Assembly: GCF_029962835.1 (NCBI RefSeq)
Contig: NC_080574.1
Coordinates: 27,750,001 to 27,814,000 of the forward strand
DNA length: 64,000 nucleotides
Direction of reading: 5' to 3'
Source of the DNA: Magnolia sinica
Lineage: Eukaryota; Streptophyta; Magnoliopsida; Magnoliales; Magnoliaceae
In this document: one piece after another, positions 1-64,000 of the stretch
Position numbering within the stretch: position 1 is the stretch's first letter
How the letters are laid out: each line of letters opens with the position of its first letter
Position numbers and translations under genes: made by a program
Notes under the pieces: generated by a model
The model's input: only the letters and a program-made list of their open reading frames with translations
What the model was told of the DNA's origin: nothing
Databases searched by the model: none

Positions 1-104
1 TCTATAGGGTAGTAAAATCTGTTTACTTGGACCAACACATCCTATTGGTACATGAACAGAACAATCAGTAAGTTGTAGTGTGGTTAGGGTGGGTTTTAAT
101 TCAC

Positions 105-449
105 TCAAACCCAACTGTTTGTATACCGAGTAGGGAATAAGATTAACGCTCGCTCTAAGTCAAGAAGTGCGTGATCAATTCGATAGTCCCCGATTACACA
201 TGATATGGTTGGGTTACCGGGATCTTTGAATTTTTGTAGCACATCTTGCTTTAGGATGACACTCAATTTCTCAGTCAAGAAGATCTTCTTTTGAATACTC
301 TGCCGTCGTTTGGTCATGCATAGGTGTTTCAGGAATTTGGCATATAAAGGTATTTGTTTTACAGCATCAAGTAGAGGAATGTTGACTTTCACTTGTTTCA
401 ACAACTCTAGAATATCCTGAGAGTTAGAGAGAGGTTTTGGTGCAACCAA
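105..449 (-). pseudogene. Protease-region remnant of the fossil Ty3/gypsy element
   Basis: This frame of 114 codons resembles the segment between gag and retropepsin in Athila/Tat elements. The recognisable blocks are IPLYAKFLK, FLTEKLSVIL and KDPGNPTISCVIGD, followed by the start of the aspartic protease region. It lies 3' of the gag frame on the same strand. It is part of a broken fossil and is read here only as a marker of family and orientation. Confidence 0.7.
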
Positions 450-826
450 CTGTTGGGGAAATAGAGCAACTGGCTTCTCTAGAAGTTTCGGTTCTAATTT
501 TTATCGGGCATCACTAGATCCATCATTATTGTCCTCTTCTGACTCTTGAGGCTTTTCGGGCCTAACTGGAAGGGTTTTATCAATAATCTTCCCACTCCTA
601 AGAGTGGTGATGGATTTAGCATGCTTCATTTAATTTGAAGAGCTTGGGTTGCCAACTTCATATTGCAGCTTTGGATTAGGAAGAGGTTGAGCTGAGAGGC
701 TCCCCTTATTCCCAATCATGTTTTCAGCCTTAAGTCCTTGTAATGTTTTATTAAGGTCTTGCAAGACTTGTAGCATACCCTGATTAAAATGATCTTGCTT
801 TTCAAAATGTTTTAAATCAGATCCTC

Positions 827-2005
827 TTAAGGTTTCTCTTGTTGTTGTTGTGAAGTCTGATTAAAGAAACCTTGAGGGGTATCAGTTTGTCCATTCCTCC
901 AATTAAAATTTGGATGATTTTTCCCACCAGGATTGTACGTATTAGAGGTAGGTCCATTGAAAGTTCTTTGATAGTTATTTACAATATTGGATTGCTCAGT
1001 CAGTACCTCTTGAAAGGCAGATATGGTTGGACAATTTTCAATTATGTGACTGTTACAACCACAAATACCACAAACAATTTCCTTACCCTTGTCCTTCCTT
1101 GATTCCATGGCCTCGAATTTCTTTATGAGATTAACCGCTTTAGAATTGAGATTATCATCCTCTTTTAGAAGGTATACTTCGCCCATTTCTTTTGATTGAG
1201 TAGGCCTAGAAGTGGTATTTGATTTTGGGTATGTGTCCCATAATTGTGTGTTTTCAGCAAATCTGTCCAAGTAGTCCCACACATCATCGACATTTTTATT
1301 CATGAATTTTTCATTGCACATTGTCTCGACCAATTGGTGCATAAAAGATGTCAGACCATCATAGAAAAAGTGTGTAATGTGCCACGTTTCAAAACCGTGT
1401 TGTGGGCATGAACTGACAAGATCCTTGAACCGCTCCCAACTTTGGAAGAATGTTTCATCATTCTTTTGGGCGAAGTTCATGATTAAATTTCGACATGTGT
1501 TCGTTTTGTGATATGAAAAAAATTTCTTTATGAACTCCCTTATTATGTCATTCCATGTGCCAATAGATTGGGGACGTAGTGAATGCAACGACATCTTAGC
1601 TTTCTCTTTCAAAGAAAAGGGAAAGAGTTTTAGTTTGACTATGTCTTCAGACACGTTACGAAAATATAAAGTGACTATAATCTCGTCAAACTCTTTCAAA
1701 TGAAAATATGGACTTTCAGATTCAAGCCCATGAAACTTTGGAAGGAGTTGAATCACCCCTGTCTTGATATTCATGTGTCCCGTATTTTCGGAAAAAACCA
1801 TGCATGAGGACATACTCACCCCCGCCTGTTGTAAATAATCTCGTAAAGTACGAGGTGGGGGTGCTTGATGCACCTCATTCTCATCCTGGATGTCCTCCAC
1901 CCTAGGTTGGGGTAGAAGAGGTTGATTTGCGGCCATAACCTCAGTTAACTCTGAGGATCTCAAGTAGTGTCTAATCATGCGATGGATAGATAACCCCTCA
2001 TCCAA
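827..2005 (-). CDS. gag-like frame of the fossil Ty3/gypsy element
   Basis: This is an open frame of 392 codons. The middle part has the pattern of the plant Retrotrans_gag domain (FHGLESE near residue 100, then the W-x(6)-F-x(2)-KFF and F-x(3)-W-x-RF-KDL blocks). Near residue 310 there is one CCHC zinc knuckle (C-x2-C-x4-H-x4-C). In the family the protein forms the particle and binds RNA. It belongs to a fossil element and is not a host gene. Low-complexity Gln and Pro-rich stretches flank the domain. Confidence 0.8.
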   Translation of the reverse strand: MDEGLSIHRMIRHYLRSSELTEVMAANQPLLPQPRVEDIQDENEVHQAPPPRTLRDYLQQAGVSMSSCMVFSENTGHMNIKTGVIQLLPKFHGLESESPYFHLKEFDEIIVTLYFRNVSEDIVKLKLFPFSLKEKAKMSLHSLRPQSIGTWNDIIREFIKKFFSYHKTNTCRNLIMNFAQKNDETFFQSWERFKDLVSSCPQHGFETWHITHFFYDGLTSFMHQLVETMCNEKFMNKNVDDVWDYLDRFAENTQLWDTYPKSNTTSRPTQSKEMGEVYLLKEDDNLNSKAVNLIKKFEAMESRKDKGKEIVCGICGCNSHIIENCPTISAFQEVLTEQSNIVNNYQRTFNGPTSNTYNPGGKNHPNFNWRNGQTDTPQGFFNQTSQQQQEKP

Positions 2006-2592
2006 TCCTCCTTGAGACGTAGAGTGTTGTCACGGACCCACTTGGGCATGAAACACTTACAACTCTTAATTCAAATTCTAAACCTATATCTAAAAGAAAG
2101 GAAGAAATACAAATCTACAAAATAAGAGAAAAGAATTGGAAGGAAGTTACGAAATTAGAAGTCCTAAACTAAGAACCTGTAAAACAAAACAAACCAAGTT
2201 AATTTCTACAGATAAAAAGTCTAAAAATAGTAGGAAATCCTAAAATAAACTAGTTTCTAAAAAAAGAAAATTTTCTAAAAGGAAAAATAGAAAGTTTCTA
2301 TAAACAAATTAGGAAAATTCTAAACCTAAAATAGAAAGACAATTAGTTTCTAAATTAGAAGAAATCCTAGAATTAGAAAGTTTCTAAAGATAAAACCTAA
2401 TCTAAAATAGAAAACAGAAAGACTAGAAAATTAGAAAGATATTACCAATTTAAAATGTGTATGTCAAGGTCCTACAAAACAGGAAAACAGATTAGTTTCT
2501 AAAAATAAAAAAAAATTCTAACTTAAAATTAGAAAATCCTAATCTTAAACTAATCCTAAAACTAGTTAATCTCAGAAAAACGTAACTACCAA

Positions 2593-2610
2593 TCCCCGGC
2601 AACGGCGCCA
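2593..2610 (-). other. Primer binding site, tRNA-Asp type
   Basis: On the minus strand the bases read TGGCGCCGTTGCCGGGGA, which is complementary to the 3' end of plant tRNA-Asp. The site lies 6 bp inside the proposed LTR end at 2617. This fixes the element's orientation and LTR boundary. Confidence 0.85.
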
Positions 2611-2616
2611 AAAACT

Positions 2617-4849
2617 TGTTCACTCCCCAAGTATAGGGTTGTGATGTAGTAATAAACTCGGTGAGACCGAGGTCAAATCCCAAGGGATTGAAACCTGTAC
2701 GTAATCTAAAACTAAATAGAACTAGAACTAGACTAAGATTTAATCTAAATCAAGCGAATATGAGGGAATAATTGTGAATAGATTAATTAAAAACTAAAAA
2801 ATAAAGGTGGGAACTAGGGTGTCAAGGATCCACTTGTAGCAATTGGGAAGTTACCTTGCATTGATTCAAGGACACAACTGGAATCAGAGTCCTATCCTAT
2901 CCAATTGGTACGAAGAGATTTGTCAGATCTCTGAACTTTTCATGGATCTAATCCTCAATAAATAAGAATGGTGAAGATTTGGAAGTGATTCTGTCACCTA
3001 ACCATGCCTAGGAGACTATGACAAACAACAGAAATTTACTAATCTCACAGCCAATCATGAGAGAATTGTGAAAGTTAGGAAAGGTTCCATCACCCAACCA
3101 TGTCCATGAGACAATGGTGAACAACAGGGTTCCCCAGTTCACAATCTCAATAATGGAAAGAACATACTTAAAGCTATCGCAGATCCATTGTAATTTGAGT
3201 CACAATAAACCATTAAAAACTAAAAGCATATCTTAATAATTAAATTAGAATCCATAAGGTTCAACAAGACATGAATTAAAACAAGCAACCATCCTAATCA
3301 TACTACCAGCTTCACCTCTTAGCCCTAGCTAAGAGGCTTAGCCTAGAATAGACATGATTAGGCTAAACATTTTTTAGAAAAATACTAAAAAGAAACAGTA
3401 AAAAAATAAAAATAAATAAATATTACTCTACTCTCTTTCTCTGCCTCTGCCCACGTCCCATGGAAAATTTCATGCCTCTTGTGCTCAACTCTATCTTCTC
3501 TTTATAGCTGTCAAAGGTTAGTCGGTTGGAGTTTCCGCACAAAGAGACGGTGCGTAGCTTTCACACAATAGCAAATCTGAAAACTTCCTTATGCAGTAAA
3601 TCGAAGAAACAGAAAATAGATAGCCCATTCCGAAATCTAATCCGGACGAGCTTCTTGGGAATGATTGGACGTCCCTGGGAAGTGATATGGACGGCTGGGA
3701 TCAATGGGCCGATCCTGGCCACGGACGTAGAACGGCCCAGTCTCTCCAGACGCACGTCAGTGCGTAGAACATACGAGAAAGAGAGGCTTCTGTGATCAGT
3801 GGGGCTTATAAGCGGATTTTTCCAAGAAATTCACTCTGTCCATTGTGCTCTCTTTGAAAAACTATTCAGATATGGACGGTTTTGGATTGGGTTTGGTGTG
3901 GCCCATTTGATTTATCTTTCAGTAAAGATTCTGTCATCCATTCTGTGTTTTACAACATTCCATGTGCGTACACGTGCATTGGGCCGAAAGGCGAGCTTGG
4001 CGAGGGTCTTGGCCACTCCACGGAGCAATTGGACAGGTCAGATCATCTAATGGAATGATGGGTGGGGCCCACTGTCAAAACCCAGTGGGAACACGTCGAC
4101 GTTTCGCACGGCTCTATTTGGATGTTTTGCACAAAAAATAGGTGGGGTCCACTGCAATGCCTGTCCTAGAAATCCACTCCCTCCATCGACTCTTGTACGT
4201 AGTGTTGGCCCATGGCCTCAAGTTTGAAGTAGATCCGACTTCAGGGTGGGCCACACGCTCAATCGATGTGTGGACAACATTCACCGTTAAAAATATAATC
4301 CGCTTCACGTATGCTTGATGCCATGCACATCTATTTACAAATTTGCCCTTCTCTTTTGTTATAACTTCTGTCGTCCGTATCTCCTGATTACACCATGCAA
4401 ATGAGACAAAATTTCACCAGGACTTGTTATCTTTCACGCTCTTTCCAACGCCTAAGTTTGAGCCTTGATCGCTTATGGATTGCCAAGATGATCTTTAATG
4501 GCTAGCGCCCTCTAATATCTCTATTGGGCCACTTCCACATGGATCTAATGGCTGAAATTTGACGTGTACGGTTAATTTATGGTCCTCAGGTCATGCATGA
4601 AGTTTCGAGCCGAATGGATGGTGAGAATCCTGTGATCTTGCATTCTGGCTGACTTTCAGGCCACTTGAGCTTCAGTTTCTCAATTTTCTCGGATCTCTGG
4701 CGTGTAAATCTATCGATCTTGGTCCCCTGGGATCCATCCCTTGCCTTGGTGACTCATGAACGTTAAATCCATGCTTTTAGCATTCTTTTTTAGTCCAAGC
4801 TCGTGAATTCACCTTGCAATACAAACACGCTTAAAAGAAGACGTTAACA
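2617..4849 (-). repeat. 5' LTR of the fossil Ty3/gypsy element
   Basis: The inner boundary is supported by the adjacent primer binding site and a TG dinucleotide at 2617. The outer boundary is taken at AACA (4846-4849), which mirrors TGTT at 2617 but is unverified. No host gene is visible in this stretch; the short open frames in it have no recognisable product. Confidence 0.5.
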
Positions 4850-4949
4850 ATATCATGCTCATAAAATCCGGTAATAACTGGGGTCTAATATGCAATATTT
4901 TAAGGTACAAAAGACTACGTCTTAACTTTTGGAAAGACATTAACAAAAT

Positions 4950-5876
4950 TGGTAGAGTATGTGGATTCAGACTACGCTGGTAGTGTGGATTCTAAAAAGC
5001 CGACTTAACGTTACACGTTTTGTAATGGCGAGTGGAGTAATTAGTTGGATGTCGAAACTTTAGTCTGTGATGGCTCTTTCCACAATCAGAGCAAAATTAT
5101 CCGACAGGTGCTTGAGGAATGAGGCATAATACTGGAAAAGATTCACACCAGCGTGAATTCATCATACATGCTCACCAAGGTCGTTCATAAAGAGAAGTTC
5201 AAGTTTTGTGCAACTTCTCTAGGCTTGGTGATGGCGTAAAAGAATGACGAAGTGTGCATGAGAAGCATTGATTGGAGCTATGCTGTGATGCAGAGATAAG
5301 ATAAGAGGTCAATAAGTTATACGTTTGATGATTGAAGACATGGTAAGGATTATTGTTAAAAGATGTCTTAAATCTGGAAAAGTTCGACAGTCCAAGAAAA
5401 TTTAACTCAAAGTCCAGCAACAAAATATATTGGAATTTCTATAATCCTTGACTTGCTGAAGATCTGCTTCAACTCGTCGAAAGTTACGCAGACAGCACAA
5501 ATTGCTTAAATTTGAGGTGGTTTCTGGACTATTCCAAGTCGGTTAGAAAAGTGAGGTTTCCTAAACTATAAATAGGAGTTCCCAGGGCCTTTCAAAAACA
5601 TTATAAGGCTTTTTAAAGTATTTCAATGGATTTTTAGAAGGGTTCTAGGGTTTGCAAAGGGTGTAGCAAGGGTGAGATTCAAGGTTGTTCGAATCGGGTA
5701 AGTCATCTCTCTTTGTAATTTCTGCTTTCACAGTCAAGATCTATCACTTTGTATTGTGGTTTTTTCTCGAAAGGGTTTTCCATGTTAAATCTTTGTTTTC
5801 TCCTGTATTTGCTTGGTGCTCTTGGATTGTTATCATATATCCATATCTATGTAATTCCACGACCCAATCCCTAACA
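4950..5876 (+). mobile_element. Fossil Ty1/copia fragment: RNase H end plus 3' LTR
   Basis: Bases from about 4955 to 5240 translate to the C-terminal RNase H region of copia polyproteins (DSDYAGSVDSKKPT and the HTSVNSSYMLTKV block near the end). A 523-bp repeat with termini TGTTA...TAACA follows at 5354-5876, with a TATA-like CTATAAATAG at about 5566, as expected of a 3' LTR. The 5' part is missing and the coding part is decayed with many breaks. It abuts the gypsy LTR. Confidence 0.75.
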
Positions 5877-6261
5877 CTAATGACTCATAATAAAAATAAA
5901 AAAATTGTTTAGTAGTTACATTCAATGGGCCCATCGATCCATTGGGCTTCATGGAGCATGTGCCTTGTGTTTCAAAAATTGGACCTATTACATAGTATAC
6001 TGGTCATTTTCGTTCAATTTTCCATACTTATTTTTATACCATTAGACACTTTCTTATCCTGCTGACCAGCTGAGAGCCACCATATTTGATTAGCATGTAT
6101 TAAATTTCAACCATTTGCTATCCAAAGTGGGGTCCATAGATGGACGGATTAGATTGATACATTATCTCGCGAGGTGGATGAATTGATCTACTATTTTGTC
6201 CAAAACATTTCATTTGGTTTTCATTATTCACACAATAGCTCCTTTTTTATTCGGCCAGCCA
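5877..6261. other. No gene seen; unassigned repeat-like DNA
   Basis: I see no convincing coding, RNA or transposon end in this AT-rich stretch, only short matches to the common 'GGGGTCCATAGATGGACGG' type of repeat word. Confidence 0.5.
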
Positions 6262-6600
6262 TGGTTTCTTCCTATACATGTATTGTGAGAACTTTTTGAA
6301 AACTCATCATACATATAATTTTAAATTTTGAACATTTTATGTAACGCAGCACCTCATAAACCCCTAGGACTCAACTTTTACCATAATCCAAAACTTTGTT
6401 GAGCCATGAAAAAAGAAATCGGTCTTCTCCCTTGATTTGCATCTTTCTTTGATATAACCTACTAGAGTTTTAGATTATGGTGAAAATTGGTCCTTAGGGT
6501 TTCATAGAGTGTTGCATCACATTCACCGTTTGGATTTTAGGCCCATGACACATGTGCAGAGGTGCACAGGGGAGCATACTTCTAGCGATGCTACTCTTTA
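6262..6600. repeat. FB-B foldback repeat, copy 1
   Basis: The copy contains the family words TTTTGAAAACTCATCATA, ATCCAAAACTTTG and a centre CCCTTGATTTGCATC. After the centre the same words return in reverse complement (TTTTAGATTATGGTGAAAATTGG, here within one arm). The two arms can pair, giving a hairpin of about 330 nt. It is followed directly by copy 2. Confidence 0.65.
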
Positions 6601-6609
6601 TATATAAAA

Positions 6610-6937
6610 GAATGCTGTGTTTATCACAAGTTCTCCTATGAACTCTTTGGGAACTCATTTTTGATGATATGAGCTCAAAATTTGAATTGTCCGCCTAATG
6701 CAACATCCCATGAAACTCTTAGGGCTCAACTCTTTCTCTGATTTAAAACTTTAAGCCATGACGGATAAGAGAGGCAAATCAAGAGAGGAAACCATGGCTC
6801 ACCAAAGTTTTGATTCTGGGTAAAATTTGAGTCATGAGGATTTCATAATGTATTGCATCAATTCATATTTTGAACTCGTATCACCAGAAATGAGTTTCCA
6901 ATGAGCATTCCTCACTACACACACACACACACACACA
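6610..6937. repeat. FB-B foldback repeat, copy 2
   Basis: This is the same arrangement as the preceding copy: AGTTCTCCTATGAACTC at the left, the centre near 6776 (GGCAAATCAAGAGAGG), and an arm ending in GAAATGAGTTTCCAATGAGC. Its right end runs into a CA microsatellite at 6916-6938. Confidence 0.65.
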
Positions 6938-6938
6938 C
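6916..6938. repeat. (CA)n microsatellite
   Basis: An uninterrupted CA run of about 11 units lies between FB-B copies 2 and 3. Confidence 0.95.
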
Positions 6939-6939
6939 G

Positions 6940-7295
6940 GAAATGCTCACCTACGAACCAGTTCGTACGTACTACATACGAACTTTTTTGAGAACCCATC
7001 ATATGTGATGTGGATCCAAAATCTGAACCGTTCATGTGAAGCAACACCTCCTGAAACCTCCCAGGCCCAAGTTTTACTTTGATCTAAAACTTTAATGGGC
7101 CAAGAAAAATGAAAACAGTTTCCTCCCTTGATTTGCATTTCTCTTTGCTATGGCCCACCAGCATATTAGATCAGGGTGAAAATTTGTCACATGGGGTTTT
7201 ATGGGATTCCGCATCACATGGACCGTTCAGATTAGACACCCATGGCACGTGTGCAAAGGTGCACATGTGCATAGGTGCACAGGTGATGGATCAAG
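6940..7295. repeat. FB-B foldback repeat, copy 3
   Basis: It begins at GGAAATGCTCACC, and its left arm carries ACGAACTTTTTTGAGAACCC. The centre is CCTCCCTTGATTTGCATTTC near 7120. The right arm ends in repeated GTGCA words just before a TA microsatellite. The third consecutive copy makes this a small array. Confidence 0.65.
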
Positions 7296-7296
7296 A

Positions 7297-7298
<2 letters not shown>

Positions 7299-7336
<38 letters not shown>
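7299..7336. repeat. (AT)n microsatellite
   Basis: An uninterrupted AT run of about 19 units lies at the right end of FB-B copy 3. Confidence 0.95.
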
Positions 7337-7341
<5 letters not shown>

Positions 7342-8109
7342 TATCTTTATCACGGGGTACTTTGTGCTTCATGTTTTGTGAGATGCTAAGGTGCAGCTTG
7401 GGTCAGGCTCAGCCCCAACCTGACTAATCCAACCCAAACATAGGCCTGGTTGGGATTGGGCTGGAAATTCTCAATCCTACCCCAAGTGAGTTGAGTCTCA
7501 GCAATCCTATTATACTAAAACCCAACTCAATATGTACAATATATTATTAGCTCATCCGATTATACCAAAACCCAACTGGATATGTACTATTAGCCGGTTT
7601 GATAGCTTGGATTTGGAATGCATTGGAATCTAACTCACAATAACTTTGAAATCGAAGTTCTTTTGATTTATATAATACACCAGTATACACGAATGGGTCC
7701 ACAACCGATATGTTACTTGGCTGGGCTGGCCGTCGAGCTCGGGTCAAGCTTGCTATGGAAATTTCATGTGGTTTTCAGAACAGTGGGCCAGTATCAGCCC
7801 CAATAATAAATGGTTCAGACCATTTACAGCATGGTAGAAAATACCCAAAAAACAGTTAAGTTGAATGTGGACCATCATCGCATTTCTTTTATCAACAATA
7901 TATTAATAGGCCACATATAGAAAGGTTAAAATAGTTCTATCAACGACAATTAGATTCTCAGCGAAAAGTCCATCCACAGTGGGAGGCAACTTACCAACGG
8001 TCTGGATTATCTAACCATGCGTCCCAGTCGCAAGCCGTGCATACGTGCAAAGAAACGGGCCCACAAGCTAAACCGGACCGCTTTTCGATCCGCCCAAAAA
8101 AAAAAACCC
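7337..8109. other. Intergenic; fragments of hAT-like and other MITEs
   Basis: Around 7395-7500 the sequence is rich in 'CCAACCC' words, as in the hAT MITE at 34784. At 7585-7650 it matches the 'GCTTGGATTTGGAATGC' end of the MITE at 41155. No coding region is recognised. The last part is the distal promoter of the HMGB gene. Confidence 0.4.
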
Positions 8110-8149
8110 GGCGCGAAAATATTCCGCTCAAGCACAAAAGGGCGGGAAA
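8110..8149. promoter_or_regulatory. Two E2F-like sites upstream of the HMGB gene
   Basis: GGCGCGAAA at 8110-8118 and GGCGGGAAA at 8141-8149 are reverse complements of TTTCGCGCC and TTTCCCGCC, both exact fits to the plant E2F consensus TTTSSCGC. They are 31 bp apart, in the same orientation, and 215-254 bp upstream of the ATG. I see no clear TATA box between them and the ATG. This suggests S-phase expression of the chromatin protein, which is inference. Confidence 0.55.
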
Positions 8150-8363
8150 AAAGAGAAAGGGAACAAACACTAGATCTGAACCGTCGAATGGTGGGCGAAA
8201 TCGACGGTCACGGAAGAAATCAGAGCCTCGATCCGTGTCAAAGCAAATTCAAACTTCCGCGCCATATCCCCTCACACCGCCAAAAATAAAATTCCATCCG
8301 CAGTTATTCCTCTGTTTTAGAAAACCCCAACTCTCATATCTCCCCAAACGTCTCTCTCTCGCG

Positions 8364-8963
8364 ATGGCGCCAGCTTCTTCGAAAACGAATCCTCCGAGGC
8401 CGAGAAAGAGGGTGGAAGTCGAGACGGGTTCGCTCAAACGCGCCAAGGATGGGAGCGCTTTCACCAAATGGTATTTCATTTCATTCTCTTCTTCTTCTTT
8501 TTTCCCCTCTCTGTTTTGATAGATATTCATCTCTCTCTCTCTCTCATGGAGGAAATTGTTTACTTGGGTTTTGAAAAGAACATCTCATTTCTTCTATTTT
8601 TCTCTGGATACTCTTTTCTTGGGTGATGTTGTGATTTCTATGTGTATGTCTGTAATTTTATTTTATTTAAATTTATTTATTGCAGTGATGAATGTAATAA
8701 AGATGTACCCGTTGGGCTTATTGATATGCATAGCTGCAGCCTTGACTCCAAAATCAAGATGAATCTGGGTATCTGTCTTTTTCTTTTTAATCATTTTCTA
8801 GTTTTCTTTTTCTTTTTCTGAAATTTTTTCTTCGTCATAATTATTATTATTTTTTTTTTACTTTGTTGAACTGTTTTTCTTCTCTTTTCTTTTTTGATTT
8901 ATCAGAGGCTCAGGTTGTAGAAAAGGTCGCCGACGTTAAAAAGCCAGCAGAAAAGTGAATTTC

Positions 8964-8998
<35 letters not shown>

Positions 8999-11900
8999 AA
9001 TATTTCTCTGTTTTAAAACAGAATTTGAACTGACTCTGTTAAATGGATAATAGGAAGAAAGCAGTGTCGTCAGAGCCAAAGCCCAAAAAGGGTAAAAAGG
9101 AGAAGAAAGTGAAGGATCCCAACAAGCCCAAGCGTCCTCCAACTGCCTTCTTCCTCTTCATGTATGCATCTCCCTAACTTTTTTTTCAAAAAAAAAAAAA
9201 AGATTTTTGGGCTTGCCAATGCTTGTATTTAGGACCATGTCTCGTGCATTCATCCATGCATGTGTAATCTTTACACACGATATTCCTTTGGACTATCACA
9301 TGAATCGGTTGATGGGTCTGTCCTACCTTTCACTGACTATATTGAAAATGGGGTTCTTTTGCACCTAATGTATTATTACTCATCCCTTATCTACATATGT
9401 ATTCTATAATGAACCATGTATGTCTGTTTATGCATCCATGTATGGGTATAGAAACTACCTTCTTATGTAAAAATGTGTCTAATGTCTGCTTGTGGTTAGT
9501 CTAGGAAAAGTAGCCCATGCTTTGTATGATGGGTCTTGTTGTGGATGGAATTCAGGCCAAAATTCTCCTTCATCAGTGAAAACATTGGGGCTGCCTGTCA
9601 TATGATTGATGTTCCCGTATCTTACATGTGCTGTGAGAGGGAGAATCTATGCTCATGGCTCCAAGCTGATATTGAAGGTTGTTAGTGAATTGAATTGTTC
9701 ATGAAGGCTAGATTGTAGTGCATAGAACATCGAACAACAGGATGGCCAGGTTGAGGGACTTGAACTCCATGATGCTCCTCCTAAGCCCAAAATCAGTGTA
9801 TGCACAGATTTCAATGAGTTCATCTACTTAGGATTGACATTTTGTAAGTCAAACAAAAAATCTCTCATGCACTACTGAGGAGTTAAAGGTGAAGGCAATG
9901 GCTGGAGATGGTTTGAAGCTGATGTTATTCTAGGAATCTTGATGTTAAGGGATAGAGCAAAGAAAACCATAGAGCTCTCCCAATCTAAGATATTTATTAT
10001 CTTCTAAAGTACCATGATGTGTATGATCATAAAGTGGTTAGCAGTCCTTTTGATCCTTGTGTATGGCTCTCTTTTGAGATGTGTGCAAAAGATAAAAAAT
10101 CTAAAGAAAGGATGGTGGAGTTCCCTTATGCAAATCACATCCCTTTTATTTGTTTTCTTCATAGATGTTTAAGAAACAAAGTTAATAGTGGTGTGATCCT
10201 AAAGTTAAATCTGCACGATCTGTAAGTTTTAGGCTGTGTTTGGATGTCTTTAGGTTTTTTAAGTTGGAAGTTATGGGAAACTTATTTACATGTGATCTCA
10301 TGTAAATGAACAGTTTAGCCTAAGAATTAGCTTTAGCTATTCATTTATATGGGCATAAAGTGATGTATATGTTTTATCCATGTTGTCCATCCATTTTGAC
10401 AGATCATTTTATGGCATGGGGCCAACAAGGAGGCTGATTGAAAGATCATGTGGACCATACCATGGGAAGCAGTCAGGAAGTGTATTGTTGAAAACATCAT
10501 GGGGACCATAGAAGTTTTGGATCAAGCTGATATTTTTGTTTTTCCTTCATCATGTGACCTTATGAACTAGTTGGATGGCAAATAAAAATTATGCTGGGCC
10601 CTAGGAAGTTTTCAACAGTAGGATTTCAATCCCCACTGCTTGTGGTGTGGTCCACTTAAGCCTTCAACCAGCCTTCTTTTTGGGCTCATGCACTAAAGTT
10701 ATTTGTCAAAATAGATGGACAATGTGGGTAAAACATATACATCATGGTAGGCCCATAGAGGTTCCGACATGACTGTTGGTCTCTCGCTAGGCCCTAGTAG
10801 GGGTAGTAACCAATCTAGTTTGTGACCTTAAGATTGAAATGTAAAAAAATGTCTTGAAACCCTACCTAGAGGGAGGGAGAGGTTTGTAGAGGGATATTCT
10901 TGACAGAGGGAGACGCTTCCTGCCAGTTGCATTTCTTCCAAGCAATTTTGGATTCGAAATTTTCATATGTTGCCTTGTTACAAAGTTAAGGTAACTTGAA
11001 AAAAATAACCTCAGTACTATAAGAAAGTTATAGCTTGAGAGAAAGTCCTAGGTAATTTTCCTCTCCTAAGCACCATCTGCTGCACAAATTTACTTGTAAC
11101 TTATATTTTAGAAATGTTTTAGGCATACATAGGGCCCCTTAAGATTTTTTATTTTTCCCATGGTAGGTCCTGCTAGGTTGATTTTTGAAAACTATTGCTT
11201 TCATTGATTGGGTGCATTAGGATTAGATCATCTTAATCTTCAATTTTGTATCTTGAATTAGGGTTGATGATCATTTTCTCATCCAGTGTCCCTTTGATGC
11301 CTGCCAATTCTATGGTCAGGATTAAACATCTTTGATTAGATGTGCTCCATCTACAATGTACCCTATGATTTTGTTCTGGAATCATGTATGCATGCCATAT
11401 GCACTGTTGTTGGATGCTGTATACATGTGCTTACATGGATTTTAATGTAGCATATCTTAAAATGATAGTTTGAATGAGAAGAATGCATAGTCTCTGATTT
11501 AAAGTAGCCTTCACATGGAAGCACTTGCACATTTGAATTCTCTTAATTTTTATTTTGTTTTCCAATGATAGGGATGATTTTAGGAAAACATACAAAGAGG
11601 CTAATCCTGATTCAAAGAGTGTTTCTGTGGTATGATTTCTTACTAATTCTTTGCATGAATTAGTCCACTATGTTAATTGCTTGGCAAATCGTTAATTTTC
11701 ATTCTTTTATTGGCGAAAAGGTTGCAAAGGAAGGTGGTGAGAAATGGAAATCAATGACAGATGAAGTGAGTGCTACAATGCTTTCTGTCATCTGCTCCTT
11801 TGTTTTATCTGTGTTGTTATCAGTGGATTGATTTCTGTATTTTGTGACAATGCACTGATATCAGGAAAAGAAGCCCTACCTAGAGAAGGTGGCAGAGCTC

Positions 11901-12590
11901 AAGGCAGAGTATGAGAAGGCTTTGGAAAAATTCAATGCAGGAAGTGAAGAAGTATGTAGATCTGATATACACAAACACACACACGTATGGTATAAAGGTT
12001 CTATGAGGTTGACCTCATGCGTGTTTCCCATGAGGTTGAGCTCTGTGGGCCCTGTTGTAATGTGTGTTAGACATCCACACCATCAATTAGATGCACCCTT
12101 CCATAATGGGTTATGGGCCTAAAAATCAGGCCAATTCATAACTTAGGTGTGCCACACCATAGATAATTAGTTGAGAGTGGATGCCCACTCATTAAAACCT
12201 TCTTGATTGTTTATAAGGCCCATAGAGATGTGGTTCAAACATTTAATCCATTCAGTGTGTCCTGCTTCAATTGAAGAATCACACCAAATTTCAGGCCATT
12301 CCAAAACTTAAGCAGGCCCCAACAAGTGCTTTTGGTTTCAGATTGTGTGGCCTATTTGAGTTTTGGATACATTTGATTTTTGGGGCATGCCATAAACTAG
12401 AAGGGACCTGCCAAATGCATGGTTTGGATGTTCATCATACATCATGGTGGGGCCTACATAGCTTGACCACATGGGAAGTTCCCATAAGGAAATGAGATCA
12501 TTATCTATACACATAATGTTTTTCTCTCCTTATATCGTGCAATGTGCTTACATTATACAGGAACAAGGAGCTTCAGAGAAAGAGGAGTGA
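8364..12590 (+). CDS. HMGB7: HMG-box B-type chromatin protein, HMGB7 type (8 exons)
   Basis: Coding exons are 8364-8470, 8686-8768, 8906-8954, 9054-9161, 11572-11629, 11721-11765, 11865-11951 and 12561-12590. All have GT/AG borders and consistent phase, giving 188 residues. The ATG chosen is the first in the frame. Residues 1-35 are basic and Pro-rich. Residues 36-53 carry a C-x2-C-x11-H-x-C motif (CDECNKDVPVGLIDMHSC). A Lys-rich linker follows, then one HMG box at about 102-172 (PNKPKRPPTAFFLF ... GGEKWKSMTDEEKKPYLEKV) and a short acidic tail (GSEEEQGASEKEE). HMG-box proteins bend DNA and act in chromatin in the nucleus. The conserved N-terminus matches my memory of Arabidopsis At5g23420 (called HMGB7 or HMGB6). 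Intron 4 (2.4 kb) and intron 7 hold foldback repeats. The acidic tail is shorter than I recall for Arabidopsis. Confidence 0.93.
8966..8997. repeat. (CT)n microsatellite in HMGB intron 3
   Basis: A run of about 16 CT units starts a few bases after the intron 3 donor. Confidence 0.95.
9162..10369. other. HMGB intron 4, left part; no feature recognised
   Basis: This intronic stretch has short open frames without recognisable products. At about 9545-9850 it has a codon-like texture that could be an old retroelement relic, but I cannot assign a family. Confidence 0.4.
10370..10770. repeat. FB-A foldback repeat in HMGB intron 4
   Basis: The left arm has TGATGTATATGTTTTATCCATG and GTGGACCATACCA. 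The loop has AGAAGTTTTGGATCAAGCTG. The right arm has TGTGGTGTGGTCCACTTAAG and AACATATACATCATGGTAGG. The arms are reverse complements with many mismatches. It is in plus loop orientation. Confidence 0.75.
10771..11571. other. HMGB intron 4, right part; nothing recognised
   Basis: The stretch is AT-rich intron with no inverted repeat, microsatellite or coding block that I can support. Confidence 0.5.
11980..12495. repeat. FB-A-like foldback repeat in HMGB intron 7
   Basis: The outer arms read TTTCCCATGAGGTTGAGCTC at about 12025 and, in reverse complement, the GACCACATGGGAAGTTCCCA end at about 12470. GTGGGCCC / GGGGCCT and ATGTGTGTTAGACATCC / GGATGTTCATCATACATC pair further in. The core differs from the main FB-A group, so this is a separate subfamily. 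Confidence 0.65.
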
Positions 12591-12954
12591 TGGCTACTTC
12601 TGCTAAATGCAATTTATTGCTTTGATGCCGAACTCTTGTGAATGTTCAATGCTGTCCAAGCAGACAACTGGTTTTGTGAATGGAATTTTGTTTGAATTCA
12701 AAAAAATGATTTCCTGCAGTACAATTTCTGCCACATGGGTTTTTTTTTGCTAATCATGCGATTGTGTAATTCCTCCCGTTGTAATGCATTGAGAGATTTT
12801 GAAACTGCATGATTTTGACCCATTTTCACCGTTTGTGCTATTTGAGCATTTTTACTGCATCTAGTGCATGTTGGCTCTTGATTGATGACTTGGATCAACT
12901 TGTTCAGTCTCAATTTGAATTATGAGTTGCCTAAGTCAGCCGGCTGTACTGGCC
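12591..12954. other. Probable 3' UTR and downstream flank of HMGB
   Basis: The stretch follows the stop codon. The first 100-200 bp are plausible 3' UTR; no further gene is seen. Confidence 0.45.
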
Positions 12955-13262
12955 AAGGTATTGTCTAATGGAATGGTGGCTGTAATGGCCACTACTATTA
13001 CCTTTATGATAGAGGGTGTAATGGGCATTATGGGGGCTGTAATGATTGTCATGAGTTTTTTTTTTTTTCCTGTTTTGGCTCTATAATGGACTGTTACAGG
13101 GCTTTTATGGGAGTGCAATGGGCTGTTATGGTGGTTGTAATGGCTTTTGTGGGCCATTATTTCTCTAACAGATGTTACGGCCTTTATGACCTCATAGTGT
13201 GTAATGGGTGCCACCATTATCTTTACATAATGGCTTTTATGGCCCCATAACAGTCTTTACAA
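12955..13262. repeat. Degenerate TAATGG/TTATGG-rich repeat
   Basis: The stretch repeats TAATGG, TTATGG and GGCC words (GGCTGTAATGGCC, GGGCTGTTATGG, CATAATGGCTTTTATGGCCCC) with irregular spacing. Both strands carry related words, suggesting a decayed palindromic or hAT-like element. Confidence 0.55.
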
Positions 13263-13718
13263 CACACCATGGTACTCTGGCCCTACTTGCCTGACTCAGG
13301 CGGTATATTGGTCTCTGTCACCTGAGTTGGGGGTGATGAATCGTATTTAACCAGATTGTATAGTGCTGAGTTTGAGTTAACTTGGACAAGTATCAGACTG
13401 TCTTGAAACTATGGTAAAAAATGTGACTTAATTAAGAATATTTCCTTGCAAATCTAATCAACTCCCATTGCTTCTCCCCCTTACAAAGCAAGATTTTTAT
13501 TAAGGGCAAATGCCCATCAGCATCAGTTGTAATTCCAATAGACTTGAAAAGAGATAATATATATTGTGAAGAAAGAAAATCTTAAGTAAAAGGAAAATAA
13601 TGGGTGTTAATTGTTACAAATGGAAACAATCCCTTCACTTTCTTACTCTGGCTAAGCTGTTGTGGCATGATCATGCCACACTGGCAGCTGAGTCAGCAGC
13701 CTACCGACTGATTCCCAA

Positions 13719-15488
13719 TTAGTTTCTTCCCTTGCAGGGCGGCAGAGGTTTGCCACATAAGCATTTGTTGTGGGCATAAGCAACTGGAGGAAAGATGTTG
13801 AAGGGCCTTACTTGTGGGATCTGCCCACACAGCATATTGGCCCTGAAGCTTGCATGTTTGATGCCTCCTAGCCCAATGAAGCTGTCTGGGATTTTGCCTG
13901 AAAGCACATTGATTGATAGGTCCAGCCATGCTAATCCTCTCAACTGCCCTAAACTTGAAGGGATGATGCCCTTGATCTGATTCCTTGAAAGATCCAACCT
14001 CACTAGGGCATTGAGGTTTGAGATTGAACCTGGGATCTCACCTGTGATCTGGTTCCTTGACAAATCAAGCCATTTCAAGCCAATTTCTGCACTAAATTCG
14101 GGAAACCCACCCGTGATTCTGTTGCTAGAGAGGTCCAAAACCTCTAAAAAGCTGCTGGTGTTGTTCTGCAAGAGCCTTGAGAGGGACCCATATAGCTGAT
14201 TTGAGTGCAAATCAAGAGAAGAGAGCCCATCAGGCAACACAATATCTGAAACATCAAATCTCAACATGTTGTTTGAGAGCTTCAGCTTCTGCAAGCCTGT
14301 CATGTTTGTGAGGAAATGGCCAATCCCCCCTGTGAGAGAATTGTCAGAGAGGTCTATGGAGCTCAAAGAATCAGGTTTTGTGAAGATTGGGAGGCTTCCT
14401 TTGAGGTTGCACCCAGCAAGGTGGACAGCTGTTAGGCCTGTATTCCTAACCCAATCAGGAACAGTCCCCAAATGCAGGTTGTTGTAGGACAGGTCTATAG
14501 ACAGGATGGAATGGGTGCCCTTTGCAAGAGCAGCAGGCAATGGATCTGATAACCCATTTCTAGAAACATTGAAGTGCCACAAATTTCGTAGCCTGACAAT
14601 GGATTCAGGAATGTGGCCTGTGAGAAAATTATGGCTAAGAGAGAGGCTGCTAAGGGATTTCAGGTTACCAATCTGACTTGGGATTGCACCAGTGAGATTG
14701 TTGTGTTCTAATGACATGTCCATAACATTATACAAGTTACACAAGGAAATGGGCATCTGTCCTGAGAATTGGTTGTTTGAAAGGTCCAAAAGGGTCAAGC
14801 TTTGGAACTGTCCTACAAAATCAGGGATACTCCCAGATAGAAGGTTGTGGCTCAGATCAAGGGATTGCAATGTATGGAGGTTTCTGAAAGTGGGTGGGAT
14901 TGCACCTGTGAGGAGATTCTTCCCTACATTCATCTGCAGCAAGGTAGTGAGGTGTCCTAGACTTGGGGGCAGCTGTCCTTGTAAACGGTTCCCACTCAGT
15001 GAAAGGGCCTTGAGCGATGGCAACTCACCTAAGCTTGAAGGAATAGATCCTTCAAGCATGTTGTTTTCAAGGTAGAGCTGATTGAGGTGGGCCAGCTTTG
15101 AAAAGCTTTCAGGTATGGTGCCTCTAATCTCCTTCATGCTACTTATGACCAGCGCTTCCAAGAACTGGAGATTGCCCAAAGAGGCGGACAAGGTGCCCTT
15201 CATGTAAAGGGCATTGTCCCTTTCTGGCCTTTGCAGCTGCAAGCTAGTAACCCTTCCTGTTTCTGGGTTGCATTCGACGCCATCCCAAGCACCACAGCAA
15301 TCTGTTCCAACCCATGAAGAGAGAATGCCTGTGGTGTCTTTGAAGATGCTGGCTTTGAAGCTGAGAAGGGCAGTCCTGTCTAATGCTGAGCAAGCTGGAG
15401 GAGTGTCTGTTTGGGCCAGGGATTGGGAGAAAAGAAGGCCTGCGGGAAGGATGATGAAAAGCTGAAAAACCCATCTCAGATTCTGCAT
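13719..15488 (-). CDS. Secreted leucine-rich-repeat protein, single exon, 589 residues
   Basis: The uninterrupted frame runs from ATG (15488) to TAA (13719-13721). Residues 1-25 look like a signal peptide (VFQLFIILPAGLLFSQSLAQ). Residues about 33-75 form the Cys-containing LRRNT_2 cap (SALDRTALLSFKASI ... SSWVGTDCCGAWDGVEC). About 18 plant-type LRRs follow (L-x2-L-x-L-x2-N-x-L-x-G-x-IP) up to residue 560, and the C-terminal cap has CLCGKPLPPC. I see no membrane segment and no kinase domain, so the product is probably a cell-wall or apoplastic receptor-like protein. It resembles the DRT100/At5g23400 group. It converges on the HMGB gene, and the two stop codons are 1.1 kb apart. The exact partner or ligand is unknown. 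Confidence 0.95.
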   Translation of the reverse strand: MQNLRWVFQLFIILPAGLLFSQSLAQTDTPPACSALDRTALLSFKASIFKDTTGILSSWVGTDCCGAWDGVECNPETGRVTSLQLQRPERDNALYMKGTLSASLGNLQFLEALVISSMKEIRGTIPESFSKLAHLNQLYLENNMLEGSIPSSLGELPSLKALSLSGNRLQGQLPPSLGHLTTLLQMNVGKNLLTGAIPPTFRNLHTLQSLDLSHNLLSGSIPDFVGQFQSLTLLDLSNNQFSGQMPISLCNLYNVMDMSLEHNNLTGAIPSQIGNLKSLSSLSLSHNFLTGHIPESIVRLRNLWHFNVSRNGLSDPLPAALAKGTHSILSIDLSYNNLHLGTVPDWVRNTGLTAVHLAGCNLKGSLPIFTKPDSLSSIDLSDNSLTGGIGHFLTNMTGLQKLKLSNNMLRFDVSDIVLPDGLSSLDLHSNQLYGSLSRLLQNNTSSFLEVLDLSSNRITGGFPEFSAEIGLKWLDLSRNQITGEIPGSISNLNALVRLDLSRNQIKGIIPSSLGQLRGLAWLDLSINVLSGKIPDSFIGLGGIKHASFRANMLCGQIPQVRPFNIFPPVAYAHNKCLCGKPLPPCKGRN

Positions 15489-15703
15489 TTTGGAAGTGGG
15501 TCTGGATCTGTTTGGGCGGATTGCTGGGAAAATATATGGTTTTTCTGGTCGTGGGGTTGCTCCAGGTTTGAGAGAATGAAAAATACAAATACAGATATTG
15601 TGTTTGTTTCTTCACGTAGGGTGGAAGGTATAATCATGAAAAAGTGAGGAAAATTCAAAATTGGGGGAATATTGTCCGGAGGCTTTTGAACTTGGGGGCC
15701 CTT

Positions 15704-15712
15704 TATTTATAG
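15704..15712 (-). promoter_or_regulatory. TATA box of the LRR gene
   Basis: CTATAAATA on the minus strand lies about 215 bp upstream of the ATG. This predicts transcription start near 15675 and a 5' UTR of about 190 bp. Confidence 0.6.
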
Positions 15713-16179
15713 CCGGAGATTTCGAAGGAAATTGAAATTTGTTTGGATTTTGTTTTTCCCTTTCTTTTTATTCCCTTCACATGGATTTTCGTGTCATGCG
15801 TCTGTCTATCACGAGTTCTAAATTCCTCCCGAACGTTGGAGCGCATCTGGATTCAAATTCAGAAATCTCGATTCCGTAATACATTACTCAATTATCAATT
15901 TTATTTTAGCACGTTCCTTACCATCAAGATTACATGGCCTACTTATCCTAGCCACTGATTGAATAATAAACAAAGGTGCTATAATTAGTGGCGAGGATTA
16001 TCTAATTGTTGCATTTATACTAGGGCCCACTAGATGAACCGTCTTGATTTGTACATGGGTGCCACGTGTTGAAGACTGAGTGCTTGACAACTAAGATATT
16101 TGCTTTTAGCACTGGATCCTTACACTTTGACTATTTTCGCCAGTAATAAAGTGTTTGTTAATATAAGATAGGGGAGTTA
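15713..16179. other. LRR gene promoter flank; nothing else recognised
   Basis: No coding or repeat feature can be supported here. The first 200 bp upstream of the TATA box presumably hold the promoter. Confidence 0.4.
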
Positions 16180-16560
16180 TTTGATACTCTGGCAGAGTAT
16201 GACATTTGATACACAAACCCTTGGAAATTGTATACATGACATGCATTAACTCAAATTAGTATTAGTTGTAGAATCTGTTGCTGACTCAAGGTCCCAAAAT
16301 AATATTAGTTGATAGATTCTAACCTCTGATTCATGGACACATGGTTGTTGAAATAAGGCCATGAGATATTTTTGTTAATGGTCTAAGAAATATGCACTAA
16401 TCCGATGGGCCGATAATCAAACAAGCACGATTTTTAGTCCACACCACCAGTATATTGGGATCATAACTTTGGACAGTTTAATTTGAATTATTTATATGCC
16501 ATTTATGCAATTTCTAACTAATATCTAAGTGCATGTGTATCATTGGTGCTGTGTCAGTGT
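16180..16560. repeat. FB-C repeat (GATACTCTGGCAGAGT tip)
   Basis: The left tip is TTGATACTCTGGCAGAGTAT. The inner words GTGGACAC-like and GGCCGATAATCAAACAAGC recur in the copies at 26690 and 28160. The right tip is diverged (GTGTATCATTGGTGCTGTGT). The tip is itself nearly palindromic. Confidence 0.5.
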
Positions 16561-17525
16561 CTCAGTTTTCCTCTCTAAAGTAATGTCCATCTGGGTACAA
16601 CTGCCAGGCTTGCAGGATTCTTTAGAGCATCTTCCCCTTACACGTAGCACACTTGTAAGGCATATGGATGAGATGATTTGGTGGGTGACCACATAAACTC
16701 CTGTGAAAACACAAGCGAACAAATAAATAAATAAATATCACACAATTTCACAATCTTAGCCCTAGGTTAGCCGTGCAAAATACAAATTGAATTGAGCAAA
16801 AAATGGTTTTGAAAAACTTTGATACTCTTAGAAATTGCATACTTGGATTACAGATCATTCAAATTATCTAACTATGAGATTGATGGACACTTATTAGACA
16901 GTTTAAATGAAGCATATCCAATGGTTGCATTTCAAACAATTTTCTAACAATTAGTGGTTAAGATTGTTCAATTAAGCTGATTGTGATTTTGGTACTTTGA
17001 GCTAGCAAAAGTGAGTTTTATGATTTAGGCAGCTTAATTTGAGTTAATTTATGAAGAATGCGTGCTTGCACATCAAGTATCATGCTCAACCAGAGAATCA
17101 AATAACCCTTCCTAAAAATCATTATTCTGTCTACCAATAGGCACACAAGCTCTGTTTAGCAAAGCTGCTTTTGTTTTCTATGAAAATAGGAATAGGATTA
17201 AAGCACAATTTATTTGGACATAAATATTTTCTAAGCATTGTCTCTTTATCTTATTTTTGTCTTTATTTTGGTGTGTTTTTTTAAAAACTGTCTCACTTTT
17301 GGAAGGGGATTGCCTGGCTACCGGATGTGGCGGGAGTTGATTAGGCCTTTTGCCACTAGAGATGAGCTTGGTAGTGTATATGATCAATCGAGTAACTTTG
17401 AAACATGTTTTGTGTGACACCACCTCTGTTGGCGGTATGGTATGCCTAATCAAATCCTGTTGGGTCACGAGGCAATTCACTTTCTTATGTCGGTATCAAA
17501 TTCGGCCACGCAAAATACATACGGG
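16561..17525. other. Intergenic; decayed FB-C-like words only
   Basis: At 16840-17100 there are words shared with FB-C (TTGATGGACACTTATTAGAC, CAAGTATCATGCTCAACCAGAG). I recognise no gene. Confidence 0.4.
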
Positions 17526-17680
17526 GTTTGCGGGCGTGTCATAATTGATTGTGTTCGATTCAAATTGTGACCATCGACTCCTGGAGTTGAGATAGAGCAA
17601 TGCTCGGTCATAACTTGGTCAATTATCTATTTAACCAACTGTTGAGTGTGCGTAATATCAATTATGACACGCCCGCAAAC
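17526..17680. mobile_element. Small hairpin MITE with perfect 24-bp terminal inverted repeats
   Basis: The left arm is 17526-17549 (starts GTTTGCGGGCGTGTC) and the right arm is 17657-17680 (ends GACACGCCCGCAAAC). The two match without mismatch. TACGGG occurs just outside both ends, as a possible target duplication. There is no coding capacity in 155 bp. Confidence 0.8.
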
Positions 17681-17698
17681 TTACGGGAAGAAGAGCCA

Positions 17699-17830
17699 CA
17701 ATTCCTAAAGCTACATTTTTCCTTTATATTCGACATACAAGCATAAATGGAATGAATTTACAACTACTGGCTACAACTAGAGTTGGCCTGTCGTGATTGC
17801 AGGGACAAACTTAAACTAGACTACTCTTAG
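17699..17830. repeat. Direct repeat unit 1 (132 bp)
   Basis: It starts ACAATTCCTAAAGCTAC and ends GACTACTCTTAGA. It is repeated at 18123-18254 with about 90-95% identity by eye, 424 bp downstream in the same orientation. Confidence 0.85.
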
Positions 17831-18122
17831 AGTAAGTTTACATTATCTATTCAAATTGTGACTTGTGGAGGTTGTGGTTCTTCTTCCATTAAGTTTTTTT
17901 TTTTTTTTTGCCTTGAAAATTAAACGCTTTTGAAAGTGCAACAATTGCATGGTCGAACGAAATAAATAAAAGATGGATACGGAAATGAGCGATACTTACT
18001 ATTAAAACATGATCACCAAGTTGGCTGATAGTAGCAGGGCACTTCATAGAGCAGTGTGCTAGTAAGCAAGGTGAAAGCAAAGCCGGAGATTACATCTAGC
18101 CCAGCATATGAGTGTAGGCGGA

Positions 18123-18254
18123 CAATTCCTAAAGCTACAGTTTTCCTTTATATTCAACATACAAGCATAAATTGAATGAATTTACAACTACTGACTATAA
18201 CTAGAGTTGGTCTGGCGTGATCGCAGGGACAAACTTAAACTAGACTACTCTTAG
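18123..18254. repeat. Direct repeat unit 2 (132 bp)
   Basis: This is the partner of the unit at 17699-17830. The 292 bp between them contain a T-run and no recognised gene. The pair may be a segmental duplication or the ends of a very small terminal-repeat element; I cannot decide. Confidence 0.85.
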
Positions 18255-18503
18255 ATGTGGACTCGACGGCACTGAAATGTCATATAGCTTCAACATAGAC
18301 GATCCTCACTCAATTATAATTTATAAGTAACTTATATATCAATCGGGTACGGGTTGGGTCGGTCAACCCAAGCTCGACCCAAATTTTATTGGGTTGATGT
18401 TTATATGTACCAAGCTCGAGACTGTACTTGATACATTCTGCTCAAGCCCATCCTAATGTTGAGACAGTCATGGGTTGAACCCACCCAACTTTCAACCCTA
18501 GGT
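18255..18503. mobile_element. hAT-type MITE fragment (right half)
   Basis: From CTCAATTATAATTTATAAG onward it matches the right part of the element at 34784-35441, ending in CCCAACTTTCAACCCTA. The left half is missing or replaced by the 132-bp direct repeat. Confidence 0.7.
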
Positions 18504-18789
18504 GAAGATAGTAACCTAAACTAGGATTAATAACATTGAACTGGATGGATTTGATATTGTGTTTGATTGGATTCAAATCATTCTCTTTGTATTTGCCTAT
18601 GCTATTTATAACATTTCCTAGCAGATTTACGAGAATAATCGTTTGTTCATGTGGTGCTTTCGTGTCTAATTAATCAAAAAAGAGCAGTTACTTTTTCTTA
18701 ATTGTGGTTTTATTTTTGTCGAACGCCAAGAACATATTCCAACACTAACGTGGCCGTAATGATTACTCATTTTTATTAGGGAATAACTT
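18504..18789. other. Intergenic; nothing recognised
   Basis: AT-rich, without a supported feature. Confidence 0.4.
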
Positions 18790-19330
18790 ACGTACCAAAG
18801 CTTCTCAAAGATATGATCTATTTTTCAAATATTTGTCACATGCCTTACAGATATCAAACATGCCACGTAGCTCAATTTGCACCATTAATAAGATTTTGCT
18901 AGATTTTAATACAAACAATATATTTTATCCACACTGTCTATTCATTTTTGTCAATTTAATTTACTTTAGGGCACGAGCCAAAAAATGTTGTAAATTCCAA
19001 GCTCAAGCAAGTCACAACAATAAAGATGATTAGTGATGGAATGCCTATATTTAAAAACTTCTTTAGGCTATAAAAGTTATGAATCAAGCTTGTGTTTGCG
19101 TTTTCTCTGCATTTATCTGTGTTACCTCGTGAGCAAGTTGGATGGCAAATAAGCATCATAGCACTTCATTACGTTATTGTTTCCTGTTATGGTGGTTTAC
19201 TTTAGCTTTTTATCTGCTTTAACTCATGCGCTTTAACTTTGGATTTATTTTATTCTTGGGCTCATGCTCTAAAATAAGCTAGTAAAATAAACGGACACGA
19301 TGGATATAAAACAAATACACCGCAGGCACC
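18790..19330. repeat. FB-A foldback repeat, strongly diverged
   Basis: TTTTATCCACACTGTCTATTC near 18915 pairs with the AAATAAACGGACACGATGGAT end near 19295. TTTAGGGCACGAGCCAAAAA pairs with TTGGGCTCATGCTCTAAAAT. The loop word TTGGATGGCAAATAAGCATC is present. Tips are not resolved. Confidence 0.6.
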
Positions 19331-20067
19331 ACAGCGCCTGCCATCAGGCATAGAGGGCCACCAGGGAATCCGCATCCCCCGGTTTCTGGTTTGTCCTCTG
19401 GAAGGTTTGCAAATCCACGCGCGTGTACTTGTCAGCTAATGCACAAGCCATCATTTATGTCCGCCTGGCTGGCAAGTGCGATATCCAATCCATCCATCGC
19501 AAGGGTACCATTATATAGATTCCCTACTGAAGAATCCGATTGGTCAGATACTCAGGTGGGCCACAAATAACTGAAAAAAATGTACGGTTTCTAAACCGTC
19601 AACTTATTTATAGTGAGAGAGTTCCACCTGATGGATGGTTTGGATATTTCACACGTTTGCCACTTTTGACATATGTGGTGACGTGCACTAGCTGACTTGT
19701 GCCCGTGAGTGGGCTCAGCAAAGCTCTCTTTTCCTTTTTGATCCTTTTCCATTCTAGACAATATCTCCGGTTGTCCTGAACTAATCATGTGGCAGAAGGA
19801 CGGTGGAACGGGACCATGATCTCCTGGGCCCCAACTGTGGATGGACCATAATTAAAACATCACAACAATCAGATGATCCTGACCGTCCAATAGATGTCCT
19901 CAAATGTAAAAATGAAACATGATAGTAATATTGGACGAAAGTGATGTCTTGTTATCTCTAACTATCGTGATTTTCGAACTGTAGGCCATCCATAGGTGGC
20001 CCACTAAATCTACCGATTTTATTTCAAAATGTCATTAATAATAACCAATAACGACTAGCTTTCCCTA
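19331..20067. other. Intergenic; no gene seen
   Basis: GC-richer in places (19380-19560), but without a supported coding region, RNA or transposon end. Confidence 0.45.
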
Positions 20068-20560
20068 ATTGCGTACTGAGTAAACTCTGTGGGGTCCACT
20101 ATGATTTATATATTTTATCCAATCAGATCATACATTTTACCACATGATTTTAGGGCCTTATCCCAAAACTGAAGCATATATAAAGCTAAAATGGGCCACA
20201 CCACAGGAAATAGTGTGAATTGAATTGAATGTCTACCGTTGAAAATTTCTTGGGGCCATAGAAGTTTTGGATCAATCTTATTTTTGTTTTTTCCATTCAT
20301 CCATGTTTTTTAAATCTTAGAAGAAGTTTGGATGACAAATAAACATCATTGTGGGGCCTAGAAAGGTTTCAACAGTGAAAATCATTATTTCCACTGTTTC
20401 CTGTGGTATGATCCACTTGATCTTTGGATAAGCTTTAATTTTGGGATCAAGATCTGGAAAAATGGATGGACGGTGTGGATAAACCACATAAATTCACAGT
20501 AGGCCCAACAGACTTTACTGAGTACAGTAAGAGCGCACTGAGTAACTCAGTACGCAATCC
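20068..20560. repeat. FB-A foldback repeat, GCGTACTGAGTAA end type
   Basis: The left end is ATTGCGTACTGAGTAAACTC. The right end in reverse complement is ATTGCGTACTGAGTTACTCA, and outside it is the shared tip CGGATTG. The core has the usual arms (GGGCCACACCACAGGAAATA / TTTCCTGTGGTATGATCCAC) and a plus-oriented loop (AGAAGTTTTGGATCAA). Confidence 0.85.
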
Positions 20561-21065
20561 GATTTCACTCTCTCCGAAGCTTCCAAATGGCATGATATCC
20601 CGTTAACGAACGTGGGAAAAGATTTTATGAGGACAAGGAGTCAAAATCTCAACGGTCCTGATTTTCTTGAAATCTGAGCTAAAGATGAGTAGTATTGGTC
20701 TCTCTCTTAAAATCAAATTCCCTGGTCAAACCGGTAGTGTCGATCCTTTGATTTTTTGAAATCCTTTGTTTCTGTCCCACTCAAAGACATGGCCCACTTT
20801 ACTGTATACAGATATGATGGTTGTTTGTCGGCCGTGCCAGCCAATTCCTTGCTTTGATCTTTGCGTTAATCACGGGACAGAGATGGTTGGTCCACGTGGA
20901 TGGTCGTCATCTGTGACTATGTCCATTGCTGACGTGGACATTTTTAGGTCTATATTGAGTTACTCCAAACACACTTCGTTTCAGTCCGCAAGGTGGGACC
21001 CATGGCCTCATGGCTCAACGCACATGGACCTCATCTGGGTGCATGTCAACACACAGGCGCTTGAT
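20561..21065. other. Intergenic; no gene seen
   Basis: Short open frames only; no recognised product or element. Confidence 0.4.
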
Positions 21066-21542
21066 AGGTGACATACAACAACTGTTGTCGGGAGCTCGTG
21101 CAACAGAAAGTTCCTTACGGCCCACCTTGATGTGTGCATGACATCCACTCCGTCCATCATTTGAGCCAGCTCATGATAGGATGTGATACCAGAAATCATG
21201 CCCATACAAAACTCAAGGGAATAGTGGCGCTGGTTGGGACACCCATCGTTGAAACCTTCCTGGGCTAACCCTAATTTTTATATTCCATCCCATCCGTTCA
21301 TAATGTCAGTCCCGCTGTGATGACAGGAAGAAACCAATAACAGCTTTATCCAAAACTCCCTAGTAGGCATCCTCATCTCTACCTTTTCACATGGTGTGGC
21401 CCATATAGGTATTGGAATGGTTTTATTTTCGAGTTGAAGAACTAACATGAGCTGTTACAAATGATGGATGGAGTGGATGCCACACACGCCTAATGGAGCT
21501 CGTTGTTGAACAGCGTCCACACAACAATTGTAGGAAACGCAG
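21066..21542. repeat. FB-A-like foldback repeat, second core type
   Basis: The left arm is ACAACAACTGTTGTCGGGAG followed by GAGCTCGTGC. The right arm in reverse complement is ACAATTGTTGTGTGGACGC followed by ACGAGCTCCATT. Inner pairs are GTGTGCATGACATCCACTCC / GGAGTGGATGCCACACACG and CATCATTTG / AAATGATG. The same core type recurs at 31990. Confidence 0.75.
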
Positions 21543-21924
21543 GGAGTGACACGGACGTCTGTAAAAGGGTACAATGCATGTGAGATGTCTATGATTATGT
21601 GATAGATAGCCTGATTGGGACCACCATCTGACTGATGCAGCTCAATTCATTGATGGCTCTCCTAACAGACACAGATGTGTGCCACTGTAATTAAAATATG
21701 TGATGTCAATGCTGTATTTTCAGTGGGCCCCATAGGGTTGTGGCCTTACAATTTCAAGTTTTGTGAACCACTTCATGCCGATCTATACGGTGTGATGGAT
21801 AATCCGGGAGTGGATTGGGTGAGACACTGATGTAGTAAGATTTGATTGAGCCACTTGCTACAATTAAAGATACAGTGACAAGTACGACTTAGATGTATTT
21901 GAAGAGCCACCCAGCTATGTGGTT
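21543..21924. other. Intergenic; no gene seen
   Basis: It contains scattered repeat words (GTGGGCCCCATAGGG) but no resolvable element. Confidence 0.4.
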
Positions 21925-22195
21925 TTAGGACTATAGGGCTCAGCTTGAAGTATTTGTTTTATATACACTGTGTCCATTCACTTTCCTGCTTATTTTGAAA
22001 ATTAAAATATTCCATGGTAGATCAAAACCACAAGAAACGGTGATGATTGAATGGTCATCATTAAAAACTTCATATGAGTCACAAGTTTCGGATTAAGCTG
22101 ACGTCTGTGATTTATCTTCATTTATACCTCATTGACAGGGTGGATGTAAATAAATATTACAATGGGCCTCAAGGAAAATTTAATAGTGGGCGTTC
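21925..22195. repeat. FB-A foldback repeat, truncated
   Basis: AAACCACAAGAAACGGTGATGATTG, ACAAGTTTCGGATTAAGCTG and GGGTGGATGTAAATAAATATTAC are core and loop words in plus orientation. The right arm is lost near GGGCGTTCCTGGATCC, where the next repeat starts. Confidence 0.55.
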
Positions 22196-22650
22196 CTGGA
22201 TCCACCTAAGCGGCATGCTTTGGAACGAGCGTGGATTGCGGACCGGATGGCGAGGCTTTCGGGGGGACTTCCTGTGACCAGCTATTTGGGGCTGATGTTT
22301 GTGATCCATGCATCCACCTTTTTTACAGTTTACGTTTTGGCAGGGGTCCAAAACTAAAGTAGATTCAAAGCTCAAGTTGGCCACCCGCCCCCCGGAAAAA
22401 GTGGGTAGGGATATGTCTACTGTTGAAACCTTTTTAAGTGTACTGCAACATTTTTATGTCATCTTATTGTTCATAAGATCATTACATGAATTGGAAATAC
22501 AAAAATATTAGTCTGATCCAAAATTTATGAGGCCTCGCAAGCATACTTGAGTTTTGGATCTATCTCATTTTTAGGTCCATGTCTTGACATAAGGGGAAAA
22601 ACGTACGCATAAAACAAATTTCTCGCAAACATCAGAGTGGGCCGACCTAG
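22196..22650. repeat. FB-A foldback repeat, TTTGTGAGAAATCC core type
   Basis: GCATCCACCTTTTTTACAG, CTCAAGTTGGCCACCC and GGGATATGTCTACTGTTGAAAC match the copy at 42640. The right arm ends CAAATTTCTCGCAAACATCAG. It is in reverse loop orientation (CTGATCCAAAATTTATG). Confidence 0.65.
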
Positions 22651-22654
22651 CTAT

Positions 22655-23010
22655 CCATCACAAAGTATCCAAATCTCAAAGTGGACCGCACCAAAGGAAA
22701 CCATGGGAATTGAACGCCTACTGTTGAAAGTTTCCTGAGCACTTGGTAAGTTTGGATCGACCTGATATTTATGCTTCCCTTGGTCCATGTCTGTGAGACC
22801 TCATGAACAGGTTGGATGACAAATAAACATCACCATATATCCTAGGAAGGTTTCCACGGCAGGCATCATTATCCACACCATTTCCTGTAGTGTGGTCCAC
22901 TTGAACTTTAGATATGCTTCAATTTTAAGATCTTACCATAAAATAAGCTGATAAAAAAGATAAACGGCGTGGATAAGACACATATATCACAGTGGCCCCA
23001 CAGAGTTCAC
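22655..23010. repeat. FB-A foldback repeat, left tip missing
   Basis: It begins inside the left arm (AAATCTCAAAGTGGACCGCACC). The plus loop (TTTGGATCGACCTGATATTT) and right arm (GTGTGGTCCACTTGAAC ... GACACATATATCACAGTGG) follow. Direct contact with the preceding copy suggests insertion into it or a deletion between them. Confidence 0.7.
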
Positions 23011-23422
23011 TAAGCAAGAAATCATTACGGGTTTGAAATTGGTTGGGTCGAGTTCGGGAAAACTGGGCCAGGGCCTCACCTAATCGGCTCCCGTGAATTG
23101 CATGGTAGAGCCATCTCTTTGCAGTACACATGATAAGAGTGTTGTGCAAATCAGACCAGCTCATAGGCAGGATATTTGAATGGACGGTTTATGTCTTAAA
23201 AAGTACACCTATTTGTCCTATTGATCCGGTCCGTGATCATTAAATTGACGGTGGAAAGCAAAAAAGCTAACGGTCAAATATCCAATTGGATAAACCGTAG
23301 GAATTAATGGGTACGATTGTCTCATGATTGGTTTTGTTTTGAATGTGAGCCACCCGTCCTGCTGACCGTATATGGGTGGACCCAATTGATGCATGACGGT
23401 GGGAATGCGGATTGCATACTGA
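23011..23422. other. Intergenic; no gene seen
   Basis: No supported coding or repeat structure. Confidence 0.4.
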
Positions 23423-23916
23423 CATTGCCCTTAGGTAGTCGCTACTGCATGGTGATATCTGGGCCCGCCATAATGTATGTATTTTATCCACACCATTTAT
23501 CCAGATTTTCAGCTCATTCTACGGCAAGAACCCAAAAATGAGACAGATCCAAACCTCAGGTGGACAACACCACACGAAAAAGTGGTGATTAAACAGCCAA
23601 CATGAAAAACTTCTTGAGGGCCACAAAAGTTTTGGATCAAGCTGATATTTGTGTTTCCTTTCATCCAGTCATGTGTTACCTAATTAACAGGTTGTATGGA
23701 AAATAAACATCGTAGTGGCCCCTAGGAAGTTCTTAACAGTAGGTGTTCAATCACCACTGTTATCGTGTGGTGTGGTCTACTTGAGATTTGGATCCACCTA
23801 ATTTTTTGAATCACGCATTAAAATGATCCGGAAAAATAGATGAACGGAATGGATAAAACACATACATCATTATGGGGCCCACGGAGCACCGTCCAGTAGC
23901 GATAGGCAATCAGCGT
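23423..23916. repeat. FB-A foldback repeat, ATTGCC...CGCTACTG end type
   Basis: The left end is CATTGCCCTTAGGTAGTCGC then TACTGCATGGTG. The right end in reverse complement is GATTGCCTATCGCTACTGG then ACGGTGCTCC. The core arms are complete and the loop is plus (AAAGTTTTGGATCAAGCTG). Confidence 0.85.
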
Positions 23917-24440
23917 CCCTGGAGAGATTGCTCTATCATATTCCATTTTTCCAGTCCACCGTATCATTTTTTTTTTCCCTTTTATAATACTATGTGATTA
24001 GTAGTTTTAATACAACATTAATTGCTACGTGACTATGTGTCATGTCTGGGGCCAGCATTATGTTATGTGACCTGAAAGTCAGGCTAGTCAGTTGGTAATC
24101 AGGTGGGCCACACAAGTACGAGAAAAAGACAACTTAAATAATTAACTATCGATCAATTTTCAATATATTTGCGTACATGGCCCATCTGAGACCGGACAAA
24201 TGCGCCTCTCCGCCCACTGCGAATACACGATGGGGCACACCAAATGACCGGCCTGGATCCCTCACACACTCAGTGAGACTAGGTTGCATAACAGCCATAC
24301 CACAGATCCTTAGTCAGCAATCCTAGTCATCATCCTGGTGGGCCACCACAACAGTATAAGAGTTTACCTTATGCAGACGCCCACATGGCCATGATACGCA
24401 CGCAACTTGATGTGGTCCACCGGGTTCGGACACTTTGGAA
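23917..24440. other. Intergenic; no gene seen
   Basis: Nothing supported apart from isolated repeat words. Confidence 0.4.
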
Positions 24441-24840
24441 ACGGATTGGCTACTCCCCCTGCTACCAGCCAATGGCTGATGGTCGGTGCTCTGTGGGCCC
24501 CACCATGATGTATGTGTTTCATCCATTCCGTCTATCTATTTTTATAGATCAATTTATAGTATGAGACCAAAAATGAGGTATATTCTAATATCAAATGTAC
24601 CACATTAGAGGAAACAGTGTTGAATAAACTTTGGCCATTAAAAACTTTTTGGGGGCCATAAAAGTTTTGGATCAAGTTGATCTTTGTTTTTTCCCTTCAC
24701 CTGTGTATGTATGACCTAATCAATAGATTGAATGTCAAACAAACAATGCATTGAGCCTTAGGAGGATTTTAATTGTGGATATCTAATCACTATTGTTTTC
24801 CTCAGGTGTGGTTCACCTGAGATTTATATCTCTTGTGTTT
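24441..24840. repeat. FB-A foldback repeat, right end lost
   Basis: It starts at ACGGATTGGCTACTCCCC and reads through GTGGGCCCCACCATGATG, a plus loop (AAAGTTTTGGATCAAGTTG) and the inner right arm (GTGTGGTTCACCTGAGATTT). It then ends without its outer right arm. Confidence 0.75.
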
Positions 24841-25236
24841 TTCGGACCAAGGGTATCTCACGAATAATACTAAGTTATTTGACATGCCATATATTATTTC
24901 AAGAAAAGATAAGCTACTTTAGTCACCGAAGTTAGATTGACAATGGGGAATTTGTGAGATTCTATGTTATTGACAATCAGAAAATTATTTTTACTTTTAT
25001 TTTTATTATTTATAATAAGTTTTAGTTTTATTATAACTTTCATCATATGAGCTTTAGCAGTTATCTCAATCATTAAAAGTGCTTACAAAAATTAAAAGAA
25101 TAACATATTTGAGCCAAATAGGACACTTATTATTTTTTGCGAAAATCATGAATTCCAATAGAAATGTTGATCATTTATAAATAATAAGTTTAATATGTAT
25201 GGAAAGTTACAAATTTTAAGGAGTTTGATTTTTGAA
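24841..25236. other. AT-rich intergenic DNA; nothing recognised
   Basis: No supported feature. Confidence 0.4.
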
Positions 25237-25389
25237 CTTAATCTAAGCACTTTCTCCAATGGTAGTCTCTTGGGAGTTTTAACACCTGGTCATGGGTTCG
25301 AGTATCCATAAGTGGTGAAATCCCACTAAGGCATGAGTGTGTGGGGGTGTGTGTGCGTGTGTAAAATAATAATAATAATAATAATACAT
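25237..25389 (+). mobile_element. tRNA-like SINE
   Basis: It has an A-box-like ATGGTAGTCTCTTGGGAG, a B-box-like GGGTTCGAGTATCC, a GTGTGTGGGGGTGTGTG body end and an (AAT)n tail (25366-25387). Similar AT-rich 20-mers (TTTTAAGGAGTTTGATTTTT and TTTTAAAAGGTTTGATATTT) flank it and are probably decayed target duplications. Confidence 0.7.
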
Positions 25390-26109
25390 TTTAAAAGGTT
25401 TGATATTTATTTTTATCATTTATCAATTAAATTTTAATTTTCTATATATATATATATATAGTCTTATTTTCCCGGCGTCACATGTCCTACCATAAAGTGG
25501 ATATCATTATATGAATTTTCAAGTCCCGCTAGGTAGTCCAAGGAGACCCATTTCCACAGTACAACTGCACATGACATCATTCCAGGGTCTGTAGTCTATG
25601 ATACTTAATTGCACCTTTTTTCACCAACCCATGATACACGACCGGCCCACCTCCATTTTCCTTTAAAATGGACCCTTAATGGTTACACATCCATGCATTA
25701 GACATCAATCAATCATGCCAACATGGATGGTAGACGACAGATATTAATAAACATCGTTTTTCTTTTTTGGGGTGACGGATTCCAAATTAAAGTAGGAAAG
25801 ATGCTTTTGACAAAGGAAAAAAATGGTAGGTTGGGATTTGTGGTCCAGCACTAGTGTCCAAGTGGATGATGGTGATGTGTGTTCCTGATCGACGGCTCGG
25901 ATGTGACTATTTTTGTAAATGGATGCCGTCCGTGATTGCTGTATACAGTAATAGAATCACAGGGTGACGTGTAAGATGCCTTTGTTTGAGTATCTACAGA
26001 TGCAGCTTATGGTTTGGTTGTCTAGGCCGTTCATCTAATAGAGCCCGCCATAGATGGGGGCATGCCCAAAATATCTCCAAAAAATATCTCCTAGATTGAA
26101 TGGACACGG
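25390..26109. other. Intergenic; (TA)n at 25441-25460, otherwise nothing
   Basis: There is a short TA microsatellite and no supported gene or element. Confidence 0.45.
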
Positions 26110-26600
26110 TTTGGCTAGCGGCCCAACATGGTGTCAAAACTCTGTCAGTCTTACCGTAATATATGTGTTTTATCTATACTATCCATCCATTTTGTAATCT
26201 CATCTTAAGGCATGGACCGAAAAAATGAGTCAAATACAAGTCTTAGGTGGACCACACCACAGAAAACAGTGGGAATTGAATGATTACCGTTAATTTTTTT
26301 TTGGGTGCCACAAGTTTTGGATCGACCTGATTTGTGTTTCCCCTTCATCCAGGTCTGTGCCACCTCATCGATAGGTTGGATGGCAAATAAACATTACATT
26401 GTTCCCAGAGAATTTTTAATGGTAAGCGTTCAATAAAAACTGTTTTCCTATGGTGTGATCCACCTTAGTTTTGAATTTGCCTCGTTTTTGGGTTCATGCC
26501 AAAAAAATATGCTGCAAAATAGATAGACGGTGTGGATAAACCACATATATCATGATGGCCTCACAGAGCTTTGATAACAGGCAGCTGGCTGGGGTCGGGG
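26110..26600. repeat. FB-A foldback repeat, CAACATGGTGTCAAAACTC end type
   Basis: The left end is CCCAACATGGTGTCAAAACTC. The right end in reverse complement is GCCTGTTATCAAAGCTCTG. The core is complete with a plus loop (CAAGTTTTGGATCGACCTG). Confidence 0.8.
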
Positions 26601-26689
26601 TCACTGGCCAAACCGCGTCCATTGGAATATCCACAATCCAATGTGGAGTCCATCTGATCAACGGTTTAGATCAGCGAATCATGGTCCAC

Positions 26690-27018
26690 TGGCATTAAGT
26701 ACGGCAGGCATTATAATGGCTCGATGCATGAGGACCCAATGAAACCACTGTATATTAATAACTTGCCACTTGAAGACTAGGCCCACTACAAAGTGGACAC
26801 TTGTTTGCTTAAATAGGCTCAATGGATATTTTTCATTTTAACCGTCCAATAAATGTCTACCAATCGACGGTAAGATGATCAAACAGGTATAAGTTTTGGT
26901 TCACGATACATCTGAACTGAGACATGTAATTTGGACAGTTCAATTGAATTACTCGATGCCACATCCAAAGTATCAAGGGCCTGTGTATCATCCATCAAAC
27001 TCTGCCAGAGTATCAAGG
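26690..27018. repeat. FB-C repeat, left part missing
   Basis: It contains AAAGTGGACACTTGTTTGC, ACCGTCCAATAAATGTC and the right tip ATCAAACTCTGCCAGAGTAT, as in the copy at 28160-30355. Confidence 0.55.
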
Positions 27019-28159
27019 TTCTTTTCTTGGTAGTGAAGCCTTCTGAGTTCTGCCTTATGATTTCGATGTACGGTTCTGATGTATCCGCACAGAAATAATG
27101 TTCATGATGTGCTAGTCCATGCAAAGTTTAATCTGATGAGTTCCCTTGTGCATTACGGATGCCCCAAGAATCTCCTACCTTCAAGACGATTTTTAAAAAG
27201 TAGCAACGGTCCTGAAAAAGTGACAAATATGGACGGGTAGGATATATTGCAATCTTGAAGATTTCTGCTTTGCTAATCCTGACCATGGATATGACATTGT
27301 GGATGGATGATGCCCTGAAAATATTCCAGATTGGATGAGTCGATCTGTTTAACATTTGATCACTGCTTATCAAAGTTGACACAAGAAGGATGTGATGAGG
27401 TCCATCATTTTCTTGCATGAGAATAACTACTCCAATTCATAGAGTTCTCTAGATTCCTTAAGTTTCCGCGAAATCAAAATGGATAAAAATAAAAATATTT
27501 TTTTTAATAAATTTGAAATAAATTAAGTAAAAAATAATAATAATAAAGTTACATTCCTTTAAATGATGAGCTCTAGTACTAAGTTTTAAACTCAAACTCC
27601 CAAAAACGTGACTTATTATAAGTACTAAAATTATTATTTATAAATGGTATCCATTCTTATTAGATTTAATGGTTTTTTATTTAAAAAAATTAGTAACAGT
27701 TTAATTTAGCCTAACCACATTATTCTTCTAATTTTTCTACCCTTTCTTAGGACTTTTGATTATTGATATGATGAATCTTGTAAATCCAGCATGGGCAGGG
27801 TTGATTGTCTAAAGTAACTTCTCCTACCCAAAATCATATAAAATACATGGAAAAACTTATCCTGATCTGTGAAATATAACTGTTTTCAGGTTTTGACAGT
27901 TTAGATTATTTCCACCTACGATCGGGCTTTCTCCAGTCCATCCTTACTATGAAAGTATTTGCAACCTGCTCTACATTAAGAGGGTTGGAAAGTTCAAATC
28001 CGATTTATATTTTGGGCATCTCCCATCCAATGTGGGTTCGTTTAGATAAAGGAGTCGTGTCACTAAACGGTGGGCCCTGCATTTGTTGTTGCCCACCTAC
28101 GTTTATAGGCCTTTAATTTTTAATTTTTAGTTTTTAGTATTCTATCTTTTCACAATGAG
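27019..28159. other. Intergenic; no gene seen
   Basis: AT-rich, with no supported coding region, RNA gene or transposon end. Confidence 0.45.
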
Positions 28160-28689
28160 AGTTAGGTATTTGATACTGCAGCCGAGTTTGACTCTTGATG
28201 AATAGGCCCCACGAGACATACATTAAGTCAAATTAAGCTTGCAGTCGTTGAAGGAATTGGCTTTAAGTGACAGTCTTGAAAATCAGATTGGCTGAAGAAT
28301 ACTGACCTCTGATCAGTGGACACTTGTTTGTCGAGATCCTTTTTACATTTTTAACCATCCAATAAATATCCACCAATCTAATGTCTGATCAAGTAAGCCT
28401 AATTTTTTTATAAGAAAATGTACAAAAAAATGCCTAAGTATATAGAATTTGCATTCTGCTGCCTTTTTCAAAAAGCTACCTCAATTATCGCTATATTATC
28501 TTTCATAATTATATTAGAATGTCTACCAAACTAATAGCTAATCAAGTGAGCCTAGCTTATTATTAAGAATTTTACAAAAATTGGCTAATTATATGGAATT
28601 TACATTCTACTGCCTTGTGCTAAAAGCAACCTCATCTATAGCTATAATTATCTTTCCATACATTTGGCTGCATTTCTTTAATGGCCGGA

Positions 28690-28930
28690 GATGGGTTGGC
28701 TGCTTGGATGGGCCCATCATGATGCTTATTTAAAATTCACCCAAACTATTAGACATGTCATCTCATGGTAGGCCAAAGGCTTTAACTAAATGATCGCCCT
28801 CCAAACTTTTTCCCTTGATATGGTCCACTTAAATTACCAATAAGCCTGATTTTTAAGCATCCAGCCTAAATTTGAGTATGTCATCTAATAGTTAGAGTGG
28901 ATATCATATCATCATCATGGTTGACCTTAA
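28690..28930. repeat. Decayed FB-A-like repeat
   Basis: GGGCCCATCATGATGCTTAT at the left and TCATCATCATGGTTGACC at the right, with GATATGGTCCACTTAAAT between. It is a short diverged version. Confidence 0.45.
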
Positions 28931-29214
28931 AAAAATCAATGTTACACACTCTCCCAAGTTTTTTCTTTGGTGTGGCCCACGTAAATTAAGTTTGCATGAT
29001 TTTCTTTTGCTTTGAGTCCATGCCTTTCCAAGAGAGATTGTTAAAAAAAGAAAAGAAAATTATATGTGACATCACTCTTGAATATGATAAGGCCGCCACG
29101 ATGTTTATATTTTTATGTAAGATTTATTTTGACTATTAGATATCTAGTCCTATATTAAATTAAGGGATAAAACTCAAGCTAACCTATGATCCCTGTGGGC
29201 TATACTGATAGAAG

Positions 29215-29510
29215 AAGCTAGGAAAAAGAGGTCCATCTTTAATTTATATACAGCCTTCTATGATAATTGTATGAAATCTATCCTAACCATTAGATTCCAT
29301 TAAAGAATTTATGCCCACCGCCTAAAAATCATATCCATTATTGAATCATGTGGACTAAAAAGTTTTAAGGATGAACATGGCCCCCTTTCCAATAATGTGG
29401 GTCACCTGAATCATAGATAAGGTTGAATTTTGGTTCCATGTTTTAGGATGGGTGATTGACCTATGGTTGAGTGGATTTTACATAAACATCTTGGTGGGGC
29501 CTACTTGAGT
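29215..29510. repeat. Decayed FB-A-like repeat
   Basis: AATAATGTGGGTCACCTGAATC and ACATAAACATCTTGGTGGGG are core words of one arm. The other arm is weak. Confidence 0.4.
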
Positions 29511-29549
29511 CCCCTGACTCATTTCCTCACAACTAAGGTAGAGAATGAT

Positions 29550-30154
29550 TAGGGGTGTACATCTAGTCGAACCGAGTCGAGTTGGCCTTAGCTCGACTCG
29601 GCTCGGCCACTAGCTGACCTCAGCTCGAACTCGGCTCGGCTCGGTCCTCGAGCTTGATTGGCCAGCTCGGCTTGGTTCGGTTAGCAACTCGGATCAGTTC
29701 GAGCCAAGATCGAGCTGAGTTCACCCATGCATCATTTCCACAAATACTTGGTTTGCACCATTAAAATATCACTGTATGTAAAACAACAACAATGGTTTTA
29801 CACGCATTTTATCAAACACCTTGTAAGCAACATAAAAACCAAGAAAAAAAGAATATTTGTTTCATGTACATACCATCCTTGCAACTAGCCACACTTCGTG
29901 GAGTCATTTCATCAAACACTAGGTAAGCAACATCAATATCAAAGTAACCAAGTCAACGAATTGGTTCGATTCGAGCTGGGTTTGATCCGAGTCGAGTCGA
30001 GCTGGGGCTAACTCGAACTCGGCTCAAACTCATTTTCGAGCTTAAAAAATTAGCTCGACTCGGCTCGAACTCAACTTCAAATTGAGTCGAATTGAGCTTT
30101 TTTGAGTTGAGTTGAGCGAGCTAACCGGGCTACCTCGGTTTGTGTACACCTCTA
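29550..30154. mobile_element. hAT-type MITE, 605 bp, with 8-bp target duplication AGAATGAT
   Basis: AGAATGAT occurs at 29542-29549 and at 30155-30162. Ends are TAGGGGTGTACATC and, in reverse complement, TAGAGGTGTACACAAACC. Subterminal regions are filled with CTCGACTCGGCTCG-like words. There is no transposase. The 8-bp duplication and TA-GGGTG ends fit the hAT superfamily. Confidence 0.92.
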
Positions 30155-30369
30155 AGAATGATAATTATATTGATTATTGAGGTAGTTTTTATAAAAAGCT
30201 GCCCAAATGTAAATTTTATATTAATTAGGTAGTTTTTTATAAAAATTTTATATGAGTACTTGAATTTGAATCACTTGTACTCCAAGTTGCAATTTCTAAT
30301 TGACGTATAGGAGCCAGCGTATCATCCATCCATCACACTCTGCCAGAGTATCGAACTTTTTCGTGAGAG

Positions 30370-30826
30370 GATTTGGTGTTACCTTAGCCCTTACCATGTA
30401 CGGCTCACCTTGATGAATATGTTGTATATCCACACCGTCTATCCGTTTTCTAGCTCATTTTATAAGGTGATCCCAAAAATGAAGCAGATTCAGACCTAAG
30501 GTGGACGACTATTGGAAACAGTGGTGAATGACCATTTTAAAAAAATTGCAGGCCACAAAAAAATTGGATTAGGCTTATCTTTTTATTTTCCGTTCATCCA
30601 GATCTGCTTGACCTTATCAACAGGTTGGATGGCAAATAAACATCACAGTGGACCTTAGGAAGTTTTTAAATCACCACTGCTTTCTTTGGTGTGGTCCATC
30701 TGAGATATGGATTTGTTTAATTTTTAGGACAGCATCCAAAATAAGCTGGAAAAACGGATGGACGGCATGGATATACATCACATCATCAAGGTGGGCCCCA
30801 CAGTAAGGGTAACACACCTAATCGGA
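30370..30826. repeat. FB-A foldback repeat, GATTAGGTGTTACC end type
   Basis: The left end is GGATTTGGTGTTACCTTAGC. The right end in reverse complement is CCGATTAGGTGTGTTACCCT. The core is complete with a plus loop. The copy at 43204 has the same end type. Confidence 0.85.
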
Positions 30827-31989
30827 TCCCAACCTTTTCTCTTTCATAATATAAATCTAAGACTAATCTGCCCTCTTGATGAGGTTCCCACAAAAAGCTA
30901 TTCCTCTTTTTTTTTTTAAAAGCCTATGCTTTAGGCTCTACACACCCAATTGAGGAACATTTCGAATGGATAGGATACTGCAAGCTCTTTAGTTGTTGGT
31001 GGTGACTCTCCAGCCTAACACATGGCATAGAAGCTTGGCAATCCAGACCAACTGATGGATGGAACATCACCAAAAAATGACACTAATAAGATGATAGTAA
31101 CCGTCCGATTTTTCCCTTATAATTGGACAACAACCATTTTACCCTTAACCATTCATTTGATACCCAACAATAGGGTCAGTCAAGTTTTCTTGATCAGAGT
31201 GATTTTAAATATACGCTCCATCCACAATATGGCCCACAGTTTGAATGGTCTGGATGGCTGTACATAGTACAACATGAGAGGAGGATCACTCACCACCGTT
31301 TTAAAATGGTGGTGAACAATCACAGGAGTCTACCGTTTATTTTGGATAGAAGACGGAGGTTAGGCAATGGTGCAGCTCCCCTCTTCTTGTTTCTTATCTA
31401 TTTTCGTAATATCCTACTCAAAGATGTCTGATTTTGACACTTTTTTTTCATACGGAGGAATAAATAATAACCGTAACTAATTGCATGATTGAGCTCGCTT
31501 TTCATAGAAATTTACCAAAAGTTCCTCCATTTATAGCTATCACCAGCCCAGTGCATGCGCGATCAGCACGCCTATGATGAAATATATTTATTTATTATTA
31601 CAAACCATACTATGGTTAGCTGGTCCACTCATCAGATGGGCTGCACCTCCATGAAGATTGCCTGGATCGATAATCAGGCTCGTCCATTAATCAGATGGGC
31701 CGTATGATTTGTCTTAGATACTTGGATGACCGTTGATTTTTGAGAGTTTCGATGGTATGGCCCGGTTGATGAGGCAGAAGGGCCTGTTGTGTGCTAGGTG
31801 ATTTTTATGGTTGGGCCCACCTTTTGGATGGTTGGTGTCCTTTATTCATGACACGTTGACAGGAGTTGCATTATAGCTTTGGTCGTATGTGATCATTTGT
31901 ATTAACATGCAACGCTGACAATGCTACTCCATTTTCCTGTTCCTGCAAAATTGTGACATAGGCAAGAGCCAAGAAGGACGCGGTTTTCC
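30827..31989. other. Intergenic; no gene seen
   Basis: Open frames here are short and unrecognised. No element ends can be supported. Confidence 0.45.
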
Positions 31990-32345
31990 AACAAAAAGCT
32001 CTGTGGAACCTGTCGTGTGTGGGTGAGACATCCCCTCCGTCCATGATTCGTGCCAGCTCATGTTACAACGTGAGACTGAAAATCAGGTCCGTAGAAAATT
32101 CAAGTGGGCCATACCCCGGGGAACATTAAGGATGGGAATGCCTAACAATGAAACTTTTCTTAGGTCCAAGGTGATGTTTATATTCCATCCAACCCGTTTT
32201 ATAAGATGGGCCCCACTAGGATTAAGGAAAAATAAAAACTAATAACATGGTGATCCAGTATTTTGGTGGGCCCCAAAAGTGGGCGTCTCATCCCCACTTT
32301 TTACTGTGGGTGACCCACTTGAGTTTGAAATGACTGTTAAGTCCA
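31990..32345. repeat. FB-A-like foldback repeat, second core type, right part short
   Basis: GTGGGTGAGACATCCCCTCC, TGATTCGTGCCAGCTCATG and TGATGTTTATATTCCATCC match the copy at 21066. It runs into the next copy at 32366. Confidence 0.6.
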
Positions 32346-32365
32346 CCAGTGTGACACGGACATAA

Positions 32366-32964
32366 ATTGTGTAGTCAGAAGCTCACCAGGCTATAGCGTG
32401 GTGTGCATTCTTTGTGGGGTCCACTGTGATATATGTGTTTTATCCATGCTATTCATCCATTTCCAGTCCATTTTAGGTCATGCATCCAAAATTGAAGCAT
32501 ATCCAAAGCATAAGTAAACCACATCAGAGAAAACATTGGAAATAATTGTACGACTTGTGCCCAAAATTAAAGAAAATCAAAAGCTCAAGTAAACCACGTT
32601 GCAGAAAATAATGCAAACCTTGTCGTTGAAACCTTCTTAAGGGCCATGATGATGTTTATTTGTCATCCAAACAATTCATAAGGTCATGTAAACCTGGATG
32701 AACGGAAAACACAAATATCAGCTTAATCTAAAAACATCTGTGTGCCTGGAGATGTTTTCTACGGTAGGGTAGGTGATTAATTGCTACTATTTACTATGGT
32801 GTGGTCCACTTGAGCTTTGGATATGCTTCAATTTTGAGCTCATGCCCTCAAATGAACTAAAAAAAATGATGAACAACATGGATAAAACACATACATCACG
32901 GTAGGGGCGCACAGAGAATACACACCATCTATTGCATGGTGAGCTACTCACTACACAATCGGCA
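32366..32964. repeat. FB-A foldback repeat, ATTGTGTAGT...GCTCACC end type
   Basis: The left end is ATTGTGTAGTCAGAAGCTC then GGTGTGCATTCTTTGTGG. The right end in reverse complement is CGATTGTGTAGTGAGTAGC then GGTGTGTATTCTCTGTG. The loop is in reverse orientation. An internal duplication of about 60 bp (CTCAAGTAAACCACGTTGC repeats the preceding arm segment) makes it longer than usual. Confidence 0.85.
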
Positions 32965-33515
32965 TCCAAATGACACATCCTAAAAGGGCAAGCCATGTGA
33001 CATGGTGATCGGACCAGGTAATCTCATGATGGGGCCCACTTTGCACTATTGCCACATCCACCACGTGAGACACATTGGTGGGAGAAACGTAACAGCATGT
33101 TAATCTTAGCATCTATGGTTGTGATCACCCGTTTCAATCTTCACATGGGCCATGCAGAGTGATTAGTAAACCATCACATGGGCCCCATTCAAATTATTCG
33201 AGTAGACATTTTCATTGTTCGAAATCTGCATAGCTTCAAATGTTGCCAATCAAATGACATTGTATTCCAACCAAGATCACGGGCAAATATCACATCATCT
33301 AATCTACAAAACATCGTACCACCGGCATACAAAACAGCTATGATTGACCCCTCCGCATAAGGTCTAAAATTCAAAATCATATACTTAAACTAGTACTACA
33401 ACGGATCTTTCCCTTGTCACCTTCTGTAAAATTAAAATCAACACCTCAAATATCTGCAAATATCCAATATTGCTCATGAAAACACTTTATGATATCATGT
33501 CAGTACCATTCATTT
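32965..33515. other. Intergenic; no gene seen
   Basis: No supported feature. Confidence 0.4.
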
Positions 33516-33531
33516 AAATTCAGATGGACCC

Positions 33532-33709
33532 ACACCCAGATCCATAGCTCAACTGGCAGACTGAGTGGAGATACCTCGTTTCAACACTTGAGGTCTTGGT
33601 ATCAATCCCTAGTGGGGATGGCTAACATGGAGTGTGTGTAGTGACATGGGTGTGTACTAACAAGCTAACTGTAAAAATAAAAAATAAAATAAAATAAAAT
33701 AAAAATTAA
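33532..33709 (+). mobile_element. tRNA-derived SINE with 16-bp target duplication
   Basis: AAATTCAGATGGACCC stands at 33516-33531 and again at 33710-33725. The body has an A-box-like TAGCTCAACTGGCAGACTGA, a B-box-like GGTATCAATCCC and a (AAAAT)n tail. The perfect duplication points to a recent insertion on the plus strand. Confidence 0.9.
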
Positions 33710-33725
33710 AAATTCAGATGGACCC

Positions 33726-34783
33726 TTGCTTACAATACCTTATTCTATATCTTGAATATCACACATCTTCTAACATGTTGTTAGGTAAATGAGGCAATGG
33801 GTAGGTAGACCGCTTGGCCCAACAAGGTCAACCTGGATTTGGACTGAGCATGGACCTATCAATGGCTCCGTGCATATGTGTTGTAACATAAAAATATGGC
33901 ATTTCAATCCTTGGTTAGCCAACCCATGCCTGTTGAAACTAGACCATTGATTTCATTCCTATAGGTGCAAATTTCTTCATGCATATGTGGCCTAGTTGGA
34001 GATCAGGAATACTTAAGTAGGGAAATAAGGTTTATCAATTTTTGAGCTATGCATTGGACTTGGGCCCATTCATTTATTTGGAGCTCATTGAGCTCGGGCC
34101 TTGGGCCTAATGTGTCCATTGAGCTTGGGCTCAGGCCTAATGTGTCCATTTGTGAATGGTGATATCTTTTGTTCAATGGAACATCCTTTAATTTAGAATT
34201 GAAAGTAAAATAGATGTCATTAATGGTAGTGGGATGTCATTTTTAAAAAGATACTATAAAATGATATGTTTTTCCATGAAATTGAATTTAAAGCAATCTT
34301 TATGGCTTTATATAAATCCATTTTCGGGCAATTTCGAATCATCACCCGAATTCCTAAAATTTCCTCTTGTTGTCGTTCTTCTTCATTTTTATTTTGGGTC
34401 TTTTTAATAATTGCAGTTTTTTCAGGTGGTAAACTACAAACAGATTTTTCCATTAGTAAACTACAAACAAAATTTCAGAGAGTGGATTATAAAACCATAG
34501 AAGTTAGGAGTGTATATTATGAAAGTTTGTTCGAGGTATGATTTTTTGATTTTACAGGCCGATTTTCAAATTTCTCTGGTTATGGAGAATATGCTTATTA
34601 TATTTTGAAAGTAGAAATTATTGCAACCATTTTGCAAATTGGTTTAATCACTAGTATGATGTAAATATCACTTCAAAGATAGCGACATCATAATGCACCT
34701 TACGCCTATTTTTAAGTGAGTAATTTTATTATCTTTCCACCTATACTCTTTCAATTTTAAGGTAATATTATGGCATCCTCTAT
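33726..34783. other. Intergenic; no gene seen
   Basis: AT-rich, with short open frames and no recognised product. Confidence 0.45.
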
Positions 34784-35441
34784 TAGGGTTGAAAGTTAGG
34801 CGGGTTGGGTCGGGTTGGTGCTCAACCCTAACCCAACCCAAGGTTCCTATACCTCAAGCCTAACCCAACCCAACCCAATCTTGGGTTGGAAATTCTCAAC
34901 CCAAGCGGGCTCGGTCGGGTTGATCGGGTTAGTCGGGTGTATACGTGCTAATATTTTCATTATTACATTAGTTTATTATATTTTAATATAGGATTTATTT
35001 TTTGTATCTATGATTTTATTAATTATATATGTGATTATTCACCATAAATAACTTCATTTTTTTCTTTAAAAAAACAAGCTAAAATATAGGACAACTACTC
35101 CTTTAAAAGTCATGTAGCATAGCACGCAATCTATATGGGAGAGAGAAATCCGGCATATCTTGTTAGCTTGAGTACTTGGAAATGACGTGGAAAAATGAGA
35201 CCTGACATCACTGGTGTGCTTTCGACACAAACGATCCACACTCAATTATAATTTATAAGAAACTAATATATTGATCAGGTTCGGGTTGGGTCGGGCAACT
35301 CGAGCCCAACCCAAGTTTTATCGGGTTAGTGTTTGTATAGCCCAAGCTTGAGATTGGACCCGATATATCTTGCCCAAGCCCAACCCAATGTCGAGTTGGT
35401 CACGGGTCGGTCGGGTTGAACCCGCCCAACTTTCAGCCCTA
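34784..35441. mobile_element. hAT-type MITE, 658 bp, with 8-bp target duplication TCCTCTAT
   Basis: TCCTCTAT stands at 34776-34783 and 35442-35449. Ends are TAGGGTTGAAAGTTAGGCGG and, in reverse complement, TAGGGCTGAAAGTTGGGCGG. Subterminal CGGGTTGGGTCGGGTT words are repeated. A right-half relative is at 18255. Confidence 0.93.
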
Positions 35442-35449
35442 TCCTCTAT

Positions 35450-37570
35450 GGGTCATCATGATTTTATTCAAGTAAGACCATTTGACAGCTAAAATTTCAT
35501 TTGATGACAATTGAGGGTGCATCTCTTCCTTACATCGCTTAAGTTGAGTCACATGCTTAATCAAAATCATCTTGCACTGCCTTCCAATAATGATATGGCA
35601 GAACAAGTTTAAAAATGACATGATTGAGAGCATAGCGACTATCTATGTAATGGTCACTCTTCAACGATCATTCTGACTCGTTATACACTGTCTTCCACTA
35701 AAAGAAAACTGTTAAGGAATTGTGGCAAGCGTTATTTGTCAAACATATTTCAGAGGATGAACGCAATAAAAATTCATTATAAGTTAGTTTTTAGAATTTA
35801 AAATGTTAGATAAAAAACCTATCTTCGATTAAGTCCAAAAGTTACAGGTCATCATCTAACAGACTGTTGTCGATGACATTAATCTCAACAAATCCTTACA
35901 AGTATCTACCATTATAGCTAAACTTTTATCTAAATAAAATGATACTAATTACTAGGAAATCTCTAAAATAAGAAAAAGAGAAAATGTTTTTAAAGGATCT
36001 CTTGATGTTTATTTGAATAGAAATATAATTTAGGCTCTGTAACAAAAAAATAATAATAATAGGAGACCCTGGGTAACACTAACCTATTTGAGAATAGTGT
36101 AAACTGATAATCGAAAAAACCACCTTTAAAAAAGAGTGATTGACTTAAACCTAATAACCAATGGTTTAAAAAGAACATATCCAATAAGGGTCAATGCTTC
36201 TTATATAAAATCTATGACCACTTTAAGAAAGATTGTCGAAAAAAAAAAATGCAAGAAAAAAAATGACAAGTCAATATGATAGAAGACATAAATCTGGCAG
36301 ACTGGCAGCTATCATCTCTAAGGTTAACATGGTGAGTAAGAATGTTGAGTGGTAGGTAAACTCTGGAGCTACCAAACATGTTTGCAGAAATTGCGACAAG
36401 TTCGATCTGTATAAAATAGTAGGGGATGATAAGAACTATACATGAGAAACGCCTCCACAATCAAATTTGTAGTAAAAGGGAATGTATTGCTCAAGCTAAC
36501 TTTTAAATAAGTACTTATCCCAAAATAATGTGTTGCATGTACCGGATATTATAATGAATCTTATCTTTATTAGTCTACTGATTAAGTTTGGCTTCAGACT
36601 CCTCTTTGAATTCGATAAATTGATTATGTCTAAAAATATGATATATGTGGGGAATGACTATTTATCCAATGCAATGTTCAAGTTAACCTCATTAATGAAA
36701 AATTTTCTTCTATTTATATGCTCAATTTATATGATATGTTAGATTAAGACATTAATTATTGCAGTATGGATAGTATGTCTAGCCTTAATTTAATTTATAA
36801 GTATACAAAATCTAATAACAAATGCGACATTTGTATACAATCCAAAATAACTAGAAAATCGTTTCCTAAGGTGGAAAGAGAATCACAACTCTTAGACATA
36901 GATTATAGTGACATATATTAGATGAGCAGTTTAATAACAAAGAGGGTAAAGAGATATGTCATAACCTTTATAGATGGTTTATTTGGTTATACCCTAGTAT
37001 AACCTATTGAGGAATAAAGATGATGTACTAGAAAAGTTCAATATATATAAGATAAAAGTAGAGAATCAGTTAAACTGAAAGATTAAAATCCTAAGGTCAG
37101 ACATGGGAGGAGAATCTCTATTCTTAGAATTCTCATAGTTTTGTAAAACTCATAGTATAATTTATCAAATTATAATTGCATACTCACTTCAATAAAATGA
37201 GATTGTATAACGCAAAAACAAGTCTCTTATAGACATGGTAACTCTATGCTAAATAATGCAAATTTAAGTTTAAATTTTTTAGGAGAAGCTCCATTGACTG
37301 ACAATCATATCTTAAACATGATACTTCACCCGGTGACTCATAAGACTCCATATAAACTATGAAAGAATATGATTCTAAACATTTTATATTTCAAAGTATG
37401 GGGCTGTAGAGCCTTAGTTTGACTTAGTAAGCTTAAAAGACTCGAAATAAGGTTGAAATCTCTTTAGTGCTTTATCATAAGATATACACAAAATTGTAAA
37501 GTATGTAGGTTTCTAAAGTCTGTAAGCAAATTTTTTTATCTCATTTTATTATACAATTTGGATTTATAAC
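35450..37570 (+). mobile_element. Fossil Ty1/copia element, internal region
   Basis: Decayed translations in order resemble copia gag (about 35700-36150), the protease start (NSGATKHVC near 36360), the GAG-pre-integrase block (VLHVPDI ... GYL near 36528-36690) and integrase (KCDICIQSKITRK at about 36815, FIDGLFGY near 36970, then KYGAVEP near 37395). No LTRs are recognised. It is badly broken, with many interruptions, and must be old. Confidence 0.8.
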
Positions 37571-38861
37571 TTCAATGGCTGGTAATAAAGATGCAAAGTG
37601 GTTGTGTGCTACATGTACGGTGGATTAATAGTCTAGTGACACATTTGTTACTCGCATGACACTCCCGTTTTTAGAAAGGAAGTCATCTTTCCATCTACCA
37701 TTAATTTACACCTATTCGCAAAACAAAGTGACTCCAAAATATGCCCAAAAATAACTATCTATTTACTGCAGATTCCATTTCACTCCAGCTAAAAAACTTT
37801 ACCATTTTTAATGCAGACCAATTCACACCAACCAAACAACCCTACTTTTTTCAATGCGCACCAATTTTCTTTCTACCAAACGAACCCTAACACACATACC
37901 TGAATCTACAAAGAGAGAGTTCTTTAAAATGAAATTTAGAATAGATAATTTTTATTGAATAGAATGCTTTAAACAACGCATGCCCAAAATCCTAATGTAA
38001 TCCGATCAAACAATTTATTTTAAAATATAAAATTTACTAAAAATAGTAAAAATCACAAGGATCCCAACTGTCAATCAAAATTCCAAAATCAATATACGAA
38101 CACAAGCATTGACAAACAATCTAAAACGCATAAAGAAATAATAGCTTTAAAACTTACTAAAGAGAATAAATTTTAACTTTGGATGCACATAAGGTTTAGA
38201 AAATGATTTTATTTACAAGCAATTGCTACCACGTATAGCTCATCAAATCCTTTCTAACCATAGATTAAGGCAAGAATTGAAGATTTAAGTAAAAGGTGGT
38301 TTTCAACCGTCCATATTTACGTCCAAAATATCCATCAAGTCCATTACCGCGCATTCATCACCCTATATCCTTGTGCCCTAAAAAAAAATGAATGGTGGGA
38401 TAGAATTTACAAAAATGTGGTTGGCCTCAATAAATGACTCAAAAAGTTTTAATAGTGTGTGTTCTCATTCCAACTATTCCCTATGGTGTAACCCATATGA
38501 GTTTTGGTTCGGCATGATTCCTGGGCTTCAGGTCCATTAGAGGAGGTCGCACTAGCTAGTTGGATTGGATGTCATGGTTTGGAAAATAAATGTAGGGCTC
38601 TAAAATACTTGGCTGAAGTCTTTTAACTGTACACATATTTTTAATATTGAAAATATAGGAAATTAATTTTAGGAAAAAACATTGTATTTATTTTAACTTG
38701 TACCTATGTCTCACGATGGAACATGAGTGAATGTGAAAAGAAGTGCAAACTTGAAAAATCATTTTTAAAAAATTGAAGTTTAAAAAAGTAAATTTTAAAA
38801 TTAAAATCATGGAGTCACACTTTTTTTTTTTATCGCTCTGTCAACACGGTAGGATCATATG
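37571..38861. other. Intergenic; no gene seen
   Basis: The stretch 37700-37890 ends in ACCAAACGAACCCTAA, like the tip of a MITE, but no partner end is clear. The rest is AT-rich and unassigned. Confidence 0.4.
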
Positions 38862-39284
38862 TCAAGCAGAGTAATGCTCCGGATCCCACAGCGTCTATAA
38901 CACGGTAACCTTATCGTGGTGTTGACCTCTGTGGGGCCCACCATAATGCGTGCATTAATCCACACCGTCCGTTCGCTTTTACCACACTGTAGATGGCAAG
39001 GGGTTTAAAATATACACTATCACATAATTCGAGACATCCATCGGTGCTCTTCAAAGAGTCGGTTTAAGGCAAAAATGTTAACGGTCGATACAACAGCATG
39101 GTGAAGTGAAAATAAATAGCGGGTAGGATAGTATCTTAAGCTTAATTTTTCGAAACATGGGCCATCGAAAGTAGTTCGCGATAAGTGGACGGTCCCGATT
39201 GATACTTTGCCCTGCCACGTGTATCTCGACCCATCGGCTCTGCCGTACGAAGTAGGCAGAAATAATTCCATCTGAGAAACGGAA
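38862..39284. repeat. Unclassified repeat-like DNA before an FB-A copy
   Basis: GTGGGGCCCACCATAATGCG and CCACACCGTCCGTTCGC near 38930 are FB-A left-arm words. The sequence then departs from the family, so this is at most a left-end fragment. Confidence 0.4.
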
Positions 39285-39735
39285 GCGGATTGCCTGTGGC
39301 ACGACGTGGCGAAAGATCTGTGGGGCCCACCATGATGTATATGTTTTATCCACCCCGTCCATCCATTTTTCCAGCTCATTTTATGACATGATCCCAAAGG
39401 TGATGCAGATCCAAAGTTTAAGCAAACCACACCACGTAAAACAGAGGGAATTGAACATGTTGAAAGCTTCCTAGGGCCCAGCGTGATGTTTTATTTTCCA
39501 TCCAACCGGTTCATAAGGCCACAAAGATCTGGATGAAGCGAAAAGATAATTTTAAGCTTGATCCAAAATTCTCTACCCCAAGAAGTTTTCAACGGTGGGC
39601 GTTCAATCTCCACTTTTTTCTGTGGTGTGGTACATTTGAGCTTTATATCTGCATAAGTTTTGGGCTAATGAACTAAAATGATCTGAAAAAACCGATGGAT
39701 GGCGTGGATAGAACACATACTTCACATTCAGGAAG
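39285..39735. repeat. FB-A foldback repeat, right tip lost
   Basis: It starts GAAGCGGATTGCCTGTGGC, followed by GTGGGGCCCACCATGATG. The loop is in reverse orientation (AAGCTTGATCCAAAATTC). The right arm stops at ACACATACTTCACATTC. Confidence 0.8.
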
Positions 39736-39959
39736 GCAACATCGTTGAAATAAAGTTACAGCCGACGGTCTGAATCTACATATGTTTGTGGTCCATTAAA
39801 TTAGTAAAATGTTCTAATTTTCAACTAAATTAATATTAAGGTCGTGTTCCACAATTTTAACGGATCAGAGTTCTAACTGTCAAGTCACAAATGCGGAAAA
39901 AATAAAAATGTTGTATTTGAAGTTAACATACAACGTTGTACAGGATCATTTCTCATTCC

Positions 39960-40099
39960 TCCTTGTTCGGTACGATTCCTCTCTCTGTCTCGGTCTGCTT
40001 TGGCGGTAAAACATGGTTTCAAAAGGGCTACCGTTCCTTCCCGCGCTTCGATTGCAAGACACCGGGCGATGAATCTTGACGGAAATTTCTTCGATCGAA
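39960..40099 (+). other. Probable first (leader) exon of the SNF2 gene
   Basis: CT-rich leader-like sequence (CCTCTCTCTGTCTCGGTC) ends at a strong splice donor (CGAAT|GTAAGTAC at 40099/40100). It contains short ATG frames that do not join in frame to the 46228 acceptor, so it is more likely 5' UTR, or an intermediate exon is missing from my model. The strand and position fit the downstream SNF2 gene. Confidence 0.5.
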
Positions 40100-41154
40100 T
40101 GTAAGTACTACTGGAAATTTCTTTAATTGATTGATTTTCTTTTCCCGATTTGATTTTAGGGTTTGTTGCTGCTTTCGAGTTCTGCGGAATTTATCTATTT
40201 TCTGGTAATTTTATTCGATGTGATTTGAAAGGAAAGCAACAGAAACCAACAAATCATGTTCGTCTTTTGATTACATTTTAGTTCGTTATCGGATTTTTTT
40301 TTCCCTCTCATTGGAATTTTCGTAGGCTTGTATTTCTTTTTCTAGGGTTAGGTTATTGAATTTTCTGATAATGATATATGGAACTATACTGCAAATCCAA
40401 TTTCTTTGAAGCTGTTGGTTCGGTTGGAACAGAAAATTGAATGGATAACACGAATATGAGATCAGGACCATTCACTAGGTGGGGCCCTACAGTGGATGGT
40501 GCACAGTTGGAAATCACATCGATTGGATGTGTTGGCGCTTTGCACGAAAGAATTTTGCCTGGTGAATGTGGTCTGTTGGCCATTTTTACTTTTCCTGTTG
40601 TCATTTGCTGCCCATTTGTAGGCCATTGATCTTATGGCTAAATCATTCAATTGGTCTGATCTTTGAGCTGTGGACCGTCTACTGTAGATCCTACCAATTG
40701 AATGGTCTGAACTTATAGTTGTGTGCCTCGTGTATGGTTTTTTGATATTGGACACGGTTCCATGTTTGTGATGGACCCTGCAGTTGGGCCCGTGACAGAT
40801 TCATGCACACGCATACACAGTGAAAGAAAGAAGATACAATGTGAGCAATGAATCGGGGAAAGACCAAAATCCTAACCTTGAATTTGGCATTGGGGCTCTT
40901 TGTTGGTGAACTTACCTAGTTTTGTGAGTTTACTGGCTTGAACATTCTTCCTTGGCAGATATGTGTAATTATTCCATCTAAGGGGCTGTTTGTTTACTAG
41001 ATAATATGTCACCAAAATCTTAAAATCAGATTTCAGCCACTTAATATGCTATTTTGGGTGTTTGTTTAACACACTTTAAAAAAAAATAAAAAAAATCCTT
41101 AATGGAAATTAATTACGGAATAAATTCAGGGGTGGTGTATGTGCCGAAAGCAGC
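40100..41154. other. Presumed SNF2 intron 1, left part; nothing recognised
   Basis: No supported exon or element. At 40480-40760 there are a few inverted words around ATGGTCTGAAC/GTTCAGACC-like motifs, without a clear element. Confidence 0.4.
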
Positions 41155-41297
41155 AAGGGTCTGTTTGGGAGCTTGGATTTGGAATGCGTTGGAATCCAAA
41201 TCACAATTACATTGGAATCACGGTGATTCCGAATATGCATTTGTGTTTGATTGAAATGCACTGGAATCCAAATCTTCTGTTTGGGAGCTTGTATTTG

Positions 41298-41300
<3 letters not shown>

Positions 41301-41335
<35 letters not shown>
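41301..41335. repeat. (GA)n microsatellite
   Basis: An uninterrupted GA run of about 17 units inside the MITE, directly before the FB-B fragment. Confidence 0.95.
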
Positions 41336-41336
<1 letters not shown>

Positions 41337-41338
<2 letters not shown>

Positions 41339-41480
41339 TGCTTAGCTGCACACCAGTTCTCACGAGTTCTCGTGAGAACTTTTGAGAACTCATTTCCGAG
41401 GATATGAGCCCAAAATCTAAACCGTCCACTTGATGTAGCACCCCATGAAACCCTAAGCAACTTTTACCCTGATCCAAAAC
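41337..41480. repeat. FB-B foldback repeat, partial copy
   Basis: AGTTCTCGTGAGAACTTTTG, GATATGAGCCCAAAATCT, CACCCCATGAAACCCT and CCTGATCCAAAACTCTGG match the left arm of the array at 6262-7295. The right arm is absent. Confidence 0.65.
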
Positions 41481-42127
41481 TCTGGTGAATCAGGGTAAAG
41501 AGGAAATTTTGATAGAATGATTGTAATAAGCCCATTAAAATATATACTTTGGCAAAAAAGAGAGAGGAAATTCTGAGCCTTGGGCGGGCCACAAATGCAA
41601 GGCTCACAAATAGGCGACTCATTAACATTTTTTTAAAAACCATGTCCAATGTTTGGATGGTTCAAATCATGTTATTGATGTGATTTTAGTGTTGCGGCCG
41701 ATAATTGAATTGTTTTGGGGTATCATTAGCGTGCCATGTGTCTAATGGATTAATTGGATTAGTAGCGTAGAGACACCTTTGTTACATGTGCGACTCTTTT
41801 ACCCTAAAAAAGAGGCAAAAAAAAAAAAAAGCGTTTCCTCTGGATTACATTGGAATCTCAATATTTTGTTGAGATTTCAAAACGCACCAAAAAGGTGGAT
41901 TTGAAATACCTCTGATTCTATTTACCACCAAATCCAAGGCTGCCAAATGCAAAAAGCAGCTATTTGGATTTGAAATACACCAATTTACCACCAAATCCAA
42001 GGTGCCAAATGGGGTGTAAGTGATTTTGATGGAATGCGGTAAGTGATTTTGAGTTAAATTTTTTTTTTTCCTATCTAAATGACAACTCTATCCTTTTCAA
42101 AGTAACTTTTGGTGAAAGCTTTTAGGG

Positions 42128-42638
42128 CTAATTGTGTAGTTGCTGTGTGGACGTGGCAAAGTTCTTTGGGTCCATCATGATGATGTGTTATATCCACCAC
42201 ATCCATCCATTTTCCCACATCATTTTAGGGCATGAGCCAAAAAATAAGGCAGACCCAAAGCTCAAGTGGACCACACCACAAAAAGTTGTGGGGACAATGA
42301 CGCCCACCGTTGAAACTTTCCTAGGGCCCACCATGATGTTTTCTTGCTATCCAACCTGTTCATAAGGTCACATGGATTTGGATGAAGGAAAAGCATAAAT
42401 ATCAGCTTGATCCAAAACTTTTGGCCCCCAAGAAGTTTTCAATTGTAGGTGTTCAATCTCTACTATTTTTGTGGTGTGGTCCACTTTAGCTTTGGGTTTG
42501 CCACATTTTTGGGCTCATGACCTAAAATAAATGACAAAATGTATGAATGGTATGGATCTAACGCATACATCATGGTGGGGCCCACAAAACTTTGTTACGT
42601 CAACACGGTATCCACAAAGTGTTGTTTTATTGTTAGGC
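42128..42638. repeat. FB-A foldback repeat, GTCAACACGG end type
   Basis: The left end is TGCTGTGTGGACGTGGCAAAG and the right end in reverse complement is ATACCGTGTTGACGTAACAAAG. The core is complete with a reverse loop (TTGATCCAAAACTTTTGGC). It is the first of three consecutive copies. Confidence 0.85.
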
Positions 42639-42639
42639 A

Positions 42640-43203
42640 ATCTGATTCTGCTTTGCACGTGGATTTCTTTTGAAACCCTTTGCAGGAAGTTCTTGTGATG
42701 GGAAGCTAGGTGGGGCCCAACGTGATGTTTGTGAGAAATCCACCTCGTCCATCCATTTTGCCATATCATTTTAGGACATGAGACAAAAAATGAGGCATAT
42801 CCAAAACTCAAGTGGGCCGCATGACAAGAAATAGTGGGTAGGGAAACGCCTACTGTTGAAACCTCGTTGGGGTCCACCACGATGTTTATATGCTATCCAT
42901 ACTCTTCATTATGTGATTCCTATTGGGATGAACTAAAAGCACAAAAATATTAGCCTGATCCAAAACTTCTATGGCCTTACAAATGTTTCAACGGAGTACG
43001 TTCAATCCTCATTGTTTCTTGTCATGCAACCCACTTGACTTTTGGATCTGCCTCATTTTTGGTCCCATGTCAAAAAATGATATGGAAAAGCGTATGGACA
43101 TGGTGGATTTCTCTCAAACATCTCGTTGGTCCCCACCCTCTCATCGCAAGCACTTCCTGCGAGAGGCTTTACCAGGAAATTCGCATCCTTCCGCTTTGAA
43201 CGG
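42640..43203. repeat. FB-A foldback repeat, TTTGTGAGAAATCC core type
   Basis: The arms pair over TTTGCAGGAAGTTCTTGTGA at the left and, in reverse complement, CTCGCAGGAAGTGCTTGCGA at the right. GATGTTTGTGAGAAATCCAC pairs with the GTGGATTTCTCTCAAACATC end. Reverse loop. It abuts its neighbours. Confidence 0.85.
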
Positions 43204-43712
43204 GAGCGGATTAGGTGTTACCTGGGTTACACGATAGTGGGTGTTGCCGTGACCGTGGGGCCCACTTTGATAAATATATTTTATATTCATGCCATCTATC
43301 TATTTTTCTAGCTCATTTTAGGGCATGGGCCCAAAAATGAAGCAGATCCAAATTTGAAGTGGACCAGACCACAAGAAACAATGGTCATTGAATGACCACC
43401 ATTAAAAACATTCAGGGCCCACCATAATGTTTAATTTTCATCGAACCTGTTTATAAGGTCATAAACCTGGATGAAGGGAACAAACAAATATTAGCTTGAT
43501 CCAAAATTTTTGTTGCCCCCAAAAAGTTTTTAATGGTGGGAATTCAATCCCCGTGGTGTGGTTTGCTTGAGATTAGTATCTTCTTCATTTTTGTGACCAT
43601 ATCCTAAAATGATCTAGAAAAATTGATGGACCATGTGAATGTACAACACATGCATCAAGGTGGGCCCCACATCCGATGTTGCCGCGGTTACACCTAATCC
43701 ACTCCAACTTTG
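43204..43712. repeat. FB-A foldback repeat, GATTAGGTGTTACC end type
   Basis: The left end is GCGGATTAGGTGTTACCTGG and the right end in reverse complement is GTGGATTAGGTGTAACCGC. Core complete, reverse loop. It is followed by a 75-bp left-end fragment of the TTTGTGAGAAATCC type (43715-43790). Confidence 0.9.
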
Positions 43713-43792
43713 GAAGGACGCCAACTAGGTGGGGCCCACCGCGATGTTTGTGAGAAATCCACATTTTTTCAAATCATGTTAGGGTATGGGTC

Positions 43793-43992
43793 CAGATTAG
43801 GGGCAATTTGGTAAAATTGCCAAATTTCAGATGTATTTGCCAAACAGAAAATTTTGGATTCAGTACCAAATTTCGTGTTTAGGAATTTTTTCAGACACTT
43901 TACCAAACATGCATTCCAGCACTTATCAGTACTTAAAATTCACTTCACAATGGATATCGTACTTAAATTAAATTTCCGACTTTTTTTATTCA
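43793..43992. mobile_element. Small MITE, 200 bp
   Basis: The left end TAGGGGCAATTTGGTAAAATTG pairs with the right end, in reverse complement TAGGGTGCATTTGGTAAATTG. No clean target duplication is visible. Confidence 0.65.
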
Positions 43993-44367
43993 ATTTACCA
44001 AATGCACCCTAAAATGGAAGTCAAAATTCAATCAGTTTCTTCGAATGGGTTCTCAATTTACCACTATCAAGTGGATTGCCCTACTCAAGCTGGGGTAACA
44101 GGTTCTCAGTTTACTGCCACCAACTGGATTGCCCTACTCGACCTGGGTAACGGGTCCTCAGCTTACCGCCACCAACTCCAAGTGCTTCTTTGGATGTTTG
44201 ACTCAATAATTCAATCAGATCACAAAATCCTTTTTTTGTTCCTGAAATTTTCATGCATATAGAAAGTACCATGACTCAAATGTAGCAGAATGTGCATGAC
44301 CTTATTCAACAAAATTGTCCAGATAGAAAGGAAGTGCCACTTATCATTTCAAATTCCACCTTTGAAT

Positions 44368-44917
44368 CAGTGTTTTAAATAGCGAATAGCGTGTAGCGTA
44401 GCCTTCACCCCTCTGAAGCGTGAGGCATAAGCTACACACTACTTCTAGATTTTTAATCAAGGTTGCACTTGGTTGCACCAATTTCATGATATGTTGCATC
44501 AAATTAGATGATTAATGGTAAAATTTAATAAAATTTCATGATATTTGGTGCAACCGAATGCAACCTAAAGTAATAGCAAGGGCTAATAATTGAGTATAAA
44601 AGTGAAGAATGAGCAACAAAACTGATTTAAAATTGCTTCTCATATTATTTTACTAAAAGTATGGAAAAGGCTAACAAATTTTCATTGAAATAGAAAAAAT
44701 GTAACAATTCATTAGAAACATTATTGATTTTAATGTTATAGTGAAAAATAACTTGTAATGTGAACTATGTTGCATGTAGCGTAGTCTATGTAGCATGTAG
44801 TGTATACAAATTAATCATGTAGACTTAAGCTATTTTCATGAGCTATGTAGCATTTAGGTTGAGCTATGCTACGTAGCGTAAGCTACACGCTACATAGCAT
44901 AGCTATTTAGAATACTT
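44368..44917. mobile_element. hAT-type MITE, 550 bp, with 8-bp target duplication CTTTGAAT
   Basis: CTTTGAAT stands at 44360-44367 and 44918-44925. Ends are CAGTGTTTTAAATAGCG and, in reverse complement, AAGTATTCTAAATAGC. Subterminal regions repeat GCGTGTAGCGTAG and GCTACACGCTAC words. A smaller hairpin (44465-44570) is nested in it. No transposase. Confidence 0.9.
44465..44570. mobile_element. Nested hairpin element, copy 1
   Basis: CTTGGTTGCACCAATTTCATG at the left pairs with CATGATATTTGGTGCAACCG at the right. The sequence is closely related to 57855-57955 in the last SNF2 intron. Confidence 0.7.
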
Positions 44918-45154
44918 CTTTGAATGCACATCATGCTATATTTCTGGTATGGAAATTTTACGTACAACATTTCCATACATCTTTGAGCACGATAGATTTC
45001 ATTCTAGACTGATTGGTGACAGTATTTAACGTTTTTAATTCTCATACCTTTTAGCCTTCTACTTTATGTGCTCATATTTACCACGTAGTTCATATACTTC
45101 TACTGATGATGTTTGTGAAACTGATTATCTTATGTGATTATGTTCATTTTATAC

Positions 45155-45676
45155 TAGGGGTGGCAATGGGCCAGGTTTGGGGCGCACCATGCTTGGCCCT
45201 GGCCCAGCCGGGCCCGACAATTAAGACCCAAGGCCCAAGCTCGGCATGAGCCTATCACAACAAGCCCAGCCCAAAAATTGGTTGGGCCTGATCCGACCCA
45301 ACCTGGGCCAAAAATTGATATCCCTATTTCCCACTTGAATGTTCCTAATCTATCTATTGATAAAGTGGGCCATGCATGCACAAAGAAATAGAATTGTACA
45401 GGAATGAGAACAAGGTTTACATTCTGAGATGGATGGGTTGCCTAACTGTGGATTGGAATGGAATATTTGTAAGATATGTCATATGTACATAAAAAGCTGG
45501 GCTGGACTGGGCCAGGTCAGCTTGGAATGACTTGAGCCCAAGCCCGACTTGAAAATTAATGGGGTCATGCATGCAAGAACAAAGCCTGGCCCATTGGCCA
45601 AGCTAGTAGGTCCAAGCCCAGCCCAAAGCTGGGTCCGGCTTGTTGGGTGGGGCTACCTGGCGCATTGTCACCCTTA
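45155..45676. mobile_element. hAT-like MITE, 522 bp
   Basis: Ends are TAGGGGTGGCAATGGGCC and, in reverse complement, TAAGGGTGACAATGCGCC. Subterminal regions are filled with GGGCCAGG and CCCAAGCCC-type words. I could not find a matching 8-bp duplication. Confidence 0.75.
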
Positions 45677-46227
45677 CTACATCAGAAAATTGACTTTAAG
45701 CATGTTCCAAGTGATCTTATATCATGTAACCAATATTAATTAATTTATTTATTTTTTTTCACTAAAAATATTTTGATTTCATATGCAACATCCAGTAGTG
45801 TAATTTACCAGACCCTATTTCACCACTGGCATGCACTTTGCAGTTGTTTTTGTGTGACTGTTGATATGTACAATTCAATATTCATTCTCTTGCTAATGAA
45901 TTGAAGTAACTTTGAGGTACTGGTGTAGGTTTTGTTAGATTTTGTGTATGTTTAGCTCATCAATGTACAGATTCTTGAGGAACCCCTATACAGCCATACT
46001 AGATGCCAAGCTATCCTGATTCTCTTTATGATCTCTTTCACTCCATTTGGAGATGTTGCATTTTTATGAGGAAACGTTGCAGCTCGATTTTGAGGCATTG
46101 CCTGTCCCTGGGAAGTTGGAATGACAGCGCCAGTTGATTCCATAAGACCTGCTGTTGGAATTTCCGGTGCATACCTCTGATTGATTTCCGTTTTCCCTTT
46201 TGTCCTGACATTCTGTATCTTCTGCAG
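45677..46227. other. Presumed SNF2 intron, 3' part; possible small exon not resolved
   Basis: The acceptor TATCTTCTGCAG ends at 46227. Around 46050-46140 there is a small open frame with coding-like texture, but I cannot join it in phase. Confidence 0.4.
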
Positions 46228-46242
46228 ACTGCGGTACCCATC

Positions 46243-49200
46243 ATGACTTCTATTTCTAAGCCTAGCGCTGTAGACACAATGCTTTCTTCAACTTCTATGG
46301 GCCCCATAGATATCGTATCTTCAGACAGTGAAAATGAGATGCAAGTTGGACAGAATGCATCAATTTCTACAGCGCCTATTTCATCTGCCACTTCCAGAAA
46401 GCTTCCATCCTGGGCTTACACCTCCAGTTCAAGTTTAAGGGTAAAAGTGAACCGTCCACAGGTGAAAGGACATCCATTTTTGATGGGTATAATTCATGCT
46501 CATGATTATATGCTGAACTACTAAATTTACAGGCTCCATTGGATCATCTCAAATGCGGCCCTTGCTTACAAAACCTTCTTTCAATTCCACAAGAAATGAG
46601 AGGAAGTCAAATGGACGTGTGAAAATATCTGCTGGGCGCACTCAAGATCTTATACACCCAGTTGTCCGGAGTGATGATCCAAAATATGCGGCTGAAAATG
46701 GGAATGAGGGTGAGCTTGGAGACTGTTTATACATTGACAATGCTGATGGGACTACTTGTTCTGATAACACCCATGACCATAGACACCTACCAATTTCTTT
46801 CATGAATGAAATGCCTGCTATAGAGATATCTGGGTCAGATTTTGGAAAGAAAATACAAAGCGTAGATGGAGGAGAGTATGCAAGTTCAGGATCTCAATGT
46901 GGATCTGTTCTTGTTCCACAGCCCAATGAGCACGTTCAAGTTCAACCTGGGAGTGACTCTGATCTAGGTCTTGATGGTGATGGCATTGGTAAAGACCGAG
47001 GGCATGCACGCTTTCAACTGCATAAGGATCTTGTTCCTGAACCTGGCAAGAAACCTTCATCTCAGCATATTCTAAGGACCCTGCCATCTTCTTTTCAGCC
47101 ACCTGTGTCAACAGCTAAATCAAAAGCTTCTGTGGAGACTGGACGTGTTCGCACTGATAAAGATGGAGGCCATGCACACTTCCAACTTTATGGAGGAAAT
47201 GTTTCTGAATTTGACAAGAATCGTTCAACCCGGCAGATGCTGAGGTCCCTTCCGACATCTCTTCAGTCAGCTGGGTTAGCTACTGAATCAAAAGCTTTGA
47301 CAGGAACTGGAGGGGATGGCAATGATGAAGATAGAGTCCGCACACACTTTCAACTGTACAGAGAACTTGTTCCTGAAGTTGACAAGAAACCTTCATCAGA
47401 ACAAATGCTAAGGAGAGTCCTTCATCCTCTTCAGCCCACTATGTCAACCACTCAATCAAAAGCTTCTATGGGGACTGGAGTTAATGGTCAGCTTCTAGAT
47501 TTTCATGGTAAATCTTATCTTTATGTGGGAGCAAATTCAGCTAATTGCACATTTTATGTGAATGGTGGTTTAGGCAGGGAAACCAATGAGGTTATTATTC
47601 ATCAAAATGCTGCTACACGTAGGCTCCTACCTCCATCTTTGATGCAAGGAAGGTCTGTTAATCATTCATGGGTTGCTGGTTTAAGTAACGGTAATACTGC
47701 TCAGCACTCTGGAGTAGTAGAAGAAGGCCCTATGGAAAATAACGAGAGACTAGTTTTTCAAGCAGCATTGCAGGTATTAATGAGAGGTCCTTTTGTTAAT
47801 TTCTCACTTGTATGATTTGGATGACATTAAATTTGGAAGCTTTGGTTATTATGTGATTTATGTATTGGCTTTAGTGGTCAACCAACTCGATTCTGTTTTG
47901 TTGAGCATTCCGCTTTTGAGAGTAAAAGTTTCTGCTTTACTTTAGTCCATTTTGGAAAAGAAGCACGTGAAAATTTAGAAAATTCATGCTTGATTTCACA
48001 TGTTAAACCTCCCATCTTAGATGAGTTACTGGTCCAGACTCTAGAGCCTCAACAAGTGTGGTATTTTGCTCAGAAGCAGGATGTTGTACATGTGGGGCCC
48101 ATCATTTGATGATCACAATTCACAGCTGTCCATCTGATGGGCCCCTCTGTTGATGGGTGATGCTCCAAAGTTCTCGCAGATTGGAAGATCCTCTAACTTT
48201 GGTCTTTGGCCTAGTTTTCGTTGAATGTGGACAATGGAAGATAGTGAATATTACTATCTTATGTGTTGAACCTCCACTCCATTGTAATCAGGGGTATTGG
48301 TGTTGTGGTTGTGAGGCACGGCATTGATATTATTGACACGACACACCTACGTGGTGTTGGTGTTATGCTTGGAAGGCATGGTTTTTATTTCTATGGCAAA
48401 TGGTTGATTATGAGATATGTATTGGTATGCTTCATCTTTTAGATTGAGTTCACACATTGTTGATTTTGAAATTATAAAAGAATTTAAGTTTCTCATCTTC
48501 CATGGTGGCAGGAGGTGAAACTGGTTTCTCACTGTTAGTTCTTAACAGTTGTTTCTTTGTCCTTGTTGCTGGTGTCCTGCAGTTTACTGGTGTCAAATCT
48601 GTTACTGAAACAGAGTTTTCTTGCAGGATCTTGCTCAGTCAAAATTGGAAGCCAGTTTACCTGATGGTCTCTTGTCTGTTCCTCTCTTAAGGCACCAGGT
48701 CTGTTTGTCTGTTTGAGCTGCAGTTCTACTGCAAGCAGTTCTTTTGTTCTTTTACAAGTTACATGGTTCATAATAACTTGTCTCATCTTACAGAGAATTG
48801 CGTTGGCATGGATGCTTCAGAAAGAGTCAGCTAGTTTGCACTGTTTAGGTGGAATTCTTGCAGATGATCAGGTTACTCATCTGGAAATCTTGCAGCTAGT
48901 TTGTACATTGCTTGGGATCTTTGCTTTGCACTATAGCCAAGCTCATCATGCTGTTATCTGACAGGGCCTTGGTAAGACTATATCAACCATTGCCCTTATA
49001 CAAATGCAGAGGCCAGTGCAGTCCAAATCCACATCCGATGATTTATCCCAGGTTAAAACTGAAGCCTTGAATTTGGATGAGGATGACCGTGCTACTTCTG
49101 AATTTTGGAAAGTGAAGAAGATAGGAAAACATGAGGATTTTAAATATCCCACATCCCGGAAGGGTAGACCAGCAGCTGGTACATTGGTTGTGTGCCCAGC

Positions 49201-52200
49201 AAGTGTTCTTCGACAGTGGGCCCGAGAACTGGATGAAAAGGTTACTGATGATGCTAAGCTTTCTGTTTTGGTCTATCATGGAGGTACCCGGACAAAAGAT
49301 CCCGTTGAGCTGGCGAGATATGATGTGGTTCTCACAACATATTCTATTGTAAGTAAGGAGGTTCCAAAGCAGCCTCTAGCCGATGATGATGATGGAGAGC
49401 AAATACATCCTGAAAAATTTGCATCATCCTTCACCAACCAAAAAAGGAAGAAGACTTCCACAACAGCTAAGAAAGGGAAGAAGAAAAGCAAGAAAGGATT
49501 TTCCTCTGTCAGTTACAATGGTGGTCTGGTTGCCAGGGTGGGCTGGTTTAGGGTGGTCCTTGATGAAGCTCAAACTATAAAAAATCATAGAACTCAAGTG
49601 GCTAGAGCTTGTTGTGGGCTTCGAGCCAAAAGAAGGTGGTGTTTATCTGGAACACCAATACAAAATGCAATTGATGATCTATACAGCTACTTCAGATTTC
49701 TGAAATATGATCCTTATGCTGTCTATAGCTCCTTTTATTCCTCAATAAAATTTCCAATATCAAGAGACGCAAGCAGTGGTTATAAGAAGCTTCAAGCAAT
49801 CTTGAAGACTATAATGCTGCGCCGCACAAAAGGTGGCTTCCCAATATTTCTCTTTAGATGCTTCTTCTTTTAGATTAGAAGATTGCTACCCTTATGACTT
49901 CAAGCAGTCCTCCATATGAGGTCTTTTCCGCTTCTGATTCTGGAGTGCACCACATCAAATGATTTGTGGAAGATTTTTTGCTGATTCAGCTTGTTGAGAA
50001 AACCCTCGCATTTTGTTGATGCTGACATTTTTTTTTGGAAGATTTTATATATATATATATATATTGTTGATGTGGACTTTCCATGCAGTAAACAGTCTGG
50101 GCTGATATGCATTTGTGGCTTGCCGTTGCTTAGTTATTATCTACAATTTTGGTATAGGCACACTACTTGATGGGGAGCCAATTATTCAATTACCGCCAAA
50201 AGAAATATGTTTGAAGAGAGTGGACTTCAGTGCTACGGAGCGGCACTTCTATTCCCAGCTAGAAGCAGATTCACGATCACAGTTCAAGGTATTTCACATC
50301 CATATTATTGTGACTGTAAGCCAGATATTTAAATAGGTTAGAACAACTGAGGTCTACTTGGTTGTTTGAATTGACTGTTGGTGTTTTAAGTTGCCGTTAT
50401 TATGTCAATTGTCCTGGCCAATTTATTTATGGCTTTTGGGGATAGCATTGTGTTAAAAAACATGTAGTTTATGAATGGTTGTTAGGTTCAACTTTCCTTT
50501 TGATTCCATCTTATTAAATAATGTTTGAGGGAAAAATTGTACTGAAACCCCCTTGTCATGACATCTTCCGATTGATGTAAAATTAGAGTGTTGCACTATC
50601 ACCTAACTATCCATTCTATACGATCTTTTGCTGTTGGCGGATTGTGATACAGTGAGAATCAAGTGCAATTTCTTTGTCAGTTACCAGATGTTCTAATATA
50701 TATATATTTGAGCTGAGGCTAAAGGCCACCCATTATTCTCTAAGAGGCATGGATATATGATGTTCTATATATGTTGCTTGTGATGATATTTTAAGTCAAG
50801 TTCTAAATTGCAGGAATATGCAGCTGCTGGAACAGTGAATCAAAATTATGCAAACATATTGTTGATGCTATTGCGTCTCCGTCAGGCTTGTGATCACCCT
50901 CATCTTGTAAAAGGATATAATTCTGATTCTGTTGGAAAAGCTTTGTTAGAGACGGCGAGGAAACTCCCTAGAGAAATGGTGAAAAATTTATTGAATCTGT
51001 TGCAAGCTTCTTTGGCAATTTGTGGTGTATGCAGTGTAAGTTATTATTATTTAAATACTTTCTAATATTTTTCATAGCATTATATTTTTATATTTTCTGA
51101 TGATCAAAATATTCATTATTTGAACTCAATGTTAGTGACATGTAATGTGATCAATGCACACATGTTAGTTTCTGTGTCATTGGTTTCTACAGGTCCTTGA
51201 AGCACTGATGGTGGATAAGTTCTTGATCTTCTTGTCACGGTTGTGATTTGGGAACCAACGAAAAAGATGTCTAGGGATGGCAAAAACAGATCGAGCTGTT
51301 TGGACCGCTCGTTAGCATATTTGTAAATGTGCTCATGTGTTCTACAATCTTTCCACTATATCAAACAGGTCACCCATTCACAAACAGCAATCCAATTAGC
51401 AATATTGATGCTCTCACCCACCACCCAAGATCCCACAAAAACAATCAGCAAAGATAAACAAAAGAAGTCCTGATAACTAAGTACCTTGCATTATGTGAAA
51501 AGCATGATAAGAAATGATAAACAAATCTTGAAGCATTGATCTCAACGAGGCCTAAGTAGAGAAAAGAGGGAGAGCTAGTCTCAGTCCAAGAAGAAAAGCT
51601 CCAAATGGTTTTAGTTTCACAGGAGATAACCCAAAAGCTGGACTCTTCTCTTTATATATGTTTTCTGAGAGTAAAGCCGTAGTGAAGGATAAAAGTACTG
51701 AAATACCTCTCTTGTTAAATAACGAAAAGAGTTCTCTCTGGGGATAGGAAAGGAAATAAATAAAATAAATGAGGGCTTTATTAGAGGGTCAATTGTTGTC
51801 CAGTAATCAAACCAAGAAGTCCCCTTTTCTGGAATTTGTGACCAAAGCACCACCATTGACGTGTCCACTACAATCCAACAGTTGGATTGACATGATCTTT
51901 TCATTGATATGTAACTCTCCACATTCAGAAAACAATCTATGACTCTCAATCAGAGAATGGACTTGTTTTATCTCAGTTCATTTTTTGTGATAATTTGAAT
52001 AATGCAAATATTTTTTTGAATCCAGTAGCAAGTTGGCTAGAAATGTATTTACTGACTTTTATTTAGTTGAATTGATATATAATGTCTTAAGGGTTGGAAG
52101 AGCTAGATATGCAGAAACCTAATATTTACCTTAGAACCTTTGAATTTCTCATAAATCATCATAAAGATATATCTACATACGAATATTTGGGGACTTCTTC

Positions 52201-55200
52201 GATCTCCCAGGGGAGCACTGGATGAAGTGCTGCTAATGATAGGAGACCAAGGTTACAGGATTTGATGACTTGCAATTTGGTTACAGTCCTTGTGTAGGTA
52301 TGTGACTGTTGACACTCCACCTAAAAAATGTCTGCGCAAATCGCTTTTAATCTGATGGAATTAAACCACAAGGGTCTTGTTCCCGAATTCTATTTTGTAG
52401 GGATTAACACTAATTAGGAAAAGAAACCCTCCCATGCGATACCCAATTTTCCAGCCAAGCATCCCCTAGAGCTGCTTGAAACCTACCTAAAGAAACCAGA
52501 GAGATAAGTGACCCAGCCTTTCCACCCCTTTTATTTCTTGAGCACCCTCTAGGTGCAAAAATAAGATTTCAGCATCCAGAAAGCTTGATTTTTTTAAACC
52601 AGGGTTTCTGGGCGCATAAATCCAATTTTTGTGGTTCCAATAACCCTGGATTTTTTTTTCCTTTCTTTCTGGATTTTTAATCCAGTTTCTATAACTCTGG
52701 TAATCCCTTTTTCCAGATTTTCGCCCCTATTAAACTCCAATAGTTTCTTAACCATTCTAATGCCCATTAAGCCTCTTTAATGACGCCATGTGTCACCCTA
52801 TCTAAAGTGCCCCCCGAACTTTCCAAAAAATACCAAAAAGCCTCACACATGCCCCAAATGATGAGACACTACTCTCCAAGAGAAGGATCTCAACCCTAGG
52901 TTTTTGAACTCTCTCAAACCCCCTACTTCATCTTCCTCAAAAACCCCAAAACCTTAGAAAAATCTGCAAAAAGGAAAATCAAAAGAATAGAGAGCAGAAA
53001 AATAGGAGAATGCTTTAGGATCAGAGGCAAGGTTTTAACAGTTGGAGGATTCTCGTGTGACTCGTCTGAGTTGGCTTGTACTTGGTCTGACCCAACCCGG
53101 TTTGATAAATCGAGTCACCCCTGACTTGGGTGAGTTGTGATTCGACTCAAGACTGAACAAGCCGGTCCAAGTCACTGAATCATTTAACCATGATTAGAGG
53201 ACTCTCGAATCTTCTAAGTTGTGATAGGAAGGGGATTGCCTCAATCCACTTGGGTTTTGAGTGATGGCTTTGGAAACCATCTTTACCAGAGGATTCATTT
53301 GATCTCAATTTCCACCCAAATTTCCTAACTTCAAATTTACGAGGAGAGCTCAAAAAAGTCAAGACCTTCCATTGGAAAGCAAGCATATTTGAAGATGGAG
53401 TTTCTAGTGTCAAACTCTCCACAATCTATTCTACCAAGTAGTGATGGAGTTTTCGGCATCAAGACTCCCATTTCATCATCATCATCATCATCATCTAAAG
53501 CCTTATACTAATTAGTTGGGGTCAGCTACATGAATCCTGTTCCGCCATTCCACTTCATCAACAGCAAAACTTCAATTAAACCATAGGTCATCAATTCTTT
53601 TCTTACTACCTCCATCCATGTCCTTCCTTTTGGGCCTTCCCCTTGCCCTTTTACAGCCTTCAACTTGCACCAACTCACTCCTAACTAGCGCCATTCTTGG
53701 TATTTGTTCAACATGACCAAACCATCTAGGTCTACTTTCCCTCATCTTATTTCCTATTGGTGCTACTTATAAGTTCCTTAACTGCACAACATTCTGTATA
53801 AGGCATGGTTGGTCTTATAGCTATCATATAAAATTTCCCTTTTACTTTGAGTGGTACATGATGATAGCATAAAATTCAAGAGGCACATCTGCTAATTTAA
53901 AAGGTCTTCTTTTCCCATCTTCCGGTTCCCTTCAGATGACAGGAGACTCCAATGCAGATTGAGCAGGAGATTAGCTGGACAGGAAATTCATCACTGGAAA
54001 AAAGTTAGTCATTGGAGACCAACTCATGTGAGGGTTTTGAGCTTCTGTTCGGGTAAAGATAGCTCCATCAAAACAGTATATATAATACTCCATTTCTTTA
54101 TGTGCTTATTTTTCTTATCTAGTTGAAATTCTGTGTTCAAGAATTTCATTCACCACCAACTATAGACCTTGTGTTGGGATGGTGCAGAAGGTGTCAAAAA
54201 CCTTCCCTATAACCAAGGTCCTTGCCTGGAATTTTTGGATCAGAGACCCCTTCTTGTGGAGTCCCTGCACAACATTCTTATAACTTTTGGAAGATTGGTT
54301 CCTTAGTATCTAGCCACCCTTGGAATCCAAAATTTGGCTAGTGGCCAGTCTGTTATTCGCACCTATGACATTTCTGGTTGGGTCCGCCAGAACTTTACAG
54401 AAGCAATGATAGCAGTAGTGCTGTGGTGGGCACTGGGCATTGTCTAGACCTGCAAGATCAAAATTAGACCCATCATCACAGATCGCTGTAATGAGATAAG
54501 CATACAAGGAACACTGATGTCTGGATATTGGATTAGACAGACTTTTTTCTTACACTATTAATATCCCTTTGAAATTGGAAAGCTCAATTTTGCGGACATA
54601 CTTTTTGTCATGTTTAAGCCATTTGTTGGATTGTCTGATATCTCAGTAGGCAATTTGTATTCTTTTAACCGAATGAAGCCCTTTATGCAAGAATAGCATT
54701 GCCCGAAGGGGATTTATCGACAATCCTGCTTAGCTTTTACTGTATGATGCTTTTGCAGGACCCACCTGAGGATGCTGTTGTTACAACTTGCGGTCATGTT
54801 TTCTGCTATCAATGTGTTTCTGAACATTTAATAGGTGATGATAATTTGTGCCCGATAGCTGACTGCAAAGAACAACTTGGTAATGATGCAGTATTTTCTA
54901 GAGCTATTCTTCAGAGTTGTATTTTGGATGAGCTCGATAATAATGCTACAAGTTCTTCTAGAGTTGTCGAAAAATTTGCAGCTGGGCAGAGTTTGTGCAG
55001 TTCTAAAATTGGAGCTGCCATGGAGATTCTTCATTCAGTTTGTAAATTTAAGAATCCAAGTTCCACAGTTAGTTGTGAGGGATGCAAAGATGTAGCTCTC
55101 TCTCTAGAAAGCACTTATGACCGTATCTCGGAGCAAGGCTACTCTAATGGCCATGCTAAAACAGATACATCTTTCAACTCTACAGTGCAATCTGAACTAC

Positions 55201-56585
55201 CTGACAAGGCTATTGTTTTCTCCCAATGGACTTGCATGCTGGACTTACTTGAGATTTCATTAAACCAATCATGTATACAGTACAGGAGACTTGATGGGAG
55301 GATGTCTCTGGCTTCAAGAGACAGGGCTGTGAAAGATTTCACCGCTGATCCAGAGGTTTGACACTTCAGCCTTACAGAAATGTGTAAAGTTCATTGCTGT
55401 CATTAGTATGAAGTTCACTTCAGCCTTATGGGTTCCTTTTATTCTTACTTTCTTGTCGTTTTTTATTTTTATTTTTATTTTATTTTATTTTAAAGAGATG
55501 CACGGTGCATGAGATATTGTAAAAGTTCCCTTCGTTATTTTTCTGTTGCCTTCTAGAAATGTATTATAGATTGATTTAAACTTGATTTTTTTTTTTCTTC
55601 AGGTGACTGTCATGATCATGTCATTGAAGGCTGGAAATCTCGGTCTAAACATGGTTGCTGCCTGTCACATTATTCTTCTAGATCCTTGGTGGAACCCAAC
55701 TACCGAAGATCAAGCTATTGACAGGGCACATCGAATTGGGCAGACGCGCACTGTGACTGTTTCACGGCTAACTATTAAAGATACAGTGGAGGATCGGATA
55801 TTAGCTCTCCAGGTAAGTTTCTTTTCAGTCTGCTGGATCCATGGATTTAATACTATAGGATGACTTTGATGTGACTTGTAGTTAGGCATATGGCAAAAAA
55901 AAAAAAAAAGGGAACGGGAAATATTCATTTCTAGTTCAGCCTCAATTGTTAGAAATATGGTAAAAAAATTGGTAAAATAATAGAAACACCAAAGTTCAGC
56001 GAATGGAAAGTTCAGGTTTAATATGGTTTAGACAAAAAAAAAAAAAAGAGAATAAAATGAAAAACGGCTATATATGTGCATATATATTACATATAAGGCA
56101 AAAATATAAAAAAATAATTAAATAATTATAATTTCTATATGTATGAACAATTATGGATATAGATAGTCGATTGGTGTTCTTTCCCTCTCTCAAATCCTTC
56201 CTATTCAAGTGATCTGCTTGTGAATCGGTCTCTCTACTAAAAATTTCACCTTCTACTCTATTTTTCCAATGGGTGGTGACCACCAATCTCTGTTTTTAAA
56301 TTGCCCCAAAAGTCCCCTTTTTTTTTTCAATAAATAAAATGGGTCTAATTTGGTTTGCCAAAAAGAAGAAGAAGAAGAAGAAGAGTTCCTCCCCCCCCCC
56401 ATCTTCCGGAATATATGCAGTTTTTAATGTTTAATCAATTGTATGTTTTTTTTTTTTTAATATGTAGTTTTGCTAACTATGGTCTGGCACGCACATCACC
56501 CCCCAGCTAGGCCAAGTTGGGCTGATCTAACCTTGACTGGTGTGAGTTGCAACTCGATTCAGGACCAAACGAGAATTCAAGTGTG

Positions 56586-56618
<33 letters not shown>

Positions 56619-58795
56619 TTTAAAGCATGGTTGGATCTTCCATTTTGTCCCGCTTGTGATTTCATGATCATCGTCTTAGCCTTCTCCTGGCGATTTGGGG
56701 TTGGCTTTGAAATGGTAGATTGGAAAAAGTTTTACAATCGGCTGAGCACTAGACATCAGCCTTCCTCTTTTACCTAGGCTCATGGAACCAGCCATAGCAG
56801 ACGCTCACATTTGTCTCACTCGTGATTTATAAAGTGAAAATTGTTGCAAACTGTAAGTCAGGATGCGCTGAGATGATCAATTCAAGATAGAATTAGAGAA
56901 TAGACATTTGTAGTCCATACATCCAATAAACGGGATATTTTTAGCCACTCTACTGATTGGGTCAATAACCTCATATAGTTGTAAGAGGCCAAGTCTTGTT
57001 GTCTGAACAAATAAAGTGAATTCGTAGTCCACTAGTTGGGCCGTGCATATGGATGATTAGAACCCTTCAAGATGTAGGTCCACCATGAATGGGCTATGTG
57101 CAGTTTTGAGTCGCCACAAATGGTTCTAGCATTTTGATCTTTGGAGTCTAGACAAATAAAATCATAAAATGGTCAATCGTTTACATTCAAGTCTTGTTTT
57201 TTTTTTTATGGTTAGGATCAGCTTCATCTCTACAGAAAAGAGGATTGTCTTGGCCTATGCCTCGTGAGGCCTACCTCCTGGAGTGGGTTGTACACTGATC
57301 CACATGTCCACATGCTTCAACTCCCATGATTTCACTTCAGTAGCCCAAGGACTACCCACCCTTCACCCTAGTTATAAAGTAGGCTGTAGTGGATGTTTTT
57401 TTGTGCATCTAGAGAGCTGGATGAAGATGGGAACTTCTGCATGCCAACGGCTCTAAGAAATCATGTTTCTACAACTTCAGCAGTATTTTATGGGCTGTAA
57501 TAATTGTGATAGTGAAGCTAACCAAATTCTGTAACAGGATTTTGAAAATTTTCTGCCAAGTGCTGATGAAGATCTACTTGCATCAAACCTTTAGCAATGC
57601 ATAGTTTGTCAGAAATTCGTGGGACCAACACTTGCTTACTGTGAAATGTTGCCCTTAAGAATCCTTGGCTTAAGGAGTGGCTAAGTTGAAATTTCATATT
57701 TGGAATGAGTTTCCCCTTTCCTGTTATCTTTTGTTTGGAAGTAAATATTTTTACCAATAAAGAGAATGAATTTATTTGATCATATTTAGTTTTAAACTAA
57801 GACCTGGAATAAAGCTGCTTGCTCACGGGAGATGGGGGAAACCCTATTTTGTGGTGTGTTTGGTTGCGCCAAATATCATGCAATTTCATGATTAATCAGC
57901 TTAATTTGGTGCAAAATATCATGAAATTTCATGATGTTCGGTGCAACCAAACTCATCCTTAGAGAAAATACTTGCTTTAAATGGTGGATTTTGTAACTAT
58001 GAAAAGGTTTACTCAGGGAAGTGCACATATGGCATACCTGCAATTTCCTTTTGCATGATGCATAAATAGGGAAATCAAGAAACTATTTAATTAACGACTC
58101 CCTTTCCCAATGAAACCAACTTAGGGTTGAAAGGTCTTTAAAAGGCCATGGAAGTCAGTTCCACTCTTAATCCTGACAAGATCATCGTGGGACAGGACTT
58201 TTTGCAAGCTCAGGGAATAGGACTAGTAACTGGGATATCAAATCAACAGGATTTTGGACAAAAGAAATCGATGTTCCTATGTTTTGTTCTCCATAAGAAG
58301 ATCAGAATTTTTTATTTCCCCATCAAGTTTGATTTTTGGATCGACATGCAGTGTCCTCGAGAATCGTTGTATCAGATTTTGCTATTGTTTTTCTTCAAAT
58401 GCTATTTGGTTCTATGCTATAGGCTTTGAGACTTGAATCTCCCAAACTGGATTTTCACCCATGGAAAAATGATTCCTTTTTGAATTATTGTGGATGTTAG
58501 CAAAATATACTTACCATGCCAAGGATACTTTTGGTTTTGATGTATATGCACCTACAACATGTGCTCAGTTTGACGATAAGGTTTTCCAAAGCAAAATGTT
58601 AATTCCTGTGTTTTTTTTCAAATCATCTTGAAAACTTCTTCAGCAATTGCTCCTCTGATGCTCTTTTATTGTCTTTGCTCGGATGCACAGGAAGAGAAAA
58701 GAAAGATGGTTTCATCAGCTTTCGGAGAAGACCCAAGTGGGGGCTCCGCAACTCGGCTTACGGTGGAAGATCTGAGATACCTATTTATGGTCTGA
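46243..58795 (+). CDS. CHR28: SNF2-family ATPase with RING finger, CHR27/CHR28 (FRG) type
   Basis: Coding exons are about 46243-46440, then 46533-47773, 48627-48698, 48794-48871, 48965-49832, 50158-50288, 50814-51035, 54759-55355, 55603-55812 and 58691-58795, for about 1,240 residues. Exons two to ten join in phase. The N-terminus has an acidic SSDSE patch, then three 56-residue repeats. ATPase motifs: [14 protein letters not shown] (about 523), II DEAQ (about 730), [13 protein letters not shown]3HC4 RING lies between the lobes (CGVC ... CGHVFCYQC ... CPIADC, about 932-972). In the second lobe: [24 protein letters not shown]. The family acts in the nucleus as DNA-dependent ATPase and probable E3 ligase; Arabidopsis CHR27/CHR28 act with SUVR2 in gene silencing (recalled). 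The first junction is uncertain in phase. Confidence 0.93.
46982..47486 (+). repeat. Three tandem 168-bp repeats inside the SNF2 coding exon
   Basis: Equivalent codons start at 46991, 47159 and 47327, exactly 168 bp (56 codons) apart. Each unit has H-A/T-R/H-FQL, then K-x-P/R-S, then the (I/M)LR-x-LP block, then (T/A)-x-SKA and TG. No frame change occurs across units. Confidence 0.9.
51036..53472. other. SNF2 intron between RING halves, left part
   Basis: This is part of a 3.7-kb intron that splits the RING finger. The stretch 51280-51960 has a TATATAAAG-like box on the minus strand and could be an old LTR fossil, but no coding domain or paired repeat supports that. Nothing else is recognised. 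Confidence 0.4.
53473..53900 (-). mobile_element. RTE-type LINE, 3' end, antisense in SNF2 intron
   Basis: On the minus strand the piece ends CATGTAGCTGACCCCAACTA, then AGGCTTTAGATGATGATG, the (GATGAT)n-tailed 3' end typical of plant RTE LINEs. Upstream of it the frame resembles the last part of the reverse-transcriptase ORF (the AAGGACATGGATGGAGG region). The 5' part is truncated, the usual LINE outcome. Confidence 0.8.
53901..54758. other. SNF2 intron, right part; nothing recognised
   Basis: The acceptor TGCTTTTGCAG ends at 54758. No other feature can be supported. Confidence 0.45.
55813..57854. other. Last SNF2 intron, left part, with microsatellites
   Basis: It holds several A or T runs, a GAA run near 56368-56384, a C10 run at about 56391 and a (TTA)n run at 56587-56624. 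No gene or element is supported. Confidence 0.5.
57855..57955. mobile_element. Hairpin element, copy 2
   Basis: GTGTTTGGTTGCGCCAAATA at the left pairs with TTCGGTGCAACCAAACTC at the right. CATGCAATTTCATGATTAAT and ATCATGAAATTTCATGATG form the inner arms. About 100 bp, closely related to the hairpin nested at 44465. Confidence 0.75.
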
Positions 58796-59339
58796 ATGTG
58801 GCCTGTCTCACCACAAACTTCAAATCTTCCAGGTGTTTCTTGTAACACTTATGGGCATACCTGAGATGTTTGGCTTCATGGTTTTTGCTGGATGAGCCTA
58901 GGGGTATGATCCTGGAACCAGATGGTGGGTACATGGTGCTCCATACCGCCTAAGATTCAACTAGAAATTCTGGATAATTCATGTAAGCCATGGTGACATC
59001 TGGTTATGTGAGGGTAATGCATTTTGTTTTCCAGTTAGCTGTCAGGTGCAATGCACATGGAAAGGGGCATGGTGGGGTGTGAAGGGGTGAAAATTGTTTT
59101 ATGATCTTGGTTAAGTTAAAACTCATTGATTATAATCAACCTATGTGATAGACTATTAGATAGCGCTTGATTGTAAGCAACCTATGTAATAGTCTTATGA
59201 CATTGCACCTGTGGGAGTTTTGTGCTCTCACTGCCAGTCCCAAGCTCGGATAAAGCAGGGTTACACCAGGTTGGCAGCCGGTGTCAAACTTATGCCATGA
59301 ATTGTAACATGAATCCGAACAATATGACATTCCAAATCA
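58796..59339. other. 3' UTR and downstream flank of the SNF2 gene
   Basis: Follows the stop codon at 58793-58795. The first few hundred bases are plausible 3' UTR; no other feature is seen. Confidence 0.45.
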
Positions 59340-59411
59340 CAGTGAAGTGGCAGAAAAGGATTCATGTAGCTGAACCCAGATAATTGGGATGAGGCCTAGA
59401 TGCTGGTGGTG
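59340..59411 (+). mobile_element. RTE-type LINE 3' terminus fragment
   Basis: AGTGGCAGAAAAGGATTCATG, then a diverged AGCTGAACCCAGATAATTGG and GGCCTAGATGCTGGTGGTG, match the 3' end of the LINE at 53473 in the opposite orientation. Only about 70 bp remain. Confidence 0.7.
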
Positions 59412-59420
59412 ATCTTAGTT

Positions 59421-59490
59421 TTTTTTTTTTTTTTTGGGACCATTTCTCGATTTGTGCGTGTCATCCTTGTGCAGGGGCCATGCTAATCTT
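59421..59490 (-). ncRNA. U6 snRNA retrocopy, 5'-truncated, with A-tail and 9-bp target duplication
   Basis: On the minus strand bases 59490 to 59437 read as the 3' half of U6 (TTAGCATGGCCCCTGCACAA, then GGATGACACGCACAAATCGA, then GAAATGGTCC), with one difference from plant U6 as I remember it (GCACAA for GCGCAA). An A-tail of about 15 replaces the normal U-run. ATCTTAGTT stands on both sides (59412-59420 and 59486-59494). The first 42 or so bases of U6 are missing, so this is a retropseudogene and not a working gene. It sits in the LINE tail. Confidence 0.92.
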
Positions 59491-59494
59491 AGTT

Positions 59495-60375
59495 AATTTA
59501 GGAAATGGTGAAAATTTGATTTATAATGTGCAGCTGTTCTTTCCTTTAAATCACTCGTTCCATTGGATTGTGAATCTGCATACCATCCACCGCTGGATAG
59601 CCTACTGTTAGATTGCAAAGTCTCAATCCTATTTTTACCATTAATTCCTAAAATACGCCATTCATTACACATCATTGAGTTTACCCTGTTGTTCCACATT
59701 TACCCTTCTCATGCATTGGTATGACTGTATAATCTATTGCTGGTAGATATGGCATGACTATTTTTTTTCCAGAAAATGCCGATGGCAGCTTGTTCTTGTG
59801 GCTGGTTTGGTCCAACCACTCAGAATCATTCACAAACAATAGGCATCTAGCATGGATGGTGGTCAGAGTGTTTGTTTTTCAAATAGAGGTTGTGGGTTTG
59901 GACTTTACCTGTGATAATGCTTGCTTTTTTGTTATTAAAAGAAAACTGTCTACCGACATCCTCTTTTATTTATATATATATTTTTGGTGTTTTTATGGTC
60001 AGTTTTGGTCCAAATGGGTCCCACTGTCCGGTCTGGTCCAGCTAATAAATTACGTACCATGTATTACCAAATTACTCACTTCCTTTGTATCGAATTATCC
60101 CTGTGATTTCTTGGAGAGCTAGTTTTGCAAATGGTACGAGAGGTGTGAGGTTTGCTAGAAAACATCCCTATTTATTGCTATAGGGTCTACGAGGTCTTTA
60201 GCCTTTGGATTTACCTTTGCCTTTGCCTTTCAATGATTCAAGTTGCCTGTTTGATTTGTTGTAATAATTACCGTGGATTAGAGGTAAATTAATAATCTCT
60301 CTTTTTTTTTTCACACGTTTGGAAGAGGCGTGGAATTTTACTCCCAAAATGGGGCAAAACATTACCTCTTAACCA
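59495..60375. other. Intergenic; no gene seen
   Basis: No supported coding region, RNA or element. Confidence 0.45.
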
Positions 60376-60838
60376 ATGTTCCAGGCCAAAAGTCCATGGG
60401 CCCCATCATGATATATGTGTTATAGTCATGCTGTCAATTCTTTTTTTTTTTTTTTTTCCAGATCATTTTAGGAGCCGAGCCCAAACATTAGGGAGATCCA
60501 AAGCTCAAGTGAGCCACACCACAAAAAATAGTGGGGATTGACTTCTCTGGGGCCATAGAAGTTTTGGATCAAGCTGATGTTTGTGTTTTCCCTTCATCCA
60601 TCCATTTGTGTAACCTTATGAACAGGTTGTATCTCAAATAAACATTATGGTGGTCCCTATATAGATTTCAATGGTAGTCGTCATTATTCCCACTGCTTCC
60701 TATGATGTGGTCCACTTAAGCTTTGGATCTGCCTCATTTTTGGGCTTCTGCCCCAAAATGATATGGCAAAATGAATAGACGGCGTGGATAAGGCACATCA
60801 TGGTGGGGCTCAAAGGATTTTGGCACTTAACCATGGAC
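60376..60838. repeat. FB-A foldback repeat with short left arm
   Basis: The left end is CCAATGTTCCAGGCCAAAAG and the right end in reverse complement is CCATGGTTAAGTGCCAAAAT. Core arms and a plus loop (AGAAGTTTTGGATCAAGCTG) are clear. A T-run near 60440 interrupts the left arm. Confidence 0.8.
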
Positions 60839-60884
60839 TGCCTCATTTTTTCGAGCCAGGAAGAAACCCAGATGGTGTAGATAT

Positions 60885-61159
60885 TAAGGGTGCACATCGA
60901 ACCAGTAGAACCGTGGAACCGGACTGGAACCGACCAAATTGTCCGGTTTGGTCCGGTTCTAGAGTGCACTGGTTCTGGTTCTAAAAATCAAAGAATCGAT
61001 TACATCGGTTAGGTTCTTGGTTTGGGGGTATGTAGAACTGAATTGATCCGTAAAACCGAACCATAGATCTAAGCCATGGAACCGAACCAGGAACCAAACT
61101 ATTTAAATAAAAAAAACCTAATACCCTAAGTCCCTTTTTTGGCTGTCCATCTCTCTTGC

Positions 61160-61207
<48 letters not shown>

Positions 61208-61245
61208 TGTCGTTGATCCTCTCTCTCTCTCTCTCTCTCTTGCTC

Positions 61246-61291
<46 letters not shown>

Positions 61292-61470
61292 GGGCTGGCT
61301 AATAAAAAGTCCAAAACTGTGGAACCGAACCGATTTTAATGGTCCGGTTCCGGTTCAGTTCTAGGGTGCTAACGGTCCGGTTCCGGTTCCGAAAATCCTA
61401 GATCCGTTAAGAACGGTTCAGCTCCGATTTCACCCCAGAACCAGACCGAACCGACCTGTGTGCACCCATA
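60885..61470. mobile_element. hAT-type MITE, 586 bp, with 8-bp target duplication GTAGATAT
   Basis: GTAGATAT stands at 60877-60884 and 61471-61478. Ends are TAAGGGTGCACATCGAACC and, in reverse complement, TATGGGTGCACACAGG. Subterminal arrays of GGTTCCGGTT and GAACCGGA words fill both sides. The centre is an interrupted CT microsatellite. Confidence 0.93.
61164..61288. repeat. Interrupted (CT)n microsatellite inside a hAT MITE
   Basis: Three CT blocks (about 61164-61203, 61219-61240 and 61249-61287) are separated by short unique spacers. Confidence 0.95.
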
Positions 61471-61478
61471 GTAGATAT

Positions 61479-62539
61479 CAACATCTTACATATGGAGTAA
61501 GTAATAAATGCTGAACTCAGTCAAATTATAAATACGGGCCCTTGGTACAACTTGATTGGGTGAAACCATATTTGCCTTTATTTATTTATTTTTGAACTTT
61601 GTGGTTTTCTTAGCCTTTGAATAGCGGACGGGCTGAAATATTTAAATCTGAGAGTGTTTTTGAGTATCCTCCATCGTATAAAGGGTCTAGGTCACTCAAT
61701 CTGGACCTCGGATGTGTTCTAACAAAACTCTACGGGTGAGCTCTCTTATGGTGGTTCCACTTTAAAAATGGTGGTGAGACTTCAACAGTGTGCATGGAAT
61801 GGTTTCGAGGCAATCTAAACAATCAACTCACAGATCAAACTTTTGATGGCTAGGATTGCTTGATTGCTATGATTTTAGACATAATCCCATAAATTGAGTT
61901 TTTTTTATAGCGGTAGGTGAGCCCCAAATGTGAGTAGATGAGTCAACAACATTTTTAAAAGGATGCGGATAGGGCTGCAATGATCCAATCGACTCAATCC
62001 AAGTTTGGAAAATGCCAACCCGGTTTTAATTCAGGTTAGTTGAGGTTCGATTTGGAATAGTCACGTATATATAGGTCGAGTTGGGTCCTCTTCAGGTCTG
62101 GTTGGGCCCGTGGCTGACAACTTACAAATTAAGGAGTTTCTAATTCCCAATATTCAGCTGACCACGTGTGCCAGATCTGGTCTGATCATTTGGTGGGGCT
62201 AACCATAAACAAATCTCGATGCAGAGATAAGGACGATTTACTCATCAGGTGGGCCCCACGTGTACGTGGAAAATGGAAGGTTGGAAAGTAGACAACAGCT
62301 AGTGAATATTCAACATAAACGCGTAGTCCATCTGAAGACGAGTGGGATCGGCCTGGATTTGGGGAAAAAAAAATGATTTTTCACATAGAGGCCCACCAGC
62401 TAATGCGTCGGAATTCGGATCTTGCACCTTTGTCATGTTATCACCTGGTCCACCTCTTTTATCTCTTCAAGAGCCATTCGCGTTTCTGCCCTTCCATGGG
62501 GAGCTGATACGAGTGATGCCAGAGAGGAACGCGTATTAG
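61479..62539. other. Intergenic; no gene seen
   Basis: Short open frames only; no recognised element ends. Confidence 0.45.
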
Positions 62540-63025
62540 CGGCGATCCCGGAATCCAGCTAGTTGCTTGCGACCCTGATCGTGGGGCCCACTTCGATGTA
62601 TGAGTTGTATATCGACGCCGTCCATCCGTTTTGCCCGCTTATTTTAGGGCATGGACCTAAAAATGAAGCAGATAAGAATCTCATCACACAGTGGGGATTG
62701 ATCCCACCATTAAAAGCTTCTTGGGCCACAAAAGTTTTGGATCAAGCTTCTATTTGTGTTTTACTTTCATACATGTTTGTATGACCTTATCTACAGGTTG
62801 GATGGCAATTAAACATTAGTTGGACCCTATGAAGTATTTAGTGGTGGGCGTTCAATGACCACTCTTTCCTGTGGTGTGGTCCACCTGAGATTTTTATCTG
62901 CTGCTTTGAGACCATTCTCTAAAATAAGCAGGCAAAGTGGATGGACGGCGTGGATATTACAACACATACATCTAGGTGGGCACCACGGTACCCACATAGC
63001 TGGATCCGGGATCGCAGCTAATTGG
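62540..63025. repeat. FB-A foldback repeat, GCGATCCCGGAATCCAGCT end type
   Basis: The left end is GCGATCCCGGAATCCAGCTA and the right end in reverse complement is GCGATCCCGGATCCAGCTAT. Core complete, plus loop. The tip-proximal arms are nearly identical, so this copy is probably young. Confidence 0.88.
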
Positions 63026-63339
63026 CGTCCGCTAGAGAGAGCCATGGGTGCATATGCATTTTTAGGTTGGATTGAGGGTTTCGATCTCTTTTTCATGGGA
63101 CTCACTTGTATAAATGGTTAAAGTGAGGAGAACGGAGACATCCTTGATTCCCCCAGGCTCACGTAATTCCACTTACTTTGAAATCCTTGGAGTTTGTCAT
63201 TAGTGCCATTACATGATGCTGGAACCGAACGTTGATTTAGAGCATCATCAGGAGGGACCTGTCCCACCATGGTTTAAAACTAGGTTTTTTAATTTCAGAT
63301 GAATGGAATCATTAGCAAGTGGGGCATCCCTTTTTTGTG

Positions 63340-63945
63340 ATTTATGGGGCCCACCGTGAATGATCTGTGGACCAAAAATCACACGGTGGAAGGATCTCGT
63401 ACGTTCGAATGTATGGTTATTACCATATGTACGAGATGTGTGGGGTACATCGTGATTTGTGAGTACTATCCAATCCGTCCATCAGATGCGCCCCCGAATG
63501 TTAGGGCTAGATCCAAAAATCCATACTGATTCGAATTCAGGCTCGCTGCACCAAAGGTAAAAATGGGGGCGTTGGGGAGGGTTCACCATAGAAATTTCCA
63601 GATGGAATGTGGGGTCCACCTTGTTTTTATATCTCATCCAAGCCAGTAATCAGTTACAGCTCGCTCATAAGGATTAAGCTATAAACCGAAAATCAATCGA
63701 TTTAAAATTTTAGGTAGGTCACAGTAAGTGAATATATAGATTTTGGGAGTGATTGTGCATTGCTTCGTGTGCTGTATTTCAATTGAGATTTTGATAGGGA
63801 TGATTCTTGGGATGTATGGTTGATACGAGGAGGTACACCCGAATTACGATTTGGATTGTACATAAAATCATAGGTGGGCCCCAAAGGGTTGGAACGTATG
63901 GTCATCACCATCGCTCGAGAGCATCTGATCATTTCTGGCGAGCTC
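63340..63945. repeat. FB-D foldback repeat
   Basis: GTTCGAATGTATGGTTATTACC at the left pairs with the right end, in reverse complement GGTGATGACCATACGTTCCA. CATCGTGATTTGTGAGTACTA and GTACATAAAATCATAGGTGG face each other further in. The core differs from FB-A. Confidence 0.6.
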
Positions 63946-63954
63946 TCCGCACAA

Positions 63955-64000
63955 GAAGCGGATTGTGTACCGAGTAACTCAATACGATAAACGTACTGAG
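63955..64000. repeat. Left tip of another FB-A copy, cut by window end
   Basis: AGAAGCGGATTGTGTACCGA and the following GTAACTC resemble the GCGTACTGAGTAA end type at 20068, with the shared CGGATTG tip. Confidence 0.55.

Follow-up and report, generated by a model that had tools for sequence, protein, structure and literature searches.

The closest described systems are plant Mutator-type elements and the Galileo transposon of Drosophila. The hallmarks given for Mutator-type elements in PMC3310237 are target-site duplications (TSDs) of 9–11 bp and terminal inverted repeats (TIRs) of 100–500 bp. The same article (Ferguson and Jiang 2012) describes plant MULEs with tandem long TIRs, in which both ends gained a segment before the elements amplified. 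Galileo, a Foldback-like element of the P superfamily, carries one central region with TIRs of three subfamilies, and its authors invoke both recombination and conversion between copies (PMC3573991).

FB-A is a family of old, non-coding foldback transposons of a plant genome. Its near-palindromic core of about 425 bp was found at 26 loci (nhmmer profile, E<1e-5) in the window, i.e. the 64-kb stretch of Magnolia sinica DNA that was analysed; the loci were merged by hand, and 11 of the 26 had seeded the profile. The five measured copies are 468–610 bp long. The arms are alike over about 170 bp of core per side, the centre is less symmetric, and in the anchored copies the match runs from the tip into the core, so that long terminal inverted repeats span most of each element. 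FB-A thus resembles plant Mutator-type MITEs and TIR-MULEs in its short length, its multiple copies, its adjacent or nested insertions, its long TIRs and the 9-bp near-TSDs of three copies, and the near-TSDs suggest Mutator-type MITEs. No transposase was seen in the 8 scanned of the window's 22 stop-to-stop open reading frames of at least 110 aa. Exact core patterns had no match in viral or other genome contigs, as expected for a plant element, and six core-derived sequence words did not occur in the papers searched.

Galileo, as presented in PMC3573991, is like FB-A in combining one centre with several TIR pairs, and the statement of an earlier note on this DNA that no named family with such a modular build is known is not supported in view of its three TIR subfamilies. 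According to the same account it differs in belonging to the P superfamily, in its 7-bp TSD, in its longer elements and in its within-copy arms, which are 98–100% identical. In the tandem-TIR MULEs, as PMC3310237 describes them, what the ends gained is a second copy of the TIR, whereas the outer segment of FB-A is unlike the core edge. A tandem-TIR origin of this segment was rejected, as all 18 arms gave z≤0.7 against their own core edge in the same orientation.

Two usable arms are present at 13 of the 26 loci, which form the sample for arm-to-arm comparisons. Tips could be anchored in nine of these copies and in none of the other four (10351, 12043, 60398 and 63440). Three of the nine have 9-bp near-TSDs (8/9), each with one internal mismatch, only 9-mers having been scored. 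Copy 30370 (30363..30830, plus strand, 468 bp) has its ends defined by AACTTTTTC (30354..30362) and AACCTTTTC (30831..30839, 8/9). Copy 42710 (42655..43188, minus strand, 534 bp), with GAGAAATCCAC in its core and the right tip GCGAATTTCCTGG, lies between TTCTGCTTT (42646..42654), which abuts the presumed end of copy 42162, and TTCCGCTTT (43189..43197, 8/9). Copy 62540 (62527..63030, plus strand, 504 bp) forms a single end-to-end hairpin (z −16.3) between GCCAGAGAG (62518..62526) and GCTAGAGAG (63031..63039, 8/9). Random positions reach 8 or more matches in 40 of 5000 cases and permuted flanks in 3 of 72. The offsets are 8 on the left and 7–8 on the right; these positions place the true ends 7–8 bp outside the ATT of the tip and about 5 bp outside its CGG. 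The tip motif CGGATTR, which had been described as constant, is real (exact in 5 of 34 usable outer arms, against 0.5% of random 62-mers; the looser GATTR in 12 of 34, against 15%), but it is degenerate and lies inside the true end of the element.

The best TSD candidates of the other six anchored copies reach only 5–7 of 9. Copy 32366 (32358..32967, minus strand, 610 bp), whose outer arms are the best matched of the set, has the weak candidate GTGTGACAC/AAATGACAC (6/9), and copy 43204 (43202..43706, minus strand, 505 bp; tip GGATTAGGTGTTACC, akin to that of 30370) likewise only 6/9. No TSD was found at the expected offset of copy 20068 (20060..20566, plus strand, approximate ends; left tip AATTGCGTACTGAGT, right tip GGATTGCGTACTGAGT), and none was seen at the ends of copy 23423 (23403..23918, plus strand, approximate ends; tips GATTGCATACTGA left and GATTGCCTATCGCTACTG right), the middles of which are 34 and 15 bp long. 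Ends are also approximate in copy 26150 (26101..26621, plus strand, arms GGACRCGGTTTGGCYAG) and in copy 42162 (42123..42649, minus strand), where the tips are degenerate. Copies 39317 (39281..39728, minus strand, left tip GGAAGCGGATTGCC) and 24495 (24437..24851, plus strand, left tip GGAAACGGATTGGC) have one visible tip each, none having been seen at the opposite end of 39317, while 24495 has lost its right end. Core copies were found on the plus strand at 10351..10761 (core arms match, outer arms do not), at 60398..60817 (no anchorable tip) and at 22666..23006 (without the left part of the profile), and on the minus strand at 12043..12454 (diverged, with matched outer arms and an unanchored tip). 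An apparent further element, of which the window end leaves only the start (63951..64000, plus strand), resembles 20068 and 32366 in tip and middle. Adjacent or nested copies lie at 42.1–43.8 kb.

The segment between tip and core is matched within a copy and differs between copies, much as the earlier note had claimed. In the 75 bp outside the core, 17 of 26 arms (13 two-armed copies) resemble the opposite arm of their own copy more than any other arm, compared with 7 of 26 for the first 60 bp of core. Among the nine anchored copies the within-copy match of the middle is significant (permutation p=5e-5), and z>4 is reached by 5/9 mates and 0/144 non-mates. For core stretches as long as the middle, the values are 7/9 mates and 49/144 non-mates, or 5/9 and 59/144. 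With the tip included, 8/9 mates and 9/144 non-mates are recognisable, the length-matched core stretches giving 9/9 and 100/144, or 8/9 and 99/144. Some of the segments quoted earlier as different are nevertheless alike: the one that begins at 63959 aligns with those of 20068 (z 9.9) and 32366 (z 9.5), the latter two align less strongly with each other (z 4.5), and that of 30370 aligns with 43204 (z 7.6). The arms are inverted repeats far above the between-copy level, yet imperfect ones, since the length of tip plus middle differs by at least 6 nt in 7/9 anchored copies. Outer arms are poorly matched in 10351 (mate ranks 29 and 29 of 33) and 60398 (7 and 3 of 33), and in 30370 the mates rank 5 and 7, each arm being closer to 43204. 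Some of the motifs previously quoted are right-arm spellings; the left arms read GTGTAGTCAGAAGC at 32366, CCCGGAATCCAGC at 62540 and TGGTGTTACC at 30370.

The earlier view that such matching distinguishes the middle from an unchanging core is, however, not supported. Within-copy identity exceeds between-copy identity in every segment of the nine copies: tip 0.69 vs 0.55–0.57, middle 0.49 vs 0.38–0.39, and core stretches 0.74 vs 0.67, 0.73 vs 0.65 and 0.61 vs 0.57–0.58. Non-consensus states shared by both core arms are likewise in excess (56 against 27 expected, sd 5; 50 against 24, sd 4.5). Substitution identity within the nine copies is the same outside the core (273/337 = 0.81) and inside it (775/972 = 0.80; p=0.64), and what differs is the rate of indels, with 9.5 events per 100 aligned bases in the outer segment vs 3.3 in the core (32 events each, p=6.5e-5), counts that depend on the alignment. 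Between copies, core identity is practically equal on the same side and across sides (0.67/0.67, 0.65/0.65, 0.57/0.58), i.e. the arms keep no side identity, which a symmetric ancestor also predicts. Outer similarity tracks core similarity as it would in one tree (Mantel r=0.31, p=0.00035 with 21 copies and r=0.21, p=0.04 with 14), a modest correlation that includes neighbouring copies. The ML tree of 29 core arms leaves 18 of 26 inner branches open, with three starred, and joins the arms of one copy as sisters in 3 of 13 copies (10351, 42710 and 62583); it has too little signal for a comparison of topologies. The refuting condition set in the earlier note therefore has a mixed outcome: the middle fails to align across most clusters (0/144), but the weakly resolved trees do not demonstrate a conflict.

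FB-A is probably an old Mutator-type MITE family whose arm matching was inherited from the founders of several subfamilies and was not renewed in each copy. A Mutator transposase encoded elsewhere would have moved the copies. In the moving lineage, the spacer of some 10–40 bp between terminal motif and core would have changed fast, chiefly through indels and short duplications. Every change would have been passed to the opposite arm, either by foldback conversion or by template switching while a gap was repaired. Such homogenisation would have preceded the amplification of each founder; copies would have received symmetric ends and afterwards decayed independently, hence the inherited matching. 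Matched changes do require the arm-to-arm copying or paired acquisition postulated earlier at some point in this history, but a process continuing in each copy is not supported. Such continuing conversion, via hairpin or snap-back repair, was the mechanism first proposed and now appears improbable. The matched states of both arms and the long identical runs of 32366 (p=0.004) and 30370 (p=0.03) would agree with it, but arms are about 20% apart in both outer segment and core by pairwise alignment, and 28% in the core columns of the 13-copy alignment, and in 11 of the 13 copies no such run stands out at p<0.05. As a general cause, conversion after insertion was rejected on this decay and because long identical runs occur in 2 of 13 copies.

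The favoured history has to accommodate middles whose between-copy similarity does not exceed chance (0/144 pairs with z>4), although JC distances of the core (0.35 within copies, 0.49 between) suggest that the founder cores may be only about 0.15 per site apart; if the middle changed gradually, it must have done so much faster than the core, and its replacement in one piece would explain this at least equally well. The modest Mantel correlation, the lack of a convincing TSD in 6/9 copies and the absence of any observed FB-A transposase also weigh against it. It is possible, if somewhat unlikely, that recombination or gap repair repeatedly set the palindromic core between the ends of other Mutator-type families, with both ends exchanged so as to match. 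Unrelated middles beside similar cores (0/144 vs 49–59/144) and the small founder distance speak for such an exchange, and the Galileo chimeras, as published in PMC3573991, are a parallel. Copy 23423 could be chimeric, its left tip resembling 20068 (z 5.8) and its right tip 39317 and 24495 (z 5.9 and 5.2), but its own two arms match about as well (z 5.7). The correlation of outer and core similarity argues against exchange, as do the within-copy indels, which indicate that the outer segment is unstable on its own. When the window was searched with all 18 anchored outer segments, three further short stretches matched, of which two lie at other FB-A copies and one is 12 bp long, so that no outer segment without a core was seen in the window. 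It is very improbable, despite the fairly sharp edge of the core (CTCTGTGGGGCCC) and the clustered copies mentioned above, that the core arose as a MITE of its own which landed in other palindromic MITEs. Core edges carry no direct 9-bp repeat (0–5 of 9 matches in nine copies), and a nested-insertion origin was rejected for this reason; inverted matches at the edges reach 6–8 of 9 in four copies and 0–2 in the other five.

FB-A is a measurable case of non-coding transposons renewing their ends, with a signature of core-like substitution identity within copies, about three times as many indels, and changes that recur in the opposite arm. All copies of the genome could separate mutation plus arm homogenisation from whole-end exchange as the origin of TIR subfamilies. 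We also speculate, with considerable doubt, that the subterminal spacer might be a dedicated, fast-changing recognition module that is rewritten by self-templating mini-hairpins and mirrored in the other arm by foldback copying. Every new matched pair would then found a subfamily that differs in transposase specificity, whereas the core would remain unchanged. Mini-hairpins, which would also suit conversion in each copy, provide a lead: they are enriched in the outer segments by a sum test (z 3.6 left, 2.4 right; Fisher's method p=0.058), with a small excess in the far flanks too (z 1.5 and 0.9). One of them, ACTGAGTTACTCAGT, lies in the 36-bp right middle of copy 20068, the left middle of which is 8 bp long.

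The foldback family FB-A, a near-palindromic non-coding element in which a common core is flanked on both sides by a middle segment and a tip near CGGATTR, was defined with a profile of ~428 positions built from eleven oriented copies. A profile search found 26 loci at E<1e-5 in the window (11 seeds included, loci hand-merged), and since the element is near-palindromic the matches fall on both strands. The consensus arm begins CTCTGTGGGGCCCACCATGATGTATGTG, and the core is presumably akin to repeats frequent in magnoliid genomes. The window resembles plant nuclear DNA, with U6 snRNA-like and plant snoR71-like matches in Rfam (59429-59517 and 1392-1500, in the order listed) and, from a Pfam scan of 8 of its 22 long ORFs, matches to an LRR protein, SNF2-helicase pieces, RING pieces and a retrotransposon gag. 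Arms were analysed at 25 loci (38363 omitted) with the core edge placed via local alignment; 34 of 50 arms were retained (score at least 40, alignment start at most 8 bases from the edge), both of them in 13 copies. Nine of these, without 10351, 12043, 60398 and 63440, form the anchored set; their tips were anchored, like the loci merged, by eye. All results come from old copies in one 64-kb window.

The opposite arm of the same copy, i.e. the mate, ranks first for 17 of the 26 arms in two-armed copies over 75 bp outside the core edge, and for 7 of 26 over the initial 60 bp of the core. In the anchored copies, mates match each other better than under permutation for the middle (p=5e-5), for the tip (p=3e-4) and also for three consecutive parts of the core (p=1e-4, 5e-5 and 0.009, respectively). 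At z>4 the middle alone joins 5/9 mates and 0/144 non-mates, as opposed to 7/9 and 49/144, or 5/9 and 59/144, for core stretches of equal length. Tip and middle together join 8/9 mates and 9/144 non-mates, their core controls 9/9 and 100/144, or 8/9 and 99/144. The recognisability counts therefore indicate that the middle changes much faster than the core between copies, and the contrast drawn in the earlier note is upheld.

The suggestion that one arm is copied from the other in each copy fared less well. Ongoing copying would predict near-identical arms, but arms of the same copy differ by ~20% both in the outer segment (tip plus middle; 273/337 aligned columns identical) and in the core (775/972), and the figure from the 13-copy alignment, taken over core columns 1-110, is 28%; unusually long identical runs occur in 2 of 13 copies. 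Founders (source elements of successive subfamilies) with symmetric arms, followed by decay of their copies, would predict an excess of arm-shared non-consensus states in the core too. Such an excess is seen: two core counts exceed permutation (56 vs 27 and 50 vs 24), and a third, 54 vs 37, lies inside the permuted range. Core arms on the same side of different copies resemble each other no more than arms on opposite sides do.

As to why the middle differs, sequence comparison leads us to favour a single lineage whose spacer is prone to indels and whose founders were homogenised. This reading is suggested by several observations. Within copies, the outer segment and the core carry substitutions at the same level, while indel events per 100 aligned bases number 9.5 and 3.3, respectively (p=6.5e-5), and tip-plus-middle lengths differ between arms by at least 6 nt in 7/9 anchored copies. 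Small hairpins are in excess in outer segments, a weak effect that is significant by a sum test in the outer 50 bp of arms. Among 23 hand-cut tip-plus-middle segments, z exceeds 5 for 13 of the 244 pairs drawn from different copies, including three that join the element cut at 63959 with copies 20068 or 32366; some middles held to be copy-specific are thus diverged relatives, most pairs staying below this level. Outer similarity correlates with core similarity (r=0.31, p=0.00035), and the 18 anchored outer segments have nothing beyond one 12-bp match in the window away from the family. An exchange of whole ends between elements is the less probable source of the differences, one that we keep in consideration because founder cores seem just ~0.15 per site apart (JC, from core alignment identities). 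Perfect small hairpins with stems of 6-7 are seen in the outer 50 bp of e.g. 12043L, 12043R, 20091R, 21113L, 24495L and 63440L.

Similar architectures have been described. Galileo elements of Drosophila mojavensis have one central region that occurs between TIR pairs belonging to three subfamilies (PMC3573991, section 8), much as differing outer segments surround the FB-A core, and the discussion in that paper appeals to recombination as well as conversion among copies. As tandem-TIR elements of plants show, MULEs can have their ends altered on both sides and amplify afterwards (PMC3310237); FB-A differs from these in that its outer segment does not duplicate the core edge. Given these precedents, the general build of FB-A is already known; the open-access papers searched contained no description of the family itself.

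CGGATTR, previously regarded as the outer tip, is found exactly in just 5/34 arms. An outward scan that started at the ATT of every anchored tip found direct repeats of 8/9 at offsets 7-8 in copies 62540, 30370 and 42710, and the motif therefore lies inside the terminal repeat. At least 8 matches occur at 40/5000 random positions and in 3/72 permuted flanks, adjacent copies having flanks in common; by simple binomial arithmetic three such copies in nine have probabilities of ~4e-5 and ~6e-3, respectively. Offset 8 gives the top mean match across the nine copies (3.67 vs 2.12 permuted), and the best direct repeats of the other six are 5-7 of 9.

Adjoining or nested copies form a series at 42123-43850, where the left 9-bp near-duplication of copy 42710 adjoins the presumed end of copy 42162, the right one closely precedes copy 43204, and an additional fragment comes next, at 43731. 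A second core type, apparently a related subfamily, is present at 42710-43133, 43731-43805 and 4142-4295, with near-edge arm sequence GAGAAATCCAC or AGAAATCCAC. In copy 20060-20566 the short left middle resembles a deletion between two GTACTSAGT repeats, both kept in the right arm. Another element with a 20068-type tip apparently starts at 63951-64000, where it is cut by the window end.
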